Source of the DNA: Eubacteriales bacterium
GTDB lineage: Bacteria; Bacillota; Clostridia; Lachnospirales; Lachnospiraceae
DNA length: 64,000 nt
Reading direction: 5' to 3'
Assembly: GCA_030536575.1 (NCBI GenBank)
Contig: JAUNPS010000001.1
Span: forward strand, 62,001 to 126,000
Shown: piece by piece, positions 1 through 64,000 of the stretch
How the letters are laid out: every line of letters starts with the position of its first letter
Position numbering within the stretch: the first letter of the stretch is position 1
Position numbers and translations under genes: made by a program
Notes under the pieces: generated by a model
What the model was told of the DNA's origin: nothing
Database searches by the model: none
The model's input: the letters and a program-made list of their open reading frames with translations, nothing else

Positions 1-46
1 CAAGTATGACACTGAATTTCTCGTGAAGCAAATGCAAGCGCATCCT

Positions 47-679
47 CTATTTAAAGAGAATAGAAAACGATTTCAAAACAAACGGAAAATACATAAAGAA
101 TAAAGTCATTCTTTCCCAAAGACCTTCATATTTTAAAATGCTGTTTTGAAATTGTTCTTTATCACCCATGATGAAAAATATAAAGAAAACAAATGCTAAA
201 ATAAATGATACAATACATACAGTACCTAATATAATATTCCTATTCTTCAGTTCTAAAATTCCCTGCATAAGAGGGAAAAAGAGTAATGCCGTAAATCCTA
301 TTGCTGCGCCAACGCCATGTATTTTGGACGCTAATGTAATAACACCTTTCTTTTCATTTATGCTGAAAACTCCTGAAAAGAAGCCAGCTCCAACAGCAAA
401 AATCCCAATCGAAAGAGATATTAAAACTGATAGTACCGGAAATTTTTCTTTTGCCGCAATGAAATAAACAAATGCCGTAAATAGCATGACTCCGCCCAAC
501 CATATTAACCAAAGATTATATACAAATCGAACGGGACTCTCCCGACTTCCCAATACACTCATTACCATAGATTTACTGTCATATCCGTCATAGTAATTCT
601 TCAATGCATACGGAAGTAAAAACTCCCCAATGATTGTGAGAAGTAAAACAGCATGAAATAATGGATTCTCTATGTTCAT
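47..679 (-). CDS. DUF998-family integral membrane protein
   Basis: Predicted protein of 210 residues with about six hydrophobic segments separated by short loops, the pattern of DUF998 membrane proteins. The biochemical role of that family is not established. I chose the ATG at 679, giving MNIENPLFHA, because a GAGGGAG ribosome binding site lies four bases upstream; a longer reading from a TTG at 691 would cover that site. The gene is AT-rich compared with most of the window, as is the PadR gene facing away from it. A 143-bp mobile repeat sits only 30 bp upstream of the start, so the promoter may have been displaced or supplied by the repeat. The family call is from overall pattern only. Confidence 0.7.
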   Translation of the reverse strand: MNIENPLFHAVLLLTIIGEFLLPYALKNYYDGYDSKSMVMSVLGSRESPVRFVYNLWLIWLGGVMLFTAFVYFIAAKEKFPVLSVLISLSIGIFAVGAGFFSGVFSINEKKGVITLASKIHGVGAAIGFTALLFFPLMQGILELKNRNIILGTVCIVSFILAFVFFIFFIMGDKEQFQNSILKYEGLWERMTLFFMYFPFVLKSFSILFK

Positions 680-708
680 TTTCTCCCTCAATATCTTTCA
701 ATCCTTCC

Positions 709-851
709 GTTACTGTTCACTCGTACCTCGTTCCAGTAACGATTCACAGGCTCATTTTAAGTTTTTGCTTCGCAAAAGAGCCTGCTCACTCCTGAATCAT
801 GTTCTTACGTACCTGAGCAGCTAGGTGCTCAGGTACTGTCTGAACAGTAAC
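709..851. repeat. MITE-like repeat, copy 1
   Basis: Bounded by the perfect 11-bp inverted ends GTTACTGTTCA and TGAACAGTAAC. Near-identical copies lie at 32473-32614 and 63629-63770 in the same orientation. Flanks are ATCCTTCC (701-708) and ATCTTTCC (852-859), an 8-bp target duplication with one mismatch. Internal stems include GTACCTGAGCA pairing with TGCTCAGGTAC, CAGGCTC with GAGCCTG, and TTTTGC with GCAAAA, so an RNA copy would be highly folded. There is no coding capacity, so movement would need a transposase from elsewhere. Confidence 0.88.
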
Positions 852-891
852 ATCTTTCCCTAGATTATAACTCTGCGTCATACGCTCCTTC

Positions 892-920
892 TTGCATTTT
901 GATTTTTGTTTTGTTATGAT
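892..920 (+). promoter_or_regulatory. padR promoter
   Basis: TTGCAT at 892-897 and TATGAT at 915-920 are separated by 17 bp, a good sigma-A-type promoter. The predicted start of transcription is near 927, just before the palindrome at 942-963. Confidence 0.6.
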
Positions 921-941
921 ATAAGAGTAGTTTTTATAGCA

Positions 942-963
942 AGTACTCTATATATAGAGTACT
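942..963. promoter_or_regulatory. 22-bp perfect palindrome, probable PadR operator
   Basis: Half-site AGTACTCTATA is followed directly by its exact complement TATAGAGTACT. It lies downstream of the predicted start of transcription and 33 bp before the padR start codon. PadR-family repressors bind AT-rich palindromes in their own promoters, so autoregulation is the simple inference. Confidence 0.65.
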
Positions 964-996
964 ACAAATACAATCAAAAGTCAAGGAGGAACTACC

Positions 997-1536
997 ATGT
1001 TGTCAAAACCTGCCACAATGCTTTTAGGACTTATTTATGAAAAACCACTCAATGCATACGAAATTATAAAGCTCTTAAATTATATGAATGTAAAATGGTG
1101 GTTCAACATTGCCGATTCCACTGTTTACTCCACCCTGAAAAATCTTGAAAAAAAAGAATTTATATTGGGCGCGACTGAAAAAGTAGGAAATATGCCTGAC
1201 CGTACCGTTTATCGTCTTTCCGAAAAAGGAAAAAAAGAGTTTCGCAATACTTTAAAATCATCGATTTTACAATTTAACTATGATACAAATATTTTTTCTA
1301 TTGCCGCCTTTTTCTTAAACATATTTACCCCAAATGAACAAACAGAACTTTTACAAGGACGGCTCAATATTTTATATAAGTATCGTGAAGGAATTGATAA
1401 GCAAATCAATCCGCTATGGGAAAGTGAAGTATCTGCTATCCATGTTGCCAATGTTAAAAGAATGATGGACTTAGTTGATGCTGAAATAGTTGGCACAAAA
1501 CGCCTGCTCGAAGATTGCACAAAAGACGATGTATAA
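997..1536 (+). CDS. PadR-family transcriptional regulator
   Basis: A 179-residue protein with an N-terminal PadR winged helix (about residues 5-80, opening with MLGLIYEKPLNAYEI-like sequence and a wing near NMPDRTVYRLSEKG) and a helical C-terminal part typical of PadR subfamily 1 dimerisation domains. The ATG at 997 is preceded by AAGGAGG at 983-989. The promoter at 892-920 and the operator-like palindrome at 942-963 suggest it represses itself. The divergent DUF998 membrane gene is a plausible target, although a mobile repeat now separates them. The gene is markedly AT-rich relative to the following 60 kb, which could mean acquisition by transfer. Confidence 0.88.
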   Translation: MLSKPATMLLGLIYEKPLNAYEIIKLLNYMNVKWWFNIADSTVYSTLKNLEKKEFILGATEKVGNMPDRTVYRLSEKGKKEFRNTLKSSILQFNYDTNIFSIAAFFLNIFTPNEQTELLQGRLNILYKYREGIDKQINPLWESEVSAIHVANVKRMMDLVDAEIVGTKRLLEDCTKDDV

Positions 1537-1559
1537 CTCCTTAAAGGAGCCGCCTGGGG

Positions 1560-1735
1560 CCAGGACACTCCTACACTTCGGAACACGCTGTGACTTCCGG
1601 CGGCGCACATTCTCACTGCATTGCCCGAATTCACCACGCTCTTCAGCGGCGCACTCGTGCACATCCTGGAACGCGCCGTGGCCTCCGGCGGCACACATTT
1701 TACTCCACGCCCCGAAGCTCGCCCACCTCCTCCGG
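1560..1735. repeat. Degenerate tandem repeat at the 3' end of the pseudouridine synthase
   Basis: Two imperfect units of about 88 bp. Each carries a block like CACTTCGGAACACGCTGTG or CATCCTGGAACGCGCCGTG followed by TCCGGCGGCGCACATT or TCCGGCGGCACACATT. The second unit runs into the C-terminal codons of the gene ending at 1700. GC-rich; no gene seen between 1537 and 1699. It resembles the other GC-rich minisatellites in this window. Confidence 0.45.
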
Positions 1736-2362
1736 CCTCCACTCAAACCGCATCCGCTTCCCACTCCCCGGATGCGTAAACTCCAGCTTCACCGCCCATA
1801 ACGCCACATGCTCCGCTCCCTGCGCCTTCTCCTTCCCATACTTCCGATCTCCCACCAGCGGCATCCCCGCCCCGGCCATCTGCACCCGGATCTGATGATG
1901 CCGCCCCGTCAAAAGCTCCACCTCCAAAAGCGCACATCCCTCTCTTTGCTCCAGCACCCGGTAATTCAGCTCCGCCCTCTTCGCCCCTTTCGTCCCCTCC
2001 ATCACAATCCTCGACATATTCGTCCGCCCATCCTTCAAAAGCCAGTTCACCAAATGCCCTTCTTCCTCCGACGGCTCCCCTTCCGCCAGCGCCCAGTAAA
2101 TCTTTTTCATCCGTCCATCCGCCGCCTGCGCACTCAGCTTCGCCGCACTCCCCTTCGTCTTCGCAAAAACCATCACCCCCTGCACCGGCTGATCCAGCCT
2201 GTGCACCACCCCCAAATACGGAATCCCCTTCCCATCCGCCAGATAATTCCGTAAAACACTCACCAGATCCATCTCCCCAATCCGCGCGCTCTCCACCGCC
2301 ACCCCCGCCGGCTTCCTGCACACCAGAATTTCCCGATCCTCATAAATAACCTGTGGTTCCAT
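1700..2362 (-). CDS. RluA-family RNA pseudouridine synthase
   Basis: A 220-residue protein that should convert specific uridines in rRNA or tRNA to pseudouridine. The catalytic signature is HRLDQPVQG (residues 54-62 from the chosen start) with the nucleophile Asp57; the usual HRLDxxTSG is altered after the Asp. The later GRHHQIRVQMAGAGMPLVGD block is also typical of RluA enzymes. There is no S4 domain, so it is a short RluA/RluC-like member. The ATG at 2362 is preferred over 2377 because GGAGG lies eight bases before it. RNA target not predictable. Confidence 0.88.
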   Translation of the reverse strand: MEPQVIYEDREILVCRKPAGVAVESARIGEMDLVSVLRNYLADGKGIPYLGVVHRLDQPVQGVMVFAKTKGSAAKLSAQAADGRMKKIYWALAEGEPSEEEGHLVNWLLKDGRTNMSRIVMEGTKGAKRAELNYRVLEQREGCALLEVELLTGRHHQIRVQMAGAGMPLVGDRKYGKEKAQGAEHVALWAVKLEFTHPGSGKRMRFEWRPEEVGELRGVE

Positions 2363-2498
2363 CCCTTCTACCTCCATTCTTCTGTACCCTGATTATAGCC
2401 TTCCCGCCGTCCCCTGGCAAGAACCGTTCTCCCCAACTTTTCTGCAACATTTCCCCGCCTCCCGCATAAACTGAAAAAAACCCCTTCCAGGTGCCGCT

Positions 2499-4235
2499 AT
2501 GCTCCATCTCCCAAAACCCTCAAACCTCCCCCGTTTCCCGAAAAAACTCCTTCTCGCCCCCGCAGCCTTCTTCCTTCTCTGCGCCTTACATATTTACCAG
2601 ACCAACCGCAACTTCGAAACCTTCACCGAAACCATGTTCCTGGAAGAAATCCAGTCCAATACCCTAAACCTCCACTACACCCTGGAAAATCCTTCCGCCT
2701 ACGGCATCACCGACTATCCCATCACCCTTGGCAGCGCCAAGCCAGAAGTCCTCGAAGCCTCCGCCCAGACCCTGGAACAAGATTACCAAACCCTCCAGAC
2801 CTTCTCCTACCGCGCTCTGACTGGCGAAAACCAACTCACCTATGACATCCTAAACGTCTACCTGGAAAACCAGCTTCAGGAAAGCCAGTACCTCCTCTAC
2901 GCTGAACCCCTGGGCGCCACCATCGGCACGCAGGCCCAGCTCCCTATCCTCCTTGCCGAGTATGCTTTCTATGAAAAATCCGACGTCATCCGCTACCTGA
3001 AACTTTTACAGCAGATGGATGTGTACTACGCCACCCTTCTGGACTACGAAAAGGCAAAATCCGCAGCCGGCCTTTTCATGTCCGACAAAAACCTGGACGC
3101 CATCCTCACCCAGTGCCGTTCCTTCATCGAAACCCCGGACAAAAACGTCCTGATCACCATTTTCCCGGAAAAAGTAAACGCCGTGGCCGATCTGACCGCC
3201 CAGGAAAAAGAACTCCTGATTTCTAAAAACCGCCAGATCGTACAGGAACACGTGATCCCTGCCTACGAACTCCTGATCACCGGATTGGAATCCTTACGCG
3301 GCACCGGAACCACTGAAAACGGCCTCTGCTACCTGCCCCAGGGCAAGGAATACTACGCCTGCCTGGTGCGCGACGCCACCGGCTGTCAGGTCAGCGTTTC
3401 CACGATCCAGAACCGGATCCAGGAGCAGATTTTCGCCGATTATGAAGCTCTGCGGACATTGATAACGGAAAATCCTCAGGTATTGGAAGAACTCCGCGCC
3501 GTCTCCGCCGCCTCCCCGCAGGATCCCGCCGCGATCCTGAACGACCTTCAGGCGAAAATGGCTGCTGATTTTCCCCAGGCCCCCAACGTTTCCTGCCAGA
3601 TCAAGTATGTGGACGCCTCCCTGGAAGAATATCTGAGTCCGGCCTTTTACCTGACGCCGCCCATTGATAACCTTACGGACAATGTGATCTACATCAACCA
3701 GGCCTCCGGCTACACCTCCGCCCAGCTCTACACCACCCTGGCCCATGAAGGCTATCCTGGCCACCTTTACCAGACCGTCTATTCCGGTTCCTTTGAGAGC
3801 AATCCCGTCCGCAATCTTCTGAATTTCAGCGGCTACGTGGAAGGGTGGGCGACCTACGTGGAAATGATGTCGTGGGAATACACCGGACTTTCGGCGGAAC
3901 TGGCCGAAGCTTACCGCCTGAACCGTTCGATTTCCCTGGGCTTTTCCTCTCTGATCGACATTGCCGTCCATTATAAAGGCTACACACGAGAAAAGGTCGT
4001 AGAATACCTCACTTCTTTTGGCTACAATGCGTCCTCTGCCTCCGCGCTCTTTGACGCCGTCATCGAGTCTCCGGCCAATTACCTGAAATACTACGTCGGG
4101 GCCTTAAGCTTCCAGGATCTCCAAACCGCCGTAAAAGAAAAAGAGGGAGAACAGTTCTCCCTCCGCGAATTCCACGCAAAAGTCCTCGAAATCGGCCCCG
4201 CGCCTTTCTCCGTGCTGGCTAAATATCTGTTATAG
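2499..4235 (+). CDS. DUF885-family putative metallopeptidase, membrane-anchored
   Basis: A 578-residue protein with an N-terminal hydrophobic segment (about residues 18-32), so probably exported or membrane-anchored. The DUF885 signature HEGYPGH lies at residues 416-422, followed by a GYVEGWATYVE block. In this family the HExxxGH-type motif is taken as a zinc site and several members act as peptidases, so cell-surface peptide or dipeptide hydrolysis is inferred. It is monocistronic and convergent with the ABC operon to its right, 43 bp away. Confidence 0.82.
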   Translation: MLHLPKPSNLPRFPKKLLLAPAAFFLLCALHIYQTNRNFETFTETMFLEEIQSNTLNLHYTLENPSAYGITDYPITLGSAKPEVLEASAQTLEQDYQTLQTFSYRALTGENQLTYDILNVYLENQLQESQYLLYAEPLGATIGTQAQLPILLAEYAFYEKSDVIRYLKLLQQMDVYYATLLDYEKAKSAAGLFMSDKNLDAILTQCRSFIETPDKNVLITIFPEKVNAVADLTAQEKELLISKNRQIVQEHVIPAYELLITGLESLRGTGTTENGLCYLPQGKEYYACLVRDATGCQVSVSTIQNRIQEQIFADYEALRTLITENPQVLEELRAVSAASPQDPAAILNDLQAKMAADFPQAPNVSCQIKYVDASLEEYLSPAFYLTPPIDNLTDNVIYINQASGYTSAQLYTTLAHEGYPGHLYQTVYSGSFESNPVRNLLNFSGYVEGWATYVEMMSWEYTGLSAELAEAYRLNRSISLGFSSLIDIAVHYKGYTREKVVEYLTSFGYNASSASALFDAVIESPANYLKYYVGALSFQDLQTAVKEKEGEQFSLREFHAKVLEIGPAPFSVLAKYLL

Positions 4236-4278
4236 CTATAGCCACACCCCCACTCCCGACGGTGCCGGGGCTCCGCCC

Positions 4279-4998
4279 CTACACCGTCACCCTCTGCCTT
4301 CGCAGCATCCCAACTCCTGCCGCCAACGTCACAATCCCTACAGCAGCCATCACAAGATACCCCGCCGCCTGCGTCGTCTCCCCCACAACCTTCACAATTC
4401 CTCTCCCCAGAATCCCCCACACAGAATTCGGCGCTTCCTCCACCGCATCCATCATCTGCGGCAGCCCAATCACCGCAACACACCACAGCACCGTCATAAA
4501 AAGCTGCGCCATCTGGAAATACCGCATCAACAGCCCCGCACAGCAAGTCTTAATCCCTAACAGCAGGAACGGATAAAGCACCAAATGAAGCCCTCCCAGC
4601 CAAAAACGGATATCCATCGCCAGCCCGTCCCGAAACCACATCCCGCCAATCCACGTCTCCGCCTCACTCCAAAGCCGGATCACCAAAAAAAGCCCCAGAT
4701 AGATCCCATATTCCACCACAAGCCTGGAAATCAGAAAACTCTTCCTCGTCCGCCCGAATCCGACCGCCCGGTTAAAATCATTCATCAGCATCCGGCTTCC
4801 TCCGAACAACTCAAGCGCAGCCACCACCATCATCCCCATCAGCGTACCCATCGCGACATAATCGCTCTCCGGATCTCTCCAGGAAACAAACCGCAAAATT
4901 CCCAGTCCGACTGCAAATGTGATCAAAAGAACCAACAGGCTGACTGCCGCCGAATCCTGAACTACAATCCGTGCTTCCTCTATAATCTTCTTTCGCAT
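4279..4998 (-). CDS. ABC-2-type membrane protein, second exporter
   Basis: A 239-residue protein with about six hydrophobic segments and no soluble domain. It is the last gene of the six-gene operon starting at 9113 and follows another membrane protein and an ATPase of the YtrB type, so it is probably one of two permease subunits of a small exporter. Start ATG at 4998 has GGGGGA seven bases upstream. Substrate unknown; YtrA-linked exporters are often tied to cell-envelope antibiotics. Confidence 0.7.
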   Translation of the reverse strand: MRKKIIEEARIVVQDSAAVSLLVLLITFAVGLGILRFVSWRDPESDYVAMGTLMGMMVVAALELFGGSRMLMNDFNRAVGFGRTRKSFLISRLVVEYGIYLGLFLVIRLWSEAETWIGGMWFRDGLAMDIRFWLGGLHLVLYPFLLLGIKTCCAGLLMRYFQMAQLFMTVLWCVAVIGLPQMMDAVEEAPNSVWGILGRGIVKVVGETTQAAGYLVMAAVGIVTLAAGVGMLRRQRVTV

Positions 4999-5008
4999 CT
5001 TTGTCCCC

Positions 5009-5683
5009 CTACATCCGAACTTCGATTTTCCGCATCGTCAGCCAGGTGATAAACATACTAACTGCAGACAGCGCCAGGCTTGCCGCCAGTATTATCCCTA
5101 TCCGCTCCTGAAGCTTCAGCACCGCTTCAAAAACATCTCCCATATGCTGTTTGACGCCGCTGGCCACCGTTACTCCCAGAAGTGCGCCGAGAATTCCAAA
5201 CAGAATGCCGACCCCGGCAATCGCAATTTTACCAATCTTACAATAAAGCGCCCCGACCATCTCCCCTACGCTGTCTACCGCGCAGACCAGAAGAGAAAGC
5301 AACAGCCAGAGCAGCACAATTTCTCCCGCATTTTTCGAAATCTCTCCCAGAAAAGCCATCAGCGCCGTCCCAATCAGCCCAATACAGGCAGAAATCACGA
5401 CTTTTGCCATTTCCATTCCCAGAAACGCTTCTTTCCTCCGGCATCCGGAAGCCAACAGCACCGGCAGATACGCCTCATACCATCCAAGCATATAGACCAG
5501 CATCACCATCACCGAAAGAATCACCCAGGCCACAGCGGCTGACCGCACAGCACTTCCGATCTGAAATTCTCTGGCTCCCAAAAGGGATATCACAGCCATA
5601 CAGACACTTCCCGCCAATCCCAGAAGAATCACCTCTCCCAGCACGATGCTCCAATACCGCACGGCCTTTTTTGCCGCTCTCAT
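5009..5683 (-). CDS. ABC-2-type membrane protein, second exporter
   Basis: A 224-residue protein with about six hydrophobic segments. The ATG at 5683 overlaps the stop of the ATPase gene by 4 bp (ATGA) and is preceded by GGGGAGG, which is why it is preferred over a GTG at 5704. Position and topology point to the transmembrane part of the exporter driven by the ATPase at 5680-6555. No sequence motif identifies its substrate. Confidence 0.7.
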   Translation of the reverse strand: MRAAKKAVRYWSIVLGEVILLGLAGSVCMAVISLLGAREFQIGSAVRSAAVAWVILSVMVMLVYMLGWYEAYLPVLLASGCRRKEAFLGMEMAKVVISACIGLIGTALMAFLGEISKNAGEIVLLWLLLSLLVCAVDSVGEMVGALYCKIGKIAIAGVGILFGILGALLGVTVASGVKQHMGDVFEAVLKLQERIGIILAASLALSAVSMFITWLTMRKIEVRM

Positions 5684-6555
5684 AGCTCCTCCCCCTCTCC
5701 GCACAGCGCCACGAAAATATTCTCCAGACTCATCGGCTGTACGGTAAGATCCGCATTCGTCGGAATCCGCTCGCCCGGCCGCAAAAGCACCGTAGCCCCG
5801 CTTCCTCTGCCAAACCGTTCCTTCGCATGAACTTCCATCCCCCGCGTCGCAGCCTCCAACGCATCGGCCCGCCCGCTCACATGCACGCAGCGTTCCAGCA
5901 GCTCCTGCGTCTTTTCCTTCAAAAACAGCTCGCCCCTCCGCATCAGGATCACCTCGTCAAAGGCGTCGCTGGCCTCCTCAATAATGTGCGTGGAAATCAC
6001 AAACGTGCGCCCTGTCTCCTCCATCTCTTCCAGCAAAAGCCGGTAAAACTGCTGCCTGGCGATCACATCCAGCCCGGCCGTAGGCTCGTCCAGAAACGTA
6101 AAATCCGCCTTACTTGCCATTGCCACAATGATCGTCACCATCGACGCCATTCCCTTTGACAGCTTGTTAATCCGCTGCTTCCGGTCCAGATGAAATTTTT
6201 CCATCAGCCGCTGTTCCATTTCTTTATCCCAGTGCGGGAGATAAATCGAAGCGGTCCTCAGGTAATCCTTGAGCTTCCATCCATTCGCCCCGGTTCCGCT
6301 GTTTCCCAGCTCCCTGGAAAAGCACAGATGGGACAGCGCCTGTTCGTTTTCCCAGACCGGCATCCCGGCGTAAGTCACCGTTCCGGACGTGGCGGGATTC
6401 TGGGCGGTCAGCATGGACAGCAGGGTGGTCTTCCCGGCTCCGTTTCGCCCGATCAGCCCATAAATTTTCCCTTTTTCCAGGGTCAGATCCACCTGTTTCA
6501 CAACCTCTTTTTTTCCATAAACCTTTGTAAGGCCTCTGCATTCCAATACGTCCAT
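5680..6555 (-). CDS. ABC transporter ATPase, YtrB/BcrA-like
   Basis: A 291-residue ATP-binding subunit with Walker A GRNGAGKTT near residue 37, a signature region reading LSKGMASM, Walker B FTFLDEPTAGLD and a switch His in STHIIEEA. The signature is degenerate compared with LSGGQ but LSKGM is common in this exporter class. Its start overlaps the GntR stop (TGATG), and the downstream membrane gene overlaps its own stop, so the three are translationally coupled. Likely powers export of, or resistance to, an envelope-active compound. Confidence 0.88.
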   Translation of the reverse strand: MDVLECRGLTKVYGKKEVVKQVDLTLEKGKIYGLIGRNGAGKTTLLSMLTAQNPATSGTVTYAGMPVWENEQALSHLCFSRELGNSGTGANGWKLKDYLRTASIYLPHWDKEMEQRLMEKFHLDRKQRINKLSKGMASMVTIIVAMASKADFTFLDEPTAGLDVIARQQFYRLLLEEMEETGRTFVISTHIIEEASDAFDEVILMRRGELFLKEKTQELLERCVHVSGRADALEAATRGMEVHAKERFGRGSGATVLLRPGERIPTNADLTVQPMSLENIFVALCGEGEEL

Positions 6556-6935
6556 CAGTCTTCCTCCCCTTTCCCCTCTGTAATCATCGCAATCAGCTCT
6601 TCCCTGGAAATCCCCAGATTTGCAGCCTCCGTCAGAAGTCCTTTGACATAGTCCTCAAAAAAACGCGCTTTTTTCTTATTCCGAATTTTTTCTTTCGCAC
6701 CTTTCGCCACAAACATGCCGATCCCCCTTTTTTTGTAAAGGATTCCCTCATCCACCAGAAGATTCACACCCTTTGCCGCGGTCGCCGGATTGATCGCGTA
6801 AAGCTTCGCCAGCTCGTTCGTACTGGGAACCCGCTCCTCTTCCGCCAGGACATCCCGAAGGATATCCCGTTCGATCATTTCCCGGATCTGCAGATAAATG
6901 GATTTTTCCTGTGTAAGTATTTCGCTCAAAGCCAT
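6555..6935 (-). CDS. GntR-family regulator, YtrA subfamily
   Basis: A 126-residue protein with an N-terminal GntR winged helix (SIYLQIREMIERDIL, then VPSTNELAKLYAINPATAAKGVNLL) and only a short C-terminal tail instead of an effector domain. That is the YtrA architecture, which commonly represses ABC exporter operons containing its own gene. It sits 13 bp after one ABC transporter and overlaps the next. The operator candidate at 9170-9183 beside the operon promoter is the expected binding site. Confidence 0.88.
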   Translation of the reverse strand: MALSEILTQEKSIYLQIREMIERDILRDVLAEEERVPSTNELAKLYAINPATAAKGVNLLVDEGILYKKRGIGMFVAKGAKEKIRNKKKARFFEDYVKGLLTEAANLGISREELIAMITEGKGEED

Positions 6936-6948
6936 TCACCCCCCGGTA

Positions 6949-8199
6949 TTATTTGCTTTCTGTTTTTCCCTCCGACCGGATTTTCTGCAATGCGGTGGTA
7001 AACTTGATCGGATTTCCATACATCAGGGTGCCGAAACGGAACATTTTCGCCGCCAGCAGGCCCACGAGGATGCAGGACACCACCAGGAGTCCGGCAGAAA
7101 GCAGGATTTCCCAAAGCGCCACGGTTCCCATGGTCACACGGCACAGCATGGCATTTGTAGAGGTAAAGGGTACGAAGGAGGCCGCCTTCATCAGCAGGCT
7201 GTCGCTGGAACCCATCCCGAACATGGCAATGAAAAAGGAAACCATATACAAAATCACGACCAGGCTGGAGCTCTTACTGATATCCTCTGTTTTCGAAACC
7301 AGCGCGCCCAGCATTCCAAACAGGAACGCGTACAGCAAATAGCCCAGAATTCCAAATACGATATAAACCGCCCAGACATGTGTCGGCACATGGAACAGGA
7401 AATCCAGCGCATTGCCCCAGGATTCCCGGAAGATCGCATAGCTTCCAAAGGCCGCGCCCAGAATGACGCCCATCTGGATGATTCCGGAAGCGGCGCCCGC
7501 CACGACTTTACCGACGATCAGGCTGTTCGGGTTCACGCTTGTCACCAGGATTTCAATCGCGCGGTTACTCTTTTCGGTCGTAACCGAAACTGCGATCATC
7601 TGGCCATATAACAAAATCAGGAAGTACAATGCAAAAATCAGAATATACGTATACCAGTAACTCTGGGAGCTGTCTTTCCCCAGGATTTCCGTATGGGAAA
7701 TGATCTCCGTCTGCATCAGGGACTGGATTTCTTCGGCCGTCAGACCTTTTTCCGTCAGGTAAGTCTGCTGAAAATTCAGTTCCATCACTTGATCCAGAGC
7801 CATGCTTTTTACATCGTGCAGGCTGTTATTCTGGACAATATACGTGTATTCGGTAGGACTCTGGATAAGAAATGCGCCGTCCAGCGTCTCGGACTGAACA
7901 TCTTCCCGCATCTTTTCCGCGTCCTCATAGAGAACCCAGGTATCGGTTAGCCCGGTATAGGCCGCCAGCTTCGACCCGATCACATCGTCCGGGTCAACAA
8001 TCCCGATCCGGCTTTCCTCATCAATGCCGTCTACCAGGATCTGTTCCACCGTATCGGTCGACAGAAGCCCCGGAATCATCGGCGGAATCGCCACGGCGGC
8101 GACTGCGATCACGGCGATTACAAGGGTTGTAATTAAGAAGCTTTTGTTTTTAAAATAATTTCCCAGTTCGAATTTTAATACGGTAAAAAACTGTTTCAT
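6949..8199 (-). CDS. ABC-2 transporter permease, NatB/YhaP-like
   Basis: A 416-residue protein with one N-terminal transmembrane segment (about residues 20-42), a large extracytoplasmic region of some 130 residues, then five or six C-terminal transmembrane segments. This is the ABC2_membrane_3 layout seen in NatB and YhaP. The start overlaps the stop of the ATPase gene by 4 bp, so the two form one exporter. NatAB of Bacillus exports Na+, but substrate cannot be assigned here. Confidence 0.83.
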   Translation of the reverse strand: MKQFFTVLKFELGNYFKNKSFLITTLVIAVIAVAAVAIPPMIPGLLSTDTVEQILVDGIDEESRIGIVDPDDVIGSKLAAYTGLTDTWVLYEDAEKMREDVQSETLDGAFLIQSPTEYTYIVQNNSLHDVKSMALDQVMELNFQQTYLTEKGLTAEEIQSLMQTEIISHTEILGKDSSQSYWYTYILIFALYFLILLYGQMIAVSVTTEKSNRAIEILVTSVNPNSLIVGKVVAGAASGIIQMGVILGAAFGSYAIFRESWGNALDFLFHVPTHVWAVYIVFGILGYLLYAFLFGMLGALVSKTEDISKSSSLVVILYMVSFFIAMFGMGSSDSLLMKAASFVPFTSTNAMLCRVTMGTVALWEILLSAGLLVVSCILVGLLAAKMFRFGTLMYGNPIKFTTALQKIRSEGKTESK

Positions 8200-9113
8200 C
8201 CTTCATCCCCTGCGCTTTCTACAAAAATATCGTTTAAGGACGGCTCGTAGCGTCCGAACAGCTCCAGTTCCAGGCCCAGATCCAGGAGGCTCTTTAAGAC
8301 TTCGTTCGTGCCTGCGCCTTTTCTGATGCATACGACGACCTGGTTCCGCTGGACTTTTTCGACGCTTACAAGTCCCGGAAGTTCTTTACTTAAACGGTTC
8401 GCCAGTTCCGTCGGCGTCAGCCCGATGCAGGAAATGCGCATCCGGCCGTTACTCTTTTCTTTTTTAATCTCGCTCAACTGTCCGCCGAGAACGACTTCAC
8501 CGTGATGGATAATCACAATGTCCTCGCAGAATTCTTCCACGTAGCCCATCTGATGGCTGGAAAAGATCACCATCTTTCCCTGCTGGATGACTTCCTGGAT
8601 CACATCCTTTAAAATCTGGGAATTCACCGGGTCCAGGCCGCTGAAAGGCTCGTCGAGGATCACCAGATCCGGGTCGCAGATCAGCGTCTGGGCGAGCTGG
8701 ACTTTCTGCTGATTTCCTTTCGAGAGGGTTTCCAGCTTTCGGTCGAAATACTCGTCGACTTCCAGGCGCTCCAGCCATTTTTTCGCGTTCGCCTTCGCTG
8801 ATTTCTGATCCATGCCCCGCAGCATGGCCAGATAAATGAGCTGCTCGCCGACTTTTTTCTTCGGGTAGAGGCCGCGCTCTTCCGGCAGGTAGCCGATCTG
8901 GTGTTCCCGCGGAATGAAGGGGCGGCCGTCCAGGGTGATCGTGCCGCTGTTCGCTTTAAAGACGTCCATGATGATGCGGATGGTGGTGGTTTTCCCGGCG
9001 CCGTTTCTCCCTAACAGGCCCAGGGCTTTCCCGCTTTCGACGGAGAAGGAAATTCCGTGAAGGACTTCTTTTTCTCCAAAGGTTTTCCTGATATTCTTTA
9101 ATTCCAGTTTCAT
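8196..9113 (-). CDS. ABC transporter ATPase, NatA/YhaQ-like
   Basis: A 305-residue ATPase with Walker A GRNGAGKTT near residue 37, signature LSKGNQQKVQ, Walker B LVILDEPFSGLD and switch SSHQM. The C-terminal domain of about 90 residues is typical of the NatA/YhaQ group. AAAGGAAA lies six bases before the ATG. It is the first gene of a six-gene leftward operon and is preceded by a strong promoter with an overlapping palindrome. Confidence 0.88.
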   Translation of the reverse strand: MKLELKNIRKTFGEKEVLHGISFSVESGKALGLLGRNGAGKTTTIRIIMDVFKANSGTITLDGRPFIPREHQIGYLPEERGLYPKKKVGEQLIYLAMLRGMDQKSAKANAKKWLERLEVDEYFDRKLETLSKGNQQKVQLAQTLICDPDLVILDEPFSGLDPVNSQILKDVIQEVIQQGKMVIFSSHQMGYVEEFCEDIVIIHHGEVVLGGQLSEIKKEKSNGRMRISCIGLTPTELANRLSKELPGLVSVEKVQRNQVVVCIRKGAGTNEVLKSLLDLGLELELFGRYEPSLNDIFVESAGDEG

Positions 9114-9169
9114 ACGATTTCCTTTCTTTACCTGTCCGATGGGGATTCTCCCCGTTTCCTCATTGGTTC

Positions 9170-9183
9170 ATTACTTATGTAAT
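9170..9183. promoter_or_regulatory. Inverted repeat, probable GntR operator
   Basis: ATTAC-TTAT-GTAAT lies immediately downstream of the -10 box of the exporter operon promoter, at the expected start of transcription. Position suits a repressor; the YtrA-type protein encoded at 6555-6935 in the same operon is the best candidate. Confidence 0.5.
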
Positions 9184-9185
9184 TA

Positions 9186-9214
9186 ACCATATCACTAATC
9201 AGGCCTGTTGTCAA
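9186..9214 (-). promoter_or_regulatory. Exporter operon promoter
   Basis: On the minus strand TTGACA (9214-9209) and TATGGT (9191-9186) are separated by 17 bp. The consensus -35 box and ideal spacing suggest a strong promoter that needs repression. Confidence 0.7.
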
Positions 9215-9276
9215 TCAAAATTTTACCCTTTGCCAAATATCTGCCCGCAGCGCCGTATCCCGGCGCATTTTATACG

Positions 9277-9307
9277 TAAAAGAGCCGGATTTTCAACAAT
9301 CCGACTC
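9277..9307 (-). terminator. Rho-independent terminator of the AAA/nuclease gene
   Basis: Minus-strand stem GAGTCGGATT pairs with AATCCGGCTC (one wobble), followed by TTTT. The 5' arm contains the last codons of the gene that stops at 9293. Confidence 0.65.
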
Positions 9308-10993
9308 CTTTTTTCCGATTAATACCTTTTTTCCCTGAAATGCAAACCCATATTTCCGAATGCGTTCTTCCGGAATCCCTTTCGCATATAGACCAGCGGC
9401 ATAATTCCGGCTCTCAATCTGCGCCAGAGCATTCTGAACCGTATCCTCCAGGCTCTTCTCCTTCGATTGCTGAAAAACCTTAAATTCCAGAATCACTGCA
9501 TCGTCCTGCGGATTTCCAGGTTCCAGAAGTACATCATATCTGCCGTAACCGCTCTCCCGATTCGAAGTAAGAACATATCTTCCTTCGAAATCAACCAGCA
9601 GCCCCAGCACAAAGCCGTGGTAAAACCGCTCCGGTTCTGCGTGCTCCCCGGTGTCAAAAAAGCTGAATGTCGCCGCCGCAATCCGGTTCATATAAGCATT
9701 CATTGCATCCAGATCGTCCTCCAGCAGCGCTTTCCGAAAACCATGATAATCCGATGATGCCCGTCCAAACCAGTCCCGCACCATTTTCCGGAACATCGTC
9801 TTCACTTCAAAGTTCGTCAGCTCCAGTTCATATTCCTGCACCCATTCGCCCGTCTCTGTCATATAAGCCTGGCTGCCTGCCGCTTTCAGATACCCGCTCG
9901 CCAAAAGCAGGCTCCAAACAGCCTTTTCATCATAACCCAAATCGCCATAGACAATCTGCTCGTCGATCTCCGTTTTCAACGTTTCGCCCCGCAAAAGCGC
10001 TTCAAAATCCTGCTTAATCCCCGGACTTCCCTCCTGGATCAGTTTCCCCACAAGACTGTTGGAGCTGGTATTTGTCCAATACATGCCGATTTTCTTTTTA
10101 TCCAGATAATTGATGATCGACCACGGGTTATAAATATCCCGCCTTCTGCCAAACACAAACCCGTCATACCAGAATTTCACTTCCTGCTTCTGCCCTTCCA
10201 GCCCATATTCCCGCAGCACCTCGAACACTTCTTCTTCCGTAAAGCCGAAACAGTCCTCATATTTCTCCGAAGTTGCCGTAATAATTTCCAGATTATTCAA
10301 ATCCGAAAAAACCGACTCCCGGCTGACTCTGGTAATCCCCGTCATAAGCGCCCGTTCCATATGCGGGTTCGTCTTAAATGCGGCGTTAAATAAATTTCTC
10401 GTAAAAGCAGCCATTTTCTCCCAGTATCCGCTTACGTAAGCCTCCTGCATGGGCGTATCGTATTCGTCCAGAAGAATCAGAACCTTTTTCCCATAATAGC
10501 GGTATAAAAAATCAGATAGTTTATGGAGCGCCATAACCGCCGTCGTCTCCGGCATATCCGGCGTCACACTTCGGAAATAGGCAGCCTCCTCTTCCGTCAA
10601 AATTCCGCTTTCCAGCAGAAAATAATTTTTATTATATAAATCTGTTAAAATCTGACACAGGCGAACTTTCGCCGCTTCATAGCCTGTCTCCTTTACCGGC
10701 GCGAAGGTCAGGCCAATTACCGGCCACGTCCCCTGTAATTTCCGGTACTTCTCATCCTCCCAGATCGCAAGCCCCTCAAATAAATCGCCGCGTCCGGCAT
10801 ACTGCACCGAAAAAAACTGTTCCACCATGCTCAGATTCAGCGTCTTCCCAAACCGTCTGGGCCGTGCAATCATCGTCACATCATCTTCAGATTCCCACCA
10901 TTCACGGATGAACTTCGTCTTATCAATATAAAAATTGTTTCTGGTAATCATTTTTTCGAAGTCCTGTCTGCCTATCGCAACCGTTCTCGCCAT
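9293..10993 (-). CDS. AAA-ATPase-like and PD-(D/E)XK nuclease-fold protein
   Basis: A 566-residue protein combining an N-terminal AAA-ATPase-like domain (PF09820 type) with a C-terminal PD-(D/E)XK nuclease-like domain. Visible motifs are the P-loop PRRFGKT, Walker B KVLILLDEYDTPM, and near the C-terminus GRYDVLL followed by VILEFKVF, matching D-(E)xK. Such proteins occur in many copies in gut Firmicutes and Bacteroidetes and their role is unsettled; a mobile or defence role is often suspected. ATG at 10993 is preferred because AAAGGGG lies upstream and a start at 11032 would run into the MarR gene. Confidence 0.85.
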   Translation of the reverse strand: MARTVAIGRQDFEKMITRNNFYIDKTKFIREWWESEDDVTMIARPRRFGKTLNLSMVEQFFSVQYAGRGDLFEGLAIWEDEKYRKLQGTWPVIGLTFAPVKETGYEAAKVRLCQILTDLYNKNYFLLESGILTEEEAAYFRSVTPDMPETTAVMALHKLSDFLYRYYGKKVLILLDEYDTPMQEAYVSGYWEKMAAFTRNLFNAAFKTNPHMERALMTGITRVSRESVFSDLNNLEIITATSEKYEDCFGFTEEEVFEVLREYGLEGQKQEVKFWYDGFVFGRRRDIYNPWSIINYLDKKKIGMYWTNTSSNSLVGKLIQEGSPGIKQDFEALLRGETLKTEIDEQIVYGDLGYDEKAVWSLLLASGYLKAAGSQAYMTETGEWVQEYELELTNFEVKTMFRKMVRDWFGRASSDYHGFRKALLEDDLDAMNAYMNRIAAATFSFFDTGEHAEPERFYHGFVLGLLVDFEGRYVLTSNRESGYGRYDVLLEPGNPQDDAVILEFKVFQQSKEKSLEDTVQNALAQIESRNYAAGLYAKGIPEERIRKYGFAFQGKKVLIGKKESDC

Positions 10994-11009
10994 CTGCCGC
11001 CCCTTTCCT

Positions 11010-11444
11010 CTAATAACTCCTGAAAAACTCATTCAGATTCGTCAGCGCCCGCACCAGCACCTCCGTCTCCTCCTCCGACAGCCCCTCCAGCGTCGCCCGA
11101 ATCATCTCCTGATGAAACTTCTCATGATGCCGGTAAGCCTTCTTCCCCTTTTCCGTCAGGGAAATCAGAACCACCCTCCGATCCTCCTCGCTGCGCACCC
11201 GGCTCAAGTATCCCTTCTTCACCAGGTTATTCACAGCAATGGTCAGCGTCCCCACCGTCACCTTCAGCGCCTTCGCCACCGTGGACATACTCTTGGAACC
11301 AGAGATCCCCACCGCTGCGATAATATGCATGTCATTATTGGAAATATCCTGAAATTCCGCGGTGATAATGGCTTTCCCCTCAATGTCCATAATATCGTTA
11401 AACAGCTTCACAAGTACCGTATCCAATGTTTCGTATGCTTCCAT
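11010..11444 (-). CDS. MarR-family transcriptional regulator
   Basis: A 144-residue winged-helix protein: SMSTVAKALKVTVGTLTIAVNNLVKKGYL is the recognition region and RSEEDRRVVLISLTEKGK the wing. The start at 11444 has AGAGGTGA five bases upstream. A reading from 11513 is unlikely because the promoter at 11487-11515 would lie within it. The general look (SISNND-type N-terminus, NLNEFF end) recalls fatty-acid regulators such as FabT, but no fab genes are nearby, so the target is unknown. It precedes the AAA/nuclease gene by 16 bp. Confidence 0.83.
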   Translation of the reverse strand: MEAYETLDTVLVKLFNDIMDIEGKAIITAEFQDISNNDMHIIAAVGISGSKSMSTVAKALKVTVGTLTIAVNNLVKKGYLSRVRSEEDRRVVLISLTEKGKKAYRHHEKFHQEMIRATLEGLSEEETEVLVRALTNLNEFFRSY

Positions 11445-11486
11445 CCAATCACCTCTTTCAGCCTTCCCAATTAATTTCTTAACAGA

Positions 11487-11515
11487 ATTATACACCAGAT
11501 TTGCTGTTTCCACAA
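11487..11515 (-). promoter_or_regulatory. marR promoter
   Basis: Minus-strand TTGTGG (11515-11510) and TATAAT (11492-11487), spacing 17 bp. The following TTAAGAAATTAA is a partial inverted repeat that could be a MarR site. Confidence 0.6.
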
Positions 11516-11517
11516 TC

Positions 11518-11552
11518 GGAAAAAGGGCAGAGACCCGATTCTGTCTCTGCCC
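11518..11552 (-). terminator. Rho-independent terminator of the flavodiiron operon
   Basis: A perfect 10-bp stem (GGGCAGAGAC and GTCTCTGCCC) with an 8-base loop, followed on the minus strand by TTTTT. It closes the rubredoxin-flavodiiron unit and separates it from marR. Confidence 0.88.
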
Positions 11553-11567
11553 CGGATTGTCGCCTTC

Positions 11568-14099
11568 TTAAAACTCCATATCCTTAAACTGCGTCTCCTT
11601 CTCAATCTCCTCTGCCACCTTCGCCATCTTCGACAGATCGCCCAGCAGAATCGCTCCGCACAGCCTTCCATTATAGAAATAATACTTCGTATACTGCTTC
11701 TTCCCCTGGTCGCAGAACTCCACGGTCTTATACGCCCGCTCCGGATTCTTTCCATTATCTCCGGCCGCATACAGCGCCGTTCCCATTCCATGGAAGCTCA
11801 ATGCCGCAGAAACCGGCTGATACTCGATTTCCTCGCCAACCGCATTCGCACCGGCCACTCTTCCCTGCTCGGAAGCCTCCGGCCAGATCGCGTAATTCAG
11901 GCCCTCATACTGCGCGCAGTCCCCGCATGCGAAAATATCGTTCTGGCTGGTACGCATCTGCGCATCCACCACAACGGCCCGATCCACAGCCAGTCCCGCC
12001 TCCGCGGCCACCGCGCTGTTCGCCCGCACGCCGCAGGAAACAATCACCAACTCCGCCGGAATCACTTCCCCGCTGCCAAGCCTTACGCCTGTCACCGCGC
12101 CGTCGCCTTCGATCTCCTCGATCTTCACGCCCGTCTCGATCCGGATTCCCTGATCCTGCGCAATCGTCTTCAGCATATCGCCAGCCCGCTGATCCAACTG
12201 CCGTCCCATCAGCATCGGCGCCAGCTCCAGAACCGTCACATCCAGCTTCGACTTGCGAAGCTCCCAGGCCGCTTCCAGACCCAGCACACCGCCGCCGATC
12301 ACCACCGCATGCTGTACCTTCGGAAGAAGCGCCGCTACCTTTTCGGTATCGGAAAGCTTCCGGATCGCAATCACTTCCGGCTTGTCATGGCCCGGAATCG
12401 GCGGGATAAAGCATTCGCTTCCCAGCGCATAAACCAGTTTCGTATATTTCATCTTCAGATCGCCCGAAAGGACAACCTCTTTCTTCTCCGTATCGATTTT
12501 CTCCACCGTCTTGTCCAGAATCTGGATGATGCGGTTCTTTTCATACCAGTCTGCCTCATGGACGGCAATCTGTTCCGGAGTCAGCCCGGCCATCATGGAT
12601 TTGGTCAGCATCGGACGGTTATAGCTGCTGTAAGGCTCGTTCGAGATCAGGACGATGGAGCCTGTCTCATCCCGCTCACGGATGGCTTCCGCCGCGCTGA
12701 GGCCAGCTACGCCATTGCCCAAAACCACGTAGAAGTCCTCGGTATTTCTCGTAAAGCCGCTCTGCACCGCTTCAGCCGGAACGAAGTTTTCTTTTCCAAC
12801 GCCGCAAACCGGGCAGGTCTCGATGGACGCGTCAAAAATAGCCCCGCAGACCAGGCATTTCACCAGGGCAGGCGCGCCCTTGGCCGTCTTTTTCGGATTT
12901 TCCTTATTCTGAAGAATGCAGCCGAAGTTATAGCCGTATTCGTAGGCGTCGATTAACTGCACGTCATCCGGGCGAAAACGCACGCGGAATCCCTCTACCA
13001 CATTCAGCTTCAACTGCTCCAGACGCTGTAAGATGTGCGGAACACCTTCCCCGCTCCATCCGTAGCTTCCAAATGCGCTCGCCAGCTTGCCGCCGTGAGT
13101 CACCGGATAAATGGAGGTGGTCAGATCCCAGATCGGCTTCAGGGCCTCACCCAGAATCGTCGGCGTTCCAAATAAAATTCCGTCCGCAAACCCAAGCTCC
13201 TCCACAACCTTGCCGAAATCCGCCGTCACCAGGTCGTAGCTACGCACTTCAATGTCACCGCTGTCCTGAATTCCTTCCGCAATCTTCTCAGCCAGGATCT
13301 TCGTATAGCCGTATGCGCTCACATAAGGAATCACAACGGTTTTCTTCGTATTCGGATTTACAACGGTGCACCATTCTTCGTAAGTATCCAGCATTTCCGG
13401 AATGCCGGTATCCAGCACCGGGCCATGGCCGGGACAGATCATCGCTAATTCGAGTTCTCTTACCCTCGCCAGCGCGGTCAGCATGTAGGGTTTGAAAGGC
13501 CCGATAATATTGTCGAAATAATACTTCGTAGCCCTCATATAATCGTCGTGGGCGGTCACGCTGCTCGCAAGCACATCGTGGAACCCGTAGTGGGAACCGA
13601 AGGAATCGCAGGTCACCAGGACTTTGCGCTCCTCCAGATACGTGTACATGGTATCCGGCCAATGCAGGTTCGGAACTACCAGGAATCTCAGCGTATCGTC
13701 GCCGATTTTCATGGTTTCGTTATCATTGACCGCAATGCTGTAGAAATCGCGGTTCACAATCTCTTTCAAAAATCCGATGGCGCAGGCCGTAGCCACAATT
13801 TTCATATTCGGATTCAAATCCAGCAGGCGGCCGATACTGCCCGCATGATCCGGCTCCGTATGGCTCACGATCAGGTAATCGATGGCCTTCACATCGGTGA
13901 TTTCCTGGATTTTTTCCAGATATTCGTCAAAAAACGTTTCCTTCGCCGTCTCGAAGAGGACGGTCTTTCCGCCGGTCTTCAGAACGTAGGAATTATAAGA
14001 AGTACCGAACTCTGTGTGCATGATAATATCGAACACACGCAGTTTATCATCAATGATCCCGGCCCAGTAAAAGTTTTCGCTTAACGGTAATATCTTCAT
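11568..14099 (-). CDS. Flavodiiron protein fused to rubredoxin-like and NADH:rubredoxin oxidoreductase domains
   Basis: An 843-residue fusion. Residues 1-250 are a metallo-beta-lactamase-type diiron domain with HTEPDH near residue 80, then CDSFGSHY and CPGHGP. Residues 255-400 are a flavodoxin domain (VSAYGYTKILAEKIA). Around 420-447 is a short rubredoxin-like knuckle with two CxxCG motifs. From 455 to the end is an FAD/NADH oxidoreductase with GNGVAGLSAAEA, GGGVLGLEAA and ACGDCAQYEG. Such proteins reduce O2 or NO at the expense of NADH in anaerobes, and here the whole electron chain is on one chain. The ATG at 14099 has AAAGGAG upstream; a start at 14132 would overlap the rubredoxin gene. 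Confidence 0.93.
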   Translation of the reverse strand: MKILPLSENFYWAGIIDDKLRVFDIIMHTEFGTSYNSYVLKTGGKTVLFETAKETFFDEYLEKIQEITDVKAIDYLIVSHTEPDHAGSIGRLLDLNPNMKIVATACAIGFLKEIVNRDFYSIAVNDNETMKIGDDTLRFLVVPNLHWPDTMYTYLEERKVLVTCDSFGSHYGFHDVLASSVTAHDDYMRATKYYFDNIIGPFKPYMLTALARVRELELAMICPGHGPVLDTGIPEMLDTYEEWCTVVNPNTKKTVVIPYVSAYGYTKILAEKIAEGIQDSGDIEVRSYDLVTADFGKVVEELGFADGILFGTPTILGEALKPIWDLTTSIYPVTHGGKLASAFGSYGWSGEGVPHILQRLEQLKLNVVEGFRVRFRPDDVQLIDAYEYGYNFGCILQNKENPKKTAKGAPALVKCLVCGAIFDASIETCPVCGVGKENFVPAEAVQSGFTRNTEDFYVVLGNGVAGLSAAEAIRERDETGSIVLISNEPYSSYNRPMLTKSMMAGLTPEQIAVHEADWYEKNRIIQILDKTVEKIDTEKKEVVLSGDLKMKYTKLVYALGSECFIPPIPGHDKPEVIAIRKLSDTEKVAALLPKVQHAVVIGGGVLGLEAAWELRKSKLDVTVLELAPMLMGRQLDQRAGDMLKTIAQDQGIRIETGVKIEEIEGDGAVTGVRLGSGEVIPAELVIVSCGVRANSAVAAEAGLAVDRAVVVDAQMRTSQNDIFACGDCAQYEGLNYAIWPEASEQGRVAGANAVGEEIEYQPVSAALSFHGMGTALYAAGDNGKNPERAYKTVEFCDQGKKQYTKYYFYNGRLCGAILLGDLSKMAKVAEEIEKETQFKDMEF

Positions 14100-14118
14100 A
14101 TCCGATCTCCTTTCCGGA

Positions 14119-14277
14119 TTACGCTTCCTCAAATTCGTCCTTTCCTACGCCGCAAATGGGGCACACCCAGTCTTCGGGAAGGTCTTCAAATGCGGTGCCG
14201 GGAGCAATGCCGTTATCGGGATCTCCCACTTCCGGATCATATTCGTAACCACAGGGAACACATACATATTTTTTCAT
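14119..14277 (-). CDS. Rubredoxin
   Basis: A 52-residue rubredoxin: iron ligands C6, C9, C39 and C42 in VCVPCGY and WVCPICGVG, plus the conserved YDPEVGD and EDLPEDW segments. It is a small soluble one-electron carrier. It lies 19 bp before the flavodiiron fusion and is certainly co-transcribed with it, so it probably feeds electrons to that enzyme or to other O2-stress reductases. An in-frame ATG at 14289 would add four residues; the conventional MKKYVC start is chosen. A minus-strand TATAAT at 14346-14341 is the likely -10 box of the unit. Confidence 0.95.
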
Positions 14278-14376
14278 GAGATTCACCATTTTCCTTTCAC
14301 GGTTATTTTAGGGCTGCCTTCAGAAAAGGGAGCCGTTTCTATTATATTCTATTTTTGTTAAAAAATCCACAAAAAC

Positions 14377-17300
14377 TTACTGCAAAAGCGCCAGCAGCTC
14401 CTCTCTCGTCAGCGCCGCCATTCCCTCGCCCGCCAGAATCTGTTCCGCCAGCTCCCGCTTCTTCTCCTGCAGCCGGATAATCTTCTCCTCAATCGTATCC
14501 CGCGCCACCAGCCGGTACACAGTCACCACCTGTTTCTGCCCGATTCGGTGCGCCCGATCCGTCGCCTGGTTCTGAACCGCCGCATTCCACCAGGGGTCAA
14601 AATGGATCACAATATCCGCCGCCGTCAGGTTCAGCCCCGTTCCGCCCGCCTTCAGCGAAATGCAGAACACCGGAACATCATCCTTCTGGAAGCGCTCCAC
14701 CATCTCCATCCGTTTCTCCTTCGAAACCGCCCCGGTCAGCGTATAGCTCGCAATTCCGGCCTTCTCAAGCTCCTCCACCAGCCGTTCCAGCATCGTTGTA
14801 AACTGGGAAAACAGCAAAATTTTATGCCCGCCCTGGATAGCCTTCTCGATCAGCTCCATGCACATGGAAACCTTCGCCGCACCGCCGTGATAGCCCTCAA
14901 ACGCCAGCGCCGGGTCACAGCAGATCTGCCGCAATTTCGTCAATTCCGCCAAAACTTTAATCCTCGCGGAATCAAAATCCTCCTTCGACTGTCCCGCCAG
15001 CATCATTTTCAGCCTCTGCACATGGGCGTCGTAAAGTGTGCGCTGCTCCTCCTCCATCACCGCAAACAGGCTCCGTTCCAGCTTGTCCGGCAAATCCTTC
15101 AGCACGTCCTTTTTCAGCCTGCGCAGGATAAAGGGCCGCACCATCTTCTGCAGCCTTCCGGCCGCCTCCGCATCCTCCCCGGCCACCACCGGAAGTTCGA
15201 ATTCCTCCCGGAATTTCTTGTAAGAAAACAGGAATCCCGGCATCAGGAAATCGAAAATACTCCACAGCTCGCTCAACCGGTTTTCCACCGGCGTCCCCGT
15301 CAGCGCCAGCCGGAATTCTGCCTGCACCTGCTTCACCGCCCGCGCGGCCTGGGTCTGATGATTTTTAATAAACTGGGCCTCGTCCAAAATTTCATGGTCG
15401 AACGCAATGCTCTTGTAGCTTGCCGCGTCCCTCCGCAAAAGGTCATAGGACGTAATCAGCACGCCATCCCCTTCCCGCTTCGCGAAATTCCGGATGATCT
15501 TTTCGCGTTCTTTCGCATTTCCGGTCACGGTTTCCACCGGCAGCTCCGGCGCGAAACGCTCGAATTCCCGCTTCCAGTTATAGACCAGGGACGCCGGGCT
15601 CACGATCAGACTCCGGCCCTGTTCCGCCATCAGGAAACTGATAACCTGCAATGTTTTGCCAAGCCCCATATCATCCGCCAAAATGCCGCCGAACCCGTTC
15701 GCCTTCAGCGTGCGCAGCCACCGGTAGCCCGTTTTCTGGTATTCCCGCAGCACGTCCCGGAGCGGTTCCGGAATTTCGAAATCGCTCTCCTCCACGGTCT
15801 TCATATTTCGGATCAGGGTGCGGAAATTCCGGTCGGCCTGCACGGAAACTTCGCCGTTTTCCTTCAGTTCCTTTTCCACCAGCATTGCCCGGTATTTCGG
15901 AACCGTGATCTGGCCGCTCTCCAGCTCCTTCTGGCTGAAATGAAGCTGTTCCTTTAATTTCGCCAGCGTTTCCAGGCTGTCCTCCTGGACGCTTAAAAAT
16001 TCGCCGTTTCTCATCCGGATATAGTTTTTCCGTCTATCATATCGGGACAGTATCTCGGCCAGCTCCTGGATGCTCAGATCCGACGAGTGAATTTCCAGGT
16101 TCAAAAGGCCGCCGTCAATGCTGACGCCCACGGAAATCTTCGGAGGCTTGCGCAGGCGCAGGCTGCGCATGGCCGCGGACAAATAGACCTCCCCCAGCTC
16201 ATACATTTTTCCGATTCCCTCGTCCAAAAGCCGGTACAGAAGGGCTTCGTCGTCCATGAGCATCAGGCGGCCTTCCCGGTTGTCGTAGGCGTTAAAATAC
16301 GGGCGCACGGAATAATTAGCCAGGAGTTCCGCCTGCATGTCACGCCGTTCGCTCAGGCGCGCACCCAGGAAGACATTGTACGTCTCTTCTCCGTAGCACG
16401 CGGTCAATGCGCAGGAAACCGCCCCTTCCTGGGGCATGTCCAGATAAATGCGGAAAACCGGCTTTTCCGGGAGATAATCCTTTTCGTCAAAGCCCTGTAT
16501 GCGCACATCGAAATGTTCTTTCAGCGCCGGAAGCATGTCGCGGCAGAAAGCCGGAAGGTCTTTCTCCCCGATTACGCAGCTCCGGTTTAGCTGCTGTTCC
16601 ATGTATTCGGTAAAATCCACCATTTCCCGGCGGTCATTGTCCTCGGCCATGTAGACGCAGCCGTCCTGGAAATAATAATCCCGTTTCAGGCCGTAAAGGA
16701 CTGCCGCATTTTCCAGGCTTACTTTTACGCTGCCCTGACCGCCTTCGATGTTCAGGGCAAGCCTGGGCTGCTCCCGCTTTACAAGATATTCCTGTTCCTC
16801 CTGGTAATCCAGCACGGCGCGGATGGTTTCGCCTTCCATGGCTTCGAAAAACAGGTCGGTTCCGTAACTGGTCAGTTCCAGTTCGCGTTCCGGCTGGCCA
16901 AAGGAGGTGACGTAGCCATAGCGGCCCAGGGACCGGCGTTTCTGGTCGCGTACCAGTTCGGTCAGGACGTCGATGAGTTTCCGGGATTTTTCCGTGAAGG
17001 CTTCCCGGTGGTGGTAGAATTCCAGTTTTTTCCCGTAAGCGACCCGCTTCACTGTCAAGACGGCGTCCACGAATTCCGTAATATTTTTCAAAACATAGCT
17101 CTGTTTGCCGGCGCCGATGCGGAAGGACAGAAGGAGGCTTCGGTAGCTTTTGCGCAATGTAGGGGCCAATTCTACATTGCCCCTTAAATTTTCGCCCAGG
17201 AGCCATGCGCCGTTTGTGCGCAGGCCGTACTGGTTCAGGACTTTGCGCAGCCCAGCGGTGGATTCCCGCGGTTCCAGGGCGTTTGTGCCGGATTGCGCCG

Positions 17301-17820
17301 CGTTCCAGGGCGTCCCTGGTTTCCCGCCTGACTGGCTCACTCCCCATGACGTTCCCGAATTTCCGCCCGGCTGGCTCACTCCCCATGACGTTCCCGAACT
17401 TCCATCCGGCTGCCCCGCGCCCCATCGCATCCCGGAAACGTTTCCGCCGCCAGACGCCATCACCGGATTCACGCCTTTCGGAATCACGCCTTCCGGCTTC
17501 TCGCCCCAGCACACATATTCCATCAGCAGCGCCGCGCAATGCCCGCACGGCCCATCCATTGTCTCAAAATCCGCACACTCACAGGCCCACCCCGCAAGAT
17601 ACCCCGCCTCATCATCAACCTCGATCTCCGCATGAAACACAGCCGTATCCTCCACAATCTCCGCCTCCGCGGAATCAATCCGATACGTCTCTCCATTCTC
17701 ATCCCGAAACTCCTCCGCCCGGCACCGATACCCCTCGACCCGGTTCTCCTTGAAAAGCCTCGCTCCTTCCTGAAAAGCCTGCGCACTCACCTGCTCTATA
17801 ATCTGATCTAATGTAATCAT
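14377..17820 (-). CDS. SNF2-family helicase with SWIM zinc finger
   Basis: A 1147-residue DEAD/SNF2 ATPase. An N-terminal SWIM zinc motif reads CECADF...CGHCAAL (about residues 78-100). The SNF2 motor has motif I DDMGLGKT, a DEAQ-type Walker B (LDEAQFIKN), motif III LTGTPVENR and a C-terminal helicase domain with SLKAGGTGLNL and DRAHRIGQ. It should translocate on duplex DNA; bacterial RapA- and SWIM-type members are linked to transcription recycling or repair, but the role here is unknown. Between the SWIM motif and the motor lies an insert of four 13-residue repeats (17293-17448). Confidence 0.93.
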   Translation of the reverse strand: MITLDQIIEQVSAQAFQEGARLFKENRVEGYRCRAEEFRDENGETYRIDSAEAEIVEDTAVFHAEIEVDDEAGYLAGWACECADFETMDGPCGHCAALLMEYVCWGEKPEGVIPKGVNPVMASGGGNVSGMRWGAGQPDGSSGTSWGVSQPGGNSGTSWGVSQSGGKPGTPWNAAQSGTNALEPRESTAGLRKVLNQYGLRTNGAWLLGENLRGNVELAPTLRKSYRSLLLSFRIGAGKQSYVLKNITEFVDAVLTVKRVAYGKKLEFYHHREAFTEKSRKLIDVLTELVRDQKRRSLGRYGYVTSFGQPERELELTSYGTDLFFEAMEGETIRAVLDYQEEQEYLVKREQPRLALNIEGGQGSVKVSLENAAVLYGLKRDYYFQDGCVYMAEDNDRREMVDFTEYMEQQLNRSCVIGEKDLPAFCRDMLPALKEHFDVRIQGFDEKDYLPEKPVFRIYLDMPQEGAVSCALTACYGEETYNVFLGARLSERRDMQAELLANYSVRPYFNAYDNREGRLMLMDDEALLYRLLDEGIGKMYELGEVYLSAAMRSLRLRKPPKISVGVSIDGGLLNLEIHSSDLSIQELAEILSRYDRRKNYIRMRNGEFLSVQEDSLETLAKLKEQLHFSQKELESGQITVPKYRAMLVEKELKENGEVSVQADRNFRTLIRNMKTVEESDFEIPEPLRDVLREYQKTGYRWLRTLKANGFGGILADDMGLGKTLQVISFLMAEQGRSLIVSPASLVYNWKREFERFAPELPVETVTGNAKEREKIIRNFAKREGDGVLITSYDLLRRDAASYKSIAFDHEILDEAQFIKNHQTQAARAVKQVQAEFRLALTGTPVENRLSELWSIFDFLMPGFLFSYKKFREEFELPVVAGEDAEAAGRLQKMVRPFILRRLKKDVLKDLPDKLERSLFAVMEEEQRTLYDAHVQRLKMMLAGQSKEDFDSARIKVLAELTKLRQICCDPALAFEGYHGGAAKVSMCMELIEKAIQGGHKILLFSQFTTMLERLVEELEKAGIASYTLTGAVSKEKRMEMVERFQKDDVPVFCISLKAGGTGLNLTAADIVIHFDPWWNAAVQNQATDRAHRIGQKQVVTVYRLVARDTIEEKIIRLQEKKRELAEQILAGEGMAALTREELLALLQ
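17293..17448 (-). repeat. Four 39-bp in-frame repeats inside the SNF2 gene
   Basis: Four consecutive 39-bp units encode SGMRWGAGQPDGS, SGTSWGVSQPGGN, SGTSWGVSQSGGK and PGTPWNAAQSGTN. The two central units are almost identical at DNA level, suggesting recent duplication. They form a flexible linker between the SWIM finger and the motor. Confidence 0.85.
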
Positions 17821-17880
17821 CCATTTTTCCTTTATGTATTGTTTTCCTTGCTGCGGGCAGAAATCTCCACCCTATCATGC

Positions 17881-17910
17881 ATTATAGCATTTCCGGCACG
17901 GATCTGTCTA
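17881..17910 (-). promoter_or_regulatory. Candidate SNF2 gene promoter
   Basis: Minus-strand TAGACA (17910-17905), 18-bp spacer, then TATAAT (17886-17881) with an extended TGC. It overlaps the stop of the peptidase gene. Confidence 0.5.
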
Positions 17911-18960
17911 TTCCCTCATTTCGTACACCCGCCAGTAGTCCTTCGTCTCCGGATTCTTCACCGTCTCGCTCCTGTTCTGGGAAAGGAACCGCGTCAGCTC
18001 ATAACAATTCACCCAAATCTCATTATCCCCATCCTTCTGCGACTCATCAAAAATGAGCTGTAATCCCCAATGCAGATGCGGCACATCAATATTATTCACA
18101 TTCTCCGTCGTACTGTACCCGGTATGCCCCAGATACCCGATCACATCCCCTGCCTGCACAACGCTCCCCACCTCCAGCGACTTATGGTACGGAAAATTCT
18201 GCCGCAGGTGCGCATAGTAATAATACCGCTTCTTATCAAAACTCCGAATCCCGATCCGCCACCCGCCATACTGGTTCCATCCCAGCGCCTCCACATACCC
18301 CGACTCCACCGCAATAATCGGCGTCCCCGTCTGCCCCATCATGTCATGCCCCAAATGCGGCCGCTTATACCCATACGACCGCGCACTCCCAAAATCATCA
18401 TAGTCATAATACTCATACCCCTTCGCAATGGGCGAAAATGCCTTCAGCCCATAGCGCTTCTCCCACACCTTTCCCCCATTTCCATCCGAAACCTCAATCT
18501 CATACTCCCCCACCATGCCGCCCAGCACCGCCGTATAAGCCTCCAGATAATACGCATAATACTTCCGCTTCGCCGTCAGCTCCTCCATCGTCGTCTCCTG
18601 CGCGGTCAGCTTCTCCGCCAGCGCATCCAGATCCGTCCCCTTATACTTCTTAAAATCGCCGCCGTACTCCGTCGCCAGATAAGCCAGCAGCTCAATCCAG
18701 TTCAGCGGCGTCTCCGATTCATGCGTTTCCACATCCCACTCATAAGCCTTCTGCAATCCCTCATACGGCACTTCGAATTCTACCCATTTTATGTAATCTT
18801 TCTGTGTTTCCGCCTGGATTTCGCTTTCCGATTCCAGAATTTCCGAAGAAGTTACGGGGAGAAAGGCATCGCCGCAGAGGATCGGCATGCATACGAGGAC
18901 GAGGCAAAGGACAAAGAGGGATTCCGCAAGCATTTCCGGGAAATGACGTTCTGTCTTCAA
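17908..18960 (-). CDS. M23-family (LytM-type) peptidase, membrane-anchored
   Basis: A 350-residue protein with an N-terminal hydrophobic segment (about residues 12-30) and a C-terminal M23 domain. Zinc-binding motifs are HLGHD (the HxxxD motif) and HLHWG (the HxH motif), with GYVEALGWNQYGGW and GDVIGYLGHTG between them. It should cleave peptidoglycan cross-bridges or serve in sporulation or cell separation. The assigned start is a TTG with a weak ribosome binding site; a start at the ATG of residue 10 is also possible. No adjacent gene fixes its role. Confidence 0.85.
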   Translation of the reverse strand: MKTERHFPEMLAESLFVLCLVLVCMPILCGDAFLPVTSSEILESESEIQAETQKDYIKWVEFEVPYEGLQKAYEWDVETHESETPLNWIELLAYLATEYGGDFKKYKGTDLDALAEKLTAQETTMEELTAKRKYYAYYLEAYTAVLGGMVGEYEIEVSDGNGGKVWEKRYGLKAFSPIAKGYEYYDYDDFGSARSYGYKRPHLGHDMMGQTGTPIIAVESGYVEALGWNQYGGWRIGIRSFDKKRYYYYAHLRQNFPYHKSLEVGSVVQAGDVIGYLGHTGYSTTENVNNIDVPHLHWGLQLIFDESQKDGDNEIWVNCYELTRFLSQNRSETVKNPETKDYWRVYEMRE

Positions 18961-19000
18961 ATTTTCATTACCATCTCTGCTGTATTCTTTTTACTTTATA

Positions 19001-19036
19001 CAAAAACAGGCGGAAATATGTCTCCATTTTCCGCCT
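19001..19036 (-). terminator. Terminator of the DUF262/DUF3696 operon
   Basis: Minus-strand stem AGGCGGAAA pairs with TTTCCGCCT and is followed by GTTTTTG. It overlaps the stop codon at 19035. Confidence 0.75.
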
Positions 19037-19871
19037 ACGCATAGGGATGCCTTCCGATTCTTCCAACCAGAACCTTCTCCCCTTTTTCTATTTTTTCATC
19101 ACACCACCAAAAATAAATCCTAAGATCTGAATCCTTCCGAATCAATTTCAGATGGGGTTCACACGAAATCTCCCTGGTGCACGCTCTCTTTTCTCCCTTT
19201 AGCACCTCCTCATATGTAAATCGAAATTTTAAATACTGTCTATGATTTGAATCCAAGGAACATTCCAGCAATTTTGCCGATAAAATCTGAATCGCTTCCT
19301 GTAAATTATAACGATATTCCTCATAAAGCTCCACCGCTTCATCATTCAGAACAGAAAGGCATTCCGTAATTTCCTTCGCATGCGCCGGAAAATCTTTTAT
19401 ATACTTCATTTCCTGTCCTATGTCATCTGCAAAGACACTCTGCGGAAAGCATGTCCCCATAAATGCGGAATATTCCTCCGGTTTTCCAATCCCCGCCAAC
19501 AATTCTCTTCTGGCCGCCAGGTAGCCTTTTCTATCCGAAGCCGCCCCTTCATGTTCCCCCAATGCTATCAAAATCTCTGTCCCCTTCTTTTCCTCGGACA
19601 GTTCGAAATTTTTTTCCAATAATTCTAACAAAAGTCTGCGCTCATCTTCGCTGCCTGTTCCCTGATCCAGATACAGCCAATCCGTCAACGGTATTCCTTC
19701 TTCTACTTCTATATCATAAATTTTCCCATCATAACGAATTTTTTCCTCTATTTTTTCACAATAATCTGCGATTTCGGCAAGATCTATCAGCTCTTCTTCC
19801 CGCTGCCCCAGATTCCCGCAGATTTCCGTATAATGAAAGCTATCCTCCGCCAGCCTGTTATCTACCTGCAT
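19035..19871 (-). CDS. Unknown protein, third gene of a defence-like operon
   Basis: A 278-residue soluble, acidic, mostly helical protein that I do not recognise. The C-terminal 45 residues are different from the rest: PHLKLIRKDSDLRIYFWW followed by KVLVGRIGRHPY looks like a small beta-rich module, loosely resembling RelE/HigB-type toxin folds, but this is only a visual impression. Its start overlaps the ATPase gene by 14 bp, so it is co-translated. By position it may be the effector or the target adaptor of the three-gene system. Confidence 0.7.
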   Translation of the reverse strand: MQVDNRLAEDSFHYTEICGNLGQREEELIDLAEIADYCEKIEEKIRYDGKIYDIEVEEGIPLTDWLYLDQGTGSEDERRLLLELLEKNFELSEEKKGTEILIALGEHEGAASDRKGYLAARRELLAGIGKPEEYSAFMGTCFPQSVFADDIGQEMKYIKDFPAHAKEITECLSVLNDEAVELYEEYRYNLQEAIQILSAKLLECSLDSNHRQYLKFRFTYEEVLKGEKRACTREISCEPHLKLIRKDSDLRIYFWWCDEKIEKGEKVLVGRIGRHPYA

Positions 19872-20937
19872 GCCCTCTCCTTATCTCCAGAAGCTCCCGC
19901 AGATCCTGCTTCTTCTGATCAAAAAATCCTCTGGGCCAGTCATCCAGCTCACCGCTTTCGGAAATGTGAATTTGCCGGGCAATGATTTGGCTCTCCGCAG
20001 CTTCCATAAAATAAACGCTCAATTCTTCCGTCTTTTTCATATACGCTGCCTGGATTCTGGCTCCATCAATGATATGCTCGCTGTGCGTTTCCACGATTAC
20101 CTGCGTTCCCGTTTCCGATAACAACTGTAAAAATTTCCCCATCGTGCTCTGTGCTCTCGGATGCAGATGCGCTTCCGGATTTTCGATAATCAAAACCGTA
20201 TTTCTTTCTGCAGAACACCACAGCCCTGCAACAACAATCGACAGAATATAGCTGATTCCAAATCCTGTCATCGTCGGCCACACAGCCTGATCCGTCAACG
20301 CATTTCCATACTTAATATCCGTAATCGCCTTCCCCGTATCGGTTTTCACAGAAAGATTTACATCGCCCAGGATCACATTCATCCATTGTTCTGCCTGATA
20401 AGAAAACCGCTGCGACTCCTTCCCCAGCATTAAAAGCTCTGAAATTTTTCTTCCTGACAAATCCGCCTGCTCGATCAGATAGGCCGCATTCGAACCATTA
20501 CTCAGAATTTTCTCGTCATACCCTGCCGGGTAAGAAATCCGAGGCCCAGTTCTTTCTGCGTTCAAATACTGTAACTGCAAAAAGGAATCCGAATCCTCGC
20601 AGCAATATTGCAAACGAATTGGAAACAAACGGTCAATCGTATATTTAAAATCCTTCTGTCTGCTGTCACAGGTAAGTTCAATTTCAAAATTACAGTCCGG
20701 CAACTCGATGGGATTCTGTGAAACAAGGGCTCCGGCATTTCCCACTGCCATTCCCAGTATTTTATTTATGTCAAGGCTTCCCCCATTCTGTTCCTCTGTT
20801 CCGGCTGCTAAGAGAAGCGCCTGAATTACCGTAGATTTGCCGGAGGCATTCGCCCCGCAAAGAATCGTAAATTTTGAAAATTCCAGCTCCAGTTCTGGAA
20901 AACATTTAAAGTTCCGGAGTTTCATATTCTGTATCAT
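19858..20937 (-). CDS. AAA ATPase with DUF3696 C-terminus
   Basis: A 359-residue ABC/SMC-like ATPase: Walker A GANASGKST (about residues 29-37) within NFKCFPELELEFSKFTILCG, an ABC-like TGFGISYILSIV region, Walker B VLIIENPEAHLHP and the switch VETHSEHI. The C-terminal GELDDWPRGFFDQ block is characteristic of DUF3696. Such OLD/RecF-like ATPases often act with a nuclease or sensor partner in anti-phage systems. It overlaps the DUF262 gene by 4 bp and the following gene by 14 bp. Confidence 0.88.
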   Translation of the reverse strand: MIQNMKLRNFKCFPELELEFSKFTILCGANASGKSTVIQALLLAAGTEEQNGGSLDINKILGMAVGNAGALVSQNPIELPDCNFEIELTCDSRQKDFKYTIDRLFPIRLQYCCEDSDSFLQLQYLNAERTGPRISYPAGYDEKILSNGSNAAYLIEQADLSGRKISELLMLGKESQRFSYQAEQWMNVILGDVNLSVKTDTGKAITDIKYGNALTDQAVWPTMTGFGISYILSIVVAGLWCSAERNTVLIIENPEAHLHPRAQSTMGKFLQLLSETGTQVIVETHSEHIIDGARIQAAYMKKTEELSVYFMEAAESQIIARQIHISESGELDDWPRGFFDQKKQDLRELLEIRRGHAGR

Positions 20938-22097
20938 AAGATCCCCTCTACAACTTCCCGTATGCTTTCGATTGATTTTTGAATATTTTTCCTGGTTCCG
21001 GTTGAAACGGAAATCGAATCGTAAAAAGCTTCATCATGGCTCAATCTCTCCATATACGCCTGAAAAAGCTGCCCTCTGCATTCCTTAAGCCTTCCGTCCG
21101 AAATGGAAAGATTACAAAGTGTCACTGCCCATCCGGTAAACAATGCCTTATTCATCGTTCTGCTTCCCGGCTTACAGAATGACTGTTTTCCTAAAATCAG
21201 CGCACACTCCTCCATAACCTTGAAAAATCTCTCTTTCAATTCCTCCAGTTTTTCATCCGATACTTCATTTAGCTGCACTACCATATAGTCCATCGTTCCC
21301 AGCAGCCCGCAAAAAGATGTAAACTCTTTTAACTTCCAATCGTAATTCAGATAAATTGCAAGAAACCTCAGGCAAAGCTCTTGTGCTCCCATGCGGGTAT
21401 CTTTTACTTTTCCGAGGGTCGCTTTCTGAAACTGCGCGCTTCCGGACATTTCCCGCAGGAACGCACGCACGCGTCCTGTCATCATAATATTCCGAATTTC
21501 CTGAGGATTGAGCGGAACTCCGCCCGTATTGACCCGACGGAATACATCGAATTTCACCATCTGAGGGCATCTTTCATCCAAAAGATTCACGGCCAACTGG
21601 GTGTCTTCGATCGCGGAACGAAATTTAATATTCAAATCCCGAAAATAAAGCCCTTCGCAGTTTTTCAGATACTGCATCTTCTGAAGCGGAAACTCATTAT
21701 TCAAAAATTCGTGAATCGTGGTCAGCCGCTGCATGCCGTCGATGACACTTTTCGAACCGTCTTTATTTTCCTCAATGTAAAATGCCGGTATCGGAATACG
21801 AAGCAGCAAGGATTCCACCAAAGCGCATTTTCTCTGGAAATCCCAGACCACGTATCTTTGATACTCCGGTTTCAGATTCAGCCTGCCTGACGAAATCCAG
21901 TATTCAACCTGAAAAACCGAAATCATTTTCTGGTCAATTCGAATACTCTTCACATCATAAGGCCAGTTTTCTTCCCCGGAATCGTCGTCTTTCTCATATT
22001 CAATTCCCAGTTTTTCCGACTCCTGTTTTTGGCTCTCCTGATAGAATTCTGCTATATCAGAATCTTGCCCTACCCGTCTCAGCTTCATATCACGCAC
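20934..22097 (-). CDS. DUF262 (ParB-like/GmrS-type N-terminal domain) protein
   Basis: A 387-residue protein. The DUF262 signature is seen as YQRYVVWDFQRKCALVESLLLRIPIPAFY and IDGMQRLTTIHEF, matching the DGQQRLTT motif with Q replaced by M. In GmrSD-type restriction enzymes this domain binds and hydrolyses nucleotides to control DNA cleavage, but no HNH (DUF1524) nuclease domain is evident here. A GTG start at 22097 is supported by AGGAAGGA upstream. First gene of a three-gene operon with its own promoter (22133-22161). Confidence 0.87.
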   Translation of the reverse strand: MRDMKLRRVGQDSDIAEFYQESQKQESEKLGIEYEKDDDSGEENWPYDVKSIRIDQKMISVFQVEYWISSGRLNLKPEYQRYVVWDFQRKCALVESLLLRIPIPAFYIEENKDGSKSVIDGMQRLTTIHEFLNNEFPLQKMQYLKNCEGLYFRDLNIKFRSAIEDTQLAVNLLDERCPQMVKFDVFRRVNTGGVPLNPQEIRNIMMTGRVRAFLREMSGSAQFQKATLGKVKDTRMGAQELCLRFLAIYLNYDWKLKEFTSFCGLLGTMDYMVVQLNEVSDEKLEELKERFFKVMEECALILGKQSFCKPGSRTMNKALFTGWAVTLCNLSISDGRLKECRGQLFQAYMERLSHDEAFYDSISVSTGTRKNIQKSIESIREVVEGIL

Positions 22098-22132
22098 CGT
22101 AAAATCCTTCCTGCCAGTTCTGTCTTTTTTAC

Positions 22133-22161
22133 AGTATAAAGCATCCCTTCCCCGAAGTCAA
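22133..22161 (-). promoter_or_regulatory. Promoter of the DUF262/DUF3696 operon
   Basis: Minus-strand TTGACT (22161-22156), 17-bp spacer, TATACT (22138-22133). It overlaps the end of spmB, so the operon has independent expression. Confidence 0.65.
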
Positions 22162-22682
22162 ATCCATCCTACCAGCACCACGCTCGTCACAATCCCCGCC
22201 AACGTCGCCACCAGCGCCCCCGCCAGCGTATACCTCCCCTTCCGCACCTTCGCCGTCATAAAATACACCGACATCGTATAAAAAATCGTCTCCGTACACC
22301 CCGCCAGCACCGAAACCAGCATCCCCAGCTCCGAATCCGGCCCGCTGTTCTTAAAAATGTCCAGGGCCAGCCCCGTGGCCGCGCTGGACGAAAACATCCG
22401 CACAATCACATAAGGAATCAGATCCGCCGGAAATCCGGTAAACGCAAGCAGGCTTCCGAGTATTCCGGATACCAGATCCAGAAACCCCGAAGCCCGAAGG
22501 ACGCCCACCGCCACCATCAGCCCGATAAGGGTAGGCATAATTTTTATCACTGTGCCAAAGCCATCTTTCGCCCCCGCAATAAAGCTTTCGTACACATTAC
22601 ATTTTTTCAGAAGCCCGTAGGCCACCACATAGAACAGGACAAAAGGCACCATATAGGTGGACAGGAAGACAAGAAATCCCAT
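22158..22682 (-). CDS. spmB: Spore maturation protein B
   Basis: A 174-residue integral membrane protein with Gate/nucleoside-recognition architecture, matching the usual SpmB length. Typical segments are KIMPTLIGLMVAVGVLRASG, the SSAATG stretch near the centre, and CTETIFYTMSVYF. In Bacillus SpmA and SpmB together help dehydrate the spore core. No spmA gene lies beside it, which is unusual because the two are commonly adjacent; a 39-residue membrane peptide occupies the upstream position instead. Confidence 0.88.
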   Translation of the reverse strand: MGFLVFLSTYMVPFVLFYVVAYGLLKKCNVYESFIAGAKDGFGTVIKIMPTLIGLMVAVGVLRASGFLDLVSGILGSLLAFTGFPADLIPYVIVRMFSSSAATGLALDIFKNSGPDSELGMLVSVLAGCTETIFYTMSVYFMTAKVRKGRYTLAGALVATLAGIVTSVVLVGWI

Positions 22683-22738
22683 TTCCGTTTCCCCCGCTGC
22701 TTTTTTTCTATTCTATGGATTTTGTCCGCGACCTATGC

Positions 22739-22858
22739 CTATCTGTTGTCCAGACGCTCCATTTCCAGGAGTTCCATTTCTCTTCTGGCGCACACGAACG
22801 CCGCATACAGTACGGCTGCCGTCCCCAAAAGTACCTGCATACTTATAAAAATACTCAA
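22739..22858 (-). CDS. Small membrane peptide with TTG start
   Basis: A 39-residue peptide beginning SIFISMQVLLGTAAVLYAA after the initiator, i.e. one transmembrane helix followed by a charged tail rich in Arg and Glu. The TTG at 22858 has an excellent AAAGGAG eight bases upstream, which overlaps the stop codon of the large secreted-protein gene, so translational coupling is likely. A longer reading from the ATG at 22903 would overlap that gene without a ribosome binding site. No family recognised; could be a spore or envelope peptide because spmB follows 56 bp downstream. Confidence 0.5.
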   Translation of the reverse strand: MSIFISMQVLLGTAAVLYAAFVCARREMELLEMERLDNR

Positions 22859-22871
22859 CCTTCGTACTCCT

Positions 22872-24734
22872 TTACGCTGTTTGATCCGCCTTCTCCACTT
22901 CATAATCTTCCCACGCGCTCTGCACTGCCGCACCGGATACATCCGCCGTGTCGCTGTAAGTTCCGACGGTAATCGTATAGTCGCTGGTTCCTTCCACGTA
23001 TACGGTTCCGTCTGCGCCAAGGATGGTCACCACATTACCCGCTTCATCCGTAATCGTCCCCGCATTGTAAAGATTCGTCACGGTACTGTCCCCGGTCACA
23101 ACCCACGTAGAATCCTCGTCCAGATACACGCTGCAATAGCCGTCTCCGCCTTCTCCCGCATTCGTCTCATCATCCAGCACTGCCCCGGTCAGGGAGCTGC
23201 CGTCCGTCAGATAGAAGTCCAGGTTACTGATGCTGTCCCAGATCACATCGCCCTGCATTACCTGGCCAATTCCGGTAAATATGCAGTCCGCGCCGTTCTT
23301 GCCCGTTTCTCCCCAGCCGCGCTCATTCGCATTTCCGGTGCAGCGCAGGAAATATTCGGAATCTTCCGCATAGGTAATGTCCACGCCCGAAAGAATAAAA
23401 GTGGACTCCGTATTCGTCGTGTAGAACATGCCGCCGTTCTGTGCGGTCAATGTTCCACCGTTCATCTCAAAGGTACTGTTCCCAATCTCGGAATCGCCGG
23501 ACATACTCTGGTAAAGAATAACGTTCCAGGTGCAGTCGTTCTGGCTCAGATCGCTCATATTTCCGGTCAGGTCACAGTCGAATAACCGCAGGGAATTCAG
23601 GCCCTCGATGCATACGGCCTCGGAGCCGTTTGCGGTCAGCTCCGCATTATTGACTGCAATGTCTGCCGTGCTGTACAGCGCCGGAGAACCCAAGCCATTC
23701 GACGTATAAGTTCCGCCGTTTACAACCATGGTTCCGCCGCCCCGGTCGCTTCGGATCGCCGCCGCGGATTCGCCGTTCGTTTCGACATCAAGATCCCAGG
23801 CGTAAAGGGTGCCGCCGCCTGCCGCATGAATGCCGCCGGATGTATCCTGCGTCGTCTGAATCATCGTATCCGATACGTAAGCCACGCCGCTGCCGTAAGC
23901 GAAAACGCCTGCGCCGCCTGCCGCATCCGTGGTGATGGTGCTGCTGTCGACGTTCAAGGTGCCGTCCGTTACCAGCATGGCCGCGCCTACGCCGTAGAAG
24001 CTTGAATTGTCGCCGCCGGTGCTTTCGGAGGATGTGCGGTCGACGGTGGCATTGGTAATCGTTACGTTTCCGCCGGAGACATGGACTGCATTTTCGTCGG
24101 TTCCGGTGGAGGTGAAGGTCTCGCCGTCGGAGGAGGCGTCCTCTGTGTATTCGGTTACGGAATCATAGCTTTCGACACCGGAGGAAGCGCCGCCTGGGCC
24201 GCCCTGGCCGCCCGGCATTCCACCACCTGGCATTTCGCCGTCCGGTTTCTCACCGTCTGGCATTTCCCCGCCTGCCATCTCCCCGTCCGGCTTTTCCGGC
24301 GGCTCTTCTCCATTCGCCATTTCACCGTCCGGTTTTTCTGGCGGCTCTTCGCCTTCCGCCATCTCACCCTCCGGCTTTTCTAGCGCCTCCCCGCCTGCCA
24401 TTTCGCCCTCCGGCATCTCTGGCGGCTCCTCGCCACTTTGCATTTCTCCCGCTTCACCGTCCGGTTTCTCCGGCACTTCGCTAGCGGCCGATCCGTCCCC
24501 CGCGTTCTCGGATGCCGTCTCGCCATCAGCGGATTCCCCATCCGGATTCTCTTCGCCAGCGGCCGTCCCGCCGTCTGTGCTCTCGGATTCGCTTTCCGCT
24601 TCCGTCTGTTCGGCGGCTTCCGTGCCTGCCTCCTCCGTCACATTCTCGGTTTCCGCCGCCATCGCATAGCAGCTTCCCATCGAACTTACTCCCAAAACAA
24701 TCCCTGTCAAAACTGCAATATATTTATTCTTCAT
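22872..24734 (-). CDS. Secreted low-complexity/beta-strand repeat protein
   Basis: A 620-residue exported protein: signal peptide of about 27 residues ending AMA, then an acidic stretch, then a Pro/Gly-rich block of repeated EKPDGEMA, EGEEPPEK and GEMPGG units (about residues 85-185), then a long beta-strand repeat region of the type VTNATVDRTS, LNVDSSTITT, VSDTMIQTTQ that suggests a right-handed beta-helix. No LPXTG or other obvious anchor at the C-terminus. Probably a surface or matrix protein with adhesin-like or carbohydrate-binding role; function not determined. Confidence 0.75.
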   Translation of the reverse strand: MKNKYIAVLTGIVLGVSSMGSCYAMAAETENVTEEAGTEAAEQTEAESESESTDGGTAAGEENPDGESADGETASENAGDGSAASEVPEKPDGEAGEMQSGEEPPEMPEGEMAGGEALEKPEGEMAEGEEPPEKPDGEMANGEEPPEKPDGEMAGGEMPDGEKPDGEMPGGGMPGGQGGPGGASSGVESYDSVTEYTEDASSDGETFTSTGTDENAVHVSGGNVTITNATVDRTSSESTGGDNSSFYGVGAAMLVTDGTLNVDSSTITTDAAGGAGVFAYGSGVAYVSDTMIQTTQDTSGGIHAAGGGTLYAWDLDVETNGESAAAIRSDRGGGTMVVNGGTYTSNGLGSPALYSTADIAVNNAELTANGSEAVCIEGLNSLRLFDCDLTGNMSDLSQNDCTWNVILYQSMSGDSEIGNSTFEMNGGTLTAQNGGMFYTTNTESTFILSGVDITYAEDSEYFLRCTGNANERGWGETGKNGADCIFTGIGQVMQGDVIWDSISNLDFYLTDGSSLTGAVLDDETNAGEGGDGYCSVYLDEDSTWVVTGDSTVTNLYNAGTITDEAGNVVTILGADGTVYVEGTSDYTITVGTYSDTADVSGAAVQSAWEDYEVEKADQTA

Positions 24735-24917
24735 CCTGAATCATCCCTTCTGTCTGAATTCTTGAAGCCATTATAAAAGCACTTTTTGAAAATCCTGTGA
24801 AAACAAGACCGGAATTCTGTTAAAATTCTGTGTTCTGCAGTTGTCCGCCATATCCCCGAATCGCCCATCCGCCCCATGCTTCGGCATCCCGCCAGTCACA
24901 CGCCAATATCCCACACA

Positions 24918-24950
24918 TCAAAAAATCCCCAGCCGCTTACCCGGCCAGGG
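24918..24950 (-). terminator. Terminator of the phospholipid operon
   Basis: Minus-strand CCCTGGCCG can pair with CGGCTGGGG (two G-U wobbles), then ATTTTTT. It follows the HAD gene that stops at 24969. The remaining bases up to 24734 show no further gene. Confidence 0.65.
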
Positions 24951-24968
24951 ACTCCCAACATCCATACC

Positions 24969-25784
24969 TCAAACCTCTTCCTCCAAAAACTTATGAATCA
25001 CATACGCAACCCCATCCTCATCATTCGACAGCGTCACATAATCCGCCGCAGCCTTCACCACCGGCTGCGCATTCTGCATTGCCACTCCCAATCCCGCAAA
25101 CGCAATCATACTCTTATCATTATACCCATCCCCAAACGCCGCCATCGTCTCCCGTGGAAGTCCCAAATGCCGCAGCAGCTTTTTAAGCGACGCCGCCTTA
25201 TCAATCCCCTGCGGCATAATTTCCAGAAAATACGGTTCCGACCGAAAAATACTCAGGCTCTCGCCTACCTCTTCCTTTAAAATCTCCTCCAAGCCGGCGC
25301 AGCGGTGCGCATCCGCCGTCATCAGACACTTCGTAACCGGAAACGTCACATATTCCGCAAATGACTTCACCTGTTTCACCGGCATATGATTAATCGCCGA
25401 CTCCTTCTGCACATACAGATCCTCCGGCGTCTCCGAAACCAGATGATCTCCCTCATAAGTCAGAATCGCCGCCCTGTGCTCCCGCGCAAACGTTCCCATA
25501 TACGCCGGAACCCCTTCCGGCAGCACGACCTGACTGACCGTCTCGCCGGTGCGGCAGTTAATGATCATACCTCCATTAAATGCCAGCACATAGCCGCCGT
25601 ACTTTTCCATTTCCAGGATCTTCGCCAGGGGCAGCACCCCATTCGTCGGCCGCCCAGACGCCAGCACCACAATCCCGCCCGCCTGCTGATAGCGGATCAG
25701 CGCCTCCCGCGTCACCTCCGTAATTTCCTTCCTGGAATTCGTCAGCGTTCCATCCAAATCAAAAACTGCTACCTGATAATCCAT
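24969..25784 (-). CDS. Cof-type HAD-superfamily phosphatase
   Basis: A 271-residue Cof/YbiV-type hydrolase. Motif I is DLDGTLTNS (residues 8-16), motif II ASGR with Ser, and motif IV FGDGYNDKSMI near residue 210, with a C2 cap between. Such enzymes hydrolyse phosphosugars, FMN or similar small phosphates. The ATG at 25784 (MDYQVAV) is preferred over 25808. It overlaps the end of psd by 26 bp and so is part of the phospholipid operon, but a lipid-phosphate substrate is only a guess. Confidence 0.85.
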   Translation of the reverse strand: MDYQVAVFDLDGTLTNSRKEITEVTREALIRYQQAGGIVVLASGRPTNGVLPLAKILEMEKYGGYVLAFNGGMIINCRTGETVSQVVLPEGVPAYMGTFAREHRAAILTYEGDHLVSETPEDLYVQKESAINHMPVKQVKSFAEYVTFPVTKCLMTADAHRCAGLEEILKEEVGESLSIFRSEPYFLEIMPQGIDKAASLKKLLRHLGLPRETMAAFGDGYNDKSMIAFAGLGVAMQNAQPVVKAAADYVTLSNDEDGVAYVIHKFLEEEV

Positions 25785-26754
25785 TCTGTTCACCTTCCTC
25801 CCGCACATTCTCGCCGCATCCGCCCGGTGTCCGACTCTCGCTCACGCCAGAACGCCCGCCCGAAACACCATTCCCACTCGCACCAGAACGCCCGCCAGCG
25901 CATCCGACCTTCTCCCCCATCCTCACAACCGTCTCCACGCCCGCCCGGCTATTCCTCCAAATATCCTCGTCCACCCGCACCGCTCCCGGCTCCATCAACA
26001 GCACCACCGTCGATCCGCCAAACGCAAAAAATCCCTTCTCCTCCCCGCGCCGCACCAGGGCCTCCTCCTGACGGTTCACAATCCTTCCCACCATCAGCGC
26101 CCCCACCTCCATCATCAAAACCGTCCGGAAATTCCGCGACCTCAGCAGGCTGTACTCCCGCGCGTTCTCCTTATAAATCGGGTATACATCATTCGCAATC
26201 GGATTCACCGTATGCAGCACTCCCGGTATCCGATAATTCCGGCTCTTCTCTCCCTGATCCACATAGCAGTAATGATGGTAATCATCCACCGTCAGCCGAA
26301 ACACCAGCGCCGTTCCCCCGTAATACCTCCCCGCCAGCCGCTCGCTTCGCAGCAGCTCCTTCACTGTATAACGCGTCTGCTTAATGCAGAAGCTTCCCTC
26401 CGCCGTAATCGGATACGCCGTCAATTTCCCGTCGCACGGGCTGATCAAATGCAACGGCTCCTCATCCACCGGCCGCAGTCCCTCCCGCATCGTCCGCGTA
26501 AAAAACGCATTGTAGGAATCATAAGCTTCCTCCTGATACTGCGTCAGATCAATCCGATTCCGCTTCACAAAAGGCTTCACCATCCAGCGCGACAGCGGGC
26601 TGTCCAAAAACGCACCCCCAACTCTGGAAACGGCCGGATTCACCAGTACCTTCACTGCTGCTCTCCCCACAGCCGTCCCATACAGCAGCGCTAAAAACCG
26701 CTCCTGCCCCTCATTTCCGCAAACCGTCCTTCCATCTCGCGTCCGGTATCTCAT
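25759..26754 (-). CDS. psd: Phosphatidylserine decarboxylase
   Basis: A 331-residue proenzyme that converts phosphatidylserine to phosphatidylethanolamine. Supporting segments are SPCDGKLTAYPI, FRLTVDDYHHYCY, and FGGSTVVLLMEPG, where GGST corresponds to the LGST self-cleavage site that makes the pyruvoyl group. The last 50 residues (GCAGGRSGASGNGVSGGRSG and so on) are low-complexity, match a local DNA repeat, and extend beyond the normal end of the family. It starts 4 bp inside the pssA stop, so the two consecutive enzymes of the pathway are co-translated. Confidence 0.92.
   Translation of the reverse strand: MRYRTRDGRTVCGNEGQERFLALLYGTAVGRAAVKVLVNPAVSRVGGAFLDSPLSRWMVKPFVKRNRIDLTQYQEEAYDSYNAFFTRTMREGLRPVDEEPLHLISPCDGKLTAYPITAEGSFCIKQTRYTVKELLRSERLAGRYYGGTALVFRLTVDDYHHYCYVDQGEKSRNYRIPGVLHTVNPIANDVYPIYKENAREYSLLRSRNFRTVLMMEVGALMVGRIVNRQEEALVRRGEEKGFFAFGGSTVVLLMEPGAVRVDEDIWRNSRAGVETVVRMGEKVGCAGGRSGASGNGVSGGRSGVSESRTPGGCGENVREEGEQNGLSGSSF
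25830..25915. repeat. Short degenerate repeat in the psd C-terminal extension
   Basis: Two imperfect copies containing CACGCCAGAACGCCCGCC or CGCACCAGAACGCCCGCC about 36 bp apart. They encode the Gly/Ser-rich tail of Psd, which looks like a coding-region extension created by repeat expansion. Confidence 0.5.
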
Positions 26755-27443
26755 AGAATATCCTCGCCTAAAATCTCTTCAATAATTGGATTCGAATCCT
26801 CCTTCGGTGTCGGCGGCCGATAGGTGCTGTAAATCACAATCGCCAGCAGACACGCCGCCACCAGCGCTACCAGAAGCGCCAGCGTACTGTTCTTAGGCTT
26901 CCGGAACGGGAAATCCACAATAAACAGAATCCCAACCACCACCAGCGCCACATGCAGCATTACTACAAACGTAAAATCCGACACCAGAAAACCAACCATA
27001 AAAACCAGCGGCAAAATCACCGCCATCGAAGTAATCGGCAGCCCATGATAATACTTATTCGCCCCGTCTTCCGTCTGCTGACGCTTTCCCTCCAGCACGT
27101 TAAAATAAGCCAGCCGGATCACTGAACAGGTACAATAAAGAAAAATCACCGCAAGTCCCAGGCTTCCCCGCACCCCCAGCAAATAGCAGATCAGCGCCGG
27201 AAACGCCCCAAAGCACACTACATCACACAGTGAATCGATCTGCACGCCAAACGCCTTCTCGTCCTCTGTCCGGTTCTTCTTCGTCCGCGCAATCTTCCCG
27301 TCAAACATATCGCAGAGCCCCGACGCCGCCAGACAGAAAACCGCCGTCTTAAACCTCCCGTGAATCGCCTGCGTCATCCCCGTAACCGAAATCATCAGGC
27401 TGATGTACGTCAAAACCACCGTGTAATCATAAAATCCAATCAT
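26751..27443 (-). CDS. pssA: CDP-diacylglycerol-serine O-phosphatidyltransferase
   Basis: A 230-residue membrane enzyme with six to eight hydrophobic segments. The CDP-alcohol phosphatidyltransferase signature is CDMFDGKIART, then G-x3-D-x3-D in FGVQIDSLCD, near residues 42-70. It makes phosphatidylserine, the substrate of the downstream decarboxylase. The ATG at 27443 is chosen because GAGGGAGGG lies seven bases before it; readings further upstream run into the tandem repeat at 27521-27700. The short C-terminal soluble tail (PKEDSNPIIEE) is typical of Gram-positive PssA. Confidence 0.92.
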   Translation of the reverse strand: MIGFYDYTVVLTYISLMISVTGMTQAIHGRFKTAVFCLAASGLCDMFDGKIARTKKNRTEDEKAFGVQIDSLCDVVCFGAFPALICYLLGVRGSLGLAVIFLYCTCSVIRLAYFNVLEGKRQQTEDGANKYYHGLPITSMAVILPLVFMVGFLVSDFTFVVMLHVALVVVGILFIVDFPFRKPKNSTLALLVALVAACLLAIVIYSTYRPPTPKEDSNPIIEEILGEDIL

Positions 27444-27520
27444 CTCATAACCCTCCCTCATTTGTTCTGTCTGCCTTGGTGTGTCCGCGCCACAGGGACA
27501 TTTATCCCAGCTCCTCCGAG

Positions 27521-27700
27521 GTCTGATGCTTTTCTGCCAATGCGCCTGTTTTCCGGAAGCATGGATTCCGCCCTCACCGGGCCTGATGCTTTCTGCCGAT
27601 GCGCCTGTTTTTCCAGAAGCATGGATTCCGCTCCCGCCAGGTCTGATGCTTTCTGCCAATGCGCCTGTTTTCCAGAAGCATGGATTCCGCCCTCGCCGGG
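27521..27700. repeat. Three 60-bp tandem repeats upstream of pssA
   Basis: Units at 27521-27580, 27581-27640 and 27641-27699 share TCTGATGCTTT, TGCCAATGCGCCTGTTTT and AAGCATGGATTCCG, with a broken fourth start at 27700. They fill most of the 309-bp gap between the YbhN-like gene and pssA, where no gene is seen. Each unit contains GATGCTT and AAGCAT, so folding is possible. Could tune pssA expression or be inert. Confidence 0.88.
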
Positions 27701-27752
27701 CCCTTATGCTGATCCGCCGCCGTGCCGCGTCTATCCTACAGGTGCCGGACGC

Positions 27753-28760
27753 CTATAAAAGAAAATTCGCCGCAGCGGTCATCACCGCGCTGATCAACAA
27801 CTGCGAATAATAACTGATCCCTCTGGACAAAATCATCCCCGGCAGCAGGAAATGCCCTCCGAAAACCGGCAGGAACACCGACAGAAACAGCTTTTCACTA
27901 ACCCCCATCCCGCCCGGAAGCGGAAGCATATCCACCGCCACCGAAATCATTCCCTGCAATAGGACAATATCAAACAGCCTTTCCCCTTGCAGCCCAAACG
28001 CCCGGTAAACCAGATACGTGACAAAAAACAGCACCATTCTCTGTGCAATCGTAATCAAAAACGCTTTCACCACCACGCTCTTATGGCCCCGGTAAAACTC
28101 CGCCGCCGCGTGGTACTGCTCCATCGAACCCTGCAGCTTCTCCATCCGTTCCGGTTTTTCCTTCAGAATGTGAAGCCGTTCTAGCATCCGCAGGCCCTGG
28201 ATCAGGAAAAAACTGGCCAACCGCGGATGAAACACCAGCACCAGCATTGCCCCGACACAGAACACATTCAGCGTAATCCCCAGGTACATCCAGAACAGCA
28301 CCGGCTGCAAATACGCCAAAATATGCTGCGGCCGAAACACCAGCACAAACGCCCCGATCACCACCAGCACCATTTTATATGTAATCGTCACGATCATCAG
28401 GATCAGCGTCGACTCCGGCACCGGGATGTCCCCTTTTTTCATATAATAAATCTGCGCCGGCTGTCCGCCGCTGGCGGACGGTGTGATACAGCTGAAAAAG
28501 AATCCGATAAACGAATAAAGATAGCATTTCCCCGGATGAACCGAACGGCCAAGCGTTCGCAGAAGATACCAGATAATAATGGATTCTCCCCAGATAAACG
28601 TGACCACGCACACAATGCCCCACAGCAGATAGCCGATTTTCGCCGTCTTCATATAAGTGAGCACCAGCCCCAGATCCTCGCCTCGAAATACCGCCCAGAC
28701 CGTACAGGCAAAAACCACAGCGAGAAAACCCACATTCAAAATCGCTTTTCTTTTTTCCAT
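27753..28760 (-). CDS. YbhN/LPG-synthase-type flippase-like membrane protein
   Basis: A 335-residue protein with about eight transmembrane segments matching the membrane part of lysylphosphatidylglycerol synthases (UPF0104/YbhN). Conserved landmarks are FFSCITPSASGGQPAQIYYMKK and PLPGGMGVSEKLFL. The soluble aminoacyl-transfer domain of MprF is absent, so it is more likely a lipid transporter or flippase than a synthase. Its position between PAP2 and pssA supports a role with phospholipids. A good AAGGAAGGG site precedes the ATG. Confidence 0.85.
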   Translation of the reverse strand: MEKRKAILNVGFLAVVFACTVWAVFRGEDLGLVLTYMKTAKIGYLLWGIVCVVTFIWGESIIIWYLLRTLGRSVHPGKCYLYSFIGFFFSCITPSASGGQPAQIYYMKKGDIPVPESTLILMIVTITYKMVLVVIGAFVLVFRPQHILAYLQPVLFWMYLGITLNVFCVGAMLVLVFHPRLASFFLIQGLRMLERLHILKEKPERMEKLQGSMEQYHAAAEFYRGHKSVVVKAFLITIAQRMVLFFVTYLVYRAFGLQGERLFDIVLLQGMISVAVDMLPLPGGMGVSEKLFLSVFLPVFGGHFLLPGMILSRGISYYSQLLISAVMTAAANFLL

Positions 28761-28788
28761 TTCCCTTCCTTTCCTGAAGCCGCGCCAC

Positions 28789-29472
28789 TTACGTAAGACC
28801 GGCCCGCTCGTTTATTTTTTCAAAAAATACCATGACCGGACGGTAAAAATTCCCGCGCATGGACAGCGAATAACAAATCTGCGCCAGTCCCACGCCGCCA
28901 ATCACATCCACCAGATAATGCTGCTTCGTAAACTGCGTGGAAGCGCACACCAAAACCGCAAAAAACAGCGAAAAATACTGATACCAGCGGCTAACTCCCT
29001 TCTGTCCCCGAATTCCGATATAGCAGTACCAGCTCGTCAGACAATGAATCGACGGGAACAGATTCGTCGGCTCATCCAGCGCATACACCCAGGCCATCAG
29101 CGTATCCCAGATTCCCGTGCCCGTAATCTCCGGGCGGACATTTGTCGTAGGCAGGAAAAGAAAAAAGATTCCGCAGATCAGGCGGGAAGCAATGTCCGCA
29201 GTCACGAACCGATAGAAATGCTCCTTTCCCTGTCTGCTGATCAGAATATAGTTTACAACCCAGAAAAGATAACAGATCAGATAAATACTCACCCAGGCCG
29301 GAATAAACGGAATCTTTCGGTCCAGCCAGGTCGTAAAATCATAATGATAAGCATTCTTTAAAAATAACCGGATCACAAAATAGACGATATCATTTACCAG
29401 AAAGCAGGCAAGCAGCGGCAGGATTCCATAGAGCGGGCAGATTTTTCCCGCAATTTTTTTCAGTCGTGCCAT
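28789..29472 (-). CDS. PAP2-family membrane phosphatase
   Basis: A 227-residue protein with about six transmembrane segments. PAP2 catalytic motifs 2 and 3 are FPSIHCLTSW and TQFTKQHYLVDVIGG, while motif 1 is weak. It would dephosphorylate a lipid phosphate at the outer face or transfer a phospho-head group; the overall layout recalls phosphatidic acid phosphatase/inositolphosphotransferase-like proteins. The ATG at 29472 (MARLKK) has GGGAGGG upstream; earlier TTG and ATG starts at 29526 and 29511 lack one. First gene of the phospholipid operon. Confidence 0.82.
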   Translation of the reverse strand: MARLKKIAGKICPLYGILPLLACFLVNDIVYFVIRLFLKNAYHYDFTTWLDRKIPFIPAWVSIYLICYLFWVVNYILISRQGKEHFYRFVTADIASRLICGIFFLFLPTTNVRPEITGTGIWDTLMAWVYALDEPTNLFPSIHCLTSWYCYIGIRGQKGVSRWYQYFSLFFAVLVCASTQFTKQHYLVDVIGGVGLAQICYSLSMRGNFYRPVMVFFEKINERAGLT

Positions 29473-29601
29473 GCTGCCGTCCCTCCCCGCATTGTCGCGC
29501 TCCGTATTCATGCGCCGCTGTATCAAAAAACATCCGGCCCTCCCGGAGCTTCCGTTTCCGCTGCTCGAAAGAAGGACGCCTTCCCCGCAGCCGTTTTGAC
29601 T

Positions 29602-29632
29602 ATTATAGCACTTTTTTCTGATATTGTGTCAA
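29602..29632 (-). promoter_or_regulatory. Promoter of the phospholipid operon
   Basis: Minus-strand TTGACA (29632-29627), 19-bp spacer, extended -10 TGCTATAAT (29607-29602). The long spacer is offset by the extended -10. The rest of the 29527-29765 interval is AT-rich with no gene seen. Confidence 0.65.
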
Positions 29633-29765
29633 ATATTTTGAAAATTCACGCAATATTAACGTGTCATTCATAATACGGACATATTTCCCCGTGCCCCCAG
29701 CCCGTAGGGCTTTTGCTTTATGAGGTCAACGTATTACAGTTTTATCACAAAGTGCTATTTCCTAT

Positions 29766-29800
29766 AAAAAAGACGATGGAGATTCGTTTCTCCACCGTCT
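29766..29800 (-). terminator. Terminator after the ftsH unit
   Basis: Minus-strand AGACGGTGGAGA pairs with TCTCCATCGTCT (one wobble) and is followed by TTTTTTA. Closes the ftsH-membrane protein unit. Confidence 0.88.
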
Positions 29801-29812
29801 GATTCTTAACCT

Positions 29813-30493
29813 TTATTCCTGGAACAGATATTCAATAAATGCGACCGTATTCTCCAGATTCTTCCCGGACGCCACCGCGCACAGATAAACCGGCTCATAC
29901 GCCGTAAGCCCCAGTTCCTTCCACTTCGGCGCATCCTGAATCAAGATCGCGTCGCCCTGCACATAATCCTTCAATTCCTCGTACAGCTCTTCGCTCAGAA
30001 CCTCCGTCTTCATATCAAAGAAGGACTCCTGCTCGGAATAGTGCTCATAGTTCTCCTCATTACAGATCATCACATCCAGCGAACCCGCCGCAATCAGCGC
30101 CAGCGTCTTCGCCTGCATCGCATACTCCGTCTGGGCGTCGCCATACATCTGAAGCGAAGTGTCAATGGTCACAATGTGGTACTCATCCTCATCTCCCAGA
30201 TAAGCCTTAAAATCTGCTGCCGCCAGATCCGGATCTTCCTCCATATTGGCATTGATCACCGCCGCGTAGAAAATATCATCCTTCTTCATATTATCTACCC
30301 ATTCGACGATAAAACAAATCAAAAGGATCACGCCTAAAATCGCCGCCATCTGGGGTTTATAGTACGCCCAGATGTACTCCAGCTTTCCTTTCCAGCCCAT
30401 GGAGTGAAGCTTCTCCTTCTCAAGCTCCCGCTTATCCTTTCGGGTCATATCTGACTCATAACGTTTCTTCTGATGTTCCTGCTGTTCCGCCAT
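29813..30493 (-). CDS. Single-pass membrane protein of unknown function
   Basis: A 226-residue protein with a charged N-terminal region rich in Lys and Glu, one transmembrane segment (about residues 47-66) and an extracytoplasmic domain of some 155 residues containing DVMICNEENYEHY and AYEPVYLCAVASG. The lower part looks like a binding-protein fragment, but no family is recognised. It overlaps the 3' end of ftsH by 38 bp, so translation is coupled. A substrate or adaptor of FtsH is a reasonable guess from position alone. Confidence 0.75.
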   Translation of the reverse strand: MAEQQEHQKKRYESDMTRKDKRELEKEKLHSMGWKGKLEYIWAYYKPQMAAILGVILLICFIVEWVDNMKKDDIFYAAVINANMEEDPDLAAADFKAYLGDEDEYHIVTIDTSLQMYGDAQTEYAMQAKTLALIAAGSLDVMICNEENYEHYSEQESFFDMKTEVLSEELYEELKDYVQGDAILIQDAPKWKELGLTAYEPVYLCAVASGKNLENTVAFIEYLFQE

Positions 30494-32318
30494 CTGTAAC
30501 TCCTTTCAGGTTCAGAATCCGCATGAATTCTTCGCCTGTAATCGTCTCATTCTCGTAAAGATATTTTGAAATTTCGTGAAGCTTTCCAATGTTATCCGAC
30601 AAAATCTGATAAGCTTTGTCGTACTGGTTCTTCACAAGCTCCACAACCTTTTGGTCAAGGATCGTCTGTGTCTCCGGCGAGCAGGCCAGGGACGCGTCGC
30701 CGCCCAGATACTGGTTCGTCACCGTTTCCATCGCAACCATACCGAATTCCTCGCTCATGCCGTAGCGGGAGATCATCGCCCGCCCCAGCTTCGTCGCCTG
30801 TTCGATATCGTTCGAAGCGCCGGTGGTAATCTGGTGGAATACCAGCTCTTCCGCCGCACGCCCTCCGGTAAGAGTGGCAATCTTATTCTCCATCTCCTCC
30901 TTGGTCATCAGGAAATGCTCGCCTTCCTCCACCTGCATGGTGTAACCCAGCGCCCCGGATGTACGGGGAATGATCGTAATCTTATGCACAGGCGCGGACT
31001 CGGTCTGCAATGCCGCCACCAGCGCATGTCCCACCTCGTGGTACGCCACAACCAGCTTTTCTTTATTCGAAAGCACCCGGTTCTTCTTCTGATAACCGGC
31101 AATGACTACCTCAACGCTTTCTTCCAGATCCGCCTGGGTCGCAAATCTGCGGCCGTCACGAACTGCGCGCAGAGCGCCTTCATTGATAATATTGGCCAGT
31201 TCCGCACCGGAAGCGCCCGCTGCGGCCCGCGCGATCGCGCCAAAATCTACATTGTCCGCAATCTTAATCTTCTTCGCGTGGACTCTCAGGATATCTTCCC
31301 GGCCTTTCAGATCCGGCAGTTCCACCGGAACCCGCCGGTCAAACCGTCCCGGACGAAGCAGGGCCGGATCCAGGGATTCCGGACGGTTCGTGGCCGCCAG
31401 GATCACAACACCCTTCGAGCCGTCGAACCCGTCCATCTCGGTCAGGAGCTGGTTCAGGGTCTGCTCACGCTCGTCATTTCCGCCCGGCATCGCGCCGTCA
31501 CGCTTCTTTCCGATGGTATCGATCTCGTCGATGAAGACGATACAAGGAGCTTTTTCATTCGCCTGCTTGAACAGGTCACGGACTTTCGCCGCGCCCATGC
31601 CGACGAACATTTCCACGAATTCGGAACCGGAGATCGAGAAGAACGGAACGTCCGCTTCTCCGGCTACGGCCTTCGCCAGCAGGGTTTTCCCGGTGCCGGG
31701 AGGGCCTACGAGCAGCGCGCCTTTTGGCATGGATGCGCCGATGTCCTGATATTTCTGAGGATTATGAAGGAAATCGACAATCTCCTGGAGGACTTCCTTC
31801 GCCTCATCTTCTCCGGCTACGTCGGAAAATTTAATGCCGGTGGTGGACTTTACGTACACCTTCGCATTACTCTTTCCCATGCCAAACATCATGGAATCGC
31901 CGCCGCCCATCTTTGAGGTCATTTTCTTCATCAGGAACTGGCCTACGGCTACGATCAGAATGATCGGCAGCACATAACCGATCAGGATCTGCAAGAGCAG
32001 CGAGGGCTGTTTTACGATCTCTTTCGAGAAACGCGCGCCGGATTTATAGAGCCTGGATACCAGTTCAATATCGTCGATGACGCCGGTCTTATAAACATTT
32101 TCTCCGGATTTATCCGTAAACGTAATCTGGGTATCACTGATGTCTACATAGCCAACCTGCTGGGCTTCCACCATTTCCAGGAAGGTACTGTAATCGACTT
32201 CCTGGACTCTGCGTTCTACCAGGCTTGGATAGATCAGGACATTAATCAGGAACAGGACCACCAGCGCAATGATGTAGTAAAACACGAATGGTTTTTTTGG
32301 GGGTTTTACTTCCTGCAT
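30456..32318 (-). CDS. ftsH: ATP-dependent zinc metalloprotease FtsH
   Basis: A 620-residue membrane protease: two transmembrane segments (about residues 10-28 and 107-127), AAA module with Walker A GPPGTGKT and Walker B CIVFIDEID, second region of homology ATNRPESLDPALLRPGRFDRR, and zinc motif H427-E428-V-G-H431. The usual third residue of the zinc motif is Ala (HEAGH); here it is Val. It degrades misfolded membrane proteins and some regulators. AAGGAG is eight bases before the ATG. Confidence 0.96.
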   Translation of the reverse strand: MQEVKPPKKPFVFYYIIALVVLFLINVLIYPSLVERRVQEVDYSTFLEMVEAQQVGYVDISDTQITFTDKSGENVYKTGVIDDIELVSRLYKSGARFSKEIVKQPSLLLQILIGYVLPIILIVAVGQFLMKKMTSKMGGGDSMMFGMGKSNAKVYVKSTTGIKFSDVAGEDEAKEVLQEIVDFLHNPQKYQDIGASMPKGALLVGPPGTGKTLLAKAVAGEADVPFFSISGSEFVEMFVGMGAAKVRDLFKQANEKAPCIVFIDEIDTIGKKRDGAMPGGNDEREQTLNQLLTEMDGFDGSKGVVILAATNRPESLDPALLRPGRFDRRVPVELPDLKGREDILRVHAKKIKIADNVDFGAIARAAAGASGAELANIINEGALRAVRDGRRFATQADLEESVEVVIAGYQKKNRVLSNKEKLVVAYHEVGHALVAALQTESAPVHKITIIPRTSGALGYTMQVEEGEHFLMTKEEMENKIATLTGGRAAEELVFHQITTGASNDIEQATKLGRAMISRYGMSEEFGMVAMETVTNQYLGGDASLACSPETQTILDQKVVELVKNQYDKAYQILSDNIGKLHEISKYLYENETITGEEFMRILNLKGVTDGGTAGTSEETL

Positions 32319-32404
32319 AACTTTTTCTCCTTTCTGCCGCCCGAAAGCGACAATCAGAAACAGCAGCCGTGCTACGATGACTGCTGCTTTCTTCGCCTGA
32401 CCCC

Positions 32405-32433
32405 ATTATAAAATCCGCCCCGTGAAAAAACAA
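32405..32433 (-). promoter_or_regulatory. ftsH promoter
   Basis: Minus-strand TTGTTT (32433-32428), 17-bp spacer, TATAAT (32410-32405). The 90-bp leader contains a CAGCAG/CTGCTG inverted repeat of uncertain meaning. Confidence 0.65.
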
Positions 32434-32472
32434 TGTTTATTTTCTAAATAAAATATAAAGAAATTCCTTAAT

Positions 32473-32614
32473 GTTACTGTTCACTCGTACCTCGTTCCAG
32501 TAACAACTCGCAGGCTCATTTTAAGTTTTGCTTCGCAAAAGAGCCTGCTCACACCTGAATCACGTTCTTACGTACCTGAGCAGCTAAGTACTCAGGTACT
32601 GTCTGAACAGTAAC
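32473..32614. repeat. MITE-like repeat, copy 2
   Basis: Same element as 709-851, with intact GTTACTGTTCA and TGAACAGTAAC ends. Flanked by the direct repeat CCTTAAT (32466-32472 and 32615-32621). The right-hand target copy contains the stop codon of the HPr-like gene, so the element inserted exactly at the gene's 3' end and could now provide its RNA 3' structure. It also lies upstream of the ftsH promoter. Confidence 0.9.
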
Positions 32615-32616
32615 CC

Positions 32617-32856
32617 TTAATAACAAATGTATTCGGAAAGCTCTTCCAGCAGATCGCTGCAATCTACAGCATGTACCTGCAGTTCCACATTTTCCGCATT
32701 ACTCAGGCTGAACGCACTGATAATGGATTTCGCATCCAGGACAGAACCTTCGCTGGCAAGGTTCACATGATAATCAAAATGATTCACGATATTAACAAAA
32801 CGGATGATATCTTCCGGTTTATGAAACTTTACTGGAATGTTCGGCACTTTACTCAC
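32617..32856 (-). CDS. HPr-like protein lacking the active-site histidine motif
   Basis: A 79-residue protein with the HPr fold pattern: the central FDYHVNLASEGSVLDAKSIISAFSL matches the second strand, the Ser46-containing helix (KSI) and following helix of HPr. The usual GLHARPA phosphorylation motif near residue 15 is replaced by FHKPEDI, so PTS phosphotransfer is unlikely, while the serine that HPr kinase modifies is kept. This recalls Crh, a regulatory HPr paralogue. The start is a GTG at 32856 (another GTG at 32847 fits the AAAGGA spacing as well). Mobile repeat at its stop codon. Confidence 0.78.
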   Translation of the reverse strand: MSKVPNIPVKFHKPEDIIRFVNIVNHFDYHVNLASEGSVLDAKSIISAFSLSNAENVELQVHAVDCSDLLEELSEYICY

Positions 32857-32882
32857 TTCCTTTGGTATCTTTTACTATTGAC

Positions 32883-32910
32883 ATTATATCGAAAATGTAA
32901 ACGATAGCAA
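32883..32910 (-). promoter_or_regulatory. Promoter of the HPr-like gene
   Basis: Minus-strand TTGCTA (32910-32905), 16-bp spacer, TATAAT (32888-32883). Confidence 0.5.
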
Positions 32911-32969
32911 ATGGATTTTTCATGAATTTTATATTAATTTTTTTACGATTTTTGAAAGTTTTTGCTTTC

Positions 32970-33932
32970 TTACAGAATATCCTGTTCTCCGAGCCTTCGG
33001 ATGTTCTCCCGGATCACTCTGGCCGAGCCGGAAAACTGCGCCTGCTCCTCTCCGGTCAGGTAAAATTCGCCGATATCCTCCACCCCATTCCGGTTCAGGA
33101 TCGCCGGAACGCCGCAGTAAATGCCGCTTTCTCCGTACTCGCCGTCCAGATAGGCTGAAACCGCATAAATCTGATTTTCATCATAGAGAATCGCTTTTAC
33201 GATCGCCGTAACGGCGCTGGCAATGCCGTACTGAGTGTTTCCCTTAGCCTTCAATACATACCCGCCGGATTTCCGCACTTCTTCCACCATGTGTTCCAGG
33301 TCAATTTCGTTGAGCCTGCCGCCTTTTTCTTTTGCAATGATCTGAAAACTCTTTCCTCCCGCACGCACATGGCTCCAGGGGATCATCATGGCGTCTCCGT
33401 GTTCGCCCATCACATAGGCGTCCACGCTCCGCGGGTCGATCAGCATCGCTTTTGCGATCAGGTGCTTCAGGCGGGCCGTCTCCAGAATCGTTCCCGTCCC
33501 GATGACCCTGGACGCTGGAAGGCCGGAAAGCTTCCACACCAGCCAGGCCATCACATCCACCGGATTCGAAACGACCAGGAAAATACCGTCAAATCCGCTG
33601 GCCATGACCTGGGGGACAATGGAGCGCATGATGGACGCGGACTTGTCCAGCATGGCCCGGCGGTCGGTTTCGCCGTTCAGCGGGGCCGCGGCGGTGATGA
33701 CGACAATATCGGCATCGGCGCATTCCTCGTAACCGCCCGCGCCGACGCGGACATTCCGGCGCTGGAATTCCATGCTGTGCTGCATATCCAGGGCTTCTCC
33801 CCCGGCTTTTTCCTGGTTCAGGTCTACGAGGACGACTTCCGCCGCAACGCCCTGGACGACAAGGCTGTAGGCGGTGGTGGCGCCGACGGCGCCGGAGCCG
33901 ATGATGGCGACTTTGGATTTGCTGATTTTCAT
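32970..33932 (-). CDS. ldh: L-lactate dehydrogenase
   Basis: A 320-residue NAD-dependent enzyme reducing pyruvate to lactate. Rossmann motif GSGAVGATTAY near residue 12, NAD-binding Asp in VDLN, substrate loop region PLNGETDRR, SNPVDVMAW, and catalytic His in GEHGD. The loop reads NGETDR where lactate dehydrogenases usually have KPGETR, so some malate/lactate ambiguity remains. ATG at 33932 has AAGGAGG eight bases upstream; a longer frame to 34187 only reads through a repeat. Downstream of it, the HPr-like gene has its own promoter. Confidence 0.9.
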   Translation of the reverse strand: MKISKSKVAIIGSGAVGATTAYSLVVQGVAAEVVLVDLNQEKAGGEALDMQHSMEFQRRNVRVGAGGYEECADADIVVITAAAPLNGETDRRAMLDKSASIMRSIVPQVMASGFDGIFLVVSNPVDVMAWLVWKLSGLPASRVIGTGTILETARLKHLIAKAMLIDPRSVDAYVMGEHGDAMMIPWSHVRAGGKSFQIIAKEKGGRLNEIDLEHMVEEVRKSGGYVLKAKGNTQYGIASAVTAIVKAILYDENQIYAVSAYLDGEYGESGIYCGVPAILNRNGVEDIGEFYLTGEEQAQFSGSARVIRENIRRLGEQDIL

Positions 33933-33961
33933 GGTTAATTCCTCCTTCTTGTGCTGGGATG

Positions 33962-34146
33962 CTGCTTCCCTGGCCGGACGCTTTTGCAGGCCGGATTCGT
34001 GTGGCTGGGCGGCGGGATAACGCTTCTCTGGCTGGGCGCTTTTGCAGGCCGGATTCGTGTGGCCGAGCGCGCGGGCAGGCTGGATTCGCGGGGCCGAGCC
34101 GCTGGATTGCCGTTTCTCTGGCCGGGCGCTTTTGCGAGTTGAATTC
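33962..34146. repeat. Degenerate tandem repeat upstream of ldh
   Basis: Three imperfect units beginning near 33962, 34022 and 34111, sharing CTTCYCTGGCYGGRCGCTTTTGC and GGCCGGATTCGTGTGG-type segments. They fill the gap between ldh and the small gene at 34184-34405, and the ldh promoter must lie in or before them. GC-rich, no gene seen. Confidence 0.75.
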
Positions 34147-34180
34147 AAAAAGTGCAGCCGCGTTTTAACGGCTGCACTTT
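34145..34180 (-). terminator. Terminator of the 73-residue protein gene
   Basis: Perfect 12-bp stem AAAGTGCAGCCG and CGGCTGCACTTT with an 8-base loop, continued by TTTT on the minus strand. Confidence 0.85.
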
Positions 34181-34183
34181 CAG

Positions 34184-34405
34184 TCAATATATTTTCTTTA
34201 ATTCTTCAGGTTTAATTCCGTACTGTTCAAGAAACTGCTCCAGCTCCCGGTCGCTGCGAATCAGGGTGATTTCTTCAAAACTACCGTCGGAAAGGTTCTG
34301 AAAGCCTGCGACACGCTCGCCGGTACAGATGCTGGCGCGAACGGCGGGAGCCTTCTCGGAACGGTCGAAGGTTTTAAGGGTGGTTTTTTTCTTTCGGAAC
34401 AACAT
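34184..34405 (-). CDS. Small conserved-looking protein, unknown function
   Basis: A 73-residue basic-to-acidic soluble protein beginning MLFRKKKTTLKTFD, with a middle CTGERVAGFQNLSDG stretch and ending QYGIKPEELKKIY. I do not recognise it. The ATG at 34405 is chosen because AGGAGG lies seven bases upstream; the ATG at 34411 would be only one base from it. It has its own strong terminator, so it is a separate transcription unit or follows the TetR gene. Confidence 0.65.
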   Translation of the reverse strand: MLFRKKKTTLKTFDRSEKAPAVRASICTGERVAGFQNLSDGSFEEITLIRSDRELEQFLEQYGIKPEELKKIY

Positions 34406-34456
34406 GCGCATCCCTCCTGTTTGGGATAGTATAGCAGATTTTCCGGGGAATGTCTA

Positions 34457-35032
34457 TCATTTAAAAATCATTCTCGGTAAGATCTCCAGCAGCTGCTCCG
34501 TCAGTTCCTCCTTCGAAATCTCCTTCCGGTGTGTAAACCACCACTTTGCAACTTGCATAACCGCCCCGGCAAATAACTCCGCCAGAATCTCCGGGTCCGC
34601 TGCCAGCTCATTGCCCCTGCCTTCAATGATCTTCAGATGCTGTTTCACCTGCTCATTTAACTCTTTGGTAATCAAATCCAGCGTAGGCACTAACATGCTG
34701 TCCGCCTCAACCGCACAGATAAAATCCTCATATTCCTCCAAAAAATCCAGTGCAAACCGAATCATACATGGAATATAGGTTTCCGGTCCCATTTCCATAG
34801 CAACCTGTTCGCTTTGCTTTAAATACTCCTGTTTCATCTGGCGGATCATAAAAGCAAAAAAATCATATTTGTCCGAAAAATGGCTGTAAAAAGTGGCTGG
34901 TCTGGTTCTCGCACGGCTGCACAACTCCCGCACCGTAATCTTATCAAACGTCTTTTCCGTAATCAGCTCCTGAAAAGCCAGAAACAGCGCGTCATACGTC
35001 TTTTGTACCCTTAAATCCACTTTTTCTTCCAC
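34457..35032 (-). CDS. TetR/AcrR-family transcriptional regulator
   Basis: A 191-residue protein with an N-terminal TetR helix-turn-helix (KITVRELCSRARTRPATFYSHFSDKYDFF, about residues 30-60) and a helical ligand-binding domain. The start is a GTG at 35032 with AAAGAGG upstream. It faces away from the HdeD-like gene across a 149-bp region with a direct repeat, so it probably represses that gene and perhaps itself. Ligand unknown. Confidence 0.87.
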   Translation of the reverse strand: MEEKVDLRVQKTYDALFLAFQELITEKTFDKITVRELCSRARTRPATFYSHFSDKYDFFAFMIRQMKQEYLKQSEQVAMEMGPETYIPCMIRFALDFLEEYEDFICAVEADSMLVPTLDLITKELNEQVKQHLKIIEGRGNELAADPEILAELFAGAVMQVAKWWFTHRKEISKEELTEQLLEILPRMIFK

Positions 35033-35072
35033 CCTGCGCCTCTTTCCAATACCGTAACAGCTTTCGGGTAAC

Positions 35073-35165
35073 TGTCAATTATTTTACACCAGCTTGCCCT
35101 TTACGCCTTGTTTCCCAAAATCGACTGTATTATAATGCGAATCGTAACAAATGTCAATTATCTTA
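35073..35165 (+). promoter_or_regulatory. tetR-hdeD divergent control region
   Basis: Promoter for the rightward gene: TTGTTT at 35108-35113, 17-bp spacer, TATAAT at 35131-35136. It is bracketed by the direct repeats TGTCAATTATTTTA (35073-35086) and TGTCAATTATCTTA (35152-35165), 13 of 14 bases identical, which are candidate operators. Confidence 0.6.
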
Positions 35166-35181
35166 AGGGAGGAACGTTTTA

Positions 35182-35712
35182 ATGAAAGAGAAATCGTCGA
35201 TTATTATCATGAGTCTTGCGGAAATCCTTGTCGGAATTCTGCTGTTGGTAAACCCGGTAGGCCTGACCACCTGGATTCTTATGGCTTTTGGAATCGGGCT
35301 GATTTTATTTGGTGCATACAATATCATTCAGTATTTCCGTCTGCCCGCAGGCGAAGCGGCTATGAAAAAGTCCCTTGCTGCCGGGATTCTGGCGGTTCTG
35401 ATCGGACTTTGGTTCGTCCTGCGCAATGACTGGCTTATCGCACTCTTCCCGCTGCTGACGACGCTTTATGGGGTCGGGGTTCTGGTGAACGGTGTTTTGA
35501 AGATTCAGTGGGCGGCGGATATGGTTCGGCTGAAGAGAGGACAGTGGGTGTGGATGGCACTGTCGGCGGCGGTGACGCTGATTTGTGCGGCGGTGATACT
35601 GGCGCATCCGTTTTCTACGACGGCGGCGCTGTGGATCTTTATTGGGATTTCGATGATTGTGGAAGCGGTGATTGATATTATGGTGGTTCTTTTTAAGAAA
35701 GGCAAGAAATAA
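35182..35712 (+). CDS. HdeD/DUF308-family membrane protein
   Basis: A 176-residue protein with six short transmembrane segments arranged as repeated helix pairs, the DUF308/HdeD pattern (GILLLVNPVGLTTWILMAFGIGLILFG, later IAALVILAHP-like segments). HdeD is linked to acid resistance in Escherichia; in Gram-positives the role is not defined. AAGGGAGG lies eight bases before the ATG. Regulated, by inference, by the divergent TetR protein. Confidence 0.85.
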   Translation: MKEKSSIIIMSLAEILVGILLLVNPVGLTTWILMAFGIGLILFGAYNIIQYFRLPAGEAAMKKSLAAGILAVLIGLWFVLRNDWLIALFPLLTTLYGVGVLVNGVLKIQWAADMVRLKRGQWVWMALSAAVTLICAAVILAHPFSTTAALWIFIGISMIVEAVIDIMVVLFKKGKK

Positions 35713-35759
35713 GATTTATACAAATTTATATTTTGCAATATCCTTCTAAAATGATTCTC

Positions 35760-35788
35760 TTGCAAAATACAAAATAATATGTTATACT
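35760..35788 (+). promoter_or_regulatory. Toxin mRNA promoter
   Basis: TTGCAA at 35760-35765, 17-bp spacer, TATACT at 35783-35788. The mRNA would begin near 35795 with a leader of about 80 nt. Confidence 0.7.
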
Positions 35789-35803
35789 ACTTAACGGAAA
35801 GTC

Positions 35804-36048
35804 AAAGTACAAAAAGGCGGCCTACCCTCCTGTTTCGGAGGGGCGAACCCTCCAGACATAGAAAGGAGGGTGATGCCAATGTATGTTACATATTCGGATC
35901 TAATCCAGATAGGTATCTTATTGGTAGCCCTTGTCAGTCTCTTTTATGAGATTTACAAGGGAAAAAAGTAGCCGCCACTACCGCAACTAGTGACGGCTCA
36001 CCTCGTCTGAGGTTGTAACCCGTTAACGCAGGGTAGGCCATGTACTTT
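35804..36048 (+). other. Long-range pairing and SD-sequestering structure of the toxin mRNA
   Basis: AAAGTACA (35804-35811) and GGCCTACCCT (35819-35828) near the 5' end are exactly complementary to TGTACTTT (36041-36048) and AGGGTAGGCC (36030-36039) near the 3' end. The leader also holds two CCCTCC and two GGAGGG blocks, the last GGAGGG being the ribosome binding site itself, so folding can hide it. This is the layout of type I toxin mRNAs that are kept silent until 3' processing. Confidence 0.75.
35873..35971 (+). CDS. Type I toxin, small holin-like membrane peptide
   Basis: A 32-residue peptide: short polar start, one transmembrane helix (DLIQIGILLVALVSLFYEIY, residues 9-28) and a lysine-rich tail ending KGKK. 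This is the pattern of the putative holin-like toxin family (Fst/TxpA/BsrG-like). AAAGGAGGGTG ends directly at the ATG at 35873; the Met at residue 3 (35879) has better spacing. The gene sits in a cassette with its own promoter, a sequestered ribosome binding site and a convergent antisense RNA. It would depolarise or damage the membrane when released from control. Confidence 0.85.
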   Translation: MPMYVTYSDLIQIGILLVALVSLFYEIYKGKK

Positions 36049-36063
36049 TGGCTTTCCCTTTGT
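35961..36063 (-). ncRNA. Predicted antisense RNA antitoxin
   Basis: About 100 nt, from a minus-strand promoter at 36070-36098 to a terminator in which GCCGTCACTA pairs with TAGTGGCGGC and is followed by TACTTTTTT (35997-35961). It is complementary to the whole 3' untranslated region of the toxin mRNA and touches the last toxin codons, as RatA does with txpA and SR4 with bsrG. Ends are inferred from the promoter and terminator. Confidence 0.72.
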
Positions 36064-36069
36064 ATTTTT

Positions 36070-36098
36070 ACTATATCACATCTTGCACCAGGATGCAA
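36070..36098 (-). promoter_or_regulatory. Antitoxin RNA promoter
   Basis: Minus-strand TTGCAT (36098-36093), 17-bp spacer, TATAGT (36075-36070). Confidence 0.7.
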
Positions 36099-36124
36099 GA
36101 GGGAAATCCGAGAATTTTCATTCC

Positions 36125-37147
36125 CTACCGCACAATTCCCAACATCGCCTTCACATTCCCATAAGGCGTCTCCGTCCCCATCGCACACCCCGGCCCCAAA
36201 ATCACCCCCGTCTGCCTCTTTCCTCCAACAATCCCCAGCATCCTTCCCGTCTCCTCCCTCACCTGCTCCTCCGTCCCCTGAAACAGCGTAAGCGGCGAAA
36301 TCTGCCCCAAAATCACCTGCCTGCCCTTCATCCCCGGAAACACCTCCGCCAAATCCGTCTTCTGGTCAATCTCCAGAATATCCGCCTCCGCAAGCATCAT
36401 CCGGTCAATGATCCGCGTCGCATTCCCACAGATATGCAGCGCCAGCGTCCCACCCAGCCCATGCACATACCGCGCTACCTGTCTCTCAAACGGCATCGCA
36501 AACTTCTCATAAAGCGCCGGCGAAAGCACATCCGGCCCCGCCGTACTGTCCCCCAGCGACGTCCCATGCGCCCCAGCCTCCAAAAGCGCTCTGCAGTAAA
36601 TCTTCTCCGCCTCCACGCATGCCTGCAGCAGCTCAAAAATCTCCTCCTCGCACTCCTCATCCAGCAGATCCTCCAGAAGCCGGTTCATCCCATAAATCTG
36701 CGCCGCCAGGCTAAATGGCCCCTGATCCCCGCGTCCCATAAGAAAAACGGAATCTCCCAGCTCCCTTTTCAGAATCCGAACCGTTTCCAGATTCGCCCGG
36801 ACAAGCGGCGATTCCAGAATCCGTTCATCCGGCTTGAGCTTTCGGACATCCTTCAGCGAATCGATGGCCGCCCCATGCGCCACCGGGCAATCCTTTTCCC
36901 GGTAAATCCCCCCACACCCCATCGCCTCCGCCAGCGCCGCCGTCCCGTTCTCGATCAGCAGCATATCCTGCCCGAACTCCCGCAGCAGGCGCATCTGCGC
37001 CTTCGCCATCCCCTCCGCATCCAGCACAAACTCTGAAAACGGCTCTCCGGACTCCTTCGCACACATCATGAAATTGTGCAGATCCGTCGGAATCCGGTCA
37101 ACCTGCTGAAAATGCATGGCTGCCATACACCTTTCATACGAATTCAT
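36125..37147 (-). CDS. Uroporphyrinogen decarboxylase-family (MtaA/CmuA-like) protein
   Basis: A 340-residue TIM-barrel protein of the UroD superfamily: N-terminal RCMAAMHFQQVDRIPTD, later GTSLGDSTAGPDVLSP, HICGN and LGQISPLTLFQGT. The HxCGN motif is the zinc/thiol-activating site of the methyltransferase branch (MtaA, CmuA), not of haem-pathway UroD, so a corrinoid- or thiol-linked methyl transfer is more likely than decarboxylation. It overlaps the GH13 gene by 14 bp and is last in the sugar operon, an unusual partner. GGAGGGA precedes the ATG. Confidence 0.8.
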   Translation of the reverse strand: MNSYERCMAAMHFQQVDRIPTDLHNFMMCAKESGEPFSEFVLDAEGMAKAQMRLLREFGQDMLLIENGTAALAEAMGCGGIYREKDCPVAHGAAIDSLKDVRKLKPDERILESPLVRANLETVRILKRELGDSVFLMGRGDQGPFSLAAQIYGMNRLLEDLLDEECEEEIFELLQACVEAEKIYCRALLEAGAHGTSLGDSTAGPDVLSPALYEKFAMPFERQVARYVHGLGGTLALHICGNATRIIDRMMLAEADILEIDQKTDLAEVFPGMKGRQVILGQISPLTLFQGTEEQVREETGRMLGIVGGKRQTGVILGPGCAMGTETPYGNVKAMLGIVR

Positions 37148-38897
37148 CTTCCGTCCCTCCCCATTCCAATAAAATCACCAGCAATCCACCTTCCGCATGC
37201 TTATCCGGCCCGATTTTCCACATTTTTGCATCCAAATCACAGAGAGATTCCACACCGGCCTTTGCCGCCCCAAACAATACCTCGTACCGCACCTTTTCCA
37301 AATTTCCGGCCAGCGCCTCCGAAAACGAAATGCAAAGCCCGGCCGCTTCCTCCGTTTCCGGATTCGCCGCCACCAAAACCGCCCGCCTTTCTCCCAGGTA
37401 CAGATAAGGTCTTGGCAAAATTTTCTCCGAATGATACGAAAGCGCCCTGACCTTTGGATTCTTTTCACACTCCATCTTCATCGGGCGGATCAAATGCGGA
37501 AACTGCTTTCGGATATCCAGCATTTTCCGGCAGTCCTGAAGCATTTCCCTCTTCGGCTGCTCCTCCAGCTGCTCCCACTGAATCCAGCTTCCGTACAGCC
37601 ATTTTCCTTTTCCCGGCTCCTCTTTTCCATATAAATCCGCCGCATGCCAGGGAATCGGGACATAATCCGCATCAAATTCCTCCCCGGCCATAAAAATCGG
37701 AACTCCCGGCGCAAGCAGACAGCCATATCCCAGAAAATGACGGCTGCCCCTGGCGGCATACCCCGCTTCCTCCGTCCGGCTTCCAACCCATCCGTTATCA
37801 TGACAGCTCAATTGAATGGACACATACTGCCCGGCCTGCTGCCGATATGGAAACGAAACCCTCATCGAAGACTCCTTCCGTTCCACTTCCACATAAAAAT
37901 CCGGCGTCATCGTATTCTCCCGGTTACTGTGCCAATGCCACCCCTGCTCATCATAAATGACCACATCCGCAACCGTTTTCTCCGGCCTGACATTTTCCAG
38001 ACGCACGACCTTCCGCTCCTCACTATACGCCTCCCTCTGCAAAGTCTCCGTCCCTTCTTCACATACCTGAAGGCCGTCCCCATTATGCTCCGCATCTGCC
38101 GGCATTTCCCAGGAAACCTGCACCTCGCCATCCGCATAATGAATCTCATAATGATACCGCTCTGTCCGCCTGGCACACACATCCGCCATGGCTCCGCCCA
38201 TATCCCACAAAAGGCGGCTCTTCGGAAAACGCCTGTGATTATCGCTCAGGCGAAGCCCTCCCTGCAATACATCGGAAACCCCTGTAATCCCCGGCCCGGT
38301 TTCCAGCATAATCAGAATCTCATGCCCGGCCTCCCGGCACCGCCTGCGGATTTCCACCCACAGATCATTCCGGTAATGCGCCACATCCAGCCGATACCCA
38401 TCAATGCCAAATTCCGTCACGTAACGCACCCACAGGTTCACCCACCACGCATCCAAATCGGGATGTTCCCCATACCAGTCATAATCCGTCATCCCCCAGG
38501 AACCGCCCCGGAACCAGTCCGGATGCTCCTGCACCAGCGGGCTGTCCGACATGACGCCATGGGTGATCACATCCAGAAACACCCGAATCCCTTTTTCATG
38601 GGCGCGCCGGATCATCGAGCGGAAAGTTTCCTCCGTCCCCAGGCTCGGATCCAGAATTTCCGGATCAATGCAGGCATATTCCGTCCAGATATTGTAAAAA
38701 TGCTTCGGGTCGCAAAGCTGATGGCCGGTCAGCCAAATACCCGTAATCCCAAGTTCCGCCAGATATTCCATTTTCTCTTCCAGAGAACGAAACGTCCCGC
38801 TCTCCGGCCCTTCCGGCGAGGTAAATCCCTTTGCCGCGATCTCATAAACCACTAAATTCTCCAGGAATTCCGGAGATCCAACCATGTTCTGTCCCAT
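37134..38897 (-). CDS. GH13-family alpha-amylase-like glycosidase
   Basis: A 587-residue intracellular enzyme without signal peptide. The GH13 barrel is recognised from GITGIWLTGHQL, FLDVITHGV, GIDGYRLDVAHYRND (nucleophile Asp), ILIMLETGPG (general acid Glu) and LSCHDNGW (third Asp). A beta-rich insert is found between the acid and the third Asp, and a beta-sandwich end. It lies 10 bp after the permease genes and probably hydrolyses or phosphorolyses the imported oligosaccharide. Sucrose phosphorylase-type and cyclomaltodextrinase-type activities cannot be told apart by eye. Confidence 0.87.
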   Translation of the reverse strand: MGQNMVGSPEFLENLVVYEIAAKGFTSPEGPESGTFRSLEEKMEYLAELGITGIWLTGHQLCDPKHFYNIWTEYACIDPEILDPSLGTEETFRSMIRRAHEKGIRVFLDVITHGVMSDSPLVQEHPDWFRGGSWGMTDYDWYGEHPDLDAWWVNLWVRYVTEFGIDGYRLDVAHYRNDLWVEIRRRCREAGHEILIMLETGPGITGVSDVLQGGLRLSDNHRRFPKSRLLWDMGGAMADVCARRTERYHYEIHYADGEVQVSWEMPADAEHNGDGLQVCEEGTETLQREAYSEERKVVRLENVRPEKTVADVVIYDEQGWHWHSNRENTMTPDFYVEVERKESSMRVSFPYRQQAGQYVSIQLSCHDNGWVGSRTEEAGYAARGSRHFLGYGCLLAPGVPIFMAGEEFDADYVPIPWHAADLYGKEEPGKGKWLYGSWIQWEQLEEQPKREMLQDCRKMLDIRKQFPHLIRPMKMECEKNPKVRALSYHSEKILPRPYLYLGERRAVLVAANPETEEAAGLCISFSEALAGNLEKVRYEVLFGAAKAGVESLCDLDAKMWKIGPDKHAEGGLLVILLEWGGTEDEFV

Positions 38898-38906
38898 CTT
38901 TTCCTC

Positions 38907-39737
38907 CTATCCTTTCACCGATCCCGCAATCATACTTTCCGCCACCCGTTCCTGCAAAATCACATATAATACCAGGGTTGGTACAATGCAAAGCACCAGC
39001 GCAGCAAACATTGACGTATAATTAAAGCTGAAAGAGGATGTAAAATATTTAATCATTAACGGCATTGTCCGGTTCGACTCACTGGACGTCAGCATCATTG
39101 CAAACAAAAACTCATTCCAGGAATTGATAAACGCCAGAATCGCCGAACTGGCCATAGCCGGCTTCGCCACCGGAAGCATAATCTGGAAAAATGCCCGGAA
39201 AAATCCCGCCCCGTCCAGATACGCCGCCTCCTCCAGTTCCCTTGGAATTCCCAGAAACGCGCTCCGCATCAGCGCCAGCGTCATTGCCATCGCAAACCCC
39301 GTGTAGACCAAGATCAGCCCTGCCTTCGTATCATACAGCCCCAGGCTGCGGATCACAAAATAAATGGGCTGCACCATCGCATTCGACGGGATCAGCATCG
39401 ATGAGAGCAGCAGGAAGAACAGCAGATTCCGCCCCCGAAATTCCACACGCGCCAATACATAAGCCGCCAGAGAATAAATCAGCACCGCCAGCACCGTACT
39501 GCTCCCGGCCACGATCACCGACGTCAGAAACCGCATCGGAATATTCGCCTTTTCAATGGCAATCGCATACCCTTCCAGATACAGCGAATCCGGCAGGGAA
39601 AACGCCGACGATAAAATCTGCTTATTCGTCTTAAACGAAGAAATCAAAATCCATAAAAGCGGCGCAACGGAGATCAAAATGATGAACACCATCACAGCAT
39701 AGTCAAAAAGCGCAATCCATTTCCAGCGTTTTTTCAT
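38907..39737 (-). CDS. Carbohydrate ABC transporter permease, MalG-type
   Basis: A 276-residue permease with six transmembrane segments. The coupling EAA loop is EEAAYLDGAGFFRAFFQIMLP around residues 165-185. It pairs with the adjacent MalF-type permease. AGGAGGGAG precedes the ATG. No ATPase gene is in the cluster, so a shared MsmK-type ATPase is expected, as is common for Firmicute sugar importers. Confidence 0.93.
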   Translation of the reverse strand: MKKRWKWIALFDYAVMVFIILISVAPLLWILISSFKTNKQILSSAFSLPDSLYLEGYAIAIEKANIPMRFLTSVIVAGSSTVLAVLIYSLAAYVLARVEFRGRNLLFFLLLSSMLIPSNAMVQPIYFVIRSLGLYDTKAGLILVYTGFAMAMTLALMRSAFLGIPRELEEAAYLDGAGFFRAFFQIMLPVAKPAMASSAILAFINSWNEFLFAMMLTSSESNRTMPLMIKYFTSSFSFNYTSMFAALVLCIVPTLVLYVILQERVAESMIAGSVKG

Positions 39738-39747
39738 GTTCTCCCTC

Positions 39748-40617
39748 CTAATCCGACGTGCTCATCGAAAAAATGCGGTTGCAGACTGCCATTGCGAAGA
39801 CGCCCATTAAAAGCAGCAGCATTCCCAGCGCATTCGCATAACCGTACTGATTGCTCTGGACAATTTTATCCAGCATCATTACGGAAATCGTCATCGTCGA
39901 AGAGCCTGGCCCGCCGTTCGTCGTCATATAAATGCTCTCAAATTCTTTGAACACCGACGTAATCGCGATAATCGCCCCGGTTCCGATAATGCGTTTCAAA
40001 AGCGGCAGATAAATATAAAAATCAATCTGCAGGGGCGACGCCCCGTCCACTTTTGCCGATTCCTCGATTTCCGAAGAAATGGAGAAAATTTCCGACAAGG
40101 TAATCAGCATGATCAGGGCCGCATACCACAGCCAGATATTGGTTACGCTCAGAAATGCCGTATCCGCGTCCGCCAGCCAGTTCCGGCAGTATTGTTCCAG
40201 TCCGATGAACCGCAGAAAGGTGTTGAGAAGCCCGACGTCCACCTTATAAATGAACACAAACATCAGGGAAATCGCCGCCCTGGAAATCACATTGGGCACC
40301 ATAAAAGCAGCCCGTACAAACCGCCAGCCCTTCCGTTTTCGCTTCAGTACCAGAGCCGTCAGGACACCGAAAGGAACGTGAATCACAATCGCCAGCAGCG
40401 CCCAGACCAGCGTATGGCGCAGCGCCGCATGAAACACCGGATCCTGGAAAATCCGCACATAATTACGCAGTCCAATAAATTTCATCGGCGTCATCCCATT
40501 CCACTTTGTGAAACTGGATACCGCTCCAAGAACCATTGGCCCCAAATATACCAGGACAAACACGATAACGGCTGGCAGCAGGAACAGAAAAACCCAAATC
40601 TTTTTTGTTTTTTGCAT
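39748..40617 (-). CDS. Carbohydrate ABC transporter permease, MalF-type
   Basis: A 289-residue permease with six transmembrane segments and the EAA loop EESAKVDGASPLQIDFYIYLP. The start at 40617 (MQKTKKIW) has AGGAGG seven bases upstream; readings reaching 40836 would overlap the binding-protein gene. Second gene of the sugar operon. Confidence 0.93.
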   Translation of the reverse strand: MQKTKKIWVFLFLLPAVIVFVLVYLGPMVLGAVSSFTKWNGMTPMKFIGLRNYVRIFQDPVFHAALRHTLVWALLAIVIHVPFGVLTALVLKRKRKGWRFVRAAFMVPNVISRAAISLMFVFIYKVDVGLLNTFLRFIGLEQYCRNWLADADTAFLSVTNIWLWYAALIMLITLSEIFSISSEIEESAKVDGASPLQIDFYIYLPLLKRIIGTGAIIAITSVFKEFESIYMTTNGGPGSSTMTISVMMLDKIVQSNQYGYANALGMLLLLMGVFAMAVCNRIFSMSTSD

Positions 40618-40669
40618 ACCTTTTCCTCCTGTCAGAAGGGGACGCCGCAGATTCGGCGCCCCGTCTTTC

Positions 40670-41974
40670 TTATTCGATATCTTCCCGGTACTGGGCTGCG
40701 CCTGCATCCAGCATTTCGATAAAGGCGTCCAGGGTCGTGCTGCCATTGACCAAATTGGGGATTTCTCTTCCGAAAATGTCGTTCTGCGCCACCGGATCCC
40801 ACTTATTCTGATAACTTGGGAAAATGATTTCCACATTTTTCGCGCATTCCGCGTATTCCTGCATGGTCGGAATCATCTGGTCGATATCTTCCTGGCTGAT
40901 TTCCATCGTGACGGGCATGGAACCATTGGTGATGGCCTGCTCGATCACGTATTCCGGCCGGGAAGAGAATTTCAGATATTCAATCGCTCCTTCGATTACT
41001 TCCTGGGGCTGGTCGACGGAAACTGCTTTGGCAAACGCTTCCAGAGAACCCATCATCGCATTGCCCGGATAAGGCGCATAGCCAACCTTCTCCTCAAACC
41101 CTTCCTCTGCGTAGCTGGTATCCGTCAGACTCTGCATCATCCACGGCCCATTTGCGATCATCGCCGTATCGCCTGCGAAGAAATGGTTCGAAGCCAGCGC
41201 ATAGCTGCCGCCAACCGCATCTTCCGTCGTATACTTCCGAAACAATTCCACCATCATTTCGACGGCCTCCCGAAATTCCGGCGTATCGTAACTTTCCGGG
41301 AATTGCTGCTGCATAAATTCCAGGCCGGCATCTGTCTGGGCTAAATAAGCGGTGGTAAACAGCATCGCGCACCAGGCTGTCTCGGTCGTGTGCAGGGAAA
41401 GCGGCGTAATCCCTGCCTCCACAAGCTGGTCGCAGGCTGCGAAGAATTCCTCCCAGGTCTGCGGAAATTCGCTGATCCCCGCCTGTTCGAACAGCTCTTT
41501 ATTATAATAAATGCCGCTCATCTGAATCCCGGAAGGCGGAACCAGAAACGTCCCTTTCTCCGTTTTAAAGTCCTCGATGGCCTGTGGAATCATATTCTGC
41601 ATCCATTCCTCGTCTGCTTCCATGTACGGCTCCAGGTTCACCAGCCGGTCATTTTCAATCATTAAGTCCAAAAATGCAGGCTCTGTCCCGATACTCCACA
41701 AAATAGACGGGAGGGATTCGGAGCTGTTCAGCATTTTCAGCTTAGAGCGGTAATCCTCGGCCGCACCTGCCAGTTTTTCCGCTTCAATCCGGTAGACTCC
41801 GGCGTATTCTTCATTAAATGCCTCGATAATCTTTCCGTCTGAAATTTCCATGGAGTCGTTCGTACCGGTCGTCATCAAAATCGGAATCACGACTTCGTCC
41901 GCACAGGCTGAGATGCCTGTCATCCCCATAATCATTCCCGCACACAGTACGATTGCTAACGTTCTCTTTTTCAT
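40670..41974 (-). CDS. Extracellular sugar-binding protein
   Basis: A 434-residue solute-binding protein of the MalE/UgpB type, with signal peptide MKKRTLAIVLCAGMIMGMTG and a Cys in GISACADE that fits a lipobox. Landmarks are GSYALASNHFFAGDTAMIANGPWMM and GIYYNKELFEQAGI. It captures an oligosaccharide for the two permeases downstream. The promoter region carries a minus-strand TATAAT at 42015-42010 with a poor -35, as expected for control by the adjacent AraC-type response regulator. Confidence 0.93.
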   Translation of the reverse strand: MKKRTLAIVLCAGMIMGMTGISACADEVVIPILMTTGTNDSMEISDGKIIEAFNEEYAGVYRIEAEKLAGAAEDYRSKLKMLNSSESLPSILWSIGTEPAFLDLMIENDRLVNLEPYMEADEEWMQNMIPQAIEDFKTEKGTFLVPPSGIQMSGIYYNKELFEQAGISEFPQTWEEFFAACDQLVEAGITPLSLHTTETAWCAMLFTTAYLAQTDAGLEFMQQQFPESYDTPEFREAVEMMVELFRKYTTEDAVGGSYALASNHFFAGDTAMIANGPWMMQSLTDTSYAEEGFEEKVGYAPYPGNAMMGSLEAFAKAVSVDQPQEVIEGAIEYLKFSSRPEYVIEQAITNGSMPVTMEISQEDIDQMIPTMQEYAECAKNVEIIFPSYQNKWDPVAQNDIFGREIPNLVNGSTTLDAFIEMLDAGAAQYREDIE

Positions 41975-42009
41975 TGTAAAACCCCCTTCTGTTTTGTTTT
42001 GATAAACGT

Positions 42010-42119
42010 ATTATAACAAACCGGATTTTTCATCCGATATAAATTATTAAACCTGTTTCTGCAAATAATTAAATGTCCGGATATCAGGAAATTGACACCC
42101 TATCCCCCTTTGTTATAAT
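42010..42119. promoter_or_regulatory. Divergent promoters of the sugar operon and yesN
   Basis: Rightward: TTGACA at 42092-42097, 16-bp spacer, TATAAT at 42114-42119. Leftward: TATAAT at 42015-42010 with no good -35 and an upstream CGGATGAAAAATCCG inverted repeat. The leftward promoter therefore looks activator-dependent. Confidence 0.65.
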
Positions 42120-42140
42120 GAAAGAAACGGAGGTGCTGCT

Positions 42141-43721
42141 ATGCTGAAGCTTTTCATTGTTGACGACGAACCCATCATTTTATCCGGCCTTCTGAACACG
42201 TATCCCTGGGAACGGTGGGGCTTTACCCCGGTCGGCTCTGCCACGAAAGGGCGCACGGCCCTCACCCTGATTGAAAAATTGCAGCCGGATGTGGTCATTG
42301 CCGACGTCCGTATGAAAGACATGACCGGACTGGAAGTGCTGGAACAGGCTATGGAAAACCATCCTTCCATCGTATTCATTATGATCAGCGCCTACCGGGA
42401 TTTCCAATATGCGCAAAAAGCCTGCCAGCTCGGCGCTTACTCCTATCTGTTAAAGCCCCTTGACGAAAAGGAGCTTCAGAAAACTATGCTGGAAGTGGCT
42501 GAACACATCCTGCAAAAACAGACGGATTCGGATCTTTCCGACAGTTATCACCTGTTTTTGACGAAACATTCCTATCATTATGAGCGTTCCCTGCTCCGCA
42601 GCTATGTCCAGGGCTACATGGAAACCAACGAATTTACCGACGCTTTTTCGTTTACGAATCCCGGCTGGAAGTCCTACCGGGTGGCCGCCGTAAGCCTGGG
42701 AATCGATATCAGCATGAACATCCTGAAATACCGTTCCGGCCATTATATCCTGCTGCAATATATCCAGTCCCACCGGCATGAACTGCCTTTCGGCTACGCC
42801 TTCGAGCGCCCGGACGGCGGTTTGTCCTATTTTCTTGTATTAAAACAGGGAGAGCATTTTGACCGCCGCAGTCTGGAAATTCTCTTCGAAAACTTTCAGA
42901 AGGAATTCCATCTGGGCGTCGTTTATGCCCTTTCGAAAGAGTACCCCTCCCTTCTGGACGCCCGGCAGGCGGCGGCCGAGGCGGATTTCCTGCTGAAAAT
43001 TGCCGACGATGCGGGCCTGGATCAGCTCTACCCGGAAAATGCGGCGGAAGAGCTGGCTGCAACCACGCCGTCTCCGGCCGGATATCCGGAACATTTTTCT
43101 TCTCTGATCCTGCGCTGCATTCAGTCTCAGAACTATCCGGCGGCGAAAAAGAATCTGGAAAAATTCGTTTTCGCTCTTTCCGGGAACCACAGCATTGCTT
43201 TCCAAAAAGCGTGCCTTCTGCGGCTCACCACGGAAATTTATACGACGTTCTACCAAAGTGCGCTGCTTTCGGCGTCTCTGCGGGAAAATTTTGAGGATCT
43301 GATCGATTCGTTTCCGGAGACTCCGGTGCTGAAAACGATTCCGGCTATTCATCAGTTAATCAGGGCGCTGATTCCTCCAAGTGCGCCGCCTACTGCCAAC
43401 AGCTATGTGGAAAAGGCGAAATTATACGCCCAGGAACATCTAGCCGATGAATATCTGAACATTACCACCGTTTCTGAAATGCTGTTTCTAAACCCGGTTT
43501 ATTTTGGAAAATTATTTAAGAAGGCCACCGGGAAGGGCTTTAAGGCGTATCTTCTGGAACTTCGGATCGCTTACGCCAAACGGCAGCTCACCACGACTTC
43601 GAAAAGCATTTCCGCGATCTGTCAGGAAATCGGCATTCCCAATGCATCCTATTTTTCCCAGCTTTTTAAGGCATCCGAAGGGGTGCTTCCCACGGAATAC
43701 CGAAAGGAGCGGCTGCTATGA
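42141..43721 (+). CDS. YesN-type response regulator with AraC DNA-binding domain
   Basis: A 526-residue regulator: receiver domain (residues 1-120) with acidic pair D8-D9 and phosphoacceptor D55 in IADVRM, a long middle region, and a C-terminal double helix-turn-helix AraC domain (NITTVSEMLFLNPVYFGKLFKKATGKGFKAYLLELRI). GGAGG precedes the ATG. It is followed directly by its kinase and faces the sugar operon, which it presumably activates. Confidence 0.93.
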   Translation: MLKLFIVDDEPIILSGLLNTYPWERWGFTPVGSATKGRTALTLIEKLQPDVVIADVRMKDMTGLEVLEQAMENHPSIVFIMISAYRDFQYAQKACQLGAYSYLLKPLDEKELQKTMLEVAEHILQKQTDSDLSDSYHLFLTKHSYHYERSLLRSYVQGYMETNEFTDAFSFTNPGWKSYRVAAVSLGIDISMNILKYRSGHYILLQYIQSHRHELPFGYAFERPDGGLSYFLVLKQGEHFDRRSLEILFENFQKEFHLGVVYALSKEYPSLLDARQAAAEADFLLKIADDAGLDQLYPENAAEELAATTPSPAGYPEHFSSLILRCIQSQNYPAAKKNLEKFVFALSGNHSIAFQKACLLRLTTEIYTTFYQSALLSASLRENFEDLIDSFPETPVLKTIPAIHQLIRALIPPSAPPTANSYVEKAKLYAQEHLADEYLNITTVSEMLFLNPVYFGKLFKKATGKGFKAYLLELRIAYAKRQLTTTSKSISAICQEIGIPNASYFSQLFKASEGVLPTEYRKERLL

Positions 43722-45448
43722 TGAAACGCTTTCTCTATGGATTTAAAAAACAGTTTTTTCTCTATACGGCTGCGATTATGCTGGTTTTTCTGGCGGCAAT
43801 CTCTGTCATTTTCGCGCGGACGGCCAGCCGGAATATCCGGGAGCTGGCCCTGCAAAGCTACGCAACCTCGAATGAACAGCATTTATTGAATTTTCAGAAA
43901 AATTACGAGTCTCTCAGCAGCCTCACCCAGTCCTATGTCCTGAATACGTATATTCAGCGGGCGCTGTCTTCCGGGACGCTCACCTACACAGACCGGAAAT
44001 ACATCACCAGCAGCCTGCGCTATCCGAACAATGATCTGGTGGAGTCTGCTTTTTACATAAACAATGATTCGGAAATTTTTTATTCATCGCTGGATGTCCG
44101 GCGGATTGCCCTGAATCAGGAGCTTCTGGCGCTGTTTTCTTCCGCCGTGGAGGAGACGTATTCCAGGCCTGTCCTTCTTAGCCTTTCAAAGGAATATGGG
44201 GAAAATGCGGGACTTTATATAATTCGGAAGATTCGCCATCTGGAAATTAACTGCCCGCCGGGGCTTCTGGTGCTTCGGGTTTCCGAGCGTTTTTACAACA
44301 GTATTTTTTCAGACAATGGATTTCAGAAAGAGGCGATCCTTCTGCTTCTGGAACCGGATTCTGCCCTTTGTTATGCGCAGAATACTACGGCGTTTGCCGT
44401 TCCGGATTCTGAAATGCTGGTGAAATCCTGCGCGGCGTTTGCGGAGCCTTATGGGATTCAGAACGGGCAGTATTTTTTCTGCCGGCAGGATGCGGAGACA
44501 GGATTCTGGCTGCTCTGTGTCATTCCGAAGCCGATCATTGCGGCGTATTCGGAGTCTTTTTATCGGACGCTGCTGTTCCTTTCGCTTTTCTTGCTGCTGA
44601 TCCTGACGCCGTTTATTTATCTGGCAGCGGGGCATTTTACCAGGCCGGTGCGGAAGCTTTCGGAAACAATGTCGGCATTTTCGGTGGAAAATATGGGAAA
44701 GAAAATTCAGACGAGTACGAATACGGAGCTGGATACGATTTCAGAAAGTTATAATATGATGGTGCGCAATATTCAGGAATTGATGCAGGCATTGAAAAAA
44801 GAACAGGAAATTTTACGGGCAAATGAGTACAGCCTTTTGCTGCATCAGATAAATCCGCATTTTCTTTACAATACATTGGATAATATCCATATGCTTGCCA
44901 GGATGCACGGCGATTCTACCACCGTTCAGCTCATTTCTTCGCTGACGAAATTGCTGCGCATCAGTTTGAGCAATGGGCATGAGATTATTCCGCTGGCGCA
45001 GGAGTTGGAACATATTCGGTGCTATCTGGAAATCGAGCAGATTCGGACGGTGCGGCTGTTTGATTTTTGGATCGATTCGCCGGAGGAGTTGGATGAGGTG
45101 ATGATTCCGAAGCTGATCTTGCAGCCGATTGTGGAGAATGGGATTAAGTATGGATTTGCGGAGTTGGAAGAAGGCGGAGTCATTACGGTGCAGGTGCGAA
45201 GAGTGGGTGGAAATTTGTGGATTTCGGTGTTTAATAATGGGGAAGGGATTTCGGAGGAGGCGATGCGGCGGCTGAATGGGCTGTCGGGGATGAATCTGGA
45301 GGAGATTGCGCAGGAGTTTCCGCAAACGGCGGGAGGATATGGGGTCGCAAATGTGGTGTGCAGGCTGAAGCTGCGGTATCAGGAGCGGTTTGTGCTGTAT
45401 TATAGTAATCAGGGCGGGACACTGTGTACGATGGTGCTGCCGGGGTAA
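43718..45448 (+). CDS. YesM-type sensor histidine kinase
   Basis: A 576-residue membrane kinase: transmembrane segments near residues 15-35 and 285-305 flank an extracellular sensing domain, then a HAMP region (LSETMSAFSVENMGKKI), the His_kinase motif LLLHQINPHFLYNTLDNI with the phosphorylated His, and a GHKL ATPase domain ending in GGVITVQV and GYGVANV. The start overlaps yesN by 4 bp. It likely senses the external carbohydrate. Confidence 0.94.
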   Translation: MMKRFLYGFKKQFFLYTAAIMLVFLAAISVIFARTASRNIRELALQSYATSNEQHLLNFQKNYESLSSLTQSYVLNTYIQRALSSGTLTYTDRKYITSSLRYPNNDLVESAFYINNDSEIFYSSLDVRRIALNQELLALFSSAVEETYSRPVLLSLSKEYGENAGLYIIRKIRHLEINCPPGLLVLRVSERFYNSIFSDNGFQKEAILLLLEPDSALCYAQNTTAFAVPDSEMLVKSCAAFAEPYGIQNGQYFFCRQDAETGFWLLCVIPKPIIAAYSESFYRTLLFLSLFLLLILTPFIYLAAGHFTRPVRKLSETMSAFSVENMGKKIQTSTNTELDTISESYNMMVRNIQELMQALKKEQEILRANEYSLLLHQINPHFLYNTLDNIHMLARMHGDSTTVQLISSLTKLLRISLSNGHEIIPLAQELEHIRCYLEIEQIRTVRLFDFWIDSPEELDEVMIPKLILQPIVENGIKYGFAELEEGGVITVQVRRVGGNLWISVFNNGEGISEEAMRRLNGLSGMNLEEIAQEFPQTAGGYGVANVVCRLKLRYQERFVLYYSNQGGTLCTMVLPG

Positions 45449-45477
45449 GAAAATAGCCCCGGACAGCGCTCACCGCA

Positions 45478-46182
45478 TTACCATAAATCCGTCCACCCAC
45501 ACTCCTCTCCCTCTCTAAACGGCTCCGGCGTCTCCGACGCCTCCTGCATTTCCCGGTAAATCTGCCTGCTCACATCCGGTACTGTATCCGGCCCATAGTC
45601 TTCAAACTCCCTGGAATTTAAAATCACCGCCCCCATCCGCCGCATATCCTCGATATTCACCCTCTGAATCTCCTCCGTCTGCGACGAACAGCAATCCTCC
45701 AAAATCACCACATTATACTCCAGCGAATTCGCATCATAACACGTCGTCCGCACACAGTTCGGCGTCGTCGTCCCGATCAGGATCACCGTCTCCACCTGGA
45801 GCCTGCGCAGGATCAGATCCAGCTCCGTATGGAAAAATGCACTCCACCGGGGCTTGATGATCGTATAATCCCCCGGCTGCGGCCGCAGGCCCTCCGGCGC
45901 CTGGGCGCTGTTCTCCCCTCTGCTCTCCGGCGTCATCGCGCGCCCGCCGCGTTTCCACCCCTCATACCGGGTCAGCTCCACATCACTCCCGTCCGTCCGG
46001 TAAATCCGCTTCACAAAAAACACCGGAATCCCTTTTTCGCGGGCGGTTTCCACGGCGTGTACGCAGGCGGGAACCGTAGCCGCCGCATATTTGATGCAGT
46101 GCGCGGACTTCGGATTCACGAATCCGTTCTCCATATCGATCACGATCAAAGCCGATTTTGTCTTATTTTCTTTCATTTTCAC
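45478..46182 (-). CDS. Isochorismatase-family cysteine hydrolase
   Basis: A 234-residue hydrolase with the family triad visible as Asp in VIDMENGF, Lys in IIKPRWSAF and Cys in TTTPNCVRTTC. Members include nicotinamidases, carbamoylsarcosine amidases and ureidoacrylate hydrolases; substrate cannot be told. It follows cobN1 by 73 bp on the same strand and has its own AAAGGAAC site. It may be read through from the B12 operon, but a hairpin lies between, so membership is doubtful. Convergent with yesM. Confidence 0.87.
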   Translation of the reverse strand: MKMKENKTKSALIVIDMENGFVNPKSAHCIKYAAATVPACVHAVETAREKGIPVFFVKRIYRTDGSDVELTRYEGWKRGGRAMTPESRGENSAQAPEGLRPQPGDYTIIKPRWSAFFHTELDLILRRLQVETVILIGTTTPNCVRTTCYDANSLEYNVVILEDCCSSQTEEIQRVNIEDMRRMGAVILNSREFEDYGPDTVPDVSRQIYREMQEASETPEPFREGEECGWTDLW

Positions 46183-46216
46183 AGTTCCTTTCCTCTTTTC
46201 GTTCGCGTGTCAGTGG

Positions 46217-46252
46217 CAAAACCGGGCCCCCGTTGGCCAGGGGGCATCCCGC
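46217..46252 (-). terminator. Possible terminator at the end of the B12-riboswitch operon
   Basis: Minus-strand GCCCCC and GGGGGC form a stable stem extended by CGGG/CCCG, followed only by GTTTTGCC. The short U-run makes this a weak call. Confidence 0.4.
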
Positions 46253-46255
46253 CGC

Positions 46256-49200
46256 TCAGAGCCGCCCCTCCAGCGTGTTCAAATATGCATCAATCTCCTG
46301 CAAATTCTCCCGCCATCCCTCCACCTGCTCATCCCGCACAATCTCCACGCTGCCTCCCTGAATCTCTCCATTTCCTCCCGCCTCATCTTCCATACAGCCC
46401 TCAATCCGCAGATAATCCTCCCGCAGCGCCTGCAGCACCTCTTCCTGCGGCTTCCACCTTCCCCGGCTCTCCAACTCCAGCAGCCGCCGCGCAATCTCCT
46501 CCGCCGCATACGGATTCTGCCCCAAAAGCCACTCCCGCATTTCCTCCTGATTCACATACGTCTCCGCCAACTGATCCAGAACCGCATCAGAAACGCAGTC
46601 ATTCATACACTTCGCCTCAAAAACCCGCTGCATCCGGCTCATCATCTCGCCCGCTCCCCGGTATCCCTCCTCACGCGTCCGATCCTGCCAGACCGGATTC
46701 AGCAGCGTCTGCCGAATATCCCGCTCCACGCTCTCTCCCAGCGCCAGCGTCTCCATCGGCTGATTTTTCTCACTGTAACTCTGATACTGGCGGATCTCCT
46801 TCTTCCCAATCATCTTCGCCGCCAGCCGGAACCCTCCCTGCACCTGTACCCCAAAACCGCAGGACAGCGAATCATTCCTCCTGGAAGAAGACAAATCACA
46901 GCTCAAATCAATCTTCTTCACATTCTGGACAAACTCCCGGATACTGCTCCTCCCGTTCAGTCCGTTTCCATACGCAAACGCGGATGCCTGGATAAAATAC
47001 CGGGCCAGGTCTTCGTCCGTTTCCCAGGCGCTGGCCTTCAGCGCCAGATCCAGCCCAGCCCCATACGTTCCCGGCGGGTCGCCGAAAATCCGGATCGTAC
47101 CGGCTCGCTTCCCCAGCTCGCCGCATTCACGCTCCATTTCATGAGTATTCGCCAAAATGTAGTTCTCCTCCTCGCTCTCCGGCAGGGAAGCTGCCAACAG
47201 CACCGCTTCGTCCATCAGATTCACCGCATCCGGCCAGGTATCCCGCATCACGCCGGAAATCCGCAGCGTCACATCGATCCTGGGCCGCCCCAGTTCGGAA
47301 ACGGGGATTTCCTTCAGCCCAATCACCCGGCCCTGCCGATCCCAGACCGGACGCACCCCCAGCAAATACAGGAACTGGGAGAGCTGCTCTCCATGGGTAC
47401 GGGCAATGTCCAGCGAAATCATATTCATTGCAATCTTCTTCGGATAGGCTCCCGCATCTTTCAAATATGTCTCCAAAAGCTGTTTCGCCAGCTCGCTTCC
47501 CCGCTCATAAGCCACCGGGTCCGGAATCTTATCCATGTTCATCTGATAAAAATTCCGCCCCGTCGGCAAAATCCTCCGCCCGTTTTCATCCGGCATCCCG
47601 CCTTCCGAAGACGGAATAAAGCCGCCGTTCAGCCCGTGAACCAGCAGATCCATCTCCTGTTTTGTGCACAGCAAAAGCCGGTACACCCGCCGGATATCCT
47701 CTCCCAGCAGTCCTCCCGTGTCCGTACTGCGCAGACATTCTTCGACAACTTCCCGCACCCGCCGCTGATAATCAAAGGCGCTTTCGTTCGCCCTGCGCTC
47801 CAATACCTGATCTGCCAGAAGCAGCTCTGTCAGATACCCAAGAATCTCTTCCTCATCCGGATTTTCTCCAAACACATGGAGCCTGGAAAGCTTCCCGCTT
47901 TCCGCGCTGGCCAGCAGTGCATCCCGCACAAGTGAAATCCCTTCCTCGAAAGTTTCCGCCGAATTCAATAATCCGCGCATGGCTTCCTTTTCTTCCAGCA
48001 GCTCCAAAATCCGTTCCCGAAAGGCTGTCCCCTGTCCGTTTTTCATCTGCACGGCTTCTTCATACGCCTGAATCTGATCCATCAGCCGCAGTTCCTCCGC
48101 GTCAAAGCCGCCGCTGCTGGCCGGATAATATCCAAACAAAACCGCATTCGCCCTGCGCTTCGCAATGCATCCTTCCGAAGTCACTCCGATATGATACGGA
48201 TAAAGGTTCGGCATGCTTCCCAGCACGGCATACGGCCAGCACTCCTGCCCCAGGCCGCTTCCCTTCCCCGGAAGATATTCCAGGCTTCCGTCCGTTCCGA
48301 TATGAACCACGGCATGCACCTGCCGCACCCGTTCCAGATAGCGGTACGTGGCAATATACTGATGAGTGGGCGGGCAATTCGGATCATGGAGAATCCGGCA
48401 GACCTCCCCGGTACATTTCGCACCATAGCACCCGCGCTTCGGCTGCACCAGCAGACAGACATTGCCAAAAGACAGTCCGGTAATAATCAGGTCGCCGCCC
48501 TGCACCATGCCTTCTCCGGGCGGATCCCCCCATGCTTTCCGGAGGGCTTCCCGCATCCGCGGGGTAAATTCCTGAAAATACTCCTGATATTCGCCCTGGG
48601 CGGACATCCGGTACAAACAGCCTCCGCTTTGCAGGATATCTTCCACGCTTGTCCAGCGAAAATCCGAGAACGCCTTTTTCTCCAGAATCAATTTCAGCAG
48701 CGCCTTGCCGTCCTCCGGAATCTGTTCCACCTGATATCCTTCTTTCTTCAGGCGCTTCAGAATCGCCACCGCACTTTCCAGCGCATCCAGCCCAAACGCC
48801 TTCCCAATCGTCGCCTCAACGCCTGCGCAGACAGAATTGTGTAAAATAAGCGCTATCTTTTTACGGCTGTTGGGCGTCGTCCGAAGGGCAATCCAGCTTT
48901 TTACCCGCCTGGCAAGCCCCTTTATGCTCTCTGGTTGTAAAACAATCTTCCGCTCCCTGGGGCTTCGCAGCGCAATCAGCACCGGTTCCGTCATGCCCGC
49001 CATCTCCGGATTCAAATAAGCCGACTGCATTTCCTCCGCCAGCGGATTCGTCTCTTCCTCCCACGTCTCGGTGGTGACGAAATACGTGCTGACCGGATGG
49101 AAGACCGGAACATCGTATTTGCAGAACATCCGGACTGAATTCTCCGACGCGCTCAGCCCGTCCGCCCCCTTAATCAAATGCATCTGGAACTGCACCAGCC

Positions 49201-49927
49201 CCTGAATCAGCACCTTCCCATCCTGACAGAAATAGTGCTCCACAAGCTCCTCAAACCCATAGCTGCGGATCGTCTCCCCGGTTTCCCCGGCGGAAAAGAC
49301 CGGAATCACACCGATTCCCAGTTCGTGAAATGCTCCAATCAATGCTTCCTCTGCCTGAAGGGTCTGGCTGACCCAGGAACTCCGATGGCTCATGATTCCC
49401 ACATACGTCTCATAGCCCGCTTCCTCTTTTTCCAAAAAAGCCGTTACATCCTGGTAAACCTCTCCGGTACGAACTCCATAAATCCCGTCAAAGGGCAGCC
49501 TGCACGGCTCCTCCGGAATCGGCGCCCCCTCCTCCAAAAACAGCCAGTGCCGGATATAGGAAACGCAGCGGCGCAGATTTTCATCACCGCCATACAACAG
49601 ATATTCATTGATCGTCGTAATAAATTCTTTTTTTACATTTCCCTGATTCAGCAGGAGCGCCTCCGAGCCGACGGGAACCAGCAGCATTTCTCCCTGCAAG
49701 GCGGTCAGAAATTCTTCCTGCGTTTTATTCATTCCACGGCTTCCAAACAAAAGGGCTACCTGCTCTTCCCGACACCAGGTATCCAGCTTTTCCAAAAACT
49801 CCTGCCTCTTTTGCTCGGTATCCAGCATGTCCCACTGGTAAATGCATAAGCTGACCTTCTGCTCCTGAGCGGCCTCTTCCCAGCCGCTTCCCTGCCCGCA
49901 AAACAAATCCAAAAGTATCAGTCTCAT
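46256..49927 (-). CDS. CobN-like chelatase large subunit with His-to-Asp change (copy 1)
   Basis: A 1223-residue CobN/ChlH/BchH-family protein. Family blocks include ILHNSVCAGVEATIGKAFGLDA, the metal-site region HIGTDGSLEYLPGK (H542, D546, E550) and GDPPGTYGAGLD. Compared with copy 2 the second His of HxGTHG is Asp, at exactly the same residue number. So it may bind a different metal, act in the reverse direction, or be a non-catalytic partner. The ATG at 49927 overlaps the copy 2 stop by 4 bp and has AAGGAG upstream. Last gene of the B12 operon. In CobN the subunit holds the tetrapyrrole while AAA subunits drive chelation. Confidence 0.9.
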   Translation of the reverse strand: MRLILLDLFCGQGSGWEEAAQEQKVSLCIYQWDMLDTEQKRQEFLEKLDTWCREEQVALLFGSRGMNKTQEEFLTALQGEMLLVPVGSEALLLNQGNVKKEFITTINEYLLYGGDENLRRCVSYIRHWLFLEEGAPIPEEPCRLPFDGIYGVRTGEVYQDVTAFLEKEEAGYETYVGIMSHRSSWVSQTLQAEEALIGAFHELGIGVIPVFSAGETGETIRSYGFEELVEHYFCQDGKVLIQGLVQFQMHLIKGADGLSASENSVRMFCKYDVPVFHPVSTYFVTTETWEEETNPLAEEMQSAYLNPEMAGMTEPVLIALRSPRERKIVLQPESIKGLARRVKSWIALRTTPNSRKKIALILHNSVCAGVEATIGKAFGLDALESAVAILKRLKKEGYQVEQIPEDGKALLKLILEKKAFSDFRWTSVEDILQSGGCLYRMSAQGEYQEYFQEFTPRMREALRKAWGDPPGEGMVQGGDLIITGLSFGNVCLLVQPKRGCYGAKCTGEVCRILHDPNCPPTHQYIATYRYLERVRQVHAVVHIGTDGSLEYLPGKGSGLGQECWPYAVLGSMPNLYPYHIGVTSEGCIAKRRANAVLFGYYPASSGGFDAEELRLMDQIQAYEEAVQMKNGQGTAFRERILELLEEKEAMRGLLNSAETFEEGISLVRDALLASAESGKLSRLHVFGENPDEEEILGYLTELLLADQVLERRANESAFDYQRRVREVVEECLRSTDTGGLLGEDIRRVYRLLLCTKQEMDLLVHGLNGGFIPSSEGGMPDENGRRILPTGRNFYQMNMDKIPDPVAYERGSELAKQLLETYLKDAGAYPKKIAMNMISLDIARTHGEQLSQFLYLLGVRPVWDRQGRVIGLKEIPVSELGRPRIDVTLRISGVMRDTWPDAVNLMDEAVLLAASLPESEEENYILANTHEMERECGELGKRAGTIRIFGDPPGTYGAGLDLALKASAWETDEDLARYFIQASAFAYGNGLNGRSSIREFVQNVKKIDLSCDLSSSRRNDSLSCGFGVQVQGGFRLAAKMIGKKEIRQYQSYSEKNQPMETLALGESVERDIRQTLLNPVWQDRTREEGYRGAGEMMSRMQRVFEAKCMNDCVSDAVLDQLAETYVNQEEMREWLLGQNPYAAEEIARRLLELESRGRWKPQEEVLQALREDYLRIEGCMEDEAGGNGEIQGGSVEIVRDEQVEGWRENLQEIDAYLNTLEGRL

Positions 49928-52900
49928 TCTTCGTCTCCTTCGAAATCCCCTTCCATTTCCAGGTAAATTTCCTGCAGTTTCTCCAGCTTCTCCTCCGAGG
50001 CGTTCCACATGTTCCGCTGCGCCGCCTCCAGCAGCCGCTCGCTCATCGCATGCAGCGCCCAGGGATTTACCTCTTTAATCCAGTCGTGAAGCTCCTGGTT
50101 ATTCAGATATTGCTCAAACACATCGTCGTACATATAGTCCTCGACCACATCGCTGGTCGCGTCCCAGCCGAACAAAATGTCCACCATAACCGAAAATTCC
50201 TGCGCACCTTTGAATCCGTGCTGCTTCATTCCCTCAATCCACCGGGGATTGTTGATCCGCGCCCGCATAATCCGGGCCGTCTCCTGAGCCACATTGCGCG
50301 TCACTACGTGCTCCGTATCCGCCGCATTGGTGGAATAGGAGGCCGGGGCACTCCCTTTCTGAGACTTGACCGCGGCAATCAGCCCGCCGTGATAATTATA
50401 GAAATCGTCGCTGTCCAGCATGTCCGCCTCGCAGGAAGAAATATTCTTCACCGTCACATCACACCCTGTCAGCCGATTCGCGAACAAATCCTGCATCTTT
50501 TCCCCGTGATACCGTCTGGAATAGCCGTGGCCGCTCCAGGTAATGTACGCCTTCCCTAAGTCGTCGCTGGTCTCCCATTTCCGGCTGTTGACCATGATAT
50601 CGACGCCTGCCCCATAGTTTCCGGGCGGGCATCCGAAAATCCGCACAGCCGCCCGCTCGTAGGCCTGCTCCCGATCCAGCCCGCTCTTCAGGAACGTCTC
50701 CATGTCCGCTTCCACATGCTTGCGGATGAAATTTTCCTCCGGCCCTTCCTCCAGCCCGGCGGCTAAGTTGACCGCTTCATCCACCAATTCGATCAGATTC
50801 GGGAAGGTATCCCGGAACAGGCCGCTGATGCGAAGCGTCACATCGATTCTGGGACGTCCCAGCTCCTCTGTCGGGATCACTTCCAACCCGATCACCCGAT
50901 CCGTCTGCCCCAGCCAGACCGGACGCACGCCATACAGATACAGGATTTCTGCAATGTCGTCGCCGCCCGTCTTCATCGTCTCCCCGGAATAAACCACAAT
51001 CGCAATCTCCTCCGGAACCGCTCCCGTCTCCTTCTCATGGGTCTTCAAGAGCTGGTCAGCCAGCCTTTTGCCTGTCTCCCAGGCCGCGCGGCTGGGAACC
51101 TCGGTGGGATCGATCGTGTAAAAATTCCGCCCGGTCGGCAGGATGTGCGCGTTCCCGCGGCTGGGCGCGCCGGAAGGCCCTTTTCGCACAAATTTCCCGT
51201 TCAGGCCGTCCAGCACCGACTGAATTTCATCCGCTGTGTCCATCAGGCGCGGATACACTTCGTCGGCCACGAACCGGAGACACTGTTCCAGTTGGTCACT
51301 CCGCGCCGGATTCAGCCCCTCCTGTTCGGAAATCTCCTGAATCATTCCTGCAATTTCTGTCTTCGCATACCCTTTTTCTTCCCAGCATGCAAACAGCTTC
51401 CGGCCAATCTCATCCGCCTGCTCCAGCTTCATGGCGTTCGTGCGGCCCGTTTCGTCGCACGCTTCCGGATACTCCAGCAAAGATTCCAGATCATAGCCCA
51501 GCATCCGGCAAATCCCCTGGCGCAGAGACGGTACATTGCCATTTTTCACCCGCACCAGAAGCCGCAGAAGATTCGTCAGGCGCTCGCCTTTTGGCGGCTG
51601 GCCAAACACGTGCAGGCCGTCCCGGATCTCCGAAGCCTTGATTTCGCTGACCCACAGATGCAGCTTTTCGGCCGTCTCCTCAAAGGATTCCGTAAAATCC
51701 TGCCAGGTAAGTCCCAGATCCCGCGTCAGATTCATGCGCTCTGCCAGTTCCCGGATTTCTTCCTGCAATTCGGCCGTCTTGCTGTTGCCGTTCTGTTTCG
51801 CATGGTAATACTTTGCCAGCCGCTCATCGATCACCGCAATGTCCCCATAAGCTCCTCCTTCCCGCATGGATGGGATCAGATGATCCACAATGCAGGCGGC
51901 CGTCCGGCGCTTGGCCTGGGCTCCCTCACCCGGCACATCAATGATATACGGATAAATGTTTGGCAGGTTCCCAATAGCCGCGTCCGGATAGCAGTTCCGG
52001 GACAGCCCGATTTCCTTCCCCGGAAGCCACTCGATGGTGCCGTGGGTACCGACGTGAATCACCGCATTGGCCCCAAATTCGTATTCCAGGTAGCGGTAAA
52101 AGGCCAGATATTGGTAGGGACATACCAGGTCGGTAGAGTGATAGCATTCCTCCGCTTTCTCTTCCTGCGCCCGGGGCGGCTGCAAGCCGATCAGAATATT
52201 TCCATTTTTAATGCACGGAACCAGAATCTGATCTCCCACTGCCATAAAGTCGCCCGGCGCTTCGCCCCAGTCCCGCAAAAGCTCCCTGCGGATCTTTTCC
52301 GGCAGCGCCGTGAACCAGCTCTGCCACTCCTGGGGCCCCGCCGTTGCCTCCGCCCGCGCAAGCAGTTCCTCGGCCGAACGGAAACGCCCGTCATTCGTCA
52401 GCCCCTTCGTAATCCGGTCAATAATCTCCTGCCCGTCCCGGAACGCATACTCTGTGCGGATGCCCTGTCCTTCCATGGCGCACACCAGATGGTAAACGGA
52501 TTCCGGCGTGTCCAGCCCGTAGGCGCAGCCGATCATGTCCGCCCGGGGCGGCATATTGTGCAGAATAATCGCAACCTTTTTCTCAGACTGGGGGATTCTG
52601 GAAAGGTTCGCCCAGTTCTTCGCCAGACGGACAAGCTTCTCCGCCCGATCCCGGACCAGCACCGGACGTTCCTTCACGCCGTAAGGGGTTTTCACCTGTT
52701 CCGTGCAGGTCAGAGGAACGCCGATGAGCTGGCCGTCAAATTCCGCCGTGTAAACATTGCCCAGATACATCGCATCCATCCCCCGCACCGACTCCTGCCA
52801 CTGCTGATACGTATAATTCGTCGTCAGCGCCTGGATGGCCGGAACGCCCAGAATCTCAAAAATACTGTCCTGTACCTGCTCCATCCCACAACCCGGCGCG

Positions 52901-53679
52901 GAAAGTACGCTGAGGGAATGTCCGGCTGCCACGATCATTGCCTGGGGAACGCTGCGCCCCTCCCAGATCAGGTACTTCCGGAGGGAAGCCCGCAGGCCGC
53001 CGTAAGAAACGTCCGTCGACGGCATCACATTGGAATAGAGCACCAGCGGTGTACAGCCAAAATCCCGGATGATTGCCATCAATTGATCCAGGTATTCCGT
53101 TTCACCAGTTTGAATGGTATGGAAATGGATCAGCACGCCGATGACCGGCTTCGGATCCTGGCTGACCGCTTCCAGATAGGCTTCGTCCGTCAGCCCTTCG
53201 TCCTTTCCATAATACCCGTCCCAGCGCGGGAACACGACCGGTTCATACGTACAGGGATAACCGGCCACCTTCTGAAACAGATAACGCAGAAAATTCCGCA
53301 GATTTTCTTTCCCGCCTGCTTCCAGGTAACTCAACAGGGTAGTCACCACCTGGGCCGGAAGTTTGCATTGCTTCGTCATCTCTTCCATTTCGGATTCAAT
53401 GGTCGAGCGGAAGAAATACGGTTTTTTTCCTTCGAAATACTCCCGAAATTTTAAGTAGCTCCGGAAATAGGCCATACTTCCATGAAAATTGAAGATGACA
53501 AAGTCCGCCTGCTTCACGCTTTCCAGGCTTTCCCTGCAAATATCTTCGTCCCGGTCGATCTCCGCTGTGTCATAGACGTCCATGAAAATATCGCTTATTT
53601 CCCTTCCTGCCTCCTCGAACGCTTCCCGAAAATCGCAGACAGGCCGTTTTCCTTCAAAAATTGCCGCAATTTTAAACAT
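49924..53679 (-). CDS. CobN-like chelatase large subunit (copy 2)
   Basis: A 1251-residue CobN/ChlH-family protein with the intact metal-site motif HVGTHGTIEWLPGK (H542, H546, E550), plus ILHNMPPRADMIGCAYGLDTPES and FGCPPGNYGAGVD. In aerobic B12 makers CobN with CobS and CobT inserts cobalt into hydrogenobyrinate diamide; in Bacteroides the CobN relative HmuS is reported to remove iron from haem. Here the AAA partners resemble ChlI and ChlD instead of CobS and CobT. No signal peptide, so cytosolic. It follows a BtuF-like gene across an 87-bp gap that holds a terminator-like hairpin. Confidence 0.92.
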   Translation of the reverse strand: MFKIAAIFEGKRPVCDFREAFEEAGREISDIFMDVYDTAEIDRDEDICRESLESVKQADFVIFNFHGSMAYFRSYLKFREYFEGKKPYFFRSTIESEMEEMTKQCKLPAQVVTTLLSYLEAGGKENLRNFLRYLFQKVAGYPCTYEPVVFPRWDGYYGKDEGLTDEAYLEAVSQDPKPVIGVLIHFHTIQTGETEYLDQLMAIIRDFGCTPLVLYSNVMPSTDVSYGGLRASLRKYLIWEGRSVPQAMIVAAGHSLSVLSAPGCGMEQVQDSIFEILGVPAIQALTTNYTYQQWQESVRGMDAMYLGNVYTAEFDGQLIGVPLTCTEQVKTPYGVKERPVLVRDRAEKLVRLAKNWANLSRIPQSEKKVAIILHNMPPRADMIGCAYGLDTPESVYHLVCAMEGQGIRTEYAFRDGQEIIDRITKGLTNDGRFRSAEELLARAEATAGPQEWQSWFTALPEKIRRELLRDWGEAPGDFMAVGDQILVPCIKNGNILIGLQPPRAQEEKAEECYHSTDLVCPYQYLAFYRYLEYEFGANAVIHVGTHGTIEWLPGKEIGLSRNCYPDAAIGNLPNIYPYIIDVPGEGAQAKRRTAACIVDHLIPSMREGGAYGDIAVIDERLAKYYHAKQNGNSKTAELQEEIRELAERMNLTRDLGLTWQDFTESFEETAEKLHLWVSEIKASEIRDGLHVFGQPPKGERLTNLLRLLVRVKNGNVPSLRQGICRMLGYDLESLLEYPEACDETGRTNAMKLEQADEIGRKLFACWEEKGYAKTEIAGMIQEISEQEGLNPARSDQLEQCLRFVADEVYPRLMDTADEIQSVLDGLNGKFVRKGPSGAPSRGNAHILPTGRNFYTIDPTEVPSRAAWETGKRLADQLLKTHEKETGAVPEEIAIVVYSGETMKTGGDDIAEILYLYGVRPVWLGQTDRVIGLEVIPTEELGRPRIDVTLRISGLFRDTFPNLIELVDEAVNLAAGLEEGPEENFIRKHVEADMETFLKSGLDREQAYERAAVRIFGCPPGNYGAGVDIMVNSRKWETSDDLGKAYITWSGHGYSRRYHGEKMQDLFANRLTGCDVTVKNISSCEADMLDSDDFYNYHGGLIAAVKSQKGSAPASYSTNAADTEHVVTRNVAQETARIMRARINNPRWIEGMKQHGFKGAQEFSVMVDILFGWDATSDVVEDYMYDDVFEQYLNNQELHDWIKEVNPWALHAMSERLLEAAQRNMWNASEEKLEKLQEIYLEMEGDFEGDEE

Positions 53680-53714
53680 ACCTCTTCTCCTTTCCTGCCG
53701 TGCTGACCCGCAGG

Positions 53715-53756
53715 TGAAAAAACTGGCTGCCGCACATTTCCATGCACCAGCCAGTC
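53715..53756 (-). terminator. Internal terminator-like hairpin between btuF and cobN2
   Basis: Minus-strand ACTGGCTG pairs with CAGCCAGT across an 18-base loop, followed by TTTTTTC. As a leaky terminator it would lower expression of the two very large CobN genes relative to the transporter genes. Confidence 0.65.
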
Positions 53757-53766
53757 CATGCTTTAT

Positions 53767-54897
53767 TTATTCTGCAAGGCTTACGTAATAGGTCAGTTCC
53801 CGATCCGGGAATACGTCCGGATAGATCGCTGCTGCCAGGTCAGCGGCCATCACGTCGGTCTGGTCAATACCAAGCCAGAACGGGTCGCCGTACTGATAAA
53901 CGCATCCGTTCTCATAGGCTGCGCACTCTGTGAGCTGCGGGAATGCTTCCAGAACGCCTTCCATTCCGTTGCAGTAAGCCGGGGTCGACGTATAAATGAT
54001 CACGTCCGCATCCTGCACGCAGTCAAAGGCTGCTTCCAGTGTCAGAGCACCTTCTGTCTGTCCACTGAACGCGTTGACGCCGCCCATATCAGCCAGCATC
54101 GTGCCAACCCAGCTCGTGTCGGAAGTCGCGTATACCGTTCCGTCATAAACGGAGAAAATAGCCACTTTCTTCTGTTCCTGGCCTTCCAGAGCCTCTTTTA
54201 CCGCGTCTACGTTTGCCTGTGCTTCCTGCATCACGGCGTCAACCTGCTCGTCCGCGTCGAAGAAGGTCAGCAGGAAACGCATCCATTCCATACGAGCCAT
54301 GTAATTAGATTCCATGTACTCATTGTCAACGGCATAGTTAATGCCCAGTTCCTCAAGTTTGGCAATAACGCTGGACTGCGGGCTGGAACCCGTGTATACA
54401 AATACAACGTCCGGTTCCAGAGACTGGATCAGCTCATAGTCCGGATCGCCCATTCCGCCGCCGACATCCACGATGTCGCCGCTTTCCATGGCTTCCTGAA
54501 TCGCCGGAATCTCCGCCCAGCTGTCCGCGGAACCGTTTACGCCGCCGATGGCGCTGATGACCGCGTCGTCATCCACCGCGCGGAATGCGCAGACCTGCGT
54601 AGAGGAAAGGAATACCGCATTATCCACCGGAGTCCGGATCACAATGCTGTCCGCGTATTCTTCCGGAACCGCTTCCAGCTCCTTCGGGACTAAAATCAGC
54701 TCCCGGTCTTCGCCGTCGATGACGCGTTTGATCCCGTCTTCCAGCAGTTCGATGGAAAAATCCGGATCGTAGAGGTTTTCTACGACGCCCGTGGCTTCCT
54801 CTGCCTGTACGATAACCGCATTGTTCGGCAAGCTGCCAAGAGACAGGCCTGCTGCCAGCACGCCGGCCAGCATCCATGTTACCATTCTTTTTTTCAT
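53767..54897 (-). CDS. btuF: BtuF/FecB-like corrinoid-binding protein
   Basis: A 376-residue class III periplasmic-type binding protein with an N-terminal signal sequence and a two-lobe fold (SLEPDVVFVYTGSSPQ, LTFFDADEQVDAV, then IYTSTPAYCNGM). It should deliver a corrinoid to the BtuCD-like transporter encoded in the same operon. Oddly there is no lipobox Cys; the leader ends NNAVIVQAEEA, suggesting signal peptidase I cleavage, which would leave a Gram-positive binding protein without a lipid anchor. The ATG at 54897 has AAAGGAG nine bases upstream. Confidence 0.87.
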   Translation of the reverse strand: MKKRMVTWMLAGVLAAGLSLGSLPNNAVIVQAEEATGVVENLYDPDFSIELLEDGIKRVIDGEDRELILVPKELEAVPEEYADSIVIRTPVDNAVFLSSTQVCAFRAVDDDAVISAIGGVNGSADSWAEIPAIQEAMESGDIVDVGGGMGDPDYELIQSLEPDVVFVYTGSSPQSSVIAKLEELGINYAVDNEYMESNYMARMEWMRFLLTFFDADEQVDAVMQEAQANVDAVKEALEGQEQKKVAIFSVYDGTVYATSDTSWVGTMLADMGGVNAFSGQTEGALTLEAAFDCVQDADVIIYTSTPAYCNGMEGVLEAFPQLTECAAYENGCVYQYGDPFWLGIDQTDVMAADLAAAIYPDVFPDRELTYYVSLAE

Positions 54898-54941
54898 GAT
54901 GTTACTCTCCTTTGGTTTTCTATTTCTGAGCCTTTCGGCAT

Positions 54942-56027
54942 TCAGATCGTTATACATTTGACGAGGGTTTCTTTCAGATCCTGGATCATCCAGGCAAGGG
55001 TTTCCTCCGCCCCGACGGCCGGTTCCGGCTGCTCCCGGTGCTGTCCCAGCATAATTCCGGTAAGCTTCGCGCCCATCTGCTTCGCCTCGTCCGGCGTAAC
55101 CATTCCCCACATCAGCTGATCCAGCAAATGTGCATATAAGGAAACGCTCACCACCAGATCGCCCCGGCTGGCGGCCTGATACCAGCATTCGGAAAACTCC
55201 GCCCGCGTCAGTCCCTCCGAAGTACGGCAGAACTCCTCCCACAGGGTCTGTTCCGTAATGCCGAAGCGGTCAACCCGCTGATCTACGTAATGCTGTCTTT
55301 CGGGGCAAAGGCCGCTCTGTTTGTTCAGCGCCTCTTTCACGGCTGCTTTTACGGCTTTACCGATCAGTTCGCCGAGCTTGCTGTGCTTTCCGGCATTGGT
55401 CAGACAGACGTCCGAATCGGCATTGCAGACCACAATCGTGCCGTCGGTGCCGGAACCTGTAGCCAGCCCCATGGAATAACGGCTGGGGGCCAACAGCTCC
55501 TGAATGGCCGCAGTCTTGGCCTCCGTGCAGGTAACAACTGCCCGTGTCAGCGCCCCCTTGCTCAAATCCGTATTGATAAACAGCATAATATTAATGGTTC
55601 CCTGCTTCACTTCCTGGGCCTTTCCGGCCACTTCATGCCAGGATGCCGGGTCGCCCACGCGCCCCCCGTTTACTTCGATGCCTCCGGTCACCACCGCAGT
55701 CACCACGGTCTCTTTGAATTCCTCGGTACAGATTGCCACATTTTCCATACTGGCCGCCGTGGACATGCCGGCCGCCGTCTGGGGATCCAGCCCGATTTCC
55801 TCTGCAATCAGGGCCATATGTTCTTCGTAAGTGGGCGCACGCAGGGTACATGCCATCCCCGCGCCGGGATTCCCGTCATTGTTAAAAACAGAGGTCAAAT
55901 CCTCCCGGTATCCGCCGTTTAAGGGGCAGGTACTGAGCACCCGCCGTTTGCCGGTAAAGGGCACTACGACACATTTGCGGTAGCGGTATACCCGATCGCC
56001 CACCGGCAGCGTATGAATCTGCATCAT
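54942..56027 (-). CDS. cbiZ: Adenosylcobinamide amidohydrolase with C-terminal extension
   Basis: A 361-residue protein. The first 235 residues match CbiZ: STCPLNGGYREDL, NPGAGM, STAASMENVAI, VTGGIEVNGGRVGDP and ATGSGTDGTIVVCN. CbiZ cleaves the aminopropanol side of the nucleotide loop so that imported cobamides can be rebuilt with a preferred lower ligand. The last 120 residues are an additional helical domain I do not recognise. AAGGAGG precedes the ATG, which overlaps the TIM-barrel stop by 4 bp. Confidence 0.92.
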   Translation of the reverse strand: MMQIHTLPVGDRVYRYRKCVVVPFTGKRRVLSTCPLNGGYREDLTSVFNNDGNPGAGMACTLRAPTYEEHMALIAEEIGLDPQTAAGMSTAASMENVAICTEEFKETVVTAVVTGGIEVNGGRVGDPASWHEVAGKAQEVKQGTINIMLFINTDLSKGALTRAVVTCTEAKTAAIQELLAPSRYSMGLATGSGTDGTIVVCNADSDVCLTNAGKHSKLGELIGKAVKAAVKEALNKQSGLCPERQHYVDQRVDRFGITEQTLWEEFCRTSEGLTRAEFSECWYQAASRGDLVVSVSLYAHLLDQLMWGMVTPDEAKQMGAKLTGIMLGQHREQPEPAVGAEETLAWMIQDLKETLVKCITI

Positions 56028-57004
56028 TCCATCCCTCCTTGGTTCAGTGCTTCCAGTTGTTCCCGCAAAGCCCGGCTGTGTTCCTCCCGGCCGCAGGAAA
56101 TCAGTTCAAAGGTTAAAAATTTCGGATGAATCCGGCGGATCAGCCCTGCCGCCTGGGGCGCGGTAAACGGCCGGTGCCGGTCGATCTGGAAAATATGCGG
56201 ATATACCTGGCTGAAACGCTCCCAGTATGTTCCGGTAAGCTTCGGCGGGTTCGCAATCACGCTCTCCACATATTCCCCTGAAAGGGACTGCTGCAGATGA
56301 ATGCCTTTGATCCATCCGCACAATTCGCCATGTTCATCGAGCATCCGTTCAATGTAGGAGACGGCCTCTTCCTGTGTGCGCAGGCTGCGGTTCGTGTGCA
56401 GCAAATGCCCGGTGTCCAGCATAATCCCTTTTTTCTCATAGGAAATGCCGTAAAGCAGCCGCTCCGTGATTTCCGGCCGGGTCATCGTAAACCCGCTCCA
56501 CCAGAGGTTTTCCACCAGAAAATAAAAGGAATACGGCTTATCCGAAAGCAATGCGCGGATGATCTCGCAGGCGGCGTCACAGACCTCTTCATCCGTGTGC
56601 TTCTGCCGGTAGGTAAAACACTCTTCCAGACTGCATTCGGACACATGGAAGACCACGTACCGGACGCCCTGGGCCTGGGCAATTTCCAGCTCCTGTTCCC
56701 ATCTGTGCAGCATCGCATCCCGTTCCAGGCCCCCATAAACCGTGCGTACCGTCTCCCGGTCGCCATACTCCGCAAGCAGCGCATCCCAGTCTTCCCGCCA
56801 GAAATCCAGCCAGCTTGAAAAGTAGCTCAGATGAATTCCCTGCACGTCTTCCGCCGGAACAATCGGCGGAATCTCTTCTGCGCCGCAGAGCATCAGTTCC
56901 AATCCGTCGATTCCCTTGTCTTTATAAAATGCCCGCAAATCGGCCCGATCCTGATAGCGATCCAAATCCTGATTTGAAGCGGTGATATTCATCGATGTAA
57001 TCAT
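56024..57004 (-). CDS. AP-endonuclease-2-type TIM barrel, possible CbiR cobamide hydrolase
   Basis: A 326-residue xylose-isomerase/AP-endonuclease-2-like TIM barrel. Probable metal ligands are the Glu of FLVENLWW, Asp and His of IMLDTGHLLH, His of KGIHLQQS and Glu of LTFELIS. CbiR, described from Akkermansia, is a member of this superfamily that opens the cobamide nucleotide loop; the position next to cbiZ in a B12-controlled operon suggests this gene is CbiR-like. An ordinary sugar-phosphate isomerase is the alternative. The ATG at 57004 overlaps the previous stop by 4 bp and has AAAGGG upstream. Confidence 0.72.
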   Translation of the reverse strand: MITSMNITASNQDLDRYQDRADLRAFYKDKGIDGLELMLCGAEEIPPIVPAEDVQGIHLSYFSSWLDFWREDWDALLAEYGDRETVRTVYGGLERDAMLHRWEQELEIAQAQGVRYVVFHVSECSLEECFTYRQKHTDEEVCDAACEIIRALLSDKPYSFYFLVENLWWSGFTMTRPEITERLLYGISYEKKGIMLDTGHLLHTNRSLRTQEEAVSYIERMLDEHGELCGWIKGIHLQQSLSGEYVESVIANPPKLTGTYWERFSQVYPHIFQIDRHRPFTAPQAAGLIRRIHPKFLTFELISCGREEHSRALREQLEALNQGGME

Positions 57005-58017
57005 GTCGCATCCCTTTCTTTTTCCGCCAGCGCAAAAGCCGTTTTCAGCAATACGCAGTCCAAATCTCCCCCGCCGCGAAGCCCTCTGGAAGGACATCCC
57101 CCGGGACAGAATGGCCGATAACGGCAGGCTGTACAGCTTTCGGCTCTCTGCGCAGAAACCGAAACCGCCGGAGCATCCTCACTTCGCGGCTGAAACGTCT
57201 CCACGGTTCCCATCCGGTACTCCCCCAGCAGCAGCGAGCCGCAGGGGTACAGTGCACCGTCCGGCAAAACCACAAGGGAACGGCCACAGGAGGCGTAGCA
57301 GTAGTCCCCTCCGCCCCCGTCTGCCGTCAGGCGCTTTTTCGCCTGCTCGATTTCCCGGATCTGAATCTTTCTTCCGGAAAGCTGCTCAAGCTCCAGGCTG
57401 CGCCGCTGCATGGCTTCAAGCGCCTCCGCCAGAAGCTCCGGTTCCGCCGCCGAAACGCGGCTTTCTTCCCGTCCGCGCCCTGCTCTGCGCAGAAGATCCA
57501 GGCCGATGCCGCCCACATTGCCCAGATAAAAGGCAAAGTCCACAAGTTTTGGCAGCTCTTTCACATTCGCTGCCGTCACGACCGCATTCAGCCCGATCGT
57601 GATCTGCTGTTCGGCCAGAAATCCGATCCCCTGCAAGGCATTCTTCGTCCGGCCGCGGGTCAGGCGGTTGACACTTGGAATCCCGTCCAGGCTGACACCC
57701 GTTGAAATCCCATACCGTTTCAGCTTCGCGGCAATTGTACGGTCGATTAACGTCCCGTTCGTCTGCAATTGAAACACCGCATCGATCCCCTGTTCCCGCA
57801 CATACGCAATGATCTGCTCTGCAAGGCCAAAGTTCAGCAGCGGCTCCCCTCCGGCGAACTGGATTTTCAGCGGGTATTCCCGCAATGTGTCCAGAATCTT
57901 CCGCGCCGTCTCAAAACGCATATCTTCCGCAGCCGTATTTTCACTGGCATAGCAGTAGGTACACTGCAGGTTACAGCGGCCGGTCAGCCACAGAACCAGC
58001 AGAAGCCGCTTACGCAT
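57001..58017 (-). CDS. Radical SAM enzyme with SPASM-type C-terminus
   Basis: A 338-residue protein: radical SAM cluster motif C15-x3-C19-x2-C22 ([13 protein letters not shown]), GGEP in FAGGEPLLN, and a C-terminal cysteine-rich SPASM/twitch domain (CYASCGRS...LYPCGS...[18 protein letters not shown]). Such enzymes make peptide thioethers, sulfatase maturation or other radical modifications. No precursor peptide is visible nearby, so substrate is open; modification of a chelatase subunit or of a corrinoid side chain are possible ideas. The start at 58017 overlaps the end of the chlI-like gene by 8 bp. Confidence 0.9.
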
Positions 58018-59038
58018 GTTCCCGCAGGATCTGCTCGATCGCCGCCTCATCCAACACGCCGTTTTCGAACGGTGTGCGGCGCATCCGGTGGGGCAGTACC
58101 AGCACGGCGGCGTTTTTCAGGTCTTCCCGGCTCACCTTCGTCCGGCCCTCAAAAGCGGCAAGCGTCATCGCCGTCTTAATCATCGTGATATCCGCCCGGT
58201 GCCCGTCCACGCCCAGCGTCAGGGACAGGGCCGCCGCCATCAGCAGAATTTCATTCTCATAGCGGACGCTTCCCAGCCGCTCTTTCGCCTGTAAAATCTG
58301 CCCCGCTAACCGTTGTTGTTCCGGCTCGTACTGCCTGGCGAACTGCTCCGGATTTTCCTCAAATTCCAGCCTGCGGCGCACCACCTCGGCGCGCTGCTCT
58401 TTGCTGTTTTCCCCGCACACGTCCACCACCAGCCCGAAGCGGTCTAAAAGCTGGGGCCGCAGGTCGCCTTCCTCCGGGTTCATGGTTCCCACCAGGGTAA
58501 ACCGGGCCGGATGGCTGTAGGAAATCCCCTCCCGTTCCACGGTATTGACGCCCATGGCCGCGGAATCCAGCAGGACGTCCACCACATGGTCGTCGAGGAG
58601 GTTTACTTCGTCCACATAGAGAATGTTGCGGTTGGCCTGGGCCAGAATCCCGCATTCGAATTTCTTCGTCCCATGGGAAATGGCATATTCAATGTCCAGG
58701 GTGCCGACTACCCGGTCTTCGGTAGCGCTGACCGGAAGGTCGATTACCTGCATTTTCCCTTCCGTCCGCTCCAACGGCTCGCCCGCCTCCAGATGCGCTT
58801 CGCACTCCGGGCAGAAGTCCGTTCCGTCCGGATCACAGCCAAACCGGCAGCCTTTTACCTTCTGAAGCGTCGGCATCAGGGCCGCCAGCGCCCGGACGGC
58901 GGTGGATTTGGCCGTTCCCTTCTCGCCCCGGATCAGGACGCCGCCCAGTCTGGGATTGATGATATTTAAAATCAGAGCCTGTTTCATCCGTTCCTGCCCG
59001 ACAATCGCGGTAAACGGATACTGTATGTTTTCTTTCAT
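58010..59038 (-). CDS. ChlI/BchI-like chelatase AAA subunit
   Basis: A 342-residue AAA+ protein of the Mg-chelatase I family: Walker [10 protein letters not shown] (about residues 38-46), Walker [12 protein letters not shown], sensor [23 protein letters not shown] four-cysteine insert ([16 protein letters not shown], near residue 64) could bind a metal. It should form a hexameric motor with the ChlD-like protein to drive the CobN subunit. Overlaps its upstream neighbour by 4 bp. No bacteriochlorophyll genes are present, so magnesium insertion is unlikely. Confidence 0.92.
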
Positions 59039-60972
59039 TCGTCAGCCCGCCTTTTCTTCCTTAAAATCCCTGTATTCTCTTTCACGGCCATGCTCACCGC
59101 CGAGACGATGGCTCCTGCCCGCAGCTCCGACAGTTGATAGACCGTTGCGTCCATTTCCCGCCCCAGCTTTTCCGCCAGCCGCAGTTTGATAAAATCCTGC
59201 TCCACGTCGATGATCACCGTTTTAATGTGGTCGGCCGTCAGGGCCTTCCCTTCTTCCACCGCGTCTGCAAAGGGGTTTTTGCTGCGTCCGGCCGTCGCGC
59301 GCCCATCCGACACCAGTACAACTACCGGTAATAAATCCTTTTCTCTGCGTCTGGCCGCCTGCACCAGCGTATGCGCCGCTTCCAGCCCGGCATAGAGGGG
59401 CGTTTTTCCTCCTGTGGAAAGGGTTTCCAGCTTTTTCGCCGCCAAATCCACGCTGCGGGTCATTCCCAGCACCAATTCCGCCTGGTTTCGCCGGAAGGTA
59501 ATCATAGCCACTTTATCCCGTTTCTGGTAGGCGTCTCCCAGCATCGAAAGAATCGCCCCTTTCACCGCGGCCATCCGCCTGCCGACCCCCATAGAGCCAG
59601 AGGCATCCACGACGAACACGATAAAGTTCCCGGTTCGCTTTTCCCGCACCTTCGTGCGGATATCTTCCTTCTCGATCACCAGCGCCAGATCTTCCCGCCT
59701 CCGGGTTTTCTGATAAGGGGCCGCCGCCCGCAGGGTCGCGTCAAAGGCCAGATCCAGGTCTTCCCGGCGGTTCATGGTGCTCTTCACATAGCGCCCCTGA
59801 AGGGAGCTGGTCTTGACCAGGCTGCGCCTGCCGCTTCCCCGGCGCACCAGAGTTTTGGACTTTTCTTCCAGCCAGCGCCCCACCGCAAAGGTTTCGCCGA
59901 TTTCCTCGGTCTTCTCTTTCTCTTTTCCGGGCGCGGACTGGCCGGAATCGGAACCGCTTTCTTCCGGTTTGGGGTCCTCCTCAGATTCTTTCGTCTGCTG
60001 TTCTTCCGGTGTCTTTTCCGGTTCGGAGGGCGGTTCGGTTTCCCGGGTTTCTTCCGTCGGCTCTTCCGGCGCTTCTTCCCTTTGGTCTTCTTCCGGCGGC
60101 GTCTCCGTCTGCTGGGGCGCAGGCTGAGCATCCCGCATTCGGTGCGGGAGCGCGTAACGCGCCGCCTCCGTGATGGCCTCTTTATTCACGGAAGAGGAGC
60201 CGTTCCACGCACAGATGGCTCTTGCCGTCTCAATGACAGCGATTTCTCCCCGGCTTCCCTGGCAGTTCGCGTTCTGCGCAAGTTGGGCCGCCAGCGTCAG
60301 GGCCGCATCCGACACGCCGATAGACGAAAGGCGCTCCTTAGCCTTTTGGATCCGCCCGGCAAGCTGCCGCTCTTCCTCCTGATATTCTTCCGCAAAAGCC
60401 TGGGAATCCGCTTCAAACGCAATCCTGCGCCGCACAATCTCGCACCGCAGCAGCGGATTTTCCTCCGCCGTCACATCCACATAAAGCCCAAAGCGATCCA
60501 GAAGCTGGCTGCGCAGTCCGCTCTCCTCCGGGTTCATGCTTCCAACCAGCACAAACCGGCACGGATAGCTGGCGGAAATTCCTTCCCGCTCCACCCGGCA
60601 GACGCCGTCTCCGGCGGCCTCCACCAAAATTTTTGTCAGATTATCGCTCAGTAAATTGATCTCATCGACATACAGGACATTTTGATCCGCCTCATATAGG
60701 ATGCCTTTTTCCAGTTTCCGGACGCCTCGGCGAATCGCCTCTTCAAAATCAATGGCTCCTACCAGGCGGTCTTCCGTGGCATTTAACGGCAGTTCGATGA
60801 TTTTCTTCCCACTGATCGCCCCGGAGGCGCGCACCAGCGTGGATTTTGCGGTTCCTTTCTGGCCGCTGATCAGAACGCCGCCAATCTGAGGATTGATAAA
60901 ATTCCAGATCAGCGCGTTTTTAATTTGCTCCTGGCCCAGAACCGCGGAAAATGGAAAAATTGGTCGTTTCAT
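59035..60972 (-). CDS. ChlD-like chelatase subunit: AAA plus VWA domain
   Basis: A 645-residue protein: N-terminal AAA+ module (Walker [39 protein letters not shown]), an acidic Glu/Pro-rich linker of about 80 residues (around 290-370), and a C-terminal von Willebrand A domain with the MIDAS motif DASGSMG, the Thr of GGKTPLYAG and Asp of [11 protein letters not shown]. Unlike most ChlD proteins the Walker A motif is intact. The VWA domain would dock on an integrin-I-like site of the CobN subunit. ATG at 60972 preferred over 61002. Confidence 0.92.
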
Positions 60973-60976
60973 GTCG

Positions 60977-62176
60977 TCACCCCGCCGTTTCCAGCTTTTC
61001 AAATAATTCGGTTACGCTGGAAACGGTGCATACATTTTCTGCTTTATTTCCGTACAATGCTTCGCATTCTTCCCGGCTGCGCACTGACCAGATCTGACGC
61101 CCGGCGGCCAGGGCCTCCTGCAGAAGGGTCAGGTTCTCCCGGTTTTCCGTGCCAACCGGAAAGCCGCTGTCTACAATATAGCGGGCCTTCTGCATCAGCA
61201 CCTTCGCCCGTCTGGCATTTTCCGGACAAATCCGTTCAAAGGGTTTTTCGGATACCACTTCCCCGCAGATGCTTTTGGCCACCTGATAGTCCGCGTCGTT
61301 TTCATGCAGGATGCCGGAGGTCAGGCCATAGCCTTTGCGGGAGAGCGCGCGGTATAAGCGGATGCCGCTGGAATTGCCGCCGGTTACAAAAATGTCGTTC
61401 CCTTCCCGCCCTTTTAATTCGATTGCCCCAAAAAGCTCGCTGTACTGCGCTCCCCGAATTTCATAGAGCTGCTGGATAACCCCATCGCGCACCACGTCTT
61501 CCGGCGTTCCCTGAGACACAATTTTCCCATTATGTACCAATAGTACAATCTGGCAGCCCTTGAGCGCCAGGTCAATGTCGTGCAGGGACAAAATGCAGGT
61601 AATGCCTTTTTCATTCGCCAGTTTCTGCAGGACACGGACGACTTCCACTTTATGTTTAATATCCAGATGGCTTGTCGGTTCATCCAGGATAATCAACTCC
61701 GGCTCCTGTACCAGCGCCCGCGCAATCATCACTTTCTGCTTCTCGCCGTCGCTCAGTTCGCTGAAAAAGCGCTCCCGGAAGGCGGACGCGCCCACGGTTT
61801 CCAGGGATTCGTCGATAATTTTCTGGTCTTCCGGCGTCAGCTTTCCCAAAAAATTCGTATAAGGCGTGCGCCCCATCGCAATCAGTTCGTACACGGTGGT
61901 CATCGACGGCGCCACCTGATCGGTCAGCACCAGCGACATTTTCCGGGCAATGTCTTTCTTTTTCATCTTTTTCAGGTCGATGCCTTCCACCTGGACGGCG
62001 CCGCTCACCGGAGCCAAAAGGCCGGACAGGGTGCGCAGGATCGTACTTTTTCCCGCGCCGTTGGGGCCAAGCAGGCAGATAACCTGTCCGCGCATGGCGC
62101 GAAGTTCCACATCTGAGATCACGGCCCGGTTATGATAGCCTACATCCAGGTTTTCTGTACGGATAATCGGTTCCAT
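60977..62176 (-). CDS. btuD: BtuD/FecE-type ABC ATPase with extra C-terminal domain
   Basis: A 399-residue ATPase: Walker A GPNGAGKST, signature LSDGEKQK, Walker B LIILDEPTSHLD and switch SLHDIDLA. Residues 255-399 form an added domain (FVTGGNSSGIRLYRALSRKGYGLTSGILHENDADY) known from some cobalamin-type ATPases; it looks nucleotide- or ligand-binding. The gene starts directly after the btuC stop. It drives uptake through BtuC. Confidence 0.92.
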   Translation of the reverse strand: MEPIIRTENLDVGYHNRAVISDVELRAMRGQVICLLGPNGAGKSTILRTLSGLLAPVSGAVQVEGIDLKKMKKKDIARKMSLVLTDQVAPSMTTVYELIAMGRTPYTNFLGKLTPEDQKIIDESLETVGASAFRERFFSELSDGEKQKVMIARALVQEPELIILDEPTSHLDIKHKVEVVRVLQKLANEKGITCILSLHDIDLALKGCQIVLLVHNGKIVSQGTPEDVVRDGVIQQLYEIRGAQYSELFGAIELKGREGNDIFVTGGNSSGIRLYRALSRKGYGLTSGILHENDADYQVAKSICGEVVSEKPFERICPENARRAKVLMQKARYIVDSGFPVGTENRENLTLLQEALAAGRQIWSVRSREECEALYGNKAENVCTVSSVTELFEKLETAG

Positions 62177-63202
62177 TTACATTTCCCCTCTCTTTTGTTT
62201 TACCAGCAAATACACGACAATCGGCGCGCCGATCAGGGAGGTCATGGCTCCCAGCGGCAGTTCGGTGGGGGACATCAAAAGCCGTGCCCCCATGTCGCAC
62301 AGGCCAGCCATCACGGCTCCGTAAATGCAGGAAGCCGGAATGACGATACGGTTATCCGAGGTTTTGAACAGACAGCGCACGATGTGCGGCACCGCCAAAC
62401 CCACGAAAGAAATGGAACCGGCGAATGCGGTCACGACCGCGGTCAGCACGCTGGATACCAGAACCATCAAAAAGCGGAAAGGCCGGATAGAGATTCCCAT
62501 GGACTGGGCATATTTTTCGCCCAACAGCATGGCGTTCAGCGGTTTGCTCATCAAAAAGGCCAGAAACAGGAATGGAATCGTGACCAGATACAAAATTTTC
62601 ACGTGGCTCCAGGTAAATCCGGCGAAGCTTCCCATCGTCCAGATGGAAAAGGCGGCGATTTTTTCCCGGTCGGCGATTACGGTCAGGACGCTGGTTCCGG
62701 CGCTGCACACGTAGCCCACCATCATGCCGATGATTAAAAGTGTCGTAATGCTTTTCACCTTCTGGGAGGCGAAGATAACGATCACCATAACCAGCATAGC
62801 GCCGAGAAACGCGCCCACGAAAAGACCCATAGAGGTCATGGTTTTCATCCCGAAAGTATAGCCTCCCAGGATAATCAGTGCCAGAACGAGAGTCGAACCG
62901 GACGAAATTCCGAGGATGTAGGGTTCGACGATGGGGTTTCCAAAAAAGACCTGAAGCAGGATACCGGAAGTGGCAAGTGCTGCGCCTCCGGCCAGGGCGG
63001 CCAATGTCCGTGGCAGACGGATATTCAAAATGATCGAATAGTGGGAACGGTTTACCAGTTCTGGTTCTGTGAAGCATTGAAGAATTTCCGGCAGGGTAAT
63101 CTGGACGGAACCCAGGGAAATATTCAGCAAAAAGATGGCCAGCAAGGCCAGGAGTCCAATGGTAAAAAGGAGGCTGTAGCGTAAGGTCGTTTTGTGCGTC
63201 AT
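62177..63202 (-). CDS. btuC: BtuC/FecCD-type ABC permease
   Basis: A 341-residue permease with about ten transmembrane segments. FecCD landmarks are LRLPRTLAALAGGAALATSGILLQ-like sequence near residue 60, PEPYILGISSGS and SISFVGLAVPHIVR. The ATG at 63202 has AGGAGA upstream and lies 19 bp after the riboswitch terminator. First gene of the operon, so most directly under B12 control. Corrinoid is the inferred substrate because of the riboswitch and CbiZ. Confidence 0.93.
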   Translation of the reverse strand: MTHKTTLRYSLLFTIGLLALLAIFLLNISLGSVQITLPEILQCFTEPELVNRSHYSIILNIRLPRTLAALAGGAALATSGILLQVFFGNPIVEPYILGISSGSTLVLALIILGGYTFGMKTMTSMGLFVGAFLGAMLVMVIVIFASQKVKSITTLLIIGMMVGYVCSAGTSVLTVIADREKIAAFSIWTMGSFAGFTWSHVKILYLVTIPFLFLAFLMSKPLNAMLLGEKYAQSMGISIRPFRFLMVLVSSVLTAVVTAFAGSISFVGLAVPHIVRCLFKTSDNRIVIPASCIYGAVMAGLCDMGARLLMSPTELPLGAMTSLIGAPIVVYLLVKQKRGEM

Positions 63203-63220
63203 TCTTGTGTGTTCTCCTGA

Positions 63221-63263
63221 AAATAAAAAACATCTGATGGAACTTCGCTCCCAAAAGATGTTT
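63221..63263 (-). terminator. Riboswitch expression-platform terminator
   Basis: Minus-strand AAACATCT and AGATGTTT close a stem with an inner GGGA/TTCC pairing, followed by TTTTTTATTT. It stands between the cobalamin aptamer and btuC and should form when ligand is bound. Confidence 0.85.
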
Positions 63264-63370
63264 AAAATACAATTTGAATACACAGCTTCTCACCGCTGTG
63301 CAGCCTGCATTCTTATCTGTTCGCCAGAGTTCCGCAGCTCCCAGATAACACCCGTTGGAAACGAGCAAAA

Positions 63371-63540
63371 TACAGGTAAGTATTCCGACTGATAGCTGCT
63401 GAGCTCTCAGCATATGCGCGCCTTCCCGGAAAACTCCAGTGGCTGGGAACATCCCTGCGCATAAATAAGCTAAACACGGCAACGGCCTTGTCCAGGATTC
63501 TCACCTGGTTCCTTTTTTCTGTGCTTGCACACCTGCATTT
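63371..63540 (-). ncRNA. Cobalamin riboswitch
   Basis: Read on the minus strand: AAAAAAGGAACCAGGTGAGA with the stem CCAGG/CCTGG around TGAGAAT, then AAGGCCGTTGCCGTG, a GGGAAGGCGCGC segment, and the B12 box AGTCGGAATACTTACCTG near 63371-63390. These are the core parts of the AdoCbl aptamer in the right order and spacing. Control by transcription termination is inferred from the terminator at 63221-63263. Confidence 0.93.
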
Positions 63541-63560
63541 CGAATTTTTATATTAACCAA

Positions 63561-63589
63561 ATTCTACTACTAAGCCCCTGGAAAGTCAA
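63561..63589 (-). promoter_or_regulatory. Promoter of the B12 operon
   Basis: Minus-strand TTGACT (63589-63584), 17-bp spacer, TAGAAT (63566-63561). Transcription would begin near 63554, about 15 nt before the aptamer. Confidence 0.7.
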
Positions 63590-63628
63590 TTTCTTTTTCT
63601 TTTCTCCACGGTGGGAATTGCTGGAATG

Positions 63629-63770
63629 GTTACTGTTCACTCGTACCTCGTTCCAGTAACGATTCACAGGCTCATTTTAAGTTTTGCTTCGCAAAAGAGC
63701 CTGCTCACACCTGAATCACGTTCTTACGTACCTGAGCAGCTAAGTGCTCAGGTACTGTCTGAACAGTAAC
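63629..63770. repeat. MITE-like repeat, copy 3
   Basis: Same element as 709-851 and 32473-32614, same orientation. The perfect direct repeat CTGGAATG flanks it (63621-63628 and 63771-63778), an 8-bp target duplication. Confidence 0.92.
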
Positions 63771-63778
63771 CTGGAATG

Positions 63779-63893
63779 GGCTATATGTTCACACCTTATA
63801 TTCCCTCCACGTAAGCATAATCGAACGCCGCCGAATCAGATGAAAACCTTCCGGGGAACGGGGCAAGAGATAGACAATAGTGTGAACAGTAAC
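63779..63893. repeat. Decayed second element beside MITE copy 3
   Basis: The right end TGTGAACAGTAAC (63881-63893) is a perfect terminal repeat of the family and the left end CTATATGTTCACA (63781-63793) is a worn version. The inside is unlike the 142-bp element. A third GCTGGAAT target copy follows at 63894-63901. Probably an older or divergent relative. Confidence 0.55.
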
Positions 63894-63900
63894 GCTGGAA

Positions 63901-63929
63901 TTGCTTTTTCTGGCAATTTATGCTACTGT
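63901..63929 (+). promoter_or_regulatory. Promoter of the DsbA-like gene
   Basis: TTGCTT at 63901-63906, 17-bp spacer, TACTGT at 63924-63929 with an extended TGC. Confidence 0.5.
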
Positions 63930-63954
63930 AAAGAAAAACGCAAGGAGGCCCTCT

Positions 63955-64000
63955 ATGAGCACCACCATCAAAGTATTCTTCGACTACGTCTGCCCGTTCT
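63955..64000 (+). CDS. DsbA/FrnE-family protein, partial
   Basis: Only the first 15 codons are in the window, MSTTIKVFFDYVCPF, which match the beginning of DsbA-like thioredoxin-fold oxidoreductases (FrnE type) just before the expected CPxC active site. AAGGAGG lies six bases before the ATG at 63955. The gene runs past the right edge. Confidence 0.7.
   Translation, partial: MSTTIKVFFDYVCPF

Follow-up and report, generated by a model that had tools for sequence, protein, structure and literature searches.

Corrinoid-linked chelatase operons

Operon-2 of Dehalobacter restrictus, a corrinoid auxotroph, is described in the excerpted text of PMC4285132 as rising upon corrinoid starvation, by 346-fold at the RNA level (first gene) and by 46-fold on average at the protein level. 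According to the same excerpts, the distribution of this operon type is patchy, and horizontal transfer has been proposed (PMC4285132). In the anaerobe Thermacetogenium phaeum, a gene for a precorrin-2 cobalt chelatase was not found, and a cobN-like gene has been suggested to take its place (PMC3551663, in excerpt). The second histidine of the HxGTHG motif is called conserved across the chelatase superfamily, and its role in HmuS is given by PMC12583661.

The locus considered here lies in a 64,000-nucleotide stretch of a Lachnospiraceae genome (the window). It consists of ten co-directional, nearly gapless genes on the minus strand, downstream of a riboswitch and a hairpin, in the order btuC, btuD, chlD-like, chlI-like, radical SAM/SPASM, AP-endonuclease-2 barrel, cbiZ, btuF, cobN1 and cobN2. 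The gene set encodes a predicted class I chelatase.

Organization of the operon

63561..63589, minus strand: candidate sigma-70 promoter, TTGACT-17-TAGAAT (consensus scan, 10/12)
63358..63551, minus strand: cobalamin riboswitch aptamer RF00174 (cmscan 72.5 bits, E 6e-16, model 1-189, full length)
about 63228..63263, minus strand: terminator-like hairpin, then a U-rich run (MFE fold of the leader)
62177..63202, minus strand: btuC, corrinoid-type ABC permease (FecCD 276 bits; ATG after an SD-like stretch)
60977..62176, minus strand: btuD, ATPase with a C-terminal extension (ABC_tran 112.8 bits; abuts btuC)
59035..60972, minus strand: chlD-like AAA+/VWA subunit (TIGR02442 651.5 bits, cut-off 779.45; 4-nt gap after btuD)
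58010..59038, minus strand: chlI-like AAA+ motor subunit (TIGR02442 498 and TIGR02030 423 bits, both below cut-off)
57001..58017, minus strand: radical SAM/SPASM-like protein (Radical_SAM 65 bits; 8-nt overlap with chlI)
56024..57004, minus strand: AP-endonuclease-2/xylose-isomerase-like TIM barrel (4-nt overlap with the radical SAM gene)
54942..56027, minus strand: cbiZ, adenosylcobinamide amidohydrolase family (CbiZ 202 bits; 4-nt overlap with the barrel gene)
53767..54897, minus strand: btuF, solute-binding protein (Peripla_BP_2 66.8 bits; 44-nt gap after cbiZ)
49924..53679, minus strand: cobN1, canonical class I chelatase large subunit (CobN-Mg_chel 1189 bits; 87-nt gap after btuF)
46256..49927, minus strand: cobN2, cysteine-type CobN paralogue (PF02514, CobN-Mg_chel, 924 bits; 4-nt overlap with cobN1)

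The riboswitch and terminator named in a sequence-only reading of this DNA were both recovered, the former as the sole Rfam match above the gathering score in the whole window and the latter as a hairpin in the leader fold, just 5' of the btuC ribosome site. The 154-nt leader (63204-63357) folded with a z of -3.42, and none of 200 shuffles was equally stable; the hairpin at 63263-63228 was absent from the list of a simple terminator scan. The sigma-70 consensus scan found two sites versus 1.0 expected from shuffles, the promoter candidate thus being weak alone. A predicted repression by B12 fits the riboswitch and the terminator-like hairpin.

The same reading's ten-gene operon and its gene identities were borne out by Pfam and NCBIfam matches and by the overlaps and short gaps. 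The best NCBIfam match of BtuD was the corrinoid ABC ATPase NF007082 (234 bits, below the cut-off of 537), while that of BtuF, whose N-terminal signal peptide was judged by eye, was IsdE with just 39.9 bits (cut-off 298.65). For chlD the ATG start was taken, the listed TTG start being farther upstream; the translation reads GQKGTAKST and DASGSMG (Walker A and MIDAS-like stretches). The chlI gene overlaps chlD by 4 nt, and its product reads GEKGTAKST as the Walker A stretch. ChlI and ChlD were below every NCBIfam cut-off listed; the Pfam matches in the operon include AAA_lid_2, Mg_chelatase and VWA. With a CobN/ChlH-family large subunit, a ChlI-type and a ChlD-type AAA+/VWA subunit, the class I (AAA+) chelatase gene set is complete. 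The barrel was barely above the AP_endonuc_2 cut-off (32.6 vs 31.1 bits, Pfam); its AlphaFold model has a pLDDT of 95, and the nearest PDB folds are endonuclease IV and ketose epimerases.

Two types of CobN

CobN1 lies above the CobN equivalog cut-off (TIGR02257, 928 vs 822 bits, NCBIfam) and keeps HVGTHG (52056-52039) and DDFYNYHGG. CobN2 meets no NCBIfam cut-off (best NF004646, 940 vs 1468 bits), and neither protein reaches the BchH equivalog cut-off of 829 bits (580 and 714 bits). Two features set CobN2 apart:

48374..48430, minus strand: cobN2 motif C500-X4-C505-X4-C510-X7-C518 (sequence comparison)
48287..48304, minus strand: cobN2 HIGTDG, i.e. HxGTHG with the second His replaced by Asp (alignment)

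The pattern CX4CX4CX7C stands beside the predicted active site in all 28 CobN2 proteins, whereas the 34 other CobN-like proteins compared lack it (33 of them span this stretch); the motif may be older than the CobN2 clade if methanogen CobN proteins have it as well. It was absent from five plasmid-borne CobN references, chosen among the 30 matches listed of 159 records. According to the alignment, the second His of HxGTHG is missing in 20/28 CobN2 proteins and kept in eight, as well as in CobN1. The CobN2 members above 900 aa (n=26) are all separated from the rest of the tree by a single branch, whose SH-aLRT is 100; a sister sequence, L093, retains the His together with three of the four cysteines. 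The predicted CobN2 model (residues 24-1223) matches CobN 7c6o and HmuS 9d26; its residues 479-490 (CobN2 502-513, with two of the four Cys) have a pLDDT below 50. The putative four-cysteine loop may bind a metal or an Fe-S cluster. No KD19 window exceeded 1.8 in CobN1 or CobN2, hence there is no evident membrane anchor in either protein.

The CobN1 and CobN2 distances correlate across 18 loci (r 0.952, 0/5000 permutations), and by this sequence measure the two proteins are co-inherited. A strict division of labour between them is doubtful, since each can occur alone: genome G451 (listed as 100% complete) has a single PF02514 protein, of the CobN1 type, and G347 has cobN1 only as fragments, one with a stop, beside whole cobN2, chlI and chlD.

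Conservation of the gene set

The gene set is conserved in relatives, as the sequence-only reading supposed, though sporadically: PF02514 was above cut-off in 10/391 genomes of the class, the host included, and a CobN2 scan found 24 named loci. In 27 of 28 other genomes, CobN and other members of the set share the fetched stretch, which indicates a grouping beyond chance; the remaining locus, L120, shows CobN2 alone. Across 29 genomes including the window, the radical SAM gene was found in 21, an ABC-2 permease in 20, CbiZ in 18 and the barrel in six, many of these loci being incomplete at contig or fetched-stretch ends. The ABC-2 transporter pair is absent from the window operon. The cbiC gene is immediately 3' of cobN2 in five loci, btuR follows cobN2 in Negativibacillus massiliensis, and cbiJ is close to three loci. 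Cobalt-uptake genes were seen by eye near some copies. The named hosts include Acetobacterium species, N. massiliensis and Lutispora thermophila.

Radical SAM homologues in three other operons have 46-52% identity. The radical SAM protein may mature a peptide, as its top NCBIfam match is PapB (113 bits, cut-off 340); against this, the NirJ, AhbC and AhbD models score close behind PapB, and the gene overlaps both of its neighbours in the window. Barrel homologues were found in 27/295 genomes of the order, the host included. None of the 20 regions read adjoins a CobN, and none of the eight of these that were scanned has RF00174, so that the barrel was rejected as an operon-specific corrinoid enzyme; it nevertheless recurs in six CobN2 loci, window included.

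Corrin synthesis genes and CbiK/CbiX

No corrin-ring genes were named within the window, in line with the sequence-only reading, but they are present elsewhere in the genome: the host has a near-complete anaerobic corrin pathway (cbi set) and two CbiK cobalt chelatases. The suggestion that de novo corrin genes might be missing therefore fell, for the host and for 18 of 20 tested relatives. The latter were other genomes with the operon or a close variant (five G genomes and 15 of the 24 named loci). Among the 18 with CbiC, CbiK exceeded 100 bits in 14 and CbiX exceeded 80 bits in the remaining four, both thresholds having been picked after the scores were known. The two genomes without CbiC have neither CbiK nor CbiX, yet keep the operon; they show two and three TP-methylase matches versus 4-7 in the others. 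Since both are MAGs of unstated completeness, this absence is provisional. In N. massiliensis the operon, CbiK and CbiC share one 1,692,207-base contig, and their coexistence is thus not a binning artefact. CobN as the only cobalt chelatase is ruled out by CbiK/CbiX in the host and its relatives; the cobalt-insertion pathway exists with its own CbiK rather than as a full pathway using this CobN. The earlier idea that the class I chelatase belongs with the import of corrinoids, and not with the making of the ring, is supported.

The operon-borne CbiC was considered as a dead carrier and this was rejected, because four aligned operon copies keep the RIIHTTAD/RIIHSTAD of the core copies, a stretch which we take to be the CbiC active site; L116 and the host's own CbiC were left out of this alignment.

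Proposed corrinoid salvage and its alternatives

With a confidence somewhat short of even, we favour a B12-repressed corrinoid salvage operon, joining import, arm removal and metal insertion or correction by the class I chelatase to the late pathway. Low adenosylcobalamin would turn the operon on, BtuFCD would import foreign or damaged corrinoids, and CbiZ would remove the nucleotide arm. A cytoplasmic, ATP-driven chelatase, composed of the ChlI motor, the ChlD adaptor and the large subunits CobN1 and CobN2, would then insert cobalt or correct the metal in rings without metal or with a wrong one, whereupon the ring would re-enter the late steps of cobamide synthesis in the host cell. CobN1 would be the large subunit with intact active-site motifs and CobN2 a specialised second one with the four-Cys loop near the active site; accessory steps that modify the substrate would fall to the barrel protein and the radical SAM protein. 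What the chelatase acts on, which metal it handles, in which direction it runs and how each step is catalysed are inferred.

The corrinoid setting follows from the BtuFCD and CbiZ families behind RF00174 in one operon. Salvage is supported by cbiC, btuR and cbiJ in the same gene runs of relatives, by the CobN1-CobN2 distance correlation, by the conservation of the gene set and by the separate CbiK or CbiX of the host and relatives. Against it stand the sub-cut-off scores of ChlI and ChlD, the occurrence of CobN1 or CobN2 alone in G451 and G347, and the barrel being seen in only 6/29 genomes. Moreover, to our knowledge, metal-free or wrongly metalled corrinoids are not common in nature.

Metal removal appears unlikely, albeit worth weighing: a reverse chelatase would strip cobalt or another metal from imported corrinoids or tetrapyrroles, CbiK would receive the metal, and ABC-2 would export the ring. 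Indeed, HmuS, a member of the superfamily, is a demonstrated de-chelatase (PMC12583661), the CobN2 cysteines could serve redox or metal capture, the coexisting CbiK would make freed cobalt reusable, and with ABC-2 in 20/29 genomes disposal or secretion fits at least as well as salvage. However, the HmuS signatures and an evident membrane anchor are missing, CobN1 having DDFYNYHGG at the position of HmuS LSLDHxxEFMGG, and the window operon is without the ABC-2 pair. Induction at B12 shortage and use by an auxotroph, as given in the excerpts of PMC4285132, would make destroying cobalt-corrinoids wasteful, and making a corrinoid fits better.

It is quite unlikely that CobN and ChlI/ChlD serve the cell's own corrin synthesis at scarce cobalt, as a further ATP-driven cobalt inserter that is clustered with the importers only through shared B12 regulation. 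The equivalog score of CobN1 speaks for it, as do cbiC, cbiJ and genes that by eye are for cobalt uptake near some copies, the suggestion made for T. phaeum (PMC3551663, in excerpt) and late insertion as the known role of CobN (excerpts of PMC7689651). On the other side, CbiK or CbiX is present in all 18 CbiC genomes, and the operon is kept in two genomes that provisionally lack corrin-ring genes, so that ordinary cobalt insertion is probably not the task of the class I chelatase; CbiZ in the same gene run and the altered second CobN would also be left unexplained.

Once a corrin is complete, its cobalt is usually considered fixed, and we know of no enzymes able to change the metal in a completed B12 ring. 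A two-headed metal exchanger, which we consider improbable, would be the first. Here CobN2, with a Cys-bound cluster or cobalt site replacing the usual histidines, would loosen or receive the metal of an imported corrin and CobN1 would insert the correct metal, with a single ChlI/ChlD motor powering the two; the radical SAM protein would alter the ring, and unusable rings or metal-swapped antivitamins would exit via the ABC-2 transporter where present. The locus opens the question of whether anaerobes can exchange or mend the metal in B12 that they scavenge. This becomes testable with a chelatase that stands beside CbiK/CbiX in 18/18 corrin-ring genomes and is kept in two where no ring synthesis was found. 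The four-cysteine CobN2 is a concrete protein for study, and the named hosts put cultured organisms at hand.

Haem use, with the importer taking up haem and the CobN proteins stripping its iron as in hmu operons, is very improbable: the IsdE match of BtuF, HmuS in the superfamily and two Methanosarcina barkeri BtuS copies interpreted as haem-related (excerpts of PMC10846266) are outweighed by CbiZ, the cobalamin riboswitch and the relatives' cbiC and btuR, which indicate corrinoids, and by the unmatched HmuS signature.

Comparison with known systems

The haem de-chelatases HmuS and BtuS of Bacteroidota belong to the same superfamily and are likewise tied to metallo-tetrapyrrole import. HmuS, however, is membrane-bound and NADH-dependent with motifs of its own, whereas the window CobN proteins, in which neither LSLDHxxEFMGG nor a membrane anchor was found, have no membrane segment and are encoded beside AAA+ partners and genes for corrinoid use. 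The magnesium chelatase ChlIDH has the ChlI/ChlD architecture in common with the window, but a large subunit whose BchH cut-off lies above both window CobN scores. With the aerobic CobNST (M. tuberculosis CobN, 7c6o) the window shares a full-length CobN1 above the cut-off and, by the predicted model, the same fold for CobN2. Unlike CobNST, it has ChlI/ChlD-type partners, an importer and CbiZ in the operon, and a host with the early-insertion enzyme CbiK.

The operon-2 of D. restrictus and the syntenic region of Acetobacterium woodii, as far as the excerpts of PMC4285132 describe them, share the riboswitch, a Fep/Btu-type importer, CbiZ, CobN and magnesium-chelatase-type subunits; the window has the corresponding cobalamin riboswitch, BtuFCD-like importer, CbiZ, CobN and ChlI/D. 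Compared by description, those excerpts name one CobN and two CbiZ in D. restrictus, and the window has two CobN, one CbiZ and no ABC-2 pair; two CobN kinds, a radical SAM protein, the barrel or a mechanism do not appear in them. A second large subunit of the CobN2 Cys type was not found described in the open-licence PMC papers searched. The operon type itself is already published, and what appears novel is the proposed Cys clade of CobN2.

The operon and the corrin pathway of its host

The operon occupies minus-strand positions 63551 to 46256 and consists of a full-length cobalamin riboswitch, a terminator-like hairpin and ten genes, which abut, overlap by 4-8 nt or are separated by 4-87 nt. 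The gene names proposed in the sequence-only reading (btuC, btuD, chlD-like, chlI-like, radical SAM, AP-endonuclease-2 barrel, cbiZ, btuF, cobN1 and cobN2) were matched by Pfam and NCBIfam. CobN1 is above the NCBIfam CobN equivalog cut-off, and CobN2, ChlI and ChlD are family matches yet below every equivalog cut-off listed. The next gene downstream is:

45478-46182, minus strand, isochorismatase-family gene

The ABC-2 pair common in relatives is thus not located downstream of the window operon.

The host genome (4.81 Mb, 100 contigs, 90.7% complete, 3.1% contaminated; the window is in contig C100) encodes two PF02514 proteins, both within this operon. The same reading had hinted at a scavenger without a ring pathway, which is wrong for this host: contig C38 holds a corrin operon, and there are two CbiK genes in the genome. 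By eye from translations, the C38 operon encodes CbiD, CbiL, CbiF, CbiG, CbiH, a fused CbiJ-CbiE/T, CbiA, CbiB, a CobD-like protein and CbiP, while CbiC and four TP-methylase domains are profile matches. The AdoCbl-II riboswitch ahead of it is marginal, scoring 36.7 against a gathering score of 36.5. The approximately 800 bases between cbiD and cbiL (L019 13204-14020) contain only repetitive-looking frames and are apparently non-coding. Elsewhere, a 901-codon frame on contig C47 (L020 8817-11522), combines a HemC-like start (by eye) with a TP-methylase domain, apparently as a fusion of the HemC-CobA-HemD type; hemB- and hemL-like genes come next.

Other cobalamin riboswitches were observed in the host. 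On contig C1 (L026 4034-12794), a strong one (106.7 bits) stands ahead of an operon for a nickel/oligopeptide-type ABC transporter. This operon continues into two nitrogenase-component-1-like genes and a NifH/CfbC-like one, which scores 333 bits with the CfbC model (cut-off 402) and 360 with the NifH model (cut-off 394): a nitrogenase-like complex, apparently B12-controlled. On contig C97 (L024 4063-9784), another is followed by genes for CbiK, a NEAT-domain protein, a Peripla_BP_2 protein and BtuC/BtuD-like proteins; this CbiK has an N-terminal extension that looks signal-peptide-like by eye, and is possibly an exported cobalt chelatase adjoining a haem-type binding domain. Three further ones (L022, L023 and L028, on contigs C83, C100 and C53) stand ahead of what by eye are oligopeptide/nickel-type ABC transporter-like operons.

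Coexistence with ring synthesis in other genomes

The 20 genomes in which corrin genes were sought comprised five known by G handles and 15 drawn from the 24 named loci; two of the 20, G451 and G642, have a CobN1-type operon with no CobN2 seen. CbiC was found in 18 of the 20, each with 4-7 TP-methylase matches, and the other two, G670 (L108) and G672 (L111), had 2 and 3. At least one such match is expected in any genome, which we take to be RsmI, and the family was present in all 14 control genomes. CbiK exceeded 100 bits in 14 of the 18 CbiC genomes and CbiX 80 bits in the other four (G668, G677, G679, G681); neither was found in G670 and G672, both MAGs of unstated completeness. In Negativibacillus massiliensis Marseille-P3213T, the operon, CbiK and CbiC share one contig of 1,692,207 bases, with the genes arranged as in the window from the locus start at chlD through to cobN2 (identity to the window: CobN1 71%, CobN2 61%, ChlI 79%). 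This rules out bin contamination as the reason for the coexistence, as does the single-contig genome G381, where the operon also occurs together with CbiK/cbi genes. Overall, the operon is probably salvage-linked and separate from ring synthesis.

CobN2 and its pairing with CobN1

Every one of the 28 CobN2 sequences, two of which are identical, carries PKRGCYGxxCTGEVC and a further, fourth cysteine, together CX4CX4CX7C; this lengthens the region upstream of HxGTHG by about five residues. The motif was absent from the 34 other CobN-like sequences (33 of them span the region), from five plasmid references and from the aligned M. tuberculosis CobN and ChlH chains; in the sister sequence L093, three of its four cysteines are present. 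The available part of PMC12583661 describes the second histidine of HxGTHG as essential for turnover in HmuS and superfamily-conserved, and the function of many CobN-annotated sequences as unclear. This residue is kept in 33/33 other CobN-like sequences covering the position and in 8/28 CobN2, the remaining 20 having Gly, Ala, Asp, Glu or Phe. YHGG of the window CobN1 is VQGG in its CobN2, in a stretch variable within both groups. The CobN2 AlphaFold model (mean pLDDT 85.9, low confidence at the centre of the cysteine loop) matched CobN 7c6o (TM 0.75), HmuS 9d26 (0.72) and ChlH (0.64-0.67).

In a quick tree of 62 rows, the 26 CobN2 longer than 900 aa were separated from the rest by a branch with SH-aLRT 100. 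Distances among CobN1 and among CobN2 were correlated (r 0.952, 18 loci, 0/5000 permutations), a pattern that co-inherited genes would give. In G347, whose CobN2 is identical to that of Lutispora thermophila, only cobN1 fragments were seen (L097 12251-12742 and G347:C15:52263-52844, one with a stop), despite intact cobN2, chlI and chlD. Since each large subunit can occur without an intact other (G451; G347), a strict two-step division between CobN1 and CobN2 is argued against.

Distribution, neighbouring genes and the role of the chelatase

PF02514 is rare in the class: its cut-off is exceeded in 10 of 391 genomes, the host included, and at E 0.001 there are 12, none of which except the host is marked as the same family. 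An alignment of four CobN2 sequences, with two peptide patterns, was used to scan genome contigs and detected 24 loci; they come from named species and MAGs of Bacillota and Actinomycetota. This patchy distribution suggests horizontal spread, which the available text of PMC4285132 also proposes for the Dehalobacter operon. In 29 genomes, the window included (adjoining stretches merged, the G347 duplicate L126 omitted), the radical SAM gene was found in 21, ABC-2 permease in 20, CbiZ in 18 and the barrel in 6, all lower bounds because many loci are cut; in L120, CobN2 alone is visible. Among 17 other genomes of the operon type with scanned stretches, RF00174 lay ahead of operon genes in seven (G381, G347, G451, G471, L106, L110, L111), downstream only in three (L113, L114, L121), and was absent from the scanned stretch, several of which start within the operon, in seven (G642, L103, L104, L105, L108, L109, L119). 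Some other members of the class have a simpler operon (L093, L095, L096), made up of a BtuFCD-like importer, one CobN, ChlI and ChlD; RF00174 was present in L095 and L096 and not found in L093.

The radical SAM gene lies at most 12 nt from a cobN in 7 of 21 loci (L099, L109, L111, L112, L113, L114, L119) and more than 3 kb away in others, the window among them. The barrel model (pLDDT 95) resembles endonuclease IV and ketose epimerases (TM ~0.5-0.6), a predicted likeness that does not give a function. The host encodes a paralogue 44% identical to it on contig C95 (L053 9432-10439), and the 20 kb read there contain neither a CobN gene nor a B12 riboswitch. In L122, of a Desulfitobacteriaceae MAG, a carbon-nitrogen hydrolase family gene (7931-8695) stands between cobN1/radical SAM and cbiZ.

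A second cbiC follows cobN2 in five loci (G381, G471, L113, L116, L119; L116 by similarity only), cbiJ is near three operons (G381, G471, L111), and cobalt-uptake-like genes (CbiM/CbiQ, by eye) are near some. In N. massiliensis, btuR is located after cobN2. Together, these neighbours point to corrin rings as the substrate and, through btuR, to a cobalt product, and the ABC-2 pair points to something exported from the cell. We tentatively favour a chelatase that inserts or corrects the metal of imported corrinoids. That it removes the metal seems rather unlikely, and an ordinary back-up cobalt chelatase slightly more so.

Comparison with known systems

According to the available part of PMC6460266, Rodionov 2003 had predicted a role for BtuS in metalloporphyrin salvage. 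As described in the available text of PMC4285132, operon-2 of the corrinoid auxotroph D. restrictus, whose cbiH is truncated, combines a cobalamin riboswitch, an importer, two CbiZ, CobN and magnesium chelatase subunits, changes 346-fold in RNA and 46-fold in protein, is syntenic in A. woodii and is absent from other Dehalobacter. Both this type of operon and its regulation have therefore been published already, the chelatase's job being left unexplained in that text.
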